The notes beneath the pieces were generated by a model. It did no database searches and was not told the DNA's origin. It saw nothing but the letters and a program-made list of their open reading frames with translations. The position numbers were made by a program, and so were the translations under genes. From Gammaproteobacteria bacterium (GTDB lineage: Bacteria > Pseudomonadota > Gammaproteobacteria > Eutrophobiales > Eutrophobiaceae), in assembly GCA_028819495.1 (NCBI GenBank), contig JAPPLI010000189.1, forward strand, positions 1 to 37,078: a DNA stretch of 37,078 bases, in the 5' to 3' direction. Shown here piece after piece: positions 1 through 37,078 of the stretch (positions are counted from its first letter, which is position 1; the number at the start of each line of letters is the position of its first letter).

Positions 1-41
1 CCAAAATCACCCCGATTTCCCGTCCCGACAGCCGAAAAATG
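1..41. other. Sequence replacing the 3' end of the MFS gene
   Basis: These bases follow the stop codon of the shortened MFS gene. Read on the minus strand they contain GGGACGGGAAATCGGGGTG, which resembles short repeats (REP-like) that flank RAYT/IS200-type elements in some gammaproteobacteria. None of the reading frames clearly continues the transporter. The window ends here, so the repeat identity is only a suggestion from memory of such motifs. Confidence 0.25.
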
Positions 42-935
42 TTAAACTTGGGTTAATACGGCAGTGGCAACAAATAGTGTGAGATTAACCTTGGCAATCA
101 ATATAGTGCCGATTATTGATCCAACCAGTGCCACGGCAAATACCTGTGCGATCAGCTCACCACTTTGTAACGTTGTTGCATCCAGGTAAGTTTCTGCATA
201 ATTGGGCAACCATACGACGATGATGTACTTGCTGACGACCACCAGGAATAAAAATATCCCCGCCAGTACGACACTTGAATTCAATTCTGTTTTGACTTTC
301 TCCTCTTCACCATGCGGTGGTTTTGATTCAAACTCGAAGGAAGAAATAACGACCAGGTATAAAACAACAAGTAACGCCAGTGCGGCTACGACATAGCTGA
401 ACCCCCATGCCATACCCGTAGCTAAAATATACGCCGCAGTAAAAGGAAATATCACTCCACCAATATTAAATGCGACATCCTGCGATAACATTGCTACCTG
501 CTGGTGTTTATGTTTCCATATCCTGCTGATGATGGTGCCGGCAATGCATATGGCGATTCCGCTGAGCAGCCCGATTACACCCAGTATTACCGGTAATAAC
601 GCGTAGCTGGTATTGAACACTGCAAATGTGGCAGCGAGCAAAATAACGCCGGTATAAATCAGCAACATGGTTCTGATGCTTACATAGTCCAGAATAAAAA
701 ACGTCACTATGGATCCAACCAAATAACAACCTGTCAACCATGAAAACTGTTTCGTAACAGATGTCAGTTCGATGCCGAACTGCTGGGATATGGGGCCGAC
801 CAATAACCCTATTACCGCGAAAAAACCGGCGGTTACTAAATTTGCAAGTAAGCTTATTGAGGTAAGACGAAGATCATTTATGTCAGCCGTGAATTTTTTT
901 AAATGACCTTTAGTTTGAGAGAAACAGGAATACAA
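42..935 (-). CDS. MFS transporter, TsgA-like, C-terminally shortened
   Basis: This is a hydrophobic protein of 297 residues with roughly eight to nine membrane segments. Its order and motifs resemble TsgA/FucP-type major facilitator permeases, for example the stretch GVIGLLSGIAICIAGT and the QDVAFNIGGVIFPFTAAY segment in the N-terminal half. Such permeases are normally near 390 residues, so about 100 residues (the last membrane helices) are missing. The stop lies 41 bases from the window edge and no other frame clearly carries the missing part. The first possible start in this frame is a TTG at 935, and no convincing ribosome site precedes it, so the start is uncertain. It is the last gene of the minus-strand run beginning at the TonB receptor, 86 bases after the amidohydrolase. 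The substrate is unknown; context suggests a purine-like compound. It may be a pseudogene. Confidence 0.6.
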   Translation of the reverse strand: MYSCFSQTKGHLKKFTADINDLRLTSISLLANLVTAGFFAVIGLLVGPISQQFGIELTSVTKQFSWLTGCYLVGSIVTFFILDYVSIRTMLLIYTGVILLAATFAVFNTSYALLPVILGVIGLLSGIAICIAGTIISRIWKHKHQQVAMLSQDVAFNIGGVIFPFTAAYILATGMAWGFSYVVAALALLVVLYLVVISSFEFESKPPHGEEEKVKTELNSSVVLAGIFLFLVVVSKYIIVVWLPNYAETYLDATTLQSGELIAQVFAVALVGSIIGTILIAKVNLTLFVATAVLTQV

Positions 936-1021
936 AATATACCATGCCCCATTAAATGTCGGTGATGAAGTGCATGTGCCAACCTGTTTGTAGTTGGAGT
1001 GAGGTTCGATATTAAATCAGC

Positions 1022-2368
1022 TTAATAACCGATTAGTCTTGCAACACTGGCCTTATAGTCGCGTATTACCCTGGACTCATCGACTGTTAATACCTCCCGG
1101 TTCTCAAGAACCACTTTTCCGTCAATGATAACGGTATGAATATTATTTGATGTACCGAATTCAACAATAAGGCGATGAATACTATTTCGATAAGGCACGA
1201 CATTCGTTTGATTCATGTCAAAAAGGACAATATCCGCTTTCTTTCCCACCTCCAGAGAACCGATTTCCTTCTCAAGTCCTAACGCCCTCGCACCGTTAAT
1301 TGTTGCCATTTCCAGAACTTTATAGGCATCCAGAATACTCCAGCCATCCCCCTCCATATTATGGGCCAGCAATGTAAAATTCATATTTACAATTACGTCC
1401 CATATGTCATCCGTGCCTAAACACACATTGATTCCCTCTTCCAGGAACCTGAAGATGGGCGCAGTGCCGGCGCCATGCATATTGCTCCAGGCGCAATGGG
1501 CCACATGCACACCAGTCTGCTTCATAATGCGCATGTCTTCTTCATCCACCCAACAACAATGGGCTGCAAGAACATGGTTTTCCAGGATATCGAAGTTACG
1601 GTCATAGTACTGAAAGTGAGATGCTCCTTTCTCTTGCTTCCAATAGTCCTCGTCAAAACTCGTTTCCGACATATGTATCGCCAACCCGGTGCTTGTCTTC
1701 TTACAGATCTCGGACACATTCTCTACGAGTTTATCTGAACTGGATGGCGGATAACTCAGGCCCGGCCAAACGGATAACCTGTCGTGACCAGTCCAGGTAT
1801 TGATGAGTTCCACCGTACTCTGTGCAGCTTCGTCTGCATCTTCCAGGTAAGTGACCTCGGCCCCCGGTAGCCCAACGGCTACCCAGTTGACATCAGATAT
1901 AGTCCTGGAATATATACCCCGCATGCCTAATTCATCGTATGCCTGAAGAAAACCTGGAGCGCATTGATCCGCGTTCATCTCGACAGAATCGATATTGGTA
2001 GTGCAGCCGGATTTAACCAGGTTAATCGCTCCATTCATGGAGGCATAGTAGTATTCCTCTTCCCCCATATCTTCGAGGCTTTGGTACAGCCTGTTACAAA
2101 ATTCATAAAGCCCGCCTTCAAATGTAGGGTTGTGTTTACCGATATTCGAATATTGGTGGTTGTGAGCATTGACAAAACCGGGCAAAATGACTTTATCCGA
2201 TGCATCAATACACTTGTTGGCTGAAAACTTTTGCTTTATCTCTTCGGTTTTACCAATGTCAACAATCCGGTTACCCGTAATGACAATTGCCCCATCATCG
2301 ATGACAGCCTGATTCTGATCCATGGTATAGACAATGCCGTGCTCAATAGTCAGATCAGCTTTTTCCAT
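1022..2368 (-). CDS. Amidohydrolase, SAH/guanine/chlorohydrolase-type deaminase
   Basis: This 448-residue cytoplasmic metal-dependent hydrolase belongs to the amidohydrolase superfamily branch that holds S-adenosylhomocysteine deaminases, 8-oxoguanine deaminase and TrzN/AtzA chlorohydrolases. Metal and catalytic residues can be placed: H69-N-H71 after the first beta strand, H232 and E235 in HMSE, H270 in AAHCCW, and D320 in LGTDD. The family removes an amino or other leaving group from an aromatic nitrogen ring by hydrolysis. I start it at the ATG at 2368 because AGGAGGG sits at ideal spacing before it; a GTG two codons upstream is less likely. It follows the MFS gene by only about 20 bases, so the two are probably co-transcribed. 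With a molybdenum hydroxylase and a second deaminase in the cluster, deamination of an amino-purine intermediate is a reasonable inference, but the true substrate cannot be read from sequence. Confidence 0.85.
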   Translation of the reverse strand: MEKADLTIEHGIVYTMDQNQAVIDDGAIVITGNRIVDIGKTEEIKQKFSANKCIDASDKVILPGFVNAHNHQYSNIGKHNPTFEGGLYEFCNRLYQSLEDMGEEEYYYASMNGAINLVKSGCTTNIDSVEMNADQCAPGFLQAYDELGMRGIYSRTISDVNWVAVGLPGAEVTYLEDADEAAQSTVELINTWTGHDRLSVWPGLSYPPSSSDKLVENVSEICKKTSTGLAIHMSETSFDEDYWKQEKGASHFQYYDRNFDILENHVLAAHCCWVDEEDMRIMKQTGVHVAHCAWSNMHGAGTAPIFRFLEEGINVCLGTDDIWDVIVNMNFTLLAHNMEGDGWSILDAYKVLEMATINGARALGLEKEIGSLEVGKKADIVLFDMNQTNVVPYRNSIHRLIVEFGTSNNIHTVIIDGKVVLENREVLTVDESRVIRDYKASVARLIGY

Positions 2369-2388
2369 TACCACCCTCCTGTCTACTG

Positions 2389-3564
2389 TTATGTGAGAAT
2401 CTCTTGAAATTCTAATTTAGCCATGCGTTGCGCCACAACCAGCAATAATAGCAACGCAAAAAATACACCGAATAATGTGGTCCACCCGAGTAAATTAATA
2501 CCTCCGCGTTCGATCAAGAGCCCTGCAAACACGGGTCCCAGTATGCTGCCAAGTAACGTCAAACCGGCAGCAATGGAAGCCCAGCGTCCCCATTGATCCA
2601 GACTGGCGGCCATCCCGAGTGAAAAAGATATATTAAAGAAATATGCAATGTTGTTTACAGTCATACAAACTATAAACACAACAGGATTTGGTAAAATGCA
2701 CATGAGCCACCAGCTGCCGCCCATGGCCAAGAAACCAACCGTCAGGGGAACGACTCTGCCTAAACGAACACCAATCCAGGCAGATACCATTGCTCCGATG
2801 ACACCGAGAAAGGCAGCAATTCCAATAACAGTTCCTGTAAATTCGATATTCAACCCACTGATTTCCCCAACGTAAACTCCGAACACCCAGCATGCATTCT
2901 GCCAGATCAAGGCAAAAACAAAGCCGAACACAAACAAGCATCCTAATCCAAACGATGGCAATGCTTGCCTGGATCGAGCGTCAACGTTTGTATGAATATC
3001 AACAGGAAGCAGAAACAATAACGGCAGTATTAATACGTAAAACATCGTCATCAAGCCAAAAATACCCTGCACTCCAAACGCCTTCAAACTGTACCCTGCC
3101 GATATGATTGCAATAGATACCACGATTGCAACCAGTACATTGACTACTCCGTACATCTTTTCCGGTTCACGATATCTGGCCACTGCCGCCGCGCCACTTA
3201 CGATTGCAAGCCCGGTGCCTGCTCCGGCAAGTAAACGTAAGAACATCAGATATTCATAGTGACTGGTAAGGATGCTGCAAATATTGGTAGCGATGGCTAT
3301 GGCACAGCCCAAGAGGGCAAAATGTCTCTTTGACAGTCTGTGGATAACAGGGCCAAAGACAAGAGATATCAGACCGACACCTGCAAATTCAACAGAGACA
3401 AGATAAGCTGCTCTGCTCTCCGACAATCCCAAATTGGCGATGAGCGCTTCCACTATCATAGGTGCGGCGCCATTGACAAGGTACCCCACGACCCACGCCG
3501 CGAAGCAACCCCAGATCAGACACCATTCGGGGCGGTTATAACCTAACCAGCCTGTACTTTTCAT
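2389..3564 (-). CDS. MFS transporter
   Basis: This 391-residue protein has about twelve hydrophobic segments across its full length and the usual length of a major facilitator permease. The N-terminal half carries a characteristic first-loop region (residues about 65-85, ending HRLSKRHFALLG) and the gene ends in a short charged tail. It sits in the inner membrane. It lies between a Rieske oxygenase (about 100 bases upstream) and the amidohydrolase (about 20 bases downstream) on the same strand, so it is probably the inner-membrane importer that partners the TonB receptor of this operon. No strong ribosome site precedes the ATG at 3564. The substrate is inferred from context only. It differs from the shortened TsgA-like permease at the left edge, so the cluster had two distinct permeases. 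Confidence 0.85.
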   Translation of the reverse strand: MKSTGWLGYNRPEWCLIWGCFAAWVVGYLVNGAAPMIVEALIANLGLSESRAAYLVSVEFAGVGLISLVFGPVIHRLSKRHFALLGCAIAIATNICSILTSHYEYLMFLRLLAGAGTGLAIVSGAAAVARYREPEKMYGVVNVLVAIVVSIAIISAGYSLKAFGVQGIFGLMTMFYVLILPLLFLLPVDIHTNVDARSRQALPSFGLGCLFVFGFVFALIWQNACWVFGVYVGEISGLNIEFTGTVIGIAAFLGVIGAMVSAWIGVRLGRVVPLTVGFLAMGGSWWLMCILPNPVVFIVCMTVNNIAYFFNISFSLGMAASLDQWGRWASIAAGLTLLGSILGPVFAGLLIERGGINLLGWTTLFGVFFALLLLLVVAQRMAKLEFQEILT

Positions 3565-3664
3565 AGTAGACTTTAATCTTATCCGGTATTACTGAATGTT
3601 AACCGTTTCGCGCTGACGAGTACCTGGCCGGCCGATTATTATAATTGTGTAACATCAATAATGG

Positions 3665-4675
3665 TTACAACGCTCCGTAAGTCACCCCGATCTTCTTGAG
3701 GTAGCGGCGGTAGGCTGAAGTTAATACATCCGACTTCAATTGAATCTCCGACTTTGTATCCAACGGCAGGCACTTCGGTTCCTGCGACTCCACTACCGGT
3801 TTATCCTGCATCAGAATTTCAATATCAAATTCAATAATCTGTGCCAGGCGTTGTTTGTCCCTGGTGCCGTGCCACGCCAGCGAGAAGTAAGCGCAACAAC
3901 TGGTTTCAGTAACCGGCCTGACTGCAAGCATCAGTGACTTTCGCTGTGTTGGCACATCCGAACCTGACTCGTTTCTGGCTGTATAAACGGCAGACGGGGA
4001 CAAAATACCGTAGGTAAATTCAGACCTTATCATTTTGTCGATATTACCTTGATCAGGGAGATAAGTAACAATGTTTGGGGTGAAAATGCCCTGTTCCGTA
4101 AGATCAACATGGTATTCCGGAACCTCCGCACAGGAAGAATTTCCTAATAAACCATCATGGACAAACGGGATATGTGAAACATCGAGAAAGTTTTCACAGA
4201 GGCGCAATGCTGAGGAGTGTATCTCGAATGGACCGACTGCCAACACACCGTAGTTTTCATCTTCGAATTCCGGTGGCGCGGGTAATTCTGCCGGATCATT
4301 ACTCAGGTTTATCCAGACTAATCCGGCGTGCTCGGCAGCTTTGTAAGTCTCCAACGCCTTGGCCCTGTCCGGGATATGTCCGTTCGGATCGGCCGGAATT
4401 AGTTCACAAACCCCCTGCGCGCCGTATTCCCAACCGTGGTAGGGACAACGGAGCCGCTCATTGCATATTTTCCCCAGGGATAATTTAGCGCCGCGATGGG
4501 CACACCGGTCTTGCCATGCCACGAGTTTTTCTGACGAACGCCAGACTACGATTGCTTTGTCAAATACTGTTGTCCCGAGCGGTTTAGCGCTGTCTAATTG
4601 ATCAACCGGGCATACGGGGAACCAATGGCGTGCCAGCACCTGGTCTTCGATATTATTTGCAGTTATCATTCGCAT
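3665..4675 (-). CDS. Rieske non-heme iron oxygenase, alpha subunit (RO1)
   Basis: This 336-residue protein is a VanA/caffeine-demethylase-type oxygenase. Near the N terminus is a Rieske [2Fe-2S] site with C58, H60, C77 and H80 (CAHR and CPYHGW). The catalytic domain has the motif ENFLDVSHIPFVH with bridging D165 and iron ligands H168 and H173. The C-terminal segment QDKPVVESQEP should supply the third, aspartate ligand. Enzymes of this family commonly remove methyl groups from N or O by hydroxylation, releasing formaldehyde, and need a separate reductase; the only reductase seen in this cluster is at 8635-9588. It lies 60 bases after the TonB receptor, on the same strand. The start could be this ATG or the ATG two codons later. 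It resembles RO4 (20424-21467) in the region after the Rieske site more than RO2 and RO3. The substrate is not determined. Confidence 0.9.
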   Translation of the reverse strand: MRMITANNIEDQVLARHWFPVCPVDQLDSAKPLGTTVFDKAIVVWRSSEKLVAWQDRCAHRGAKLSLGKICNERLRCPYHGWEYGAQGVCELIPADPNGHIPDRAKALETYKAAEHAGLVWINLSNDPAELPAPPEFEDENYGVLAVGPFEIHSSALRLCENFLDVSHIPFVHDGLLGNSSCAEVPEYHVDLTEQGIFTPNIVTYLPDQGNIDKMIRSEFTYGILSPSAVYTARNESGSDVPTQRKSLMLAVRPVTETSCCAYFSLAWHGTRDKQRLAQIIEFDIEILMQDKPVVESQEPKCLPLDTKSEIQLKSDVLTSAYRRYLKKIGVTYGAL

Positions 4676-4735
4676 TCACGCAGATGCGAGGCGCGCTTGA
4701 AACCTACCCGCCATACCCGGGCGCAAATTGTTGGA

Positions 4736-6994
4736 CTAAAATCTATAACTGACCGTCCCACCGACCTGGCGTGGAGCCGCGGGGTATTGAATAAAGCCCC
4801 CATTCACGCCACTGAAGTCAAACCCCCCGTTCAGGTACACTTCATCCGTGAGGTTCTTCACCCATAGTCGCACATCCCATTTTTCGTCCGAGGTGGTGTA
4901 ACCAATATTTCCACCTACTAACCAATAGGCATCCTGGGCAATTGTCGGGTTATTGTCATTGTTGAAGACATGATTGTCGATAAAGACAAAATCACCCTGG
5001 ATTGTCACGCTACCAAGCTCATTTTTCAGCGGCCAGCTATATGCAATAATACTGTTAAAATTGATTTCAGGGGTATACGCAGTGGTATTGCCGGACTGGT
5101 CATGGCCTGACGCGGGATTTAGAAACTCATCAAATTCCGAGTCGGTCCAGGCAAATCCAGCTTCCACTATGAAACGGTCGGTGGGTGTCCATGTAGCTGC
5201 CATATCAATACCTGTAATGGTCAAGGCACCGGCATTGGAAAGAACGGTTACATTATTGCCTCCGGTACCCGTTATCTCCGAAAACACCTGTTTATCTTTG
5301 TAATCATAATAATAACCCGATAGCTCCATTGATAAAGTATCGTTGAAAAGTTGTGCCTTTACTCCTGCTTCGTAACTTGTCAGGAATTCCGGATCCGTGA
5401 TCACGAACGCATCCGGATTACTCGCCCCACTGTTCGGATCGCCACCTTTAAAACCATGGGCGAAGGTAAACCACAGGTTGGTATCGTCATTCAGCCCATA
5501 CATCAGGGAGAAACGCCCGCTTGGCTCATTGGAAGAACTTTCCAGCGTTCCTGTTTCAATAGGAAAAACCGTGTTCGCGTTGGAGTAGGCCTTTGAATTG
5601 AACTGCGCATTCAGGGGGGTGAATGTCGCGATATTCGCCGTGGTGGTGCGTTTGTCATAGGTCCAGCGAAAGCCGCCAATCATCTCTAATCTATCGGTCA
5701 ACTTGTAGGTCACTTCACCAAATCCTGCCGCTGTTTTGGTCTCCGTATCCTGTTGTAATCGTGTTGGTAGAATGGGGAACCCCAAAATGGCCGTTAAAAA
5801 GCCAAACAGGTCCGGCAAGTCAGCGGCATGATAGATGTCCAGGTTATCTTCATAGTAATAAAATCCCGCGACCCAGCTAAGCCGATCGCTGTACTCCGAG
5901 CTCAGTCGCAGCTCCTGGCTCCAACCATCATACTCATCATCATAACTCCCATGTAACGCTTGTATCGGCGCACCATCGGTATCGTCAAAGGCCTGATGAT
6001 CACTCTCATTGTAGGCCGTGACAGAGGTAATATGGTAATCCCCCCAGTCATAATCAATCATGAAGGTGGCGCCAAACGATTCGACATCTTCAAAACCATC
6101 CACTTCCGGTGAACTGACATGCGGATTTGAATTGGGCACAAATCCGGATGTATCCGCACAGGTGGTACCCAACCTGCCCGGTTTAATGCATCCCGCGCCC
6201 AGTGTGCCCAAATGCTGGGTGCCGGCGATGGAGCCGTCCTTTTCAGCGTAACTAATCGTAGCACCCAGTCTTAATACCTCACTGGGCTCATACACGAAAT
6301 TGCCCCGCAGCGCGTAGCTCGTCCCGTCAACGTAATCATCCGCCTCCAGCCCACCACCTGATGCTTCAAAATATCCATCTGTTGTATTCACTTTACCCGC
6401 AAGACGCATACCAAATTCATTACTCACGGGGATACTGACTGCCCCTTCAACATCCAGTTCATCAAACTCGGCATACCCTGCATTTATAAATCCATTTAAT
6501 GCCTCGCCGGGCTTGGCTTTTACCGGTACGTAGTTTATCAACCCACCGGTGGTATTCCTGCCCCACAAGGTACCCTGTGGTCCCTTTAATACCTCCACCC
6601 GTTCCAGATCCAGTAAAGCTGCAGCCAGTGTATAGTTGGCGCCTTGATACACGCCATCCGCATAGCTGGCAATGGGGTTGATGGAGGCGGTAAGAAAGTC
6701 GGAGTTCCCTACACCGCGCAGGAATATATGCGGTTTGCTTTCCTTATTCGTTCCGGCGATTATCATTCCCGGGATATGTTTGGAAAAATCGAACAAATCC
6801 CGTGATTGTAGAGACCGCAATTTGTTGCCACTGAGGGCTGTAACTGAAAGCGGAACATCCTGCAAATTCTGTTCACGTTTTTGCGCGGTAACGACGACCT
6901 CTTCGATGAGTTGGGCAAGTGGCGATTGAGAAAAGCACAGGAAAACGATTAAGGTGAATATACGAGAAATTTTTTGATTGTTGCCAAATATCAT
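4736..6994 (-). CDS. TonB-dependent outer membrane receptor
   Basis: This 752-residue protein has a signal peptide (hydrophobic core FTLIVFLCFSQSPLAQ), then a TonB box and plug start reading EEVVVTAQKREQNLQDVPLS. A plug region follows, with the motifs LFDFSKHIPGM, FLRGVGNSDF and VLKGPQGTLWGRNTTGG. The beta-barrel ends in a terminal aromatic residue (TVSYRF), as outer-membrane barrels do. These receptors import scarce or bulky compounds using energy passed by TonB. I choose the ATG at 6994 because GGGGGG precedes it by seven bases; the more upstream ATG at 7021 lies inside a perfect palindrome and has no such site. It heads the leftward gene run with RO1, MFS and amidohydrolase, so it probably imports the compound that the cluster degrades. 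It shares an upstream 38-bp element with the GcvT-like gene. Confidence 0.93.
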   Translation of the reverse strand: MIFGNNQKISRIFTLIVFLCFSQSPLAQLIEEVVVTAQKREQNLQDVPLSVTALSGNKLRSLQSRDLFDFSKHIPGMIIAGTNKESKPHIFLRGVGNSDFLTASINPIASYADGVYQGANYTLAAALLDLERVEVLKGPQGTLWGRNTTGGLINYVPVKAKPGEALNGFINAGYAEFDELDVEGAVSIPVSNEFGMRLAGKVNTTDGYFEASGGGLEADDYVDGTSYALRGNFVYEPSEVLRLGATISYAEKDGSIAGTQHLGTLGAGCIKPGRLGTTCADTSGFVPNSNPHVSSPEVDGFEDVESFGATFMIDYDWGDYHITSVTAYNESDHQAFDDTDGAPIQALHGSYDDEYDGWSQELRLSSEYSDRLSWVAGFYYYEDNLDIYHAADLPDLFGFLTAILGFPILPTRLQQDTETKTAAGFGEVTYKLTDRLEMIGGFRWTYDKRTTTANIATFTPLNAQFNSKAYSNANTVFPIETGTLESSSNEPSGRFSLMYGLNDDTNLWFTFAHGFKGGDPNSGASNPDAFVITDPEFLTSYEAGVKAQLFNDTLSMELSGYYYDYKDKQVFSEITGTGGNNVTVLSNAGALTITGIDMAATWTPTDRFIVEAGFAWTDSEFDEFLNPASGHDQSGNTTAYTPEINFNSIIAYSWPLKNELGSVTIQGDFVFIDNHVFNNDNNPTIAQDAYWLVGGNIGYTTSDEKWDVRLWVKNLTDEVYLNGGFDFSGVNGGFIQYPAAPRQVGGTVSYRF

Positions 6995-7017
6995 ATTTTT
7001 GCCCCCCATGTATAAAT

Positions 7018-7033
7018 TCAATACTAGTATTGA
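7018..7033. promoter_or_regulatory. 16-bp perfect palindrome before the TonB receptor
   Basis: The sequence TCAATACTAGTATTGA reads the same on both strands. It lies 24 bases upstream of the chosen receptor start, next to the ribosome site, a place suited to a repressor operator or a transcript hairpin. No second copy was found in the window, so its role is inferred from position only. Confidence 0.5.
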
Positions 7034-7086
7034 TACGCAAAATATTCAACGTGGTTGCCTTGGATTTGGGCCATCCCGGATAAAGA

Positions 7087-7124
7087 TACTAGTTAACATT
7101 ATTAGTACGGTAGCATCTAATTGT
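7087..7124 (-). promoter_or_regulatory. 38-bp shared promoter/operator element, copy 1 (TonB receptor)
   Basis: Read on the minus strand, this block matches 10312-10349 on the plus strand at 32 of 38 positions. Shared blocks include ACAATTAGAT, CTACCGT and GTTAACTA. Its downstream edge is 92 bases from the receptor ATG, almost the same distance as in the other copy. Here it contains ATTAG and CTAAT arms separated by 11 bases, a dyad of the size often bound by LysR-type regulators. Binding by the local LysR protein is a guess. Confidence 0.65.
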
Positions 7125-7198
7125 TAGCAGGTAGTGCATAAATAACACAACAGGGAATGAAAGGGTATGGCACGCCAAGCTAATATCAACATCACTAT

Positions 7199-7375
7199 CC
7201 CGACTTTCGCAACTCGAGCATTTGGCGGCAGCCAAGTAATTGCTTTCATCGAAACCAGGGTCAAAAGGTCTTCACTACACGCGTAGCTGGCCTATACGCT
7301 CTCTAAAAATCAATAACTTAAGCAATAGATTAACGTGAAAATAGTGAACACCGGAGGCGAGTTGCGAAAGTCGGG
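7199..7375. repeat. 177-bp segment bounded by an 18-bp perfect inverted repeat
   Basis: CCCGACTTTCGCAACTCG at 7199-7216 is repeated exactly in reverse complement at 7358-7375. The 141 bases between contain no open frame of note. The layout fits a small non-autonomous transposable element (MITE) or the decayed ends of an insertion sequence, but I see no target-site duplication next to the arms. It may also be a long-stem transcript structure. Confidence 0.5.
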
Positions 7376-7394
7376 CTGCATTCCTGGTACGTGA

Positions 7395-7450
7395 TGCAAA
7401 TATTGCAGCAGGTGTGTGGAATTTGTTTCTACTCTTGTAAACCCAAAACA
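7395..7450 (+). promoter_or_regulatory. 56-bp shared element, copy 1 (Rieske RO2)
   Basis: This 56-base block matches the reverse complement of 17995-18050 at 52 of 56 positions. It begins with TGCAAATATTGCA, a dyad of the T-N11-A form typical of LysR-type operators. It ends 48 bases upstream of the RO2 start codon and is in the same orientation relative to its gene as the other copy is to the molybdenum hydroxylase gene. A shared promoter/operator is the simplest reading. Confidence 0.7.
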
Positions 7451-7477
7451 TTTATTCTTGGAGGAAAATTTACCTGC

Positions 7478-7502
7478 GCAATAAAAATGTGAATCAATAT
7501 GA
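7478..7502 (+). repeat. Leader repeat at the RO2 start codon, copy 1
   Basis: The bases from GCAATAAAAATGTG through the start codon are repeated at 18135-18158, in front of the isopenicillin-N-synthase-like gene, with one base missing there. In both places the run ends at the presumed ATG. The shared leader may be a translation signal or a relic of duplication of a 5' region. Confidence 0.6.
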
Positions 7503-8602
7503 ACAGAGACAAACCCTATTTGAATGAAGAAACCTGGGAATATTTTTGGCACCCGGTTTGTACTTTAACAGAATTACGTTCTGCATCTGACCGAGGGCCA
7601 ATCAAGCAGATTAAACTTCTGGGGCGCAAACTCGTTATAGCAGAACTGGACTGCGGTGTTGTAGCTATGGATGACCGGTGTGCCCATCGTTCTGCTTCCT
7701 TGGCACTAGGATCAGTTGAAAGTAATTGTATACGGTGTCCTTATCATGGCTGGCTATATGACAATAATGGCAAATGTGTAGAAATACCAGCTATGCCAGA
7801 TCTGATGATACCGAAAAAAGCCAAGGTTAATCGTTATGAGGTAGAAGTTCGTTACGACCTTGTATGGGTAAAGTTAAAACCTGGATTGGAATTGGAAATA
7901 CCGGTATTGAGAAGCTGGGACGACCCTAAAATGAAATGTGTACAGGGCAACGCCTACGAATGGCCTACTTCTGGCCCTCGACGTATGGAAAACTTCTTTG
8001 ATTTGGCGCATTTTGCTTTCATCCACGATGGTTCTTTAGGTACTCGTGAGGATCCTCTGGTCCCTATACCAGAAATAGATCAGTTACTAGGGCAATTAAG
8101 ATGGAAATATTATCCAGAAAATCGATACGGCGCCACATCGGATGCAAGTAAGGATTCATTGCGGATACCGATGGATTATGCTGATTATGTTGCACAGCTT
8201 CCTTTCCATATTTCATTGGTTAATAAATTGAAAGACGGGAGTCAAGTAGAAATTTGGATGTGTGCGTCACCTATAAAATCAGATCAAGTGAGATGTTTCT
8301 GGTTTTCTTGTCGCTCAGAGGACCATGATGGTGACGATAGCAAATATATTGATATTCAAGAATCTGTTGTCTTAAAGGAAGATTTACCAGTAGTGGCGTC
8401 GCAGGATCCCAAAGAATTACCACACCCATCCCTTGAAATATCAGTACCGACTGACAAGATCCATGTGAATTATCGAAGGCGACTTTTCGAATTGTCGAAT
8501 GCATATACAAATGGCGGTGTTAAAACGTTAGCAGAGAAACTAACCGAAGTAGAAATTGAGACAGATGAAAATTACGAAGAGCTACTGCAAGAGGCGCCAT
8601 AA
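7499..8602 (+). CDS. Rieske non-heme iron oxygenase, alpha subunit (RO2)
   Basis: This 367-residue oxygenase has Rieske ligands C61, H63, C80 and H83 (CAHRS and CPYHGW). The mononuclear iron motif is MENFFDLAHFAFIH, giving bridging D168 and ligands H171 and H176. The C-terminal acidic segment KEDLPVVASQDP probably carries the third ligand. The N-terminal ETWEYFWHPVCTL closely matches ETWRHFWHPVCTL of RO3 (19271-20332), so the two form a paralogous pair. The family includes vanillate O-demethylase and the caffeine N-demethylases NdmA and NdmB. It is followed after 32 bases by the reductase gene, so these two are one transcription unit and probably form the core oxygenase system. The ATG at 7499 is chosen because the same leader precedes the start of another cluster gene. 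The exact methyl position attacked cannot be told. Confidence 0.9.
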   Translation: MNRDKPYLNEETWEYFWHPVCTLTELRSASDRGPIKQIKLLGRKLVIAELDCGVVAMDDRCAHRSASLALGSVESNCIRCPYHGWLYDNNGKCVEIPAMPDLMIPKKAKVNRYEVEVRYDLVWVKLKPGLELEIPVLRSWDDPKMKCVQGNAYEWPTSGPRRMENFFDLAHFAFIHDGSLGTREDPLVPIPEIDQLLGQLRWKYYPENRYGATSDASKDSLRIPMDYADYVAQLPFHISLVNKLKDGSQVEIWMCASPIKSDQVRCFWFSCRSEDHDGDDSKYIDIQESVVLKEDLPVVASQDPKELPHPSLEISVPTDKIHVNYRRRLFELSNAYTNGGVKTLAEKLTEVEIETDENYEELLQEAP

Positions 8603-8634
8603 GCAAACCTGTTAGTTAATTACAATAATTAGAA

Positions 8635-9588
8635 ATGATTAGCGTAAAAGTAAATAAAATTACAAGTGAAGCTACTAATATTTGTTCTTTTGAATTAATC
8701 CCTGTTAATCATGTCCTTCTTCCCTCTGCCTCTCCTGGTGCTCACATAGATGTACACATTGATCACGATATCGTACGTCAATACTCCCTCATAAATGGCC
8801 CGAATGAGGACCACCACTACGTGATTGCAGTTCAGAAAGAGTTGCAAAGTAGGGGAGGTTCCAAGGCAATGCATGATAGTATTTCAGAAGGTGACATTAT
8901 TACGATCAGTGAACCGCGAAATAATTTTCACTTAGTTGAGGACGCTGAACACTACACTCTATTGGCAGGGGGCATTGGAATAACCCCTATCTTATCAATG
9001 GCACGTCATCTATCAGCAAAAGCCAGCAAATTCACATTACACTACTGCTGCCAATCCAGCTCTCGTATGGCGTTCAAAAACCTAATTAGTGAATCAAACT
9101 TTTCAGATTGTAGTTTTTTTCATTACGACGATGGTTCTGAGGACCAGCTACTCGATCTGCATCAATTTTTAGGTAACAGACCAGATGGAGGTCATCTTTA
9201 CCTATGCGGCCCTCAGGGGTTCATGAAAGCGATCGAGGCTGCATCACAACAAGCTTGGCCAGCAGGGACAGTGCATATGGAATATTTCTCAGTAGATGAG
9301 AAGGCCATCTCAGGCAACACTAGTAGTTTTCAAATAAAGTTAGCTCACTCAGGTGAAATATTTAGTGTCCCTGAAGATAGGTCCATTGTAGAAGTTCTCG
9401 CTGAAAATAACATTCAAATACCTACATCATGCGAACAAGGTGTATGCGGGACGTGTCTTGTCGGTGTCATAGACGGTGAACCCGATCACCGTGATGTATT
9501 TCTATCAGAGAAAGCTAAAAAGCGTTGTAATAAATTGACACCTTGTGTCTCGCGCTCAAAAACACCCCTTCTGGTAATCGATTTATAA
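8635..9588 (+). CDS. Oxygenase reductase with FMN/NAD and C-terminal [2Fe-2S] domain
   Basis: This 317-residue class IA reductase, VanB-like, passes electrons from NAD(P)H to Rieske oxygenases. The flavin-binding motif RQYS is at 48-51, the nucleotide-binding GGIGITP at 112-118 and LCGPQGFM near 190. A plant-type ferredoxin domain ends the protein, with cysteines 266, 271, 274 and 304 (CEQGVCGTC and a later PCV). It lacks the extra N-terminal Rieske domain of the caffeine demethylase reductase NdmD, so it is closer to vanillate and phthalate reductases. It is the only reductase recognised in the cluster, while four oxygenase genes are present, so it is likely shared. Spacing to RO2 is 32 bases. 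The ribosome site is weak, which may indicate coupling to RO2 translation. Confidence 0.92.
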   Translation: MISVKVNKITSEATNICSFELIPVNHVLLPSASPGAHIDVHIDHDIVRQYSLINGPNEDHHYVIAVQKELQSRGGSKAMHDSISEGDIITISEPRNNFHLVEDAEHYTLLAGGIGITPILSMARHLSAKASKFTLHYCCQSSSRMAFKNLISESNFSDCSFFHYDDGSEDQLLDLHQFLGNRPDGGHLYLCGPQGFMKAIEAASQQAWPAGTVHMEYFSVDEKAISGNTSSFQIKLAHSGEIFSVPEDRSIVEVLAENNIQIPTSCEQGVCGTCLVGVIDGEPDHRDVFLSEKAKKRCNKLTPCVSRSKTPLLVIDL

Positions 9589-9754
9589 GGCATCAATAAA
9601 AAAGGCTAAACGCTCATAGTTTTTTTATTTGACAAAAATATCTACTTTATCCTTCGATGATTAGAGGATTGATTGCAAAACCAAGATGAAATATCACCTA
9701 AAATTATAAGTAGAAAACGATTTATTTGGTCCAACCAGTAAAAAAGGGGGGTAT

Positions 9755-10252
9755 ATGACAAATACACTAAGCATAAATGATAAAGACTTATTTTATCTTC
9801 GACGTGCAATAGAAAATGCATTGGAAGCAGAGAGTAAAGGCAATTGCCCGGTCGGCTCTGTTATTACGTTAAATGATGAAATTATTGCTGAAGCCGGCAA
9901 TGAAATGTTGGTTCCACAATATAATCCTATTTGGCACGCCGAAATGTCAGCAATCAGAAATGTACCAATTGAGCTTTGGTCACGTGCAAATGAAATGACC
10001 TGCTACACTACTCTTGAGCCCTGCATCATGTGCACAGGTACCGTGTTACTACATGGGTTTGGTCGAGTGGTCTATGGCTCTGATGATTCTGCCGCAGGCG
10101 GCTCTGCAATTCTCCCGCATCTTCCACATTTTTATGAAGGTGGCCGAGGTGTACCAGAGTGGGTAGGACCTTGTTTGAATGAAGAATGTGACCCCCTACG
10201 GCAACGCACGCACGCCTGTTTCACAGATTTACCGGTAGGACCGGACAGTTGA
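9755..10252 (+). CDS. Cytidine/guanine deaminase-fold nucleobase deaminase
   Basis: This 165-residue zinc deaminase of the CDA fold carries the signature H61-A-E63 (WHAEMSAI) and C90-I-M-C93 (LEPCIMCTG). These supply three zinc ligands and the catalytic glutamate. The length and the EPCIMC motif are close to bacterial guanine deaminases and TadA-like proteins; it is not the chromosomal TadA type by context. A strong ribosome site, GGGGGG, stands four bases before the ATG. It lies 166 bases after the reductase, so it may have its own promoter. In this cluster it most likely deaminates an amino-purine or methylated amino-purine. Together with the amidohydrolase at 1022-2368 it gives the cluster two structurally unrelated deaminases. 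Confidence 0.88.
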   Translation: MTNTLSINDKDLFYLRRAIENALEAESKGNCPVGSVITLNDEIIAEAGNEMLVPQYNPIWHAEMSAIRNVPIELWSRANEMTCYTTLEPCIMCTGTVLLHGFGRVVYGSDDSAAGGSAILPHLPHFYEGGRGVPEWVGPCLNEECDPLRQRTHACFTDLPVGPDS

Positions 10253-10311
10253 CAGGAATTCGCAAGATTGACAAATCTCCCTTGGTGGTGTCATTAACGC
10301 ATCGCCAGGAC

Positions 10312-10349
10312 ACAATTAGATACTACCGTTTTAATGACGTTAACTAATA
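10312..10349 (+). promoter_or_regulatory. 38-bp shared promoter/operator element, copy 2 (GcvT-like gene)
   Basis: This block matches the minus-strand element at 7087-7124 at 32 of 38 positions and ends 91 bases upstream of the GcvT-like start codon. GTTAACTAATAT at its end resembles the right half of a promoter. The conserved sequence and spacing argue for co-regulation of receptor and methyl-transfer operon. Confidence 0.65.
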
Positions 10350-10440
10350 TTATTGTTGCTACGAAGAAGTAATTATGCGACTGAATTGCCCGTTCACCAA
10401 TTTTTGCAGATGAATGACAAAAAATAGATGCAGATAAAAT

Positions 10441-11706
10441 ATGATGAAAAATAAATCCAGTAAATCGAATAAATATCGTCCAAATGATTTTATTGGAACA
10501 CCATTTAACGAAACTATGGCGCCATTATGTGAGACTAGTCTCTGGATCGCCTGGGGACCCTACCATGTGGTTGATTTTTTCACTGATCCCCTTGAGGAAA
10601 CCCGTGCTGTAAGAAATTCGATCACTTTGGAAGACAAATCTCCCTTAGTAAAAACTTTTATTACTGGTCCTGATGCTGAGCGGTTTGTGAATTACATGCA
10701 AGTTCGTGATGCGACAAAAATGGAAAATTACCATGCCAATTATACCTTTTGGTGTGATCATGATGGGTTCGTTGTTAGCGAAGGTATTTTGTTCAAGTTG
10801 GAAGATCAGCGTTATTGTCATCTGGCTGGCCCTCTTTTAGGTTGGTGCCAGGAGAACGCAACAGGATTTGATGTAGAACTATATGAGGCAATTGAAGCCA
10901 ATCAGGAATTCGGCGTATTGGCAGTTCAGGGAGCAAGGTCACAAGAACTGATAGAGGCGTATACGGGTGAGGACTGGTCGAGTCTGAAGTTTTCACGAGG
11001 ACGTAAGGTGAATGTTGATGGCGTTGAAATAACGGTCTGGCGCCAAGGGTATACCGGTGAAGCAGGATATGAAGTATGGGTTCCCGAAGATCATGCTGCT
11101 GAGGTATTTCAAAAGATTTTGGATCTGGGAAAGCCAATGGGGGCGGTACCCATTGGAAATGCCGCAGCGCTTTCAGCGCGTGTTGAAGTAGGAATGCTTC
11201 TGGTTTATACGGATTATTTACCGGGTGGCCCTGATGCCCGTACGCAGGTATCTCATATGGAGTCACAGGAACATTTACAAACGCCGGCAGAGATGAACTT
11301 TGGACGCTTGGTGAATTTAAAGAAAGATGTCAATTTTATAGGCAAGAATGCTTTATTAAGGGAAGCCGAATCCGGACCAGGAAGAGTGATGTGGGGAATG
11401 GAAATCAATTGGCGTGAAATGTCTGATCTGTATATAAGTCATGGCATGCCCCCAACCATTTCTCCTAAGGCATACCGCGAGTCTTTTGAGCTGCAATCCA
11501 AAGATGGAAAACGGATTGGGTTTGCCACCAGTATAACCTGGAGCCCAAACTTAAATAAAATGATTGGATTTGCGCATATAGGAAGCGAAGCCGCGAAACT
11601 GGGAGAGGACATAAAACTAATTTGGCGAATCGGTGGCAAAACCGGACCGGTGACGGCTACATTAGCAGAAATGCCTTTTATTGAAATCGTACGTTCAAAA
11701 AACTAG
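10441..11706 (+). CDS. GcvT/LigM-like tetrahydrofolate-dependent methyl transfer protein
   Basis: This 421-residue protein belongs to the aminomethyltransferase (GcvT) superfamily, with an N-terminal folate-binding fold (residues about 30-290, motif YTGEAGYEVWVP near 205) and a C-terminal barrel domain. Its length and lack of other glycine-cleavage genes nearby match the demethylase branch that includes LigM (vanillate demethylase) and DmdA rather than true glycine cleavage T protein. Those enzymes move a methyl group from substrate to tetrahydrofolate. The next two genes encode both parts of a methylenetetrahydrofolate reductase, which would oxidise the 5-methyl product, exactly as LigM is paired with MetF. 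The start is ATG ATG, with no strong ribosome site. The substrate is unknown; a methylated heterocycle or its breakdown product is inferred. Confidence 0.85.
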   Translation: MMKNKSSKSNKYRPNDFIGTPFNETMAPLCETSLWIAWGPYHVVDFFTDPLEETRAVRNSITLEDKSPLVKTFITGPDAERFVNYMQVRDATKMENYHANYTFWCDHDGFVVSEGILFKLEDQRYCHLAGPLLGWCQENATGFDVELYEAIEANQEFGVLAVQGARSQELIEAYTGEDWSSLKFSRGRKVNVDGVEITVWRQGYTGEAGYEVWVPEDHAAEVFQKILDLGKPMGAVPIGNAAALSARVEVGMLLVYTDYLPGGPDARTQVSHMESQEHLQTPAEMNFGRLVNLKKDVNFIGKNALLREAESGPGRVMWGMEINWREMSDLYISHGMPPTISPKAYRESFELQSKDGKRIGFATSITWSPNLNKMIGFAHIGSEAAKLGEDIKLIWRIGGKTGPVTATLAEMPFIEIVRSKN

Positions 11707-11788
11707 TTTAGTCCTAATCGATGGTAATCTATGTTATTGAATGTACTGCAAATAATGCTAGATACAATTTTCTTCTGGATTAATTGTC

Positions 11789-12265
11789 ATGTACCAGGTT
11801 AGGCGTTGGGTAACACGTCATCCTCGTACTTTTGAGAAACTGTACAACGTATTTGAATCCATCTTGATCATGCTTGCGCCAATATTTCGTTGGATTGGCT
11901 TTGAACGCTTGGAAATGCCCATGATTACTTTTGAAAAAGTAATCAAAGGGTTTCTTTTTGATAGCCAAATGTGTGGAATGTGCACTTTAAGCAAAACGGG
12001 TATGGCTTGTCCCATGAATTGTCCAAAAACGTTACGTAATGGCCCGTGTGGTGGTGTAAGAAGTAACGGGACTTGTGAAGTAAAACCCGAAATGGCTTGT
12101 GTATGGGTAGATGCATTCGAAGGAAGCCGCTTAATGAAATACCCGCAAACAATCGAGCAACTCCAGCCAGCAGTTGATCACCGACTTCAGGGTCGCTCCT
12201 CTTGGTTACGGGAAGTTCGCATAAAAACCGAAGAAATTAATAAGAGTGTCAAATCAAGCCATTGA
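11789..12265 (+). CDS. metV: MetV-like zinc-binding methylenetetrahydrofolate reductase partner
   Basis: This 158-residue protein matches the MTHFR C-terminal (MetV) family. It carries a dense cysteine cluster reading CGMCTLSKTGMACPMNCPK, then RNGPCGGVRSNGTCEV and a CVW, all of which are family hallmarks. MetV-type subunits pair with MetF in acetogens and in some proteobacterial demethylation operons. The N-terminal 50 residues hold a hydrophobic stretch and basic residues. Its end overlaps the MetF start by 20 bases, so the two proteins are translationally coupled and probably form one complex. The location after a LigM-like gene implies a role in re-oxidising methyl-tetrahydrofolate. Gammaproteobacteria normally use MetF alone for methionine synthesis, so this pair is likely specialised. 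Confidence 0.85.
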   Translation: MYQVRRWVTRHPRTFEKLYNVFESILIMLAPIFRWIGFERLEMPMITFEKVIKGFLFDSQMCGMCTLSKTGMACPMNCPKTLRNGPCGGVRSNGTCEVKPEMACVWVDAFEGSRLMKYPQTIEQLQPAVDHRLQGRSSWLREVRIKTEEINKSVKSSH

Positions 12266-13253
12266 CAGGGATGTAGGAGAATATCAAACTGAGCTAATCG
12301 AACGAGGTCGTACGTCGACAGGTCATTTCGAAGCTGTATTGCGCTCGGGAAAATTTGCCGTTACCACTGAATTATCTCCACCAGATTCAGCTAATCCCGA
12401 AGAAGTATATCGAAAGGCACGCATTTTCAATGGTGTAGTTGATGCGATAAATGCTACAGATGGTTCAGGTGCAAACTGTCATATGTCTAGCGTAGCTGTT
12501 TGTTCACTTCTTACAAGGAAAGGTTACTCCACAATTATGCAGATTTCCTGTCGTGATCGTAATCGAATTGCGATCCAGGGAGACGTTTTAGGTGCGGCGG
12601 CTATGGGAGTAGCAAATATACTTTGCCTGACTGGAGATGGCGTACAAGCTGGAGATCATCCTCAAGCAAAGCCTGTGTTCGATCTGGATTCCATATCGTT
12701 ATTGGAGATGGTGAAGGAAATGCGTGATCAATCGCAATTTCAGAGCGGACGTAAGATTGTTGATCCTCCTCATCTATTTTTGGGCTCAGCAGCTAATCCT
12801 TTCGCACCTCCATTTGATTTCAGGCCAATACGTCTCGGTAAGAAAGTTGCTGCTGGAGCACAATTTGTACAAACACAATATTGTTATGATATCGATAGAC
12901 TACAGCAATTCATGACCCGTTGTCGTGACAATGGACTAACTGAAAATATCTATATACTTGTGGGTGTAGGACCGTTAGCTTCCGCTAAAGCAGCAGAATG
13001 GATTCGAAATCACGTGCCCGGTGTGCATATTCCTGATAGTGTTATTCAAAGGCTGGCTGGAGCTGAAAACCAAAAACTGGAAGGAATGCGACTTTGTATT
13101 GAACTAATTCAACAGATCCGGGAAATACAAGGTATTTCTGGAGTGCACGTCATGGCGTACCGCCAGGAAGAAGCTGTAGCAGAGATTATTGAAAACTCAG
13201 GGGTGCTGGACGGTAGAAAGCCCTGGTATCCTGGAATACAACACAATACATAG
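12246..13253 (+). CDS. metF: Methylenetetrahydrofolate reductase (MetF-like)
   Basis: This 335-residue flavoprotein barrel interconverts 5-methyl- and 5,10-methylene-tetrahydrofolate. Recognisable segments are TTELSPPDSANPEEV near residue 40, NATDGSGANCHMSS near 70, CLTGDGVQAGDHP near 130, and FVQTQYCYD near 215, which are typical of MetF proteins. The start is a GTG lying inside the end of the MetV gene. Placement directly after a LigM-like methyl transfer gene and MetV suggests the oxidative direction, feeding one-carbon units from substrate methyl groups to methylene-tetrahydrofolate. It ends the plus-strand operon and faces the LysR gene, with 71 bases between. A role as the cell's only MetF cannot be excluded from this window. 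Confidence 0.9.
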   Translation: MSNQAIDRDVGEYQTELIERGRTSTGHFEAVLRSGKFAVTTELSPPDSANPEEVYRKARIFNGVVDAINATDGSGANCHMSSVAVCSLLTRKGYSTIMQISCRDRNRIAIQGDVLGAAAMGVANILCLTGDGVQAGDHPQAKPVFDLDSISLLEMVKEMRDQSQFQSGRKIVDPPHLFLGSAANPFAPPFDFRPIRLGKKVAAGAQFVQTQYCYDIDRLQQFMTRCRDNGLTENIYILVGVGPLASAKAAEWIRNHVPGVHIPDSVIQRLAGAENQKLEGMRLCIELIQQIREIQGISGVHVMAYRQEEAVAEIIENSGVLDGRKPWYPGIQHNT

Positions 13254-13324
13254 GGCTATACTTATTGTATAAATAATATAAAGGCCCCAATTGGCTGAAC
13301 AATAGTACAAGTGCTAAAACCAAA

Positions 13325-14233
13325 TCACTTATCATCTCGACCATAATGTTGTAAACGTCGTTCTAAACTATCTATGACATAACAAATATTGTCATTCATT
13401 TGCTGATTCTGACGGGTAAGTATAGTAAGCCTGACGCATACTTCTTCCTGTTGATCAATTGTAAAAGGCAACGATACAAGTTCGTTACTCTCCAGTTCTT
13501 CTTCCTGCCCAACCCTGCTTAATATACCCAATATGTTTTGCTTTTTTACTAACGATATTATCAAATCTGCAGAATTAGAGGTGCTGGATATCAGGGGAGA
13601 ATACCCTAGTTTATTGAACAACTGGGTAATTCGATCCCGCGTGGAGTCTGGGAGAACCAGTGAATAGTTAGCGCAGTCGCCTATTGAAACAGAACTAAAG
13701 GAAGCAAGCACATGATCAATTCTAATAATAACCTCCAACGGAACGACCACCTCAAATAACAATTTTAACTCTTCCATAGGTTCCGGTTCAAATACGATGG
13801 CAAGATCCGCTTGGTTTGATTTGAGTAAATTCAATGCATCGTTTTTACTTGTTGCAGAATAAGACAAGAATGAATTGCTGAATTTAGAATAGTATTCATC
13901 GAGGATATCAATGAATATGTGTTTAATAGAATAAACCCCGACTATTTTGAGCTCATGGGCTTCTTGACTATCTAATTTGTTGATCTCGGAAATTGCCGCC
14001 TCAGCGTCACTGAGTGTTTTAGAAACATGAGAAAGCAATATTTTTCCAGCTGCTGTAGGAGATACGCCTGATGATGTACGATCAAATAATTTGGTTCCTA
14101 GTTCGTTTTCCAGTTCGATAATCTTTCTATTTACAGAAGTAGATGATATGTGAAGAAATTTTGCCGCTTGCCTTATAGACCCACATTGCTCGACCATTGA
14201 CAAGTATTTTAAGATTCGAGAATGGAGTAGCAT
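13325..14233 (-). CDS. LysR-family transcriptional regulator
   Basis: This 302-residue regulator has an N-terminal winged helix-turn-helix (residues about 4-62, with GSIRQAAKFLHISSTSVNRKI as recognition region) followed by a substrate-binding-like sensor domain (about 90-295). It is the only transcription factor gene in the left 22 kb and lies 37 bases after the molybdenum hydroxylase small subunit, in the same direction, so it is probably co-transcribed with that operon. Most LysR proteins are divergent from their target; here the target sites may be the two repeated element families upstream of four transcription units, which contain T-N11-A-like dyads. Inducer and targets are inferred. Confidence 0.92.
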   Translation of the reverse strand: MLLHSRILKYLSMVEQCGSIRQAAKFLHISSTSVNRKIIELENELGTKLFDRTSSGVSPTAAGKILLSHVSKTLSDAEAAISEINKLDSQEAHELKIVGVYSIKHIFIDILDEYYSKFSNSFLSYSATSKNDALNLLKSNQADLAIVFEPEPMEELKLLFEVVVPLEVIIRIDHVLASFSSVSIGDCANYSLVLPDSTRDRITQLFNKLGYSPLISSTSNSADLIISLVKKQNILGILSRVGQEEELESNELVSLPFTIDQQEEVCVRLTILTRQNQQMNDNICYVIDSLERRLQHYGRDDK

Positions 14234-14270
14234 GTATCGTGAGTGAAATGAAGCAATTACTGCTTAATGA

Positions 14271-15635
14271 TCATGAAATGATGTGGGGCCACAAACCTCG
14301 AATTAACAGCCCACTAACCAGTCTTTTACGGTAACTGGCCGACCCCCGGATATCGTCGATGGGAGAACATTCTTCTGCCAAGATACTTGCTGCTTCTAAT
14401 ATACGTTCTTCGTTTAATGGTTCAGCCATGAGATAGGCTTCAGTTTTGGGAGCACGCACGATAGTGGGGGCTACAGCACCAAGGGCTATTTTTACATCAG
14501 ATAATTGCTTATTTACCAAGCTGCCGCAAAAGGAAACAGATACGATGGCTATCGTCTGTGATTGACGAGGTCCAAATTTCTCGAAAAAACTAACCTCCTT
14601 ACCGCCTTGGGGAACAAGACGCTTAGGAATGACGATCTCGGTAATAACTTCGTCGTTATGTAAATTAGTTTTCCCCGGGCCGGCAGCAATTTGCTCAACA
14701 GGCACACTTCGTTCTGTTGTTGCAGAACGTATTATTGCTGCTGCGCCCAGCACGATCAAAACGGGAACACCATCTGCTGATGGCGAAGCGTTAGCCAGAT
14801 TACCTCCCAAGGTACCAAGATTTTGGATTTGCACGCCCCCAACTTCCCGTGATGCACTGCTCAGCACGTTCGCCCATTCCTGCACAGCACTGGACTCAAT
14901 AATGTCAGAATAAGTGGTAGCTGCGCCTATTATGATTGAATCGTTTTCTTCACGTATAAAATCAAGATCTGCAACTGCCGAAAGATCAATATATTTATTG
15001 TCCTTAAGAGAATGTTCATAGTGGACACTGATGTCGGTACTGCCACATACGAGCTTATAGCCCGTATCCTGCCTGAGGAGTTGCAGTACTTCACCCAGTG
15101 AGTTTGGACGCACAAAATTATCATCGCTGCAAGTAGTGGTATTACTGATAATTTTTTCTTTTTTTGGTAACTGACTGCCTAATCGATGACTGGCGGCTAT
15201 TCCTGCATCGACTATTTTTGTATAGCCGGTGCAACGACACAGATTACCGGCCACCGCAGCGCGAATGTCATCCCGGCTTGGTGTGGATTTTTTGCTTAAT
15301 AAGTATTGAGTCGCCAGGATAAAACCAGGCGTACAAAATCCGCATTGTACTGCACCTGTATCGGCAAAGGCGGTAACAACATGTTTACCAATAGCATCTT
15401 CAGGCATCGCTTCTATCGTAACAACGTCCAGCCCATTGACCTGGCCTGCAAGCGTCATGCAAGAAGTAATCGGACGGCCATTCAGTAAAACAGTACACGC
15501 CCCGCATTCCCCCTCTCCACAACCGTATTTACAACCCCGCAAATCAAGTTGCTCACGTAATACGGAAAGAAGCGTAGCGCGTGGTTCTGTATCGATTGAA
15601 CGTTGTTGTCCGTTAAGGGTGAATTCAACTTGCAT
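14271..15635 (-). CDS. Xanthine dehydrogenase family FeS-FAD subunit (fused)
   Basis: This protein of about 454 residues fuses the iron-sulphur and FAD parts of a molybdenum hydroxylase. The plant-type [2Fe-2S] site has C39, C44, C47 and C59; the helical [2Fe-2S] site has C97, C100, C132 and C134 (CGFC and CRC). The FAD domain begins near residue 175, with LVCGSTDI and the NLGTLGGNLANASPSAD motif. This arrangement matches XdhA of two-subunit bacterial xanthine dehydrogenases. I take the ATG at 15635, seven codons inside the longest frame, because the protein then begins just before the FeS fold. It overlaps the large-subunit gene by 11 bases, showing tight coupling. Electrons from ring hydroxylation would pass through these centres to NAD. 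It is likely cytoplasmic, since no signal peptide is present. Confidence 0.9.
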   Translation of the reverse strand: MQVEFTLNGQQRSIDTEPRATLLSVLREQLDLRGCKYGCGEGECGACTVLLNGRPITSCMTLAGQVNGLDVVTIEAMPEDAIGKHVVTAFADTGAVQCGFCTPGFILATQYLLSKKSTPSRDDIRAAVAGNLCRCTGYTKIVDAGIAASHRLGSQLPKKEKIISNTTTCSDDNFVRPNSLGEVLQLLRQDTGYKLVCGSTDISVHYEHSLKDNKYIDLSAVADLDFIREENDSIIIGAATTYSDIIESSAVQEWANVLSSASREVGGVQIQNLGTLGGNLANASPSADGVPVLIVLGAAAIIRSATTERSVPVEQIAAGPGKTNLHNDEVITEIVIPKRLVPQGGKEVSFFEKFGPRQSQTIAIVSVSFCGSLVNKQLSDVKIALGAVAPTIVRAPKTEAYLMAEPLNEERILEAASILAEECSPIDDIRGSASYRKRLVSGLLIRGLWPHIIS

Positions 15636-17883
15636 AAGAAAGTTTCTCAAGGACACGTTCAGGAGTTAGCGGGATTTGGGTATAACGCACACCGACCGCG
15701 TCGTACACCGCGTTAAGGATTGCAGATGGCGTTGGGCACATTACGATCTCAGCAATTCCCTTAACACCAAAGGGTGTATTCGGATCTGGATTTTCCACGG
15801 CTGTCGTAATTATCTCATCGGGAATGTCGATAATATAAGGCGCAACATAAGTAGAGAGGGCAGGATTTAATACTCGTCCTTCATCCATTACACAATCTTC
15901 CATTAACGTATAACCAATGCTCTGTGCTATACCTCCCTCGGATTGACCTTCAAATCCCTGCCGATTAACTACCTTGCCTGCATCAACTGCGCTGTGAAAC
16001 TTCAGGACGTTGACCTTGCCGGTCAATACATCTACTTCAACCAGCGCTGCCTGAGCGCTGTAGGTAAACACCCAGGCATTAAAGTCGTCGGTATTATCCT
16101 CAGGGTTTTCCTGGTATATACGAACAATGCCATTACCTGTCAGAACTCCCAATTCCCGGATTGCCATTGTGTTACCACTGGCAATGTTTTTACCGGCAGT
16201 ACCGACCAATTCCACTTCTTCATATTCACAACCGAAAATGCTGGAAAATTTCTCAAGAATCTTATGGCGCAAATCTTGAGCCGCCTTTACTACAGCCGCG
16301 CTGGTAATGTACATGGTTCGTACGGCGTCACAAGCGCCTGTATCCGGCCCGGCTGAATCACCGATGTGAACTTCAACCTGGTCAATTGCGCAATTCATTT
16401 CATTAGCGACGATTTGTGCGAAAGCCGTGGCGTTACCTTGCCCCATATCGACTCCCCCCACTAATAATCGATAATGACCTTTTTTCGTAGATTCAAGGCG
16501 AACTTCAGCTGAGTCCGGTATTCCATGCCCATACCCGACACACATCCACGCTGCTGAAACTCCTACGCCGCGTTTTGTCCAGCGGTCCTGCGGTGGTGAT
16601 AATGCTTTTAGTTCATCTCGCCTCGAATATATGGGGCCAACTTCAACTTCATCCAGCACCTGATTGAGACTGCTGCTTTTTGCGTTGTAGACGAAACCTG
16701 AAGGTGCTTGCTGTCCTGGTTGAAGCTCATTTATTCGACGCAACTCAAGGGGATCGAATTCCAACTTACGCGCCATTTCATCCATTTGGGATTCGATACC
16801 TATTGAACCTTGTAAACCACCGAAACCACGAAATGCTCCTGAAACACAATTATTGGTATACACACAGTAGGCATCGAGCTTTACGTTTGGAATGTAATAC
16901 GGTCCAAGACATGTTTCGGTCGCTACCTTTAGTACAGCATAACCCCACGAAGCATGAGCACCGGTATCGGCAATCATTCTAATCTCGGCCGCCTGTAATT
17001 TTCCGTTTCGGTCACAGGCAATTTTGTACCGCTTATAAAAGGGATGGCGCTTCGTCGTTGCTATTATGCTCTCTTCACGATCCAACATAATATAGCTGGG
17101 TTGTTTCGTAAGATAAGTCACCAGAGCCAGGTGACATTGCACGGTAAATTCGTCTTTACCACCGAATGAACCACCTACCATTGGAGTTAGAACACGTACG
17201 TCTTGCTCTGAAACAGCCAGGAACTCCGCAATCTGCGCATGATCACGATGAGGATATTGCCCACCATGGCGAATAGTCAGGAGTCCGTTCTCATCGTAGA
17301 ATGCGGCGCCTGCCTCGGTTTCCATGGGGATATGTTCCTGCCGTCCTGTAACATAGTCATTTTCAAAGATGAAGTCTGCATCGGCAAATCCATCTGCCAC
17401 ATCCCCTTGAATGTTGTGTATCTCGCACAAAATATTACCATCCGGATGGATCTTGTATGCATTCGGCTCCATCGCCTCATACACATCCGCTATTACCGGA
17501 AGTAAATCGTATTCAACTTCAACGAGATCACGAGCGCGTATCGCTGCTTCGTCCGTTTCCGCAGCTACGATAGCAACGGCATCGCCGACGCAACGAACAC
17601 GGTCCTCACACAAAACAGGGCCGTCGATGTTGAAAGGATGTACTCCATTTTTCCCTGGGATATCTGCTGCCGTAAATATCCTCACAACTCCAGGCACTTG
17701 TTCGGCGGTGCTTGTATTAATTGATAAGATTCGTGCGTGTGGATGTTCGGCGCGCAGGATGCGAAGCCTCAACATACCTTCAATCACGTAATCAGAAGGG
17801 TAAACATGGCTGCCAATGGCCTTGGTTACACCATCGATACGTCTGGCCGGCTCACCGATTTGAGGAACTGTGGGCTTAACCAT
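15625..17883 (-). CDS. Xanthine dehydrogenase family molybdenum subunit
   Basis: This 752-residue subunit binds the molybdopterin cofactor. GGSFGGK (237-243) matches the cofactor loop, AFRGFGG has the arginine expected in purine-type hydroxylases, and GVKGIAE near the C terminus supplies the catalytic glutamate. The residue directly after GGSFGGK is aspartate, where well-studied xanthine dehydrogenases have a substrate-binding glutamate, so a modified purine or other ring may be the substrate. With the downstream FeS-FAD subunit it forms a hydroxylase that adds oxygen from water to a ring carbon. The 56-bp element lies 111 bases upstream. It starts the leftward operon with the FeS-FAD subunit and the LysR gene. 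Confidence is high for the family and low for the exact substrate. Confidence 0.9.
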   Translation of the reverse strand: MVKPTVPQIGEPARRIDGVTKAIGSHVYPSDYVIEGMLRLRILRAEHPHARILSINTSTAEQVPGVVRIFTAADIPGKNGVHPFNIDGPVLCEDRVRCVGDAVAIVAAETDEAAIRARDLVEVEYDLLPVIADVYEAMEPNAYKIHPDGNILCEIHNIQGDVADGFADADFIFENDYVTGRQEHIPMETEAGAAFYDENGLLTIRHGGQYPHRDHAQIAEFLAVSEQDVRVLTPMVGGSFGGKDEFTVQCHLALVTYLTKQPSYIMLDREESIIATTKRHPFYKRYKIACDRNGKLQAAEIRMIADTGAHASWGYAVLKVATETCLGPYYIPNVKLDAYCVYTNNCVSGAFRGFGGLQGSIGIESQMDEMARKLEFDPLELRRINELQPGQQAPSGFVYNAKSSSLNQVLDEVEVGPIYSRRDELKALSPPQDRWTKRGVGVSAAWMCVGYGHGIPDSAEVRLESTKKGHYRLLVGGVDMGQGNATAFAQIVANEMNCAIDQVEVHIGDSAGPDTGACDAVRTMYITSAAVVKAAQDLRHKILEKFSSIFGCEYEEVELVGTAGKNIASGNTMAIRELGVLTGNGIVRIYQENPEDNTDDFNAWVFTYSAQAALVEVDVLTGKVNVLKFHSAVDAGKVVNRQGFEGQSEGGIAQSIGYTLMEDCVMDEGRVLNPALSTYVAPYIIDIPDEIITTAVENPDPNTPFGVKGIAEIVMCPTPSAILNAVYDAVGVRYTQIPLTPERVLEKLSYAS

Positions 17884-17994
17884 GTTTTAATCGAATATGA
17901 GAAATGTGTATATACTGATAAGTTGAGAGTATAGACGATCACAATAACTTGTACTTTATTAAAATAGTTCGTGTTTTTTAAAGTTAAGGATAGC

Positions 17995-18050
17995 TGTTTT
18001 GGTTTGACAAGAGTAGAAACAAATTCCACACCCCTGCTTCAATATTTGCA
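17995..18050 (-). promoter_or_regulatory. 56-bp shared element, copy 2 (molybdenum hydroxylase operon)
   Basis: Read on the minus strand, this block matches 7395-7450 with four mismatches in 56. Its initial dyad reads TGCAAATATTGAA here, with one change from the symmetrical form. It is oriented towards the molybdenum hydroxylase gene but is also close to the divergent isopenicillin-N-synthase-like gene, so it could affect both. Confidence 0.7.
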
Positions 18051-18134
18051 CCACTTAACGGTAATTTTAGAAGCACAGGGTGCACCGAGTGAGACCATGA
18101 TTTTACATAGTCCAGGTAGTTGAAGGTGACCTAT

Positions 18135-18158
18135 GCAATAAAAATGTGATCAATATGA
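18135..18158 (+). repeat. Leader repeat at start of isopenicillin-N-synthase-like gene, copy 2
   Basis: GCAATAAAAATGTG followed by ATCAATATGA repeats the leader of RO2 at 7478-7502, with one base fewer. Because the ATG of RO2 aligns with the ATG at 18155 here, that ATG is the better start for this gene than the GTG at 18146. Confidence 0.6.
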
Positions 18159-19219
18159 GCAAATCCTCAAGCAAATCAAAGAATATTGGTATTCCAATAG
18201 CTGACTTGGCGTTATTGAATTCAAGCGACACGGATCTCGAGTCATCAGGAAAGTTTTTAGAAATTTGGGATTATGCCTTTAGAACTTTCGGCTTTATATG
18301 TCTGATTAATCACGGATTAGAAGAGAATTACAGACTATTACATGCAGAAATCCAGCGTTTCTTCCAACTTCCACTTGGGGAGAAATTGAAATTTCGAATC
18401 GCAGCAGATTATGGGCATGGAGGCTATATCCCACAGGGCCAGGAAAATGTATCACGCACATTTTTGGAAGACGAGAAAGCCAGATCGCCTTACGCCGTCG
18501 AAAGCCTTGCGTCTTCAAAGTCGAATTATGATTCCTTCCCATGTATAGAGAACGGTTACCACAATGACGATTTGAAAAACCTGTCGCTGGAATTGGAAGT
18601 TGGACTGGATTATCTAAGCATAAAAGTGATGGAGATCATGGCTAGGTGCCTGGAGCTGCCAAATGATTACTTTCTGGACTTTTATAAAGATGGCAGGGCC
18701 GTTAATAACATACGCTTCGCGCATTATCTGCGGGTGGAGAAAGGCCAGGAGGGAAAACAGCAAAGATATGGTGAGCATACCGACTATACTGGATTCACCT
18801 TTTTGTGGCGAAGCAGCGATAATGGCTTACAGTGCTTCAACACCAGCGGTGACTTCAACAGTGGCGATATTCATGCCGACCTTGGCAGGAATCAATGGAT
18901 AAATATTCTGACTCTTAAAGAACATCCGGATGCATTGATCGTGAATGCAGGTGATCTGATTCAAAGGTGGACCAACGATTACTGGATAAGTAATATCCAT
19001 CGTGTACTGGGAAATGGGAGGAATGAAGAGGCAGATCAGGAGAATGTGTCAGGGCCGATTTCTATTGTCTTTTTCACCGGTCCCAAGGGGGATACAAAAA
19101 TCAGGGTATTATCACAATCAGAAAAAGTGTCCTCCAAAGGCCCGATTAATGACAAATACAGGGAAGAAGTAACCGCAGAAGAGCATTTGTGGCTTAAAAT
19201 AAACGCATCGAATAAATGA
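18155..19219 (+). CDS. Isopenicillin-N-synthase-like Fe(II) oxygenase
   Basis: This 354-residue protein belongs to the 2-oxoglutarate/Fe(II) oxygenase superfamily of the isopenicillin N synthase type. An N-terminal DIOX_N-like region (IPIADLALLN, then FGFICLINHGL) precedes the jelly-roll core. Iron ligands are visible in EHTDYTGFTFLW (His and Asp) and SNIHRVLG (distal His). The motif that normally reads R-x-S-x-x-F-F and binds the co-substrate carboxylate reads PISIVFF here, so the arginine is replaced by proline. Relatives oxidise side chains or methyl groups, for example thymine 7-hydroxylase. The gene is divergent from the molybdenum hydroxylase operon and convergent with RO3, and shares its leader with RO2. 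An oxidation of a methyl or ring carbon on the same substrate is inferred. Confidence 0.85.
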   Translation: MSKSSSKSKNIGIPIADLALLNSSDTDLESSGKFLEIWDYAFRTFGFICLINHGLEENYRLLHAEIQRFFQLPLGEKLKFRIAADYGHGGYIPQGQENVSRTFLEDEKARSPYAVESLASSKSNYDSFPCIENGYHNDDLKNLSLELEVGLDYLSIKVMEIMARCLELPNDYFLDFYKDGRAVNNIRFAHYLRVEKGQEGKQQRYGEHTDYTGFTFLWRSSDNGLQCFNTSGDFNSGDIHADLGRNQWINILTLKEHPDALIVNAGDLIQRWTNDYWISNIHRVLGNGRNEEADQENVSGPISIVFFTGPKGDTKIRVLSQSEKVSSKGPINDKYREEVTAEEHLWLKINASNK

Positions 19220-19270
19220 ACTCTGCGAGTTGGATGTCGATGGCTTCTTAATGAATAATTTGCCTGACTA

Positions 19271-20332
19271 CTAGGCACACTTTTCATTACTGGTAAGATT
19301 TTTTATCAGCGCATTATTATCTACGGCAATTTCTATTTCACGTAACCACCTCCTGTATTGTATTGAGACCATATCCGTAGGTACTGAAATTTCATTTATA
19401 TCATAAGGTATTTGAGGCGGGTCCTGGGCTTCAATAACCACAATATCTTCATCCAGCACACGTTCCTGGAATGCCAGATGCGGGTAGTCCGGTTCATCTT
19501 TATCGTGGTCACGGCAGGTAAACCAGAAACTACGGCAGTGTCCTTCATCTATTGGCGATGCTGACATCCATAATATGGCGCGATTACCTTTGCCCGCCTT
19601 ACTGATGAGTTCGAATTCCAGATTAACCGTAAACGGCATGGTAATCTGATAGTCAGTCTTTCCCATCAGTGACACATCCGGGATGGGCATCTCATCTGAT
19701 TTCGGATCAAATTGGAATATCAACTGGCCGTCTATACGTTCCATTGAGGGAGGTGTCACATCTGTGATGTTCGGATCAAACAAGGTATTGGGATGAACAT
19801 AGGGAAAATGGGCCAGATCGACAAAATTCTCCAACCGCCTTGCTGCTGATGTAGGCCAGGTATAGGGTTTTCCGATGACAGCTTTAAATTTTTCATCATC
19901 ATATCCTGGACAGGGAGGGATTTGTGTGTCTGCTTCCGATTCAAGCCTGACCCAAACCAAGTCATATTTCACATGTGTATCATATTTTTTTATTTTTGCC
20001 CGACCCGGAATTTTCAGATCACGACAGGCTGGAATATCAACACATACTCCATTGATATCGTATGCCCATCCATGATAACGGCAGCGTAATCTCCCATCTT
20101 CTACGACACCCCTCGACAATGCCGTCGACCGATGCGCGCACCTGTCTGTAAATGCAGCAATTTTTTCATTTAATTTTGCTACAACCAGATTTTCACCGAG
20201 TAACCTTACCCTCAGGGGGCCATTACCTGAAGAATTCGCGGAATAAAACTCCTCCAGGGTACAGACTGGATGCCAGAAGTGGCGCCACGTTTCTTCTTTG
20301 ATAAAACGACTTTGCTGTTCTGATTTATCCAT
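19271..20332 (-). CDS. Rieske non-heme iron oxygenase, alpha subunit (RO3)
   Basis: This 353-residue oxygenase has Rieske ligands C65, H67, C84 and H87 (CAHRS and CRYHGW). The iron motif is ENFVDLAHFPYVH, with D172, H175 and H180, and the acidic segment DEDIVVIEAQDP follows near the C terminus. It shares the N-terminal block TWxxFWHPVCTL and the region PTSAARRLENF with RO2, so the two are paralogues, probably with different regioselectivity on related substrates. No reductase is next to it, so it likely depends on the one at 8635-9588. It lies 91 bases downstream of RO4 on the same strand and converges with the isopenicillin-N-synthase-like gene. Caffeine demethylases of Pseudomonas likewise use sibling oxygenases for N1 and N3 methyls; whether that applies here is inference. 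Confidence 0.9.
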   Translation of the reverse strand: MDKSEQQSRFIKEETWRHFWHPVCTLEEFYSANSSGNGPLRVRLLGENLVVAKLNEKIAAFTDRCAHRSTALSRGVVEDGRLRCRYHGWAYDINGVCVDIPACRDLKIPGRAKIKKYDTHVKYDLVWVRLESEADTQIPPCPGYDDEKFKAVIGKPYTWPTSAARRLENFVDLAHFPYVHPNTLFDPNITDVTPPSMERIDGQLIFQFDPKSDEMPIPDVSLMGKTDYQITMPFTVNLEFELISKAGKGNRAILWMSASPIDEGHCRSFWFTCRDHDKDEPDYPHLAFQERVLDEDIVVIEAQDPPQIPYDINEISVPTDMVSIQYRRWLREIEIAVDNNALIKNLTSNEKCA

Positions 20333-20423
20333 GATTATCCGAGCATGATTGTTATTGTCAAAAAGATTTATTGAAACTGTACAGACAGTATTTTCATGTT
20401 ACTCCTTCTTCGGAATCGTTATA

Positions 20424-21467
20424 TCAGGTAATATATTCCTTAGCCTGTATTCCAAACTTCTCACGCAGGGCGCGGCGGAACCTGACGGCAAATATATCGG
20501 CCGGCACATGTACTTCATCGCCTATGTTTAACGGCGATTCTTCAGGTCGTTGTCCTTCCACAAAAGGCTTGTCTTCCATATTAATGGCTAATTCGTATTC
20601 AATCAGCTCGGCTTCTGTAAAATAATCCGCATTGGTCTGAGCGATAATAAAACCACGGGTTTTCTTTGTTGATACTGGAGAATCAATATTATAGTAATGA
20701 GTTTCAGAGCCTGTTTCTTTATCGGTTACTTTCAGATCCACAGCAAAAGGATAAGTCAGGTGCTTGACATAATTCACGTTCGTGTAGCCATTAACTTCCG
20801 GGTCACCTAATTTCCGGCGACACTCTACATAATCCATCTCGTAACACAAGGTATCATCAGTCTCAACGACTTCCAGTGGAGGAACAACCGATCCTGCCTT
20901 ATTTCCAAAGGTTCCTTCATGGACGAAACCAAAATGAGCATTATCACAGAAATTTTCGATGAGCCGTGTACATGAACAGTCGAAATCCAGATTTGGCAAA
21001 TAGTAGATACTGCCAAACTCCTTATCGTCTAACAGAGGCCATTCAGGTAAAGGGCGCAACGGTTCATCATCAGATAAACATACCCATATAATCCCGTAAC
21101 GTTCAACGCTTTTATAGGTTTTTAATTTCAGCCTGGCGGGGATTCTTCCATTCTCTCCCATGGACGGCACAAAAACACACTTTCCCGTACAATCGTATTG
21201 GAAGCCATGATACATACAAACGAGACGGTCATTTTCAACCTTTCCTAAAGTAAGTGGCGTACCTCGATGTGCGCAAACATCTTTTGCAACAGTCACTCCT
21301 TGAGTCGTTCGGAATAGCGCCAGATCCTGGTCGAGTAATTTTGCTCTAGCCGGTTTATCATCGGGAATATCGTTCACGAAAATTACAGGATGCCAGAAAG
21401 ATGCGAATATCTTCCAGTCGTGTTCAGTGTAAGTACAATTCCTGGGTAAGATGAATTTGTCGATCAT
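20424..21467 (-). CDS. Rieske non-heme iron oxygenase, alpha subunit (RO4)
   Basis: This 347-residue oxygenase has Rieske ligands C65, H67, C84 and H87 (CAHRG and CMYHGF). The iron motif ENFCDNAHFGFVHEG gives D175, H178 and H183. The C-terminal EDKPFVEGQRPEESP resembles QDKPVVESQEP of RO1, so RO4 and RO1 look like a second subgroup. The residue after the second Rieske histidine pair is GF rather than the usual GW. It is 48 bases downstream of the phosphoribosyltransferase gene at 21516-22130 and 91 bases upstream of RO3, all on the minus strand, suggesting a three-gene operon. It has no partner reductase of its own. Substrate and position of attack are unknown. Confidence 0.9.
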   Translation of the reverse strand: MIDKFILPRNCTYTEHDWKIFASFWHPVIFVNDIPDDKPARAKLLDQDLALFRTTQGVTVAKDVCAHRGTPLTLGKVENDRLVCMYHGFQYDCTGKCVFVPSMGENGRIPARLKLKTYKSVERYGIIWVCLSDDEPLRPLPEWPLLDDKEFGSIYYLPNLDFDCSCTRLIENFCDNAHFGFVHEGTFGNKAGSVVPPLEVVETDDTLCYEMDYVECRRKLGDPEVNGYTNVNYVKHLTYPFAVDLKVTDKETGSETHYYNIDSPVSTKKTRGFIIAQTNADYFTEAELIEYELAINMEDKPFVEGQRPEESPLNIGDEVHVPADIFAVRFRRALREKFGIQAKEYIT

Positions 21468-21515
21468 TCTCTGATTCCTGCAGCGGGGAGTCCCATGAAC
21501 GTTGATTATGGCACA

Positions 21516-22130
21516 CTATTTGTCACTTTGATTATTCAATCTGTCAGCAGGCAAAAAATCCTCCAGCTCTTCAAAGATTTCTTTTACACCCTGTTTACGA
21601 TGGTAGATTTCACTCAAGGATAAACCACTCAATTCGTAGGGCAATACCAGCCATTTATTGGTTTCATATAAATAATAATCCGGCACTCGCCCGGTACGGT
21701 TATTGGCAGGCTTATACCAGATTACGGCTATACGGGCGTCCACAGGCATGTTCCTGCGGGTCTTTTTTGAAAGTTGATCAATCACGGCCTTGATGCTCAG
21801 GCCGGTGCTGTATACATCATCGACGATCAACAACCTGTTGTCCGCTTCCAGGTTTTCCAGCAGGTATTGCAGCCCATGTACATGTATGGCCTCCGTATTC
21901 TCGATCATCTCAGGATAGGTACTCATTCCGGTATAAGAGGTGCGTATGGAGATGTGATCTGATTCCACGCCAAGGTATTCGAGACAATCCTGCACACCGA
22001 TACCCACCGGACTGCCCCCGCGCCACAACCCGACGATAAAATCCGGCCTGAAGTCACTTGCGTAGATTTTTACACCCAGCCGGTAAGAATCCAGCATTTG
22101 ATCTTCTGCATTTATGAATACTTTATCCAA
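21516..22130 (-). CDS. Purine-type phosphoribosyltransferase, paralogue 1
   Basis: This 204-residue type I phosphoribosyltransferase has the PRPP-binding motif LLIVDDVYSTGLS (residues about 100-112) and an early WRGGSPVG loop, both as in hypoxanthine/xanthine-guanine enzymes. It would join a free base to PRPP. The only upstream start available before an in-frame stop is TTG at 22130. Alignment with the neighbour at 22256-22825 supports this start, although the GAGGA ribosome-like site is almost in contact with it. The gene heads the leftward unit with RO4 and RO3, linking base salvage directly to oxygenases. It is divergent from its paralogue, with 125 bases between. The accepted base could be a demethylated purine; that is inference. 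Confidence 0.85.
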   Translation of the reverse strand: MDKVFINAEDQMLDSYRLGVKIYASDFRPDFIVGLWRGGSPVGIGVQDCLEYLGVESDHISIRTSYTGMSTYPEMIENTEAIHVHGLQYLLENLEADNRLLIVDDVYSTGLSIKAVIDQLSKKTRRNMPVDARIAVIWYKPANNRTGRVPDYYLYETNKWLVLPYELSGLSLSEIYHRKQGVKEIFEELEDFLPADRLNNQSDK

Positions 22131-22255
22131 TCCTCAATACCATGATGAGTAAACCATCCCGGGCTCAGGGGTACCCTGATACGGTGAATTCAGACAGGCA
22201 TCCGATTTCCGAAAGGATATAATACTTGACGAAAAATAGTGGAAAATAATTTCCC

Positions 22256-22825
22256 ATGTCAGAAAAGCTCTACCTGTCTACGCAAGGCCAGCTTGAAGAT
22301 TCGTTCAAATTGGGCAGTTTGATTCTGAAAAGCGGGTTCAAACCAAAATTCATTATCGCTATATGGCGAGGCGGTGCGCCGATTGGAATCGCGGTGCAGG
22401 AAATACTCGAATACTGCGGCATCAAAACCGACCATATTGCCATCCGCACGTCATCTTACAGTGATATAAACAAACGCGCCGATCAAGTGCGGGTACATGG
22501 CTTGAACTATCTGGTTAAAAACATAAGTCATACTGATCCGCTACTCATTGTTGATGATGTATTCGATACCGGCCTGACGATTGATGCAGTGATTAAAACA
22601 CTGCGGGACAGGGCGAAACTGAATACTCCTGATGATATTCGTGTCGCCGTACCCTGGTATAAACCCAGCCATAACAGAACTGAGCGTGAGCCTGATTATT
22701 ACCTGCATACCACGGAACGATGGATCAAGTTTCCATTCTCGCTAGAGGGATTGACTATTGACGAGATAAAACAGAACAGGCCTTCGTTATTTGAAATTCT
22801 TGCGCCGGTAATCACATCCCGGTAG
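22256..22825 (+). CDS. Purine-type phosphoribosyltransferase, paralogue 2
   Basis: This 189-residue paralogue of the gene at 21516-22130 has the same layout: an early IWRGGAPIGIAVQEILEYCG loop, then LLIVDDVFDTGLT (about 96-108) as the PRPP site, and a C-terminal WYKPSHNRTEREPDYYLHTT block that the other copy also has in closely related form. The two differ at many positions, so they diverged well before any recent event and probably differ in base preference. The start is ATG at 22256. It ends at the first copy of a 35-bp hairpin repeat that marks the change to GC-rich DNA, so it looks like the last gene of the catabolic cluster. Confidence 0.85.
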   Translation: MSEKLYLSTQGQLEDSFKLGSLILKSGFKPKFIIAIWRGGAPIGIAVQEILEYCGIKTDHIAIRTSSYSDINKRADQVRVHGLNYLVKNISHTDPLLIVDDVFDTGLTIDAVIKTLRDRAKLNTPDDIRVAVPWYKPSHNRTEREPDYYLHTTERWIKFPFSLEGLTIDEIKQNRPSLFEILAPVITSR

Positions 22826-22860
22826 GAAGTACCTCATGTCTGTTTTACGGTGTTACTTCC
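22826..22860. repeat. 35-bp hairpin repeat, copy 1
   Basis: This repeat begins GAAGTACCTCATG and ends GTTACTTCC, so its ends can pair (GAAGTA with TACTTC). Two further copies lie at 26555-26590 and 30982-31016. This copy begins at the end of a phosphoribosyltransferase gene and contains the first codons of the next gene, and it marks the junction between AT-rich and GC-rich DNA. Confidence 0.7.
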
Positions 22861-24260
22861 AGAGACGCAGCGATCGACACAGCTGCGTTACTGCAACGAT
22901 CGCCGTCATCATGCTTCTTGCGGGATTCGGTTGCGCTCCGGAGGATACGGCAAAGGTTGCCGGGACTCCCGATGCCGGGTATCGAACGCTTTCGGAGGCG
23001 GAGTACGAGGACAAGGTGGCGGGCGGCTGGCTGGGACAGGCCGTCGGCGTCCTCTACGGGTTCCCGACGGAGTTTCTCTGGCCGGGAGAAATGGTGCCGT
23101 TCGACTTCGACGACTGGTACCGGATGAAGCCGGAGATCTGGCTCGAAGAGGGGCTGTCGGTCCTGGAGAAGGACGGCTATGTCGCGATGATCGAAACCAG
23201 GAAGAAGTACAAGAACGACATCAACAACTGGGAGACGTACACGCCCAGGCAGATGCCCCCGCAGGATGATCTGTATATCGAGTTCCTGTTCCTGCACTCC
23301 CTGCAGGAGCATGGTCTCCACGTCACGGCCGAACAGATGGCCGAAGACTGGGTGAGCTATCTGGACCCCAATATGATTTGGGGCGCCAACCGGGTCGCGT
23401 ACCAGAACTTCAAGAAAGGGATTCTGCCGCCCCGGTCCGGCCATCCCGACAACACGCCGCTGGGCAACGCCATCGACTTCCAGATCGAATCCGACCTGTT
23501 CGGGCTCATCTCGCCCGGTTTGCCCCGGGCCAGCAACGCCCTGGGCGACAAGGCGGGCCACCTCACGAACTACGGGGACGGGGTCTATGCCGGCATGGCC
23601 ATGGCGGCCATGTACGGCGAAGCGTTCTTCGAGAGCGATCCGCGCAAGCTGGTCGAGCACAGCCTGGCGGTCATCCCACGCGCAAGCGGCTATGCCGAGA
23701 TGGTGCGCGACGTTATCGCCGCACACGATGCAAATCCCGGCGATTGGCAGGCGGCATGGGAGGCCATCTTCGCGAAGTGGGGCCAATACCTCGGATTGGA
23801 CGTGCGCTCGAACGGCGCCTGTGTCTACCTGGGGCTGCTCTACGGTGGCGGCGACTTCCTGAAGACGATGAACATCTCTATGCGCTGCGGTCTGGACAGC
23901 GACTGCAATCCGTCGAGCGCCGCCGGAATCATCGGCGCCGTCCTGGGGATGTCCGGCATTCCGGATAAATGGACCATCCTGAGGAGACTGCCCATCAGCA
24001 ACGCGTCCCATCCCGGTATCTACCTGGGGGATACGCCCATCCGCAGCGCATCGGCCCCCGGCGCGGGCGGACAGACACTGCGCGAGATTTATCCCGATCC
24101 GATCGACTGGGATGACATCATCGCCGCGACGGTGGAAGTCGGCCACAAAAACATCGTCGCCAACGGCGGACGGATCGAGGACGGCATCATCTACATTCCG
24201 ATCCAGACACCGAGCATCCCACCGTTTGAGCAGGTGCCTGTGCCCGAACAGGAAAGATAG
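22836..24260 (+). CDS. ADP-ribosylglycohydrolase-family protein with N-terminal export signal
   Basis: This protein of up to 474 residues shows the ADP-ribosylglycohydrolase fold signatures: GGWLGQAVGV near 64-73, PPQDDLYIEF near 141-150 (metal-binding acidic pair) and CGLDSDCNPSSAAGIIGAVLG near 350-370. The N terminus is basic, then hydrophobic (TATIAVIMLLAGFGC), with cysteine 33 as a possible lipoprotein attachment site, though the box is imperfect. An exported member would not act on cytoplasmic ADP-ribosyl proteins, so its target is unclear. The first ATG lies inside a 35-bp repeat, so the true start may be further in, for example the ATG at 22911. The stop codon sits inside a 16-bp repeated motif. 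GC content is visibly higher than in genes to the left, consistent with a separate origin. Confidence 0.75.
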   Translation: MSVLRCYFQRRSDRHSCVTATIAVIMLLAGFGCAPEDTAKVAGTPDAGYRTLSEAEYEDKVAGGWLGQAVGVLYGFPTEFLWPGEMVPFDFDDWYRMKPEIWLEEGLSVLEKDGYVAMIETRKKYKNDINNWETYTPRQMPPQDDLYIEFLFLHSLQEHGLHVTAEQMAEDWVSYLDPNMIWGANRVAYQNFKKGILPPRSGHPDNTPLGNAIDFQIESDLFGLISPGLPRASNALGDKAGHLTNYGDGVYAGMAMAAMYGEAFFESDPRKLVEHSLAVIPRASGYAEMVRDVIAAHDANPGDWQAAWEAIFAKWGQYLGLDVRSNGACVYLGLLYGGGDFLKTMNISMRCGLDSDCNPSSAAGIIGAVLGMSGIPDKWTILRRLPISNASHPGIYLGDTPIRSASAPGAGGQTLREIYPDPIDWDDIIAATVEVGHKNIVANGGRIEDGIIYIPIQTPSIPPFEQVPVPEQER

Positions 24261-24267
24261 GGTCGGA
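24252..24267. repeat. 16-bp motif, copy 1
   Basis: GAAAGATAGGGTCGGA occurs here, overlapping the stop codon of the ADP-ribosylglycohydrolase-like gene, and again at 30864-30879. The AGGGTCGGA core resembles REP-like sequences linked to IS200/RAYT elements, a resemblance from memory only. Confidence 0.5.
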
Positions 24268-24276
24268 ACAGCCGGT

Positions 24277-24927
24277 TCAGAACGAAGAGCCGGACTCTTT
24301 TATGAACTCGATTTCTTCAGGGGTGGAAATCCGCCCGAGTACCGCGTTGCGGTGTGGAAACCGCCCGAACCGGTCGATTATTTCCTTGTGCCGGCGAGCA
24401 TAGTCGAGGTCCAGTTCGCTTTCCAGGGTACCAAAAAGCTCAATAGAACGTTCCTGCTCGGCGGGATTTTCGCTGTGCTCGAACGGCATATACAGGAATT
24501 TCCGTTCGTCTATCGACAATTCCCGGTCGAAGCCGCGCACCAGGGCCTCCTTGGCGAGAGAGAGCGCGGCGCCATCCGCGGCAAATGCACGGGAGGTGCC
24601 CCGGTACATGTTGCGTGAAAACTGGTCGAGGACGATCACGGCCGCCAGGCAACCGCGCGCGCTACTCCGCCAGGTTTCGGGGACCTGTTCCCGCAAGGTT
24701 TCATGCAGTTCCTGGAAGCGTTCGCGGATATGGCTGTCAACCGCTTCATCGCTCTCGAACCAATCGTCTGGAGAAAGGTCGTCGAACCAGAACTTGAGGA
24801 CCTCTTCAATAAAATGTATCGAAATCCGGTTTGTACCCGTTGTAATCGAAATGCCGGAAGTTATTATACTTAACGGTTGAATGTTTTTTTGGAAAATGGC
24901 TGGGCCGGTTGCCCCAGGAAGCTCCAC
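24277..24927 (-). CDS. DUF924 family protein
   Basis: This protein has the DUF924 pattern: IEEVLKFWFDD near residue 40, then ARGCLAAVIVLDQFSRNMYRGTSRAFAADGAAL, and a C-terminal RFGRFPHRNAVLGR block. The family is widespread in proteobacteria, all-helical and of unknown function, although a TPR-like fold is often stated. Family members usually start a few residues before the FWF motif; here the first 38 residues look unrelated and no ATG lies nearer, so the 5' end may have been joined to foreign sequence. It runs opposite to its neighbours and stops 17 bases after the ADP-ribosylglycohydrolase-like gene. No operon partner is evident. Confidence 0.75.
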   Translation of the reverse strand: MELPGATGPAIFQKNIQPLSIITSGISITTGTNRISIHFIEEVLKFWFDDLSPDDWFESDEAVDSHIRERFQELHETLREQVPETWRSSARGCLAAVIVLDQFSRNMYRGTSRAFAADGAALSLAKEALVRGFDRELSIDERKFLYMPFEHSENPAEQERSIELFGTLESELDLDYARRHKEIIDRFGRFPHRNAVLGRISTPEEIEFIKESGSSF

Positions 24928-24990
24928 TCCTTGTTCACAGGTAGACGCGCTTATTGTGACCCAGATATCCAGGCACTATAGAGAGAGGTA

Positions 24991-26004
24991 ATGATGGACA
25001 AATTTGTATCGGCCACGCGTCCGGACTGGGTATCGGATGACATGTATCCGTTCGAGAGCAGGTTCTTTGCCACCCCGTCGGGGCATCATTTGCACTTTGT
25101 CGACGAAGGCGAGGGCGAACCGGTTGTGTTCGTACATGGCAATCCCTCCTGGTCCTTCGAATTCCGGCGCCTGATCGAGGGTCTAAGTTCCGAATTCCGG
25201 TGCGTTGCTCCCGACCATATTGGATTCGGCCTCTCGTCCCGAAGTGACCGCCGCGAGGATCTCCATCCCGAAAGCCATGCAAAAAGGTTTGCCGCCCTGC
25301 TGGATCATCTCGACCTTCGCGAAATAACCCTGTTTATGACGGACTGGGGCGGACCGATCGGCCTGGACTTCGCTCGCAGGCATCCGGAACGGGTCAAGCG
25401 GATTGCAATCACAAACACCTGGTGCTGGCCGGTCGGCGACGATTTTCATTTCAAGTCGTTCAGTTACCTGATGTCGAGTTGGCTCGGCCAATACCTCATC
25501 AAGCGCCACAATTTTTTCGTCAACGCGGTGATGCCGAAGGCAGTCGGCAACAGGAATATTCTGACACCGGAGATCATGGCGCACTATCGCGCTGCGCAAC
25601 CGTCGCCCCACATGCGCGCGGCGAACGCAGCATTGCCAGGGTACATCGTAGGTGCGGGCGACTGGCTGGAAGCAATATGGCGTGAACGTGCGGCGTTTGT
25701 GGACAAGCCCGCATTTATTGCCTGGGGTCACAAGGACATCGCGTTCCGGAAGAAGGAGCTTGAACGCTGGAAGTCCAACCTTTCCGATTTCGAACTACAT
25801 GAATTCGAGGACTGTGGACATTTTCTGGCCGAGGAAGCCCCCGAGCAACTGGCGGCGGCACTCAGGGCATTCCTGAATTCGAACCCCTTGCTTGGCCCCA
25901 GGAAACGTTCGTTCTCCAAGGTGCTGGCGTCCATGCCGAATGCAGGTGAGGACGAAGATTTTGAGCGACACAACAACGGCAGGGACGCCGATGTATTTGA
26001 TTGA
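24991..26004 (+). CDS. Haloalkane-dehalogenase-like alpha/beta hydrolase with antitoxin-like tail
   Basis: The first 300 or so of 337 residues form an alpha/beta hydrolase of the haloalkane dehalogenase type. HGNPSWSF (N51 as halide-stabilising residue) is followed by nucleophile D118 in MTDWGGPIG with W119 beside it, acid D249 in WGHKDIAF, and catalytic H277 in DCGHFLAEEAPE. Such enzymes cleave carbon-halogen bonds of small organohalides in the cytoplasm. The last 35 residues (SFSKVLASMPNAGEDEDF onward) are not part of this fold and look like the C terminus of a VapB/Phd-type antitoxin; moreover the stop overlaps the start of a PIN toxin gene by 14 bases, as in toxin-antitoxin pairs. The gene thus appears to be a chimaera. 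The start ATG at 24991 follows AGAGAGG. Confidence 0.82.
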   Translation: MMDKFVSATRPDWVSDDMYPFESRFFATPSGHHLHFVDEGEGEPVVFVHGNPSWSFEFRRLIEGLSSEFRCVAPDHIGFGLSSRSDRREDLHPESHAKRFAALLDHLDLREITLFMTDWGGPIGLDFARRHPERVKRIAITNTWCWPVGDDFHFKSFSYLMSSWLGQYLIKRHNFFVNAVMPKAVGNRNILTPEIMAHYRAAQPSPHMRAANAALPGYIVGAGDWLEAIWRERAAFVDKPAFIAWGHKDIAFRKKELERWKSNLSDFELHEFEDCGHFLAEEAPEQLAAALRAFLNSNPLLGPRKRSFSKVLASMPNAGEDEDFERHNNGRDADVFD

Positions 26005-26221
26005 TACCAACGTCATCAGTGAAGCCAGAAAAGGCCGGCAGTCAAGTCGGGGAGTCAAGGCGTTTTCCCGCCAGGTGGAAAAAGACGGGACACCGGTATA
26101 CATCAGTGTGGTCACCATAGGTGAACTGCGCCGCGGGATCGAGAGAATGCAGCGTAAGATTGTTCAACCCCTTCCAATGACGGGCTGCGGCATCTGTGCA
26201 GCAGTTCCGGACCTTCATTGA
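25991..26221 (+). pseudogene. Truncated VapC-like PIN-domain toxin
   Basis: The frame begins MYLIDTNVISEARKG, the standard start of VapC/FitB PIN ribonucleases with the first active-site aspartate, and continues to IGELRRGIERMQRK, with the second acidic residue. After about 56 residues the similarity ends and about 20 unrelated residues follow before the stop. PIN toxins are usually about 130-140 residues, so the second half with the remaining active-site acids is lost. The break lies about 38 bases before a 197-bp duplicated block, suggesting rearrangement there. The protein should be inactive. Confidence 0.75.
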
Positions 26222-26392
26222 AGGAAGCTGGCAAAACCGGTAAACTCATAGGGTAGAATTAAAGGATATTCCCTCACCTCTGGCGGGAAACGAGAAGACT
26301 TTACTGAAAAGGAGGATAAAATGAGTTACGTCGAAAAGCCGGATTGGCAAAAGTCTCTGGAACACCATGAAGAACTGTGCACAGAACGATAT
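26196..26392 (+). repeat. 197-bp direct duplication, copy A
   Basis: This block recurs at 31183-31379 in the same orientation with seven differences by my count. It carries the upstream region, the strong ribosome site AAGGAGG and the first codons of a small membrane protein gene. The two copies bracket 4.8 kb that includes the metallophosphoesterase and the restriction-modification locus. Confidence 0.85.
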
Positions 26393-26524
26393 AAGTTAAT
26401 ACACAAGGAGCTACAGTTCATAAGGGAAGACATGCGCGAAATGCGTACCGGTCAACGCTGGTTAATTGGCATAGTTCTGGCGTGGCCACCCTTGATCATC
26501 GCTGCTCTGCAGATGATCGCCTGA
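26321..26524 (+). CDS. Small protein with one C-terminal membrane segment
   Basis: This 67-residue protein begins with a charged, probably helical or coiled-coil region (residues 1-45, with EHHEELCTERYKLIHKE) and ends with one hydrophobic segment (WLIGIVLAWPPLIIAALQMIA). AAGGAGG stands seven bases before the ATG, an excellent ribosome site, so translation is likely. The layout of helix plus terminal membrane anchor resembles small XhlA-like or unnamed membrane proteins, but I do not recognise the family. Its first half is duplicated at 31310, where it is cut off. Confidence 0.6.
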   Translation: MSYVEKPDWQKSLEHHEELCTERYKLIHKELQFIREDMREMRTGQRWLIGIVLAWPPLIIAALQMIA

Positions 26525-26554
26525 TGCAGGATTAAGAAAACTCTGAACAAGGCT

Positions 26555-26590
26555 GAAGTACCTCATGCCTGTTTTACGGCGTTAATTTCC
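26555..26590. repeat. 35-bp hairpin repeat, copy 2
   Basis: This copy begins GAAGTACCTCATGCC and ends with GTTAATTTCC, one base longer than the others near its end. It lies between the small membrane protein and metallophosphoesterase genes. The six bases before it (AGGCT plus the preceding A or G) are also similar in copy 3. Confidence 0.65.
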
Positions 26591-26624
26591 TCGAATGACA
26601 GGAGGATAATTTCGGAGGAACAGC

Positions 26625-27371
26625 ATGAAAATCCAGATCGCATCGGACCTGCATTTAGAGTTGTGGCGCCGGGACTTGCCATCTCCGACGCACCAGTTCG
26701 CGCCGGACCGGACCCGGGACCTGCTCATTCTGGCCGGGGATATCGTGGACGGCAAGCGAAATTTCGGTCTGCCGTTCATCCGCCGCGAGCTCGGCATCTC
26801 GCCGGTCATTTTCGTGCCGGGCAATCACGAGTACTACCACGCCACCAAGCAGGACGTGGACGCCTTCTGGCACACCTTCGCGGACGCCAACGAGGGATTT
26901 CATTATCTCAACGACGACACGGCCGAGATCCAGGACCTGCGTTTCTACGGCGCGGAGTGGTGTTCGGATTTCTGGGGCGACCCCATGCACCATGTTCGCT
27001 ATACCATGATGATTGCGGATTTCACGCTGACCGGGGATTGGAACACGTTCAAGCACGCGGAGGAATTCCGGCGCGCCTCAGAGAACATAACGGCGCAGGC
27101 CGGCAAGGTGGACGTGGTCGTCACGCATTTTCCGCCCACACTGGAGGCAATCGACCAGGAATTGTATGAAGGTGACCCGTTCAATCCGTATTTCATCAAC
27201 GACGCCGAACCACTGGTACAGCACGTTGGAGCGAAGCTCTGGGTGTCCGGCCACACTCATTCCCCGTTTGACTATCAGGTAGGGGCCACGCGTGTAGTCG
27301 GCAACCCCAGGGGGTACAAGGACGAACCGCCAAGGCCCGGGTTTTCCGTCATGAAGACGGTAGAGATATAA
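26625..27371 (+). CDS. Calcineurin-like metallophosphoesterase
   Basis: This 248-residue protein carries the full metallophosphoesterase motif set: D-L-H near residues 8-10 (SDLHLE), AGDIVDG near 37, GNHEYY near 66, VVTHFPP near 165 and SGHTHSPFD near 204. Such enzymes use two metal ions to cleave phosphoesters, cyclic nucleotides or nucleic acids. The substrate cannot be inferred, since neighbours are unrelated. The ATG at 26625 follows GGAGGAACAGC, giving a clear ribosome site. The gene is GC-rich compared with the small protein gene before it. It lies within the segment between the two 197-bp duplicates. Confidence 0.9.
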   Translation: MKIQIASDLHLELWRRDLPSPTHQFAPDRTRDLLILAGDIVDGKRNFGLPFIRRELGISPVIFVPGNHEYYHATKQDVDAFWHTFADANEGFHYLNDDTAEIQDLRFYGAEWCSDFWGDPMHHVRYTMMIADFTLTGDWNTFKHAEEFRRASENITAQAGKVDVVVTHFPPTLEAIDQELYEGDPFNPYFINDAEPLVQHVGAKLWVSGHTHSPFDYQVGATRVVGNPRGYKDEPPRPGFSVMKTVEI

Positions 27372-27467
27372 GCAGGTTGTTTTATGACGGGTCGAAGGCC
27401 CCGGAATTGAAGTGCAAGGTCGATGCTTCAGGACTGGTCTGAGCCCTTGAGAACTTGCATCAACAGG

Positions 27468-27797
27468 CTATGCAACTTTCACCCGGGAAGTGTGCTCCTC
27501 AAATGAAGTTGAAATAGTGTAAGGCTGCCTGGCTTTTTCCAGCATATCGACCAGCGCGTCTATGGTGAATTTCTGAATCTTGCCGCGCATCAGGTCGCTG
27601 ACACGGGTCCGCTGAATTCCGAATATTTTGGCAGCATCATGCTGGCTAAGACCATTATCCTTAATCCATGCAGTAATCTTGATCATCAAATCCGCCTTGA
27701 TTTTCAGTTTGACAGCTTCGCCGGGAGGAAAACCCAGGTCGGCGAACACGTTACCGTCTTTCGGTGTAACGTGGCGGACTTCAGTGCAAATTACCAT
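27468..27797 (-). CDS. HTH (XRE/HigA-like) antitoxin or regulator, orphan
   Basis: This 109-residue protein has a helix-turn-helix in its middle (LSQHDAAKIFGIQRTRVSDLMRGK, about 50-72) and the C-terminal segment FTIDALVDMLEKARQPY, as in HTH_37-type antitoxins of HigBA-like systems. A good ribosome site (GAGGT) precedes the ATG at 27797. No toxin gene is found on either side, so it is an orphan or a lone regulator. A 27-bp piece covering its LEKARQPYT codons is repeated at 28342-28368, indicating local duplication or recombination at this gene. Confidence 0.8.
   Translation of the reverse strand: MVICTEVRHVTPKDGNVFADLGFPPGEAVKLKIKADLMIKITAWIKDNGLSQHDAAKIFGIQRTRVSDLMRGKIQKFTIDALVDMLEKARQPYTISTSFEEHTSRVKVA
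27515..27541. repeat. 27-bp direct repeat within the HTH antitoxin gene, copy 1
   Basis: The bases TAGTGTAAGGCTGCCTGGCT and the six or so that follow are identical to 28342-28368. The run lies in the HTH gene and encodes the residues EKARQPYT on the minus strand. Confidence 0.7.
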
Positions 27798-27921
27798 GTT
27801 GTTTACCTCTTGCTCTGTCAGCTAGAATTGGCTGATAGTGGACGGTCGCGATAGGTGGCAGCTTTGCCGTGAAATATGCACGCCCCATGCAGCTTGAGGG
27901 ATTCCTAATGCCGACGCAATG

Positions 27922-28278
27922 TTATCGTCTATCGTGTTCTTCTGACTGCTTATCCTGCAAAATCCGTTTCATGGCGGCTCCCCGGCGTTTCTCGCGTGCT
28001 TCCGGGCCGTGAATAACATTGGACAGGTCCGGCGGGTTCTCTCTCAGATAAGTCTGGTAATCAATTTCTTTTTCCGTTGCAGCATTTATTCGGCCAGTTC
28101 CTTTCTGGGCAAACTGCTTTGTATTGCCCTCATCCTGCTTTTTTCGCAACATCCGTCCCATAGCAGCCTCCCGGCGTTTCTCGCGTGCTTCCGGGCCGCG
28201 AATAACATTGGACAGGTCCGGCGGGTTCTCTCTCAAGTAAGCCTGGTAATCAATTTCTTTTTCTGTGGTAGTACTCAT
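27922..28278 (-). CDS. Small protein of two tandem 63-residue repeats
   Basis: This 118-residue hydrophilic, highly charged protein consists of two copies of one unit. Each has TEKEIDYQ, then YLRENPPDLSNVI, then GPEAREKRR and AAM, with a repeat distance of 63 residues (189 bases). The two units are nearly identical at DNA level, so the duplication is recent. I do not recognise the family. The ATG at 28278 is preferred to a TTG one codon earlier. It lies downstream of the restriction-modification pair on the same strand and could be its third gene, although 121 bases separate them. No membrane segment or catalytic motif is visible. Confidence 0.6.
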   Translation of the reverse strand: MSTTTEKEIDYQAYLRENPPDLSNVIRGPEAREKRREAAMGRMLRKKQDEGNTKQFAQKGTGRINAATEKEIDYQTYLRENPPDLSNVIHGPEAREKRRGAAMKRILQDKQSEEHDRR

Positions 28279-28341
28279 CAAGTTGGCTCATCAAATGCGG
28301 CAACCACCTCGTAAAACCGGTTTTCAATAAATTAGGTGTAT

Positions 28342-28368
28342 TAGTGTAAGGCTGCCTGGCTTTTTCCA
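28342..28368. repeat. 27-bp direct repeat, copy 2 (antitoxin gene remnant)
   Basis: This exact copy of 27515-27541 lies in the gap between the tandem-repeat protein and the restriction enzyme gene. On the minus strand it reads MEKARQPYTN, so it seems to be a detached piece of a second HTH antitoxin gene, most of which is lost. Confidence 0.65.
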
Positions 28369-28399
28369 TCACTCCAGTTTTTACCATGGTTCTATTTTT

Positions 28400-29305
28400 T
28401 CATTTTTTAAAATCAAATAAGTTGGAATCCATTGCGAGCACCCTGTCAGCCACTTCTTTATGAGGGATTTCATCCGTTACCTCGACACCAAGCCTGCTTA
28501 AATGAGATCTCAGTTCTTCTACCGGATTTGAATTACGCATTTGAATCATCTTTACTTGCTGTCGTTCTCCATTCGCCCAGGCATTGCTGTTCGGAGAGAG
28601 TTTATCAAAGAGAACAACGCCATTTCGTCCAACTCTGGATATTTTATCGTCAATCACTTCGGGGTTCCCTTCTCCGATCATGCCTATATCTATCCGAACA
28701 GTGCCCCGATTGGTTCTTACTTCTGCGTCTGTTTCCCGGTCCACTTCTTCATCAGGCCTTAAATTCAGAAAGAAATCACCCTTGGATTCGTCCAACCCTA
28801 TAATGGTTAATGCTGCTCTCACGACGCCTTTTTCAAGCATCTTCCCGATTTTCGCTTTTTGTGACCCTCTTACCGTCAAAGTCGCAGCACCGGCCCAAAT
28901 CAGCAAAGCAGTATCCCTGAGGCCAATCTCCGAACTTTGCGACTCAATCTCGTTTATCATTCTGTTAAACAGGGCCGGATAATCACTTTTTTCAATGCCG
29001 AGATTCTGAGCGGTCTTTCTTGTTAAACCCAATAACCAGTACTTCAGATTTTTATCCGAGTTCTTATTTCCGCCCTTTGTAAGTTCATTTCTGATTGCTT
29101 CTTTCCACTTTTCATCGTCTGCTTCATCTTCCATCCTGTATTCGGCCAAATTCCTGTAGGTGGCTATCAACCGTCTTTTGGTGACGTCCTCGAAAAACAG
29201 GCGGTAGTTATGACCCTCAAGGATTTTTGCAACCGCTTCCCGGATTCCCTCCGGAGAGAATGGATCCAATACCCGGACGTGGTCCGCCGGCAACCTAGCA
29301 TTCAT
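28400..29305 (-). CDS. Type II restriction endonuclease, CfrBI-like
   Basis: This 301-residue protein directly follows the methyltransferase with a one-base overlap (TGATG), the layout of a coupled restriction-modification pair. The middle region RIDIGMIGEGNPEVIDDKI contains acidic residues and a lysine in an order compatible with a PD-(D/E)xK nuclease, and its look matches my memory of the CfrBI endonuclease family, whose sites are of the CCWWGG kind. It has no other domain I recognise. The endonuclease role rests on position and that family resemblance, so the cut site is not established. It would act on foreign DNA lacking the partner's methylation. Confidence 0.65.
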   Translation of the reverse strand: MNARLPADHVRVLDPFSPEGIREAVAKILEGHNYRLFFEDVTKRRLIATYRNLAEYRMEDEADDEKWKEAIRNELTKGGNKNSDKNLKYWLLGLTRKTAQNLGIEKSDYPALFNRMINEIESQSSEIGLRDTALLIWAGAATLTVRGSQKAKIGKMLEKGVVRAALTIIGLDESKGDFFLNLRPDEEVDRETDAEVRTNRGTVRIDIGMIGEGNPEVIDDKISRVGRNGVVLFDKLSPNSNAWANGERQQVKMIQMRNSNPVEELRSHLSRLGVEVTDEIPHKEVADRVLAMDSNLFDFKK

Positions 29306-30432
29306 CAGGGCAATACACCATCGTACTGGAAATCATAAACATCCGGTTGATGTTCCATAAGTGAGGAATCTTTGGTCTGAATCTCAAAATACTTCGAGGC
29401 GTTCTCGATCATCAGGAAACGGCGCTCCAGCCTTCCCGCAACCCGGCCTGTGGTTCCTGTTCCCGCAAATGGGTCCAGCACCAAGTCGTCTTTAAACGAG
29501 TAATACCTGACAACCCGTTCTGCCAGCGCGTCGGGGAATACAGCCGGATGCTCTTTGTGAGACGCCGGATGAATTCTCCAGACATTTGTACGTTCATATC
29601 CATCTTCAATCCTTGAAGATTTGACCGCCTCCGGAACGGGGTGATTTCGTATATTCCAATCAATCAGCTTGTCCGTTCTTTTCCTGTATACCATTACATT
29701 TTCCGTAACGCTGACAGCTTTATATTGGAGCGGTTGCCTATCAGCCGCAAATCGGCGTCCCCGTCCCAGGTTCCATCCGGCCCCCTCCGGCTTCTCCCAG
29801 ATGATGTCATCGATAAAATCAAAGCCGATATCCTTTAGTATCGGATGCAGGTCGTAAGGGATAGGCAGACGTTTGCTTGAAGAGGACCGCGAGGCCCGCC
29901 GTATGAGTACCGGACTGGTGTTCACCACCAGGAACCTGCCTTCTGACAGGACTGCATGGCATTTTTTGAAAACTTCCCCGATAAATGCAAGGTAATCGTT
30001 ATAATCCAGACTCTCATGCGCCTCCGGTTTGGCATTAAAATAGGGCGGTGAAGTAAACACTAATTGAGCAGTATTTGGGGGGAAATCTTCCAGCACGTTA
30101 CGCGCGTCACCCAGTATGATTTTTGAAGGGATAGGCGGGAATGAGATTTCTCCGCACCGGGAAACCCGTTTCTTTTTCTCCGTTTTGACCAGCCGTGCCC
30201 GTTGAGCGGATAAATCCAGGTCGGTAGTTTCGGCAATTTCTCCGCTTGAACGAACCCTTACTTCACCTATGGGTTCGCTTCCATTACTTGCCGATATAAG
30301 TGGAACACGCCAACGATTCAGTCGGTCATCCCATTCCGGCAGTCCCAATTCGACGGCAACCAGTCGAGGTTGAAGCCATTGAGAAACCAAGTCCCGTACA
30401 GTCGCTACTTTTAATGGTTGCTCCGTATTCAT
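29305..30432 (-). CDS. DNA (cytosine-N4) methyltransferase, beta-class order
   Basis: This 375-residue methyltransferase has the catalytic motif TSPPYFN (motif IV) before the cofactor motif DPFAGTGTTG, which is the beta-class order. SPPY is typical of enzymes that methylate the N4 of cytosine. An N-terminal region of about 100 residues precedes the catalytic domain and may hold part of the target recognition. I choose the ATG at 30432 since GGAGG lies six bases before it; the longer frame upstream encodes a hydrophobic stretch that does not look real. It is followed without gap by the endonuclease gene. Together they form a type II restriction-modification system, a common mobile defence module. 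Confidence 0.88.
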   Translation of the reverse strand: MNTEQPLKVATVRDLVSQWLQPRLVAVELGLPEWDDRLNRWRVPLISASNGSEPIGEVRVRSSGEIAETTDLDLSAQRARLVKTEKKKRVSRCGEISFPPIPSKIILGDARNVLEDFPPNTAQLVFTSPPYFNAKPEAHESLDYNDYLAFIGEVFKKCHAVLSEGRFLVVNTSPVLIRRASRSSSSKRLPIPYDLHPILKDIGFDFIDDIIWEKPEGAGWNLGRGRRFAADRQPLQYKAVSVTENVMVYRKRTDKLIDWNIRNHPVPEAVKSSRIEDGYERTNVWRIHPASHKEHPAVFPDALAERVVRYYSFKDDLVLDPFAGTGTTGRVAGRLERRFLMIENASKYFEIQTKDSSLMEHQPDVYDFQYDGVLP

Positions 30433-30863
30433 TTTATCCTCCATTATATCGTCAAAAAACAAAGTCTTTAAAAAGGACCAATCGAAACCCCACCATATAA
30501 GCGGGAATCGTAACGATAGGGACTTCCATATCAGCATCCACGCAACCCAATCGATACCGATGACTGTCAATGATTCAACTAACAGTCTTAATGATATTTT
30601 ATTTGTGAGAAGACTATCATTTATGTGATTTGGAAGCAATATAATATATGTGACATATCACTAAAAATAGAGCATGCTGATCCGGAAATCGGATGGGTTT
30701 ATCATTGAGTTTGAGGACCGGCTGATTGAGTATGTGTAACCGGCGATTTACACAGAAATATTTACAGTCCCCAAGAAATTACAACTGATAAACAACTGCT
30801 CCCGAATATCCAGAGCAAAGGCACAAGAGCTGTACCGGCGCGAAATCTCTTACGCCCCGGTTA

Positions 30864-30879
30864 GAAAGATAGGGTCGGA
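30864..30879. repeat. 16-bp motif, copy 2
   Basis: GAAAGATAGGGTCGGA matches 24252-24267 exactly. Here it lies 102 bases before the third 35-bp hairpin, so the two repeats that frame the ADP-ribosylglycohydrolase-like gene also occur together without that gene. Confidence 0.5.
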
Positions 30880-30981
30880 CCACCCTAACTCTACCCAACT
30901 ATCTGTTTCCATTGAGTTAATTTGCCATCTACAGATGAAATTCCCTCTTAAAACGCCATTTATGCCATCAAAAACGAGGCT

Positions 30982-31016
30982 GAAGTACCTCATGCCTGTT
31001 TTACGGCGTTACTTCC
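30982..31016. repeat. 35-bp hairpin repeat, copy 3
   Basis: This copy begins GAAGTACCTCATGCC and ends GCGTTACTTCC, with the same pairing ends as copy 1. It has two differences from copy 1. Confidence 0.7.
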
Positions 31017-31182
31017 CTCGTATGCCTGCCCTGCTTGTGCAGGGTGTGTTACTACTTAAAACCATGTTTTGGCGTATGAAAAGCGCAGTTTAAGCCTGTT
31101 GAAAGCAGGTTTTGTTTGGTGGTTTCCCTTTATTATCAGTAACTTCTGCCATTTTGAACTGGCCTGACCCCTTGAGTTCTCA

Positions 31183-31379
31183 GTGCAGCAGTTCCGGACC
31201 TTCATTGAAGGCAGCTGGCAAAACCAGTAGACTCATGCGGTAGTATTAAAGGATATTCCCTCACCTCTGGCGGGAAACGAGAAGACTTTACTGAAAAGGA
31301 GGATAAAATGAGTTACGTCGAAAAGCCGGATTGGCAAAAGTCTCTGGAACACCATGAAGAACTGTGTACAGAACGATAT
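31183..31379 (+). repeat. 197-bp direct duplication, copy B
   Basis: This block matches 26196-26392 with seven differences. After it the sequence departs abruptly and the next gene starts 15 bases later. It contains the ribosome site and the first 23 codons or so of the small membrane protein gene, so a truncated peptide could be made from 31310. Confidence 0.85.
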
Positions 31380-31393
31380 TGGATGAGGGAATC

Positions 31394-32041
31394 ATGGAAC
31401 TGAACATCGAAGAACAACTCGGCGCGGTGGAGCGCACCGTGTCGTCGCTAGAACGCGACGGGCAACCGGCCCGCGCGGTCAGGCTCGCTCGGACCTACGC
31501 AACTACGGTCGATGATCTATGGGACGCGGTGACGAGCGCCGAACGCATAGCGCGGTGGTTTCTCCCGGTAACCGGCGACCTCGAATTCGGCGGCCGATAC
31601 CAGCTGGAGGGGAACGCGGGCGGCACGATCACACACTGCGAGCGTCCGTCCTTTCTGGCGTTAACCTGGGAGTTCGGCGGCGAGGTGAATTGGGTGGAAG
31701 TGCGGCTTGCGGACGCGGATGCCGACGGCGGCGGCGCGCGCCTTGCGCTAACGCACACGGCGCTGCTCTCGGATCGGTGGCTGGAGTTCGGTCCCGGTGC
31801 CGTTGGTGTCGGCTGGGAAATGGGCTTGCTCGGAATGGACCTTCATTTGACCCGGCCGAGCGAACCGAAGATCGACGACGAGACGTTCCACACAACGCCC
31901 CAGGGAAAGGCGCTCCTCACCGGCAGCAGCGAGGGGTGGTACCAGGCAGCCATCGCCGCCGGAACGGACCCCGAGGTTGCGCGCGCCGCCACGAAGCGAA
32001 CGACCGCCTTCTACACCGGTGCCACGGTCGCGTCAGCCTGA
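31394..32041 (+). CDS. SRPBCC (AHSA1-like) domain protein
   Basis: This 215-residue protein has an SRPBCC/AHSA1 fold signature: LARTYATTVDDLWDAVTSAERIARWFLPV near 30-60, GGRYQLEGNAGGTITHCERP near 65-85, LTWEFGG and a long C-terminal helix. Members bind hydrophobic ligands or act as Hsp90 co-chaperone-like or stress proteins. The ATG at 31394 follows GAGGGAATC, a fair ribosome site; a GTG ten codons earlier lies in the duplicated block. GC content is high. It is the last gene before tRNA-Ser and so the first gene of the probable island. An ArsR-type regulator often accompanies such genes, but none is seen here. Confidence 0.82.
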   Translation: MELNIEEQLGAVERTVSSLERDGQPARAVRLARTYATTVDDLWDAVTSAERIARWFLPVTGDLEFGGRYQLEGNAGGTITHCERPSFLALTWEFGGEVNWVEVRLADADADGGGARLALTHTALLSDRWLEFGPGAVGVGWEMGLLGMDLHLTRPSEPKIDDETFHTTPQGKALLTGSSEGWYQAAIAAGTDPEVARAATKRTTAFYTGATVASA

Positions 32042-32119
32042 TGCACGCCTTCGACGTGCGCGGCGACCCGGTGCGGCGGCACACCCTCGAGCGGCATCAG
32101 AGCGGTCAACACAGGTTCG

Positions 32120-32193
32120 TGCCCCTAAGCCTTACAGTTTTGTGGTACGAATTGGGGTACGAGAAACATAACTTATTGTTTACATTGATATAT
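32120..32193. other. Candidate island junction next to the tRNA-Ser 3' end
   Basis: The sequence TGGTACGAATTGGGGTACGA carries two similar GGTACGA units and lies on the 3' side of tRNA-Ser, where tyrosine recombinases usually insert DNA. Base composition and gene content change across this point. No copy of the tRNA end and no integrase gene is found in the window, so this is a suggestion only. Confidence 0.35.
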
Positions 32194-32284
32194 TGGCGGA
32201 GAGAGAGGGATTCGAACCCTCGATGGGCTTTTAACCCATACTCCCTTAGCAGGGGAGCGCCTTCAGCCACTCGGCCACCTCTCC
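32194..32284 (-). tRNA. serX: tRNA-Ser (anticodon GCT)
   Basis: On the minus strand this reads GGAGAGGTGGCCGAGTGGCT at its 5' end and TCTCTCCGCCA at its 3' end, with the CCA encoded. The anticodon stem CTCCC/GGGAG holds the loop CTGCTAA, giving anticodon GCT, which reads AGC and AGU. A long variable arm (TATGGGTTAAAAGCCCATC) follows, as in serine tRNAs, and the T-loop GGTTCGAATCC is intact. The gene symbol is tentative. Confidence 0.95.
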
Positions 32285-32355
32285 GTAAGGCGGGCCGGTG
32301 GGACCGGCCCGGATATGTCTGTATACGAGTCCTTAGCTCCTATACACAGTGCTGA

Positions 32356-32634
32356 TTACGTATTTCCGTCATTATCCTCCGCTTCTCCATCACTGTCCTC
32401 CGAAGCTCCGTCGCCGTCCTCCGGTTCATCCATGTATTCCTGGGCAAGCTGTTCTTTTGCCTTCTTGACCTTTTCAAGCTGGATGCGTTCGTAGATTTCC
32501 TCCCGGTGTACCGCTATTTCTTTGGGAGCGTTGACTCCGATCCGGACCTGGTTGCCGCGTATTCCGAGTATGGTTACATTGACATCATCCCCGATCATCA
32601 GAGACTCGCCAATCCTGCGTGTTAATATCAACAT
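32356..32634 (-). CDS. csrA: Carbon storage regulator CsrA with acidic C-terminal extension
   Basis: Residues 1-60 match CsrA throughout ([18 protein letters not shown], then [19 protein letters not shown]), including the C-terminal R in VHREE used in RNA binding. CsrA dimers bind GGA motifs in mRNA and control translation. The usual length is about 61-65 residues; here the protein has 92 because of a tail of some 28 residues rich in Asp and Glu ([20 protein letters not shown]). AGGAG precedes the ATG. Its place between lysC and tRNA-Ser is the standard gammaproteobacterial order. The acidic tail could compete with RNA, but that is a guess. Confidence 0.96.
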
Positions 32635-32707
32635 CTTCTTTTCTCCTGTTTATTCCCTAGGTAGTAACTATATTAGCCTTTTTCGATGATAAATGCTTTA
32701 TAAAAAA

Positions 32708-33952
32708 TTACCCTGCAGCATCATCGATTACATTGTCATCGCCCTCAAGACCGAAAGCGGAGTGTAACGTCCTTACACCCAGTTCCAGGTACTTCTCGTC
32801 GACGACCACCGATATCTTTATCTCGGAGGTGGATATCATCTGTATATTGATACCCTCGCCGGCCAGCGCCGAGAACATTTTACTTGCGATCCCGGCATGG
32901 GAACGCATGCCCACCCCCACAACTGAAATCTTGACAATCCGGTCATCTGCCAGGACTTCTTTCGCGTCCAGGTTCCGGGCAGTTTTTTCCAGCAGCGCAC
33001 TGGCCTTGCCGAAATCATTCCGGTGCACGGTGAAGGTAAAATCAGTCAACTGATCCACGCCGACATTCTGCACGATCATATCAACCTCAATGTCGGCCTC
33101 CGCAATCGGATTCAATATCGCGCCGGCGATGCCGGGCCTGTCCGGCACGCCGCGCAGTGTGAGTTTTGCTTCGTCTCGGTTATGGGCAATGCCCGCTATC
33201 AGCGCCCGTTCCATTTCTTCATCCTCGTCTGTGATCAAGGTGCCCGGGCCTTCTTCAAAGGAAGACAGGACACGTAATGGTACTTTATATTTGTTGGCGA
33301 ATTCGACTGAGCGTATCTGCAGCACCTTCGCCCCCAGGCTGGCCAGTTCCAGCATCTCCTCGTAGGCTATCCTGTCCATGCGCCTGGCGCCTGGCACGAT
33401 CCGGGGGTCTGCGGTGTACACGCCGTCCACGTCAGTATAAATCCTGCATTCGGCGGCATTCAGCGCCACCGCCATGGCAACGGCCGTGGTGTCGGTGCCC
33501 CCGCGCCCGAGCGTGGTGATATTGCCGTTTTCGTCAATGCCCTGGAAACCCGCGATGACGACTATCTTGTTATCCACCAGGTCTTTTTTGACCCGCATCG
33601 CCTCGATATCGATGATCCGGGCCTTGTTGTGGACGTTGTCCGTGAGAATATGGACCTGTCCGCCGGTATAGGAAACGGCAGGATAACCATGTTCCTGCAA
33701 TACCATGCTCAACAGGGCGATGGTCACCTGTTCACCGGTTGACATCAGCACGTCAAGCTCCCGGGAATCCGGGTTTTTTGCCACCTGTCCCGCCAGTTTG
33801 ATAAGCCGGTCCGTCTCACCGGCCATGGCGGAGAGAACCACTACCACCTGGTGGCCCTGTTTGCGCGTTGCAATGACGATATCGGCAACCGCCTTGATCC
33901 GTTCCACCGTCGCGACAGAGGTACCGCCGAATTTTTCCACTATCAGAGCCAT
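32708..33952 (-). CDS. lysC: Aspartate kinase
   Basis: This 414-residue enzyme phosphorylates aspartate, the first step towards lysine, threonine and methionine. The N-terminal KFGGTSV (residues 7-13) and the FQGIDENGNITTLGRGGTDTTA block near 155 are kinase hallmarks; two ACT domains occupy about 265-400 and would give feedback control by amino acids. Full length matches the common bacterial alpha-type enzyme. It starts two bases after the alanyl-tRNA synthetase stop, so both are likely on one message. It is followed by csrA after a 73-base gap. All features fit a functional core gene. Confidence 0.97.
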   Translation of the reverse strand: MALIVEKFGGTSVATVERIKAVADIVIATRKQGHQVVVVLSAMAGETDRLIKLAGQVAKNPDSRELDVLMSTGEQVTIALLSMVLQEHGYPAVSYTGGQVHILTDNVHNKARIIDIEAMRVKKDLVDNKIVVIAGFQGIDENGNITTLGRGGTDTTAVAMAVALNAAECRIYTDVDGVYTADPRIVPGARRMDRIAYEEMLELASLGAKVLQIRSVEFANKYKVPLRVLSSFEEGPGTLITDEDEEMERALIAGIAHNRDEAKLTLRGVPDRPGIAGAILNPIAEADIEVDMIVQNVGVDQLTDFTFTVHRNDFGKASALLEKTARNLDAKEVLADDRIVKISVVGVGMRSHAGIASKMFSALAGEGINIQMISTSEIKISVVVDEKYLELGVRTLHSAFGLEGDDNVIDDAAG

Positions 33953-33953
33953 A

Positions 33954-36566
33954 TCAACCAGTTTTTTGTGTCACCCAGGCCGGAACGCTTGCCAGCGCGT
34001 CTTGCAGCGCGGACGGATCATTGCCGCCGGCCTGGGCCAGGTCCGGACGGCCTCCCCCCTTCCCGCCCACCTGCTGCGCGACAAAATTGATCAGTTCGCC
34101 GGCCTGTACCCTGTCCGTGCTGTCTTTCGTCACTCCCGCCACCAGGCTGACTTTATCACCTTTGACCGTGGCGAGCACTATGACCGCGGTGCCCAGTTTA
34201 CTCTTCAACTGATCGACCGTATCCCGCAAGGTTTTCGGGTCGGCCCCATCCATGTTGCGGGCAAGGACATGAATACCATTGACGAGCTCAGCCTGTTCAC
34301 CCAGTTCCGCGCCGGCCCGGCTGGCCATTTTGCCCTTTACCTGTTCCAGTTCCTTCTCCATGCGCCTGGAATTCTCCAGTACCTGCTCCAGCCTGGCTGC
34401 CAGTTTGTCCCGGCCGGATTTCAGCAACCGCGCCAGTTCGGCCAACTGCGCTTCTTCGGCCTCGACCAGGGCCAGCGCGCCAAGTCCCGTGACGGCCTCA
34501 ATCCGGCGAATGCCCGCGGCAATCCCCGTCTCGGCAATGAACTTGAACAGGCCGATGTCACCGGCGCGCCCCACGTGGGTGCCGCCGCATAACTCCACCG
34601 AAAAATCGCCGCCGATGTTCAATACCCGGACCTGTTCATCGTATTTCTCACCGAACAGGGACATGGCGCCCGACTTCAGCGCTTCATCCAGCGGCATCAT
34701 GCGGATTTCGGTATCGATGTTCTCCAGTATCTTGCGGTTGACCAGCCGTTCGATCTGCAACAATTGCTGTTCCGAAACCGGCTCCGGATGGGAAAAGTCA
34801 AAGCGCAACCGGTCCGGCGCCACCAGGGAACCCTGCTGGGTCACATGCTCGCCCAGCACCTCTCGCAACGCCGCGTGCAGCAGGTGCGTGGCAGAGTGGT
34901 TGCGCACCGTGTTGATGCGCGTGGCGGGGTCGACCCGGGCCGTCACCTCCTGCCCGGTCTGCAGGATCCCGCTGCTTACCCTGCCCAGGTGCACGTGAGC
35001 GTTTCCCTGCTTTTGCGTATCTTCGACCGTGAATACGCCCGTATCCGATACCAGTTCGCCCTGGTCGCCGACCTGGCCGCCGGATTCCGCGTAGAACGGG
35101 GTCCGGTCCAGTATCACTGCGCCGGATTGACCCTCTTCGATATGCTCGACCATCTGGTTGTCCTGCAGCAAGGCAGTTACCTGCCCGGTGACGTGCAGGG
35201 AATCGTAACCTTCGAAACCTGAGGCGTGGTTCTTCAACTCGGGAAGTATGGAGACGTCCGCGGCAAACCTGTTCGCCTCCCGCGCCCGCCGGCGCTGCTC
35301 CTCCATGCACTGTTCAAAGCCCTCCATATCCAGCTTGAGGTTGCGTTCACGGGCAATATCGGCGGTCAGGTCAACGGGGAAACCGTAAGTATCATACAGC
35401 TTGAACACGACTTCGCCCGGGATAGTGCCGGAGGCCAGCGCGCCGACTGCGGCTTCCAGGTGTTTAAGTCCCTGCTCCAGGGTTTCCGCAAACCGTTCTT
35501 CCTCCTGCTTCAGGGTATTCGTTACGAATTCCCCGGCCCTGCTCAATTCCGGGCAGGCTTCTCCCATGATGGAGTCCAGGGGTTCCACCAGCTTATGGAA
35601 GAACGGCTCATTCAGGCCCAGCTTGGACCCGTGGCGCAGCGCCCGGCGGATGATTCGGCGCAGTACGTAGCCCCTGCCCTCGTTGGCCGGGATGACGCCG
35701 TCCGCCACCAGGAAGGCGCAGGAACGGATATGATCGGCAATCACCCGGGTTGAGACAAGGTCCGTAGCGCTATCCCCTGCGAGGGATTGCACCGCATCGA
35801 TCAGGGGGCGGAACAGGTCCGTTTGATAGTTGTTTCGCACGCCCTGCAGCAGCGCTGCGGTCCGCTCCAGGCCCAGGCCCGTATCGACTGATGGTTTCGG
35901 CAGGGGATGCATTTTGCCTTGCGCATCCCGGTTGAACTCCATGAACACCAGGTTCCAGATCTCCACGTAGCGGTCGCCGTCCTGCTCCGCGCTGCCGGGC
36001 GGGCCGCCGGGCACGTCGGCGCCGTAATCGTAAAAGATCTCACTGCACGGTCCGCAGGGACCCGTATCGCCCATCGACCAGAAATTGTCTTTCTCTCCGC
36101 AACGGCTGAACCGGTCCTTATCGACTCCGACCTGTTCCAGCCAGATGGCCTCGGCATCCGCATCATCATGGAAGACGGTAACCCAGAGCTTCTCTGCAGG
36201 GATGGCCAGTTCCCCGGTAAGGAACTCCCAGGCATAATGGATGGCCTGTTCCTTGAAATAGTCTCCGAAACTGAAATTACCCAGCATCTCGAAAAAAGTG
36301 TGGTGGCGGGCGGTGTATCCGACATTTTCCAGGTCGTTGTGTTTGCCCCCGGCGCGCACGCAGCGCTGGGCAGTTACGGCGCGCGCGCAGGCGCGTTGCT
36401 CAAGGCCCAGGAATACCTCCTTGAACTGCACCATGCCGGCGTTGGTGAACAGCAGCGTCGGATCATTGGCCGGCACCAGGGGTGAACTTGCCACCACCTC
36501 GTGCCCGCGCCGGTTGAAAAAATCCAGAAACCGCCGGCGAATGTCATTTGCCTCCATATACTTCAT
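33954..36566 (-). CDS. alaS: Alanyl-tRNA synthetase
   Basis: This 870-residue synthetase charges tRNA-Ala. The N-terminal class II catalytic core starts with [17 protein letters not shown] and [22 protein letters not shown]. The editing domain carries HSATH and the later CGGTH zinc site, which clears mischarged Ser and Gly, and the C-terminal C-Ala domain ([24 protein letters not shown]) ends the protein. Length is normal for bacteria. It lies 8 bases after recX and 1 base before lysC on the same strand, so the gene run recX-alaS-lysC may be one operon. No disruption is visible. Confidence 0.98.
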
Positions 36567-36574
36567 CCTGTCCG

Positions 36575-37027
36575 CTATTCGCTGTTGTTGAATTCTCTAC
36601 GAATTTGCTCTGAGGTAAAACCGCGATACTGCAGAAAACGTGATTGTCTTGCCTGCTCCCTGAAATCCATGGGCGCCTGCCGGCCGAATTTCTTCTGCCG
36701 CACCGCCCGGATTCGCTCCTCCCAGTCCAAATCCATGGCCGTAAATACCTGCCTTACCAGTTCATCGCCCAGTCCGCGCTCACCCAACTCCCGGGAGATA
36801 TGCAACGGTCCGTAACCTTTTGCAACGCGGCCCCGGACATACGCTTCGGCGAAGCGCGCATCATCCTGCATCCCCGCAGACTTGAGACCCGCGAGGACTT
36901 CTCCCACCGCTTCCGGGGCGAACCCGCGCGCCGCCAGCTTCACCTGCAGTTCCCGCTCGGAGTGCTCGCGCCTGGCGAGCAGGTCCAGAGCCCGTTGCCT
37001 GATTACCGCTGTCTGATCACTGCTCAG
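36575..37027 (-). CDS. recX: Regulatory protein RecX, probable CTG start
   Basis: RecX binds RecA filaments and limits their activity. The family pattern continues upstream of the first GTG in this frame: [19 protein letters not shown] is plain RecX sequence, then [15 protein letters not shown] and the terminal [17 protein letters not shown]. No ATG, GTG or TTG lies between the in-frame stop and this conserved region. A CTG at 37027 follows GGAGGA by nine bases and overlaps the recA stop (CTGA), so I take it as the start, giving 150 residues, the usual size. Translation would be coupled to RecA. An alternative is initiation at the internal GTG at 36943, which would remove a conserved helix. 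Confidence 0.85.
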
Positions 37028-37078
37028 ACCGGCGTTTCCTCCGCCGGTTTCGCGGTTTCAGCCTGCGGCAACGCCTTG
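37024..37078 (-). CDS. recA: Recombinase A, C-terminal end only
   Basis: The last 17 codons of a gene running in from the right edge read [17 protein letters not shown] and stop at 37024-37026. The run is acidic and rich in alanine, proline and glutamate, as in RecA C-terminal tails, and it directly precedes recX, the usual neighbour. Only the tail is visible, so identification rests mainly on gene order. Confidence 0.75.
   Translation of the reverse strand, partial: KALPQAETAKPAEETPV

What the first reader, a model, noticed from the sequence alone, without database searches (positions are those of the whole stretch)
42..22825. Candidate catabolic system for an N-methylated purine or related heterocycle
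The cluster combines four Rieske oxygenases, one reductase, a molybdenum hydroxylase, two unrelated deaminases, a LigM-like methyl transfer protein with MetV and MetF, an isopenicillin-N-synthase-like oxygenase, two purine-type phosphoribosyltransferases, a TonB receptor, permeases and a LysR regulator. Known caffeine pathways use sibling Rieske N-demethylases and a xanthine-type dehydrogenase, but I know of none that adds a tetrahydrofolate methyl branch, a TonB receptor and paired phosphoribosyltransferases. The substrate could be a methylated guanine, adenine or xanthine. The families are seen; the pathway is inferred.
Basis: partly seen in the sequence, partly recalled or inferred. Interest (0 to 1): 0.85.

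Follow-up and report, generated by a model that had tools for sequence, protein, structure and literature searches.

The report
Methylated purine scavenging gene island
A block of about twenty genes in an unnamed bacterium, different in base composition from its neighbours, encodes members of demethylase, deaminase, uptake and one-carbon enzyme families that together would likely let the cell feed on methylated purine bases (relatives of caffeine and of worn-out RNA letters); the actual food molecule is predicted, not shown.

Summary
The gene inventory is right: every named family is present at the stated places. Catalytic motifs that I scanned are intact except that the 2OG oxygenase gave no RxS match; the first permease looks cut short at the contig edge. 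The block (42-22825) has G+C 0.38-0.50; seven of nine genes to its right have 0.55-0.66.

The purine reading gains independent support. The phosphoribosyltransferase pair is 90% and 81% identical to a pair near allantoicase and OHCU decarboxylase in the same genome. Both other close copies of the folate methyltransferase in 96 related genomes lie near an adenosine-deaminase-family gene, one also near OHCU decarboxylase. Of 52 other Rieske places examined in this genome, none has the small deaminase, the phosphoribosyltransferases or the methyltransferase within 8 kb.

It is also weakened. Rieske C is 84% identical to a gene in a gallate/protocatechuate operon, so NdmA/B likeness does not prove a purine substrate. 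The molybdenum hydroxylase is nearer to solved nicotinate and hydroxybenzoyl-CoA enzymes than to xanthine oxidase. TonB receptors near Rieske genes are common here (19 of 52).

Best reading: a new variant of Rieske purine demethylation with a folate one-carbon exit, probably for a methylated amino-purine; confidence about 0.45.

The parts
42..935 (-). MFS1, TsgA-like permease, probably truncated at the contig edge
   Evidence: profile positions 4-279 of 395
1022..2374 (-). AMH, amidohydrolase of the atrazine chlorohydrolase / 8-oxoguanine deaminase / guanine deaminase group
   Evidence: metal motifs
2389..3564 (-). MFS2 permease
3665..4675 (-). Rieske oxygenase A (VanA_C type)
4736..7021 (-). 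TonB-dependent receptor
7499..8602 (+). Rieske oxygenase B, nearest solved relatives NdmA/NdmB
8635..9588 (+). RED, FAD/NAD/2Fe-2S reductase (VanB type)
9755..10252 (+). CDA, TadA-like small zinc deaminase
10441..11706 (+). GCVT, GcvT/DmdA-fold putative folate-dependent methyltransferase
11789..12265 (+). MetV-type protein (PF12225)
12246..13253 (+). MetF-type methylenetetrahydrofolate reductase
13325..14233 (-). LysR-family regulator
14271..15656 (-). XDHS, fused 2x[2Fe-2S] and FAD subunit of the Mo hydroxylase
15625..17883 (-). XDHL, molybdopterin subunit of the Mo hydroxylase
18146..19219 (+). 2OG-Fe(II) oxygenase, nearest solved relative thymine dioxygenase; iron-site pattern present, RxS pattern not found
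19271..20332 (-). Rieske oxygenase C; 84% identical paralogue in a gallate/protocatechuate operon on contig C156
20424..21467 (-). Rieske oxygenase D
21516..22130 (-). PRT1, phosphoribosyltransferase; 90% identical paralogue near allantoicase and OHCU decarboxylase on C156
22256..22825 (+). PRT2, phosphoribosyltransferase; 81% identical paralogue next to the PRT1 paralogue on C156

Best explanation
This is a low-G+C gene block, likely acquired from elsewhere, that would let the cell take up an N-methylated amino-purine, strip its methyl and amino groups, and feed the bare purine into salvage or ureide breakdown and the methyl groups into folate one-carbon metabolism. Predicted route: the TonB receptor and MFS permeases import the compound. 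Rieske oxygenases A-D, fed by the one reductase, hydroxylate N-methyl groups, which leave as formaldehyde. The GcvT-type enzyme moves one further methyl directly to tetrahydrofolate, and MetV/MetF would oxidise methyl-THF to methylene-THF. The two deaminases would remove exocyclic amino groups. The molybdenum hydroxylase, and perhaps the 2OG oxygenase, would oxidise the ring or a remaining methyl. The phosphoribosyltransferases would salvage the base. Shown: the genes and their families, intact motifs in most of the enzymes scanned, their arrangement, and the kinship of the PRT pair with the genome's ureide locus. Inferred: substrate, order of steps, direction of the folate steps, and joint function.
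For: Families and motifs. Each of three co-directional runs joins a Rieske oxygenase to a purine-type gene: A with the amidohydrolase, B with the small deaminase, D/C with PRT1. Rieske B: NdmA E 2e-72, NdmB E 5e-68. Rieske C: 46% to a plasmid NdmB-length protein (the name is my assignment by length). PRT1/PRT2: 90%/81% to the divergent pair near allantoicase and OHCU decarboxylase on own contig C156. GCVT: 2 of 96 genomes searched (own included) have a match at E <= 1e-60, the own genome and G001. Both loci other than the window lie near an A_deaminase gene: in own C53 its frame ends 53 bases before the GCVT frame, in G001 it is 5.7 kb away. There are only 4 and 3 A_deaminase matches in these genomes. 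In G001 the only OHCU decarboxylase match lies about 1.8 kb from a GCVT-RieskeA-RieskeD run, in a stretch of about 19 kb that also holds ADA, MFS, TBDR and a PRT 58% identical to PRT1. Control: of 55 Rieske places outside the window 52 were covered; within 8 kb, AMH-like at 3 of 52, and CDA, ADA, PRT, GCVT, MetV, MetF, 2OG at 0 of 52 each, while all four window Rieskes have at least one purine-type gene. Distant GCVT relatives in rhizobia have C1 genes (formyl transferase, SHMT), a VanA_C gene and a PnrA-like substrate-binding protein nearby in L010.
Against: Rieske C's nearest relatives are in a gallate/protocatechuate cleavage operon in 4 of 7 genomes of the genus, so NdmA/B-type oxygenases here can serve methoxy-aromatics. 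XDHL matches solved nicotinate dehydrogenase and 4-hydroxybenzoyl-CoA reductase better than xanthine oxidase and reaches no xanthine dehydrogenase cut-off of NCBIfam. The 2OG oxygenase gave no RxS match. No uricase (PF01014) in 7 of 7 genomes, so the route from urate to the ureide genes is not shown. The four window Rieskes in the control are one cluster, not four independent cases, and the 8 kb limit leaves out the GCVT and ADA of C53, which lie more than 10 kb from that contig's Rieske gene. GCVT in C53 and G001 is only about 40% identical to the window's. No other of the 53 held genomes of the order has an XDHL match at E <= 1e-180, so conservation of the whole set could not be tested.
Confidence: 0.45

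Rival explanations
1. The block degrades a different methylated N-heterocycle with an amino group (pyridine, pterin, pyrimidine, triazine or guanidine-alkaloid type). The same chemistry of demethylation, deamination and ring hydroxylation is used, but the PRTs are incidental.
For: XDHL covers solved nicotinate dehydrogenase in both halves (E 7e-92 and 2e-41). The amidohydrolase's nearest solved relative is atrazine chlorohydrolase (E 5e-51). The 2OG oxygenase's nearest is thymine dioxygenase (E 7e-19). Rieske D is nearly as close to SxtT (E 4e-36) as to NdmA (E 3e-41).
Against: The PRT pair's kinship with the ureide locus and the ADA and OHCU neighbours of GCVT homologues point to purines. No ring-opening enzyme for another ring appears among the 30 window frames scanned with Pfam.
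Confidence: 0.22
2. It is an O-demethylation block for methoxylated aromatic acids: VanA/VanB-type Rieskes plus a LigM/Dmt-like folate demethylase with MetF, as in lignin-aromatic degraders.
For: Rieske C paralogue in a LigAB/PobA/LigK/OMA-tautomerase operon. GcvT-superfamily enzymes demethylate vanillate, syringate and dicamba and open the methylenedioxy ring of berberine with THF (passages of PMC5547118, and PMC9404685).
Against: Among the 20 proteins from MFS1 to the ADP-ribosylglycohydrolase there is no extradiol or intradiol dioxygenase and no flavin hydroxylase. Deaminases and PRTs have no role in such a pathway. GCVT fails the LigM and DesA cut-offs.
Confidence: 0.2
3. The block is a patchwork of unrelated catabolic pieces gathered at one site, with no single pathway.
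For: The genome has 59 Rieske matches, and TonB receptors and MFS2-like genes near them are common (19 and 7 of 52). Rieske C and the PRT pair have close copies on one other contig, C156, while the next XDHL-like genes of the genus are 38% identical or less.
Against: Co-directional runs couple the same kinds of gene three times. A similar set recurs in sister genome G001.
Confidence: 0.13

Closest known systems
NdmABCDE caffeine N-demethylation cluster of Pseudomonas putida (review PMC4408171, passages; plasmid examples L134, L135, L136, L138)
   Same: NdmA/B-type Rieske oxygenases with a separate reductase; several demethylases in one cluster; a 2OG oxygenase also occurs in two of the plasmid clusters, though only 24-28% identical to the window's
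   Different: Among the scanned window proteins no Rieske-less NdmC, no NdmD with its own Rieske domain, no GST (NdmE) and no glutathione formaldehyde genes; instead two deaminases, GCVT-MetV-MetF, PRTs and a TonB receptor
Folate-dependent demethylases of the GcvT superfamily (LigM, DesA, DmdA, BrdA, Dmt)
   Same: Same fold as LigM, DmdA and GcvT; a MetF beside it
   Different: Below the cut-offs of the LigM, DesA, DmdA and GcvT models; the aligned residue of E. coli GcvT Asp97 is Ser; neighbours are purine-type genes
Xanthine dehydrogenase family (PucD, XdhABC)
   Same: Domain make-up; best NCBIfam models are xanthine dehydrogenases
   Different: Below their cut-offs; nearest solved structures by sequence are 4-hydroxybenzoyl-CoA reductase and nicotinate dehydrogenase
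MetF paralogue proposed to oxidise methyl-H4F made by a demethylase (MetF2 in a marine bacterium, one passage of PMC12478193)
   Same: MetF beside a demethylating methyltransferase
   Different: There the demethylation is of glycine betaine by MtgBCD; here a GcvT-type enzyme and a separate MetV-type protein

Membership tests
NdmABCDE methylxanthine N-demethylation system | NdmA/B-type Rieske oxygenase | tested here: met
   Rieske B against NdmA E 2e-72; Rieske C 46% to a plasmid NdmB-length protein. Family likeness only, not specificity
NdmABCDE methylxanthine N-demethylation system | Reductase with an extra N-terminal Rieske domain (NdmD) | tested here: not met
   RED is 317 aa with FAD/NAD/Fer2 domains and no Rieske hit and aligns to residues 283-588 of the NdmD-length protein
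NdmABCDE methylxanthine N-demethylation system | Rieske-less NdmC plus GST-like NdmE | tested here: not met
   All four oxygenases keep the Rieske motif; no GST among the 20 proteins scanned. The contig edge hides the left side
NdmABCDE methylxanthine N-demethylation system | frmA/frmB glutathione formaldehyde genes in the cluster | tested here: not met
   No such protein; present in the plasmid clusters
NdmABCDE methylxanthine N-demethylation system | N-demethylation of methylxanthines | not testable with these tools
   Needs enzyme assays
GcvT-superfamily THF-dependent demethylase | GcvT fold with folate-binding domain | tested here: met
GcvT-superfamily THF-dependent demethylase | Methyl transfer to THF | not testable with these tools
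   Needs enzyme assays
LigM vanillate/3-O-methylgallate O-demethylase | Reaches the curated LigM model cut-off | tested here: not met
   81.4 against 580 bits
Glycine cleavage T-protein | Curated cut-off and Asp at E. coli position 97 | tested here: not met
   161.8 against 300 bits; Ser at the aligned position
Xanthine dehydrogenase | Curated xanthine dehydrogenase cut-off | tested here: not met
   PucD 551.5 against 783.65; XdhA 458.9 against 780
Xanthine dehydrogenase | Purine-binding Glu/Arg of bovine xanthine oxidase (Glu802, Arg880; recalled) | tested here: inconclusive
   Bovine sequence and positions recalled, aligned in no call; by eye XDHL has Asp and Val there, and E. coli XdhA lacks Glu and Arg too (alignment of these two)
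Methoxy-aromatic O-demethylation operon | Ring-cleavage dioxygenase in the operon | tested here: not met
   None among the 20 window proteins scanned; present beside the Rieske C paralogue on C156
MetV/MetF pair | PF12225 protein next to MetF | tested here: met
   11789-12265 and 12246-13253 overlap by 20 bases

The most novel reading that the evidence does not exclude
A dedicated pathway by which a bacterium eats methylated adenine- or guanine-type bases, such as those released from degraded tRNA, rRNA or DNA. The methyl groups are harvested twice over: oxidatively by NdmA-like Rieske enzymes and by direct transfer to folate through a GcvT-type purine methyltransferase with MetV/MetF. Deamination and salvage follow. 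This would make methylated nucleobases a one-carbon food.
Probability: 0.25. Interest if true: 0.8.

Novelty: new variant of a known kind. Interest (0 to 1): 0.5.

Why it matters
In the known caffeine N-demethylation cluster methyl groups leave as formaldehyde, with genes for glutathione-linked formaldehyde oxidation at its flanks (PMC4408171, passages). A cluster that also routes methyl to folate and adds deaminases and phosphoribosyltransferases would point to methylated amino-purines, modified bases from nucleic acids, as bacterial carbon, nitrogen and C1 sources. It also names a testable folate-dependent purine demethylase candidate. The Rieske C result is a caution: NdmA/B-type sequences should not be annotated as methylxanthine demethylases without context.

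Tried and rejected
Active-site residues of xanthine oxidase as a purine test: dropped, since E. coli XdhA also lacks them (bovine positions recalled, read by eye). NdmA/NdmB specificity residues (recalled as Asn282/Phe286 and Gln289/Leu293): by eye in the alignment, Rieske C and the gallate-operon copies both show the NdmB pair, so they do not discriminate; a search for two of these residue numbers in PMC11855574 and three in PMC9830774 found none. Wider search for the set: GCVT in 369 genomes of the class, only the own genome at E <= 1e-80; XDHL in the 53 held genomes of the order, only the own at E <= 1e-180. ADP-ribosylglycohydrolase right of the block, sought to find an empty site: no match at E <= 1e-40 in the 6 other genus genomes, so no empty site was shown. 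PF16181 was the wrong accession and nothing rang, controls included. Promoter scan: fewer sites than shuffles, not used. Plasmid searches: XDHL 6 records, amidohydrolase 37 (12 listed), small deaminase 38 (12 listed), 2OG oxygenase 5; listed hits were 25-44% identical and their surroundings were not examined. GCVT gave 176 plasmid records (20 listed, at most 34%), of which one, S. meliloti pSymA, was fetched and has no gene table. No ADA-type gene is in the window itself; that link is through relatives of GCVT.

Literature was read as search listings (4 of 4 papers listed; 18 of 18; 20 of 556; 20 of 175; 20 of 46; 20 of 453; 10 of 76; 5 of 5; 8 of 70). None of the 10 papers listed holds GcvT; the other 66 were not seen, so this is no proof that the combination is unpublished. 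PMC12709175 was read as abstract and outline only; the other papers opened (PMC4408171, PMC9830774, PMC11855574, PMC9404685, PMC5547118, PMC12478193) only as found passages.
Full report
What was checked. The window is one whole contig (C81) of an unnamed 4.97 Mb draft genome. Its right end carries alaS, lysC, a csrA-like frame and tRNA-Ser, an order that I recall as typical of Gammaproteobacteria; csrA is my naming of a 92-residue frame, by recollection. Genes from 42 to 22825 have G+C 0.38-0.50. Of nine genes measured to the right, seven have 0.55-0.66 and a restriction-modification pair has 0.45-0.48. The catalytic motifs that I scanned are intact, except that the 2OG oxygenase shows HxD and a later His but no match to my RxS pattern. 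The first permease seems truncated by the contig edge.

Arrangement. Gaps and strands give four co-directional runs: TBDR-RieskeA-MFS2-AMH-MFS1 (minus), RieskeB-RED-CDA-GCVT-MetV-MetF (plus), XDHL-XDHS-LysR (minus) and PRT1-RieskeD-RieskeC (minus). The 2OG oxygenase and PRT2 stand apart on the plus strand. Thus each of three runs couples a Rieske oxygenase with a deaminase or a PRT. That these are operons is inferred.

The oxygenases. Rieske B finds NdmA (E 2e-72) and NdmB (E 5e-68) first in the PDB. In the plasmid collection it finds seven records at E <= 1e-40. Three of these are a P. putida plasmid, a Paraburkholderia caffeinilytica plasmid from tea-plantation soil and a Komagataeibacter plasmid from kombucha, each with several ring-hydroxylating genes; the other four are Klebsiella plasmids. 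Labelling those genes NdmA, NdmB and so on is my own assignment by length and order. Rieske C is 46% identical to the NdmB-length protein and 45% to the NdmA-length one; A and D are 34% and 31% identical to the latter. In a quick tree of 130 rows (SH-aLRT support) Rieske C groups with its gallate-operon copies (99) and, with support 89, with a group that includes the caffeine-plasmid proteins. B lies in a clade of eight rows (100). A and D are long branches whose place is unsure.

A warning from Rieske C. Its copy on own contig C156 (84% identical) and the copies in G001, G002 and G005 (81-82% to the window; the four are 91-94% identical among themselves) lie in one conserved neighbourhood. 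On C156 NCBIfam names the neighbours as class III extradiol dioxygenase, protocatechuate 4,5-dioxygenase alpha-type subunit (below cut-off), 4-hydroxybenzoate 3-monooxygenase, 4-carboxy-4-hydroxy-2-oxoadipate aldolase and 4-oxalomesaconate tautomerase. In the other three genomes the frames were recognised by their length and first residues only, and the alpha-subunit frame was not listed in G005. That is a gallate/protocatechuate pathway, so this copy is probably a methoxybenzoate O-demethylase. NdmA/B likeness alone therefore does not show a purine substrate.

Evidence for purine. (1) The PRT pair: copies in the own genome are 90% and 81% identical, in the same divergent arrangement, near a third PRT, allantoicase and OHCU decarboxylase. 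In G005 a PRT, allantoicase, a polysaccharide-deacetylase-type protein and OHCU decarboxylase are together as well. (2) GCVT: at E <= 1e-60, 2 of 96 genomes match (the own genome and G001), and the two loci other than the window are own C53 and G001 C63. In C53 an adenosine-deaminase-family frame ends 53 bases before the GCVT frame, and an amidohydrolase that scores best against the same NCBIfam models as AMH follows. In G001 an A_deaminase gene lies 5.7 kb off, and the genome's only OHCU decarboxylase match lies about 1.8 kb from the GCVT-RieskeA-RieskeD run, with one frame between. A_deaminase matches number 4 in the own genome and 3 in G001. (3) Control: of 55 Rieske places outside the window, 52 were covered. 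Within 8 kb, AMH-like genes occur at 3 of 52; CDA, ADA, PRT1, PRT2, GCVT, MetV, MetF, MFS1, LysR and 2OG at 0 of 52; RED-like at 1, XDHL-like at 3, MFS2-like at 7 and TBDR at 19. All four window Rieskes have at least one purine-type gene nearby, but they are one cluster. The limit of 8 kb leaves out the GCVT and ADA genes of C53, which lie more than 10 kb from that contig's Rieske gene. So the deaminase/PRT/methyltransferase company is special, and the TonB receptor is not.

The molybdenum enzyme. XDHL has its best curated model in PucD, but below cut-off (551.5 against 783.65). Nearest solved chains are 4-hydroxybenzoyl-CoA reductase (E 1e-98) and the large subunit of nicotinate dehydrogenase (E 7e-92; its medium subunit matches the rest at E 2e-41), ahead of xanthine oxidase (E 2e-63). 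Homologues at 50-75% identity exist in public data. In the genus the nearest other copies are 38% identical or less, and no other of the 53 held genomes of the order matches at E <= 1e-180.

Gaps. No uricase in 7 genus genomes (the search rang in two of 14 control genomes). The contig edge hides what lies left. No other genome with the whole set could be fetched. The homologue lists give contig lengths only: a contig length of 1,019,393 is listed both for a 70% GCVT homologue (P0002) and for a 53% Rieske B homologue (P0190), which hints at one and the same contig but not at distance.

Verdict. It would work like the Ndm system with a folate exit; it is not a member of the Ndm system as defined, since NdmC, NdmD and NdmE features and the glutathione branch were not found in the window.

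Noticed in passing
28400-30639: CfrBI-type restriction endonuclease and an N6/N4 DNA methylase on the minus strand in a low-G+C patch (0.45-0.48) between high-G+C genes, with an HTH_37 gene nearby (27468-27797): probably a separate restriction-modification insertion.
   Followed up: no
L101:9011-15479 (own contig C156) and L104/L105, L106, L107: A conserved gallate/protocatechuate gene run with an NdmA/B-type Rieske oxygenase as its last gene in four genomes of the genus: a probable methoxybenzoate O-demethylase.
   Followed up: partly
L103:6995-20000 with L104 (G001 contig C63): A related cluster with GCVT, two Rieske-A-like and three Rieske-D-like genes, two MFS, a TonB receptor, adenosine deaminase family and AraC genes, close to OHCU decarboxylase and a PRT. 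A- and D-type Rieskes sit side by side twice, as if they were pairs.
   Followed up: partly
G000, whole genome: 59 Rieske domain matches in one 5 Mb draft genome; a large set by my recollection, not compared with other genomes here.
   Followed up: no
22825-22836: Abrupt composition step (G+C 0.46 to 0.62) between PRT2 and an ADP-ribosylglycohydrolase gene that starts after a gap of 10 bases and has no match at E <= 1e-40 in six sister genomes.
   Followed up: partly
18146-19219: The 2OG oxygenase keeps an HxD and a later His but gave no match to my RxS pattern, so its cosubstrate site may be unusual.
   Followed up: no
L136:5971-12625 (Klebsiella plasmid): A cluster of NdmA/B-like, NdmC-like, NdmD-like, GST and 2OG-oxygenase genes (my labels) between transposase genes, which could be mobile methylxanthine demethylation genes.
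   Followed up: no
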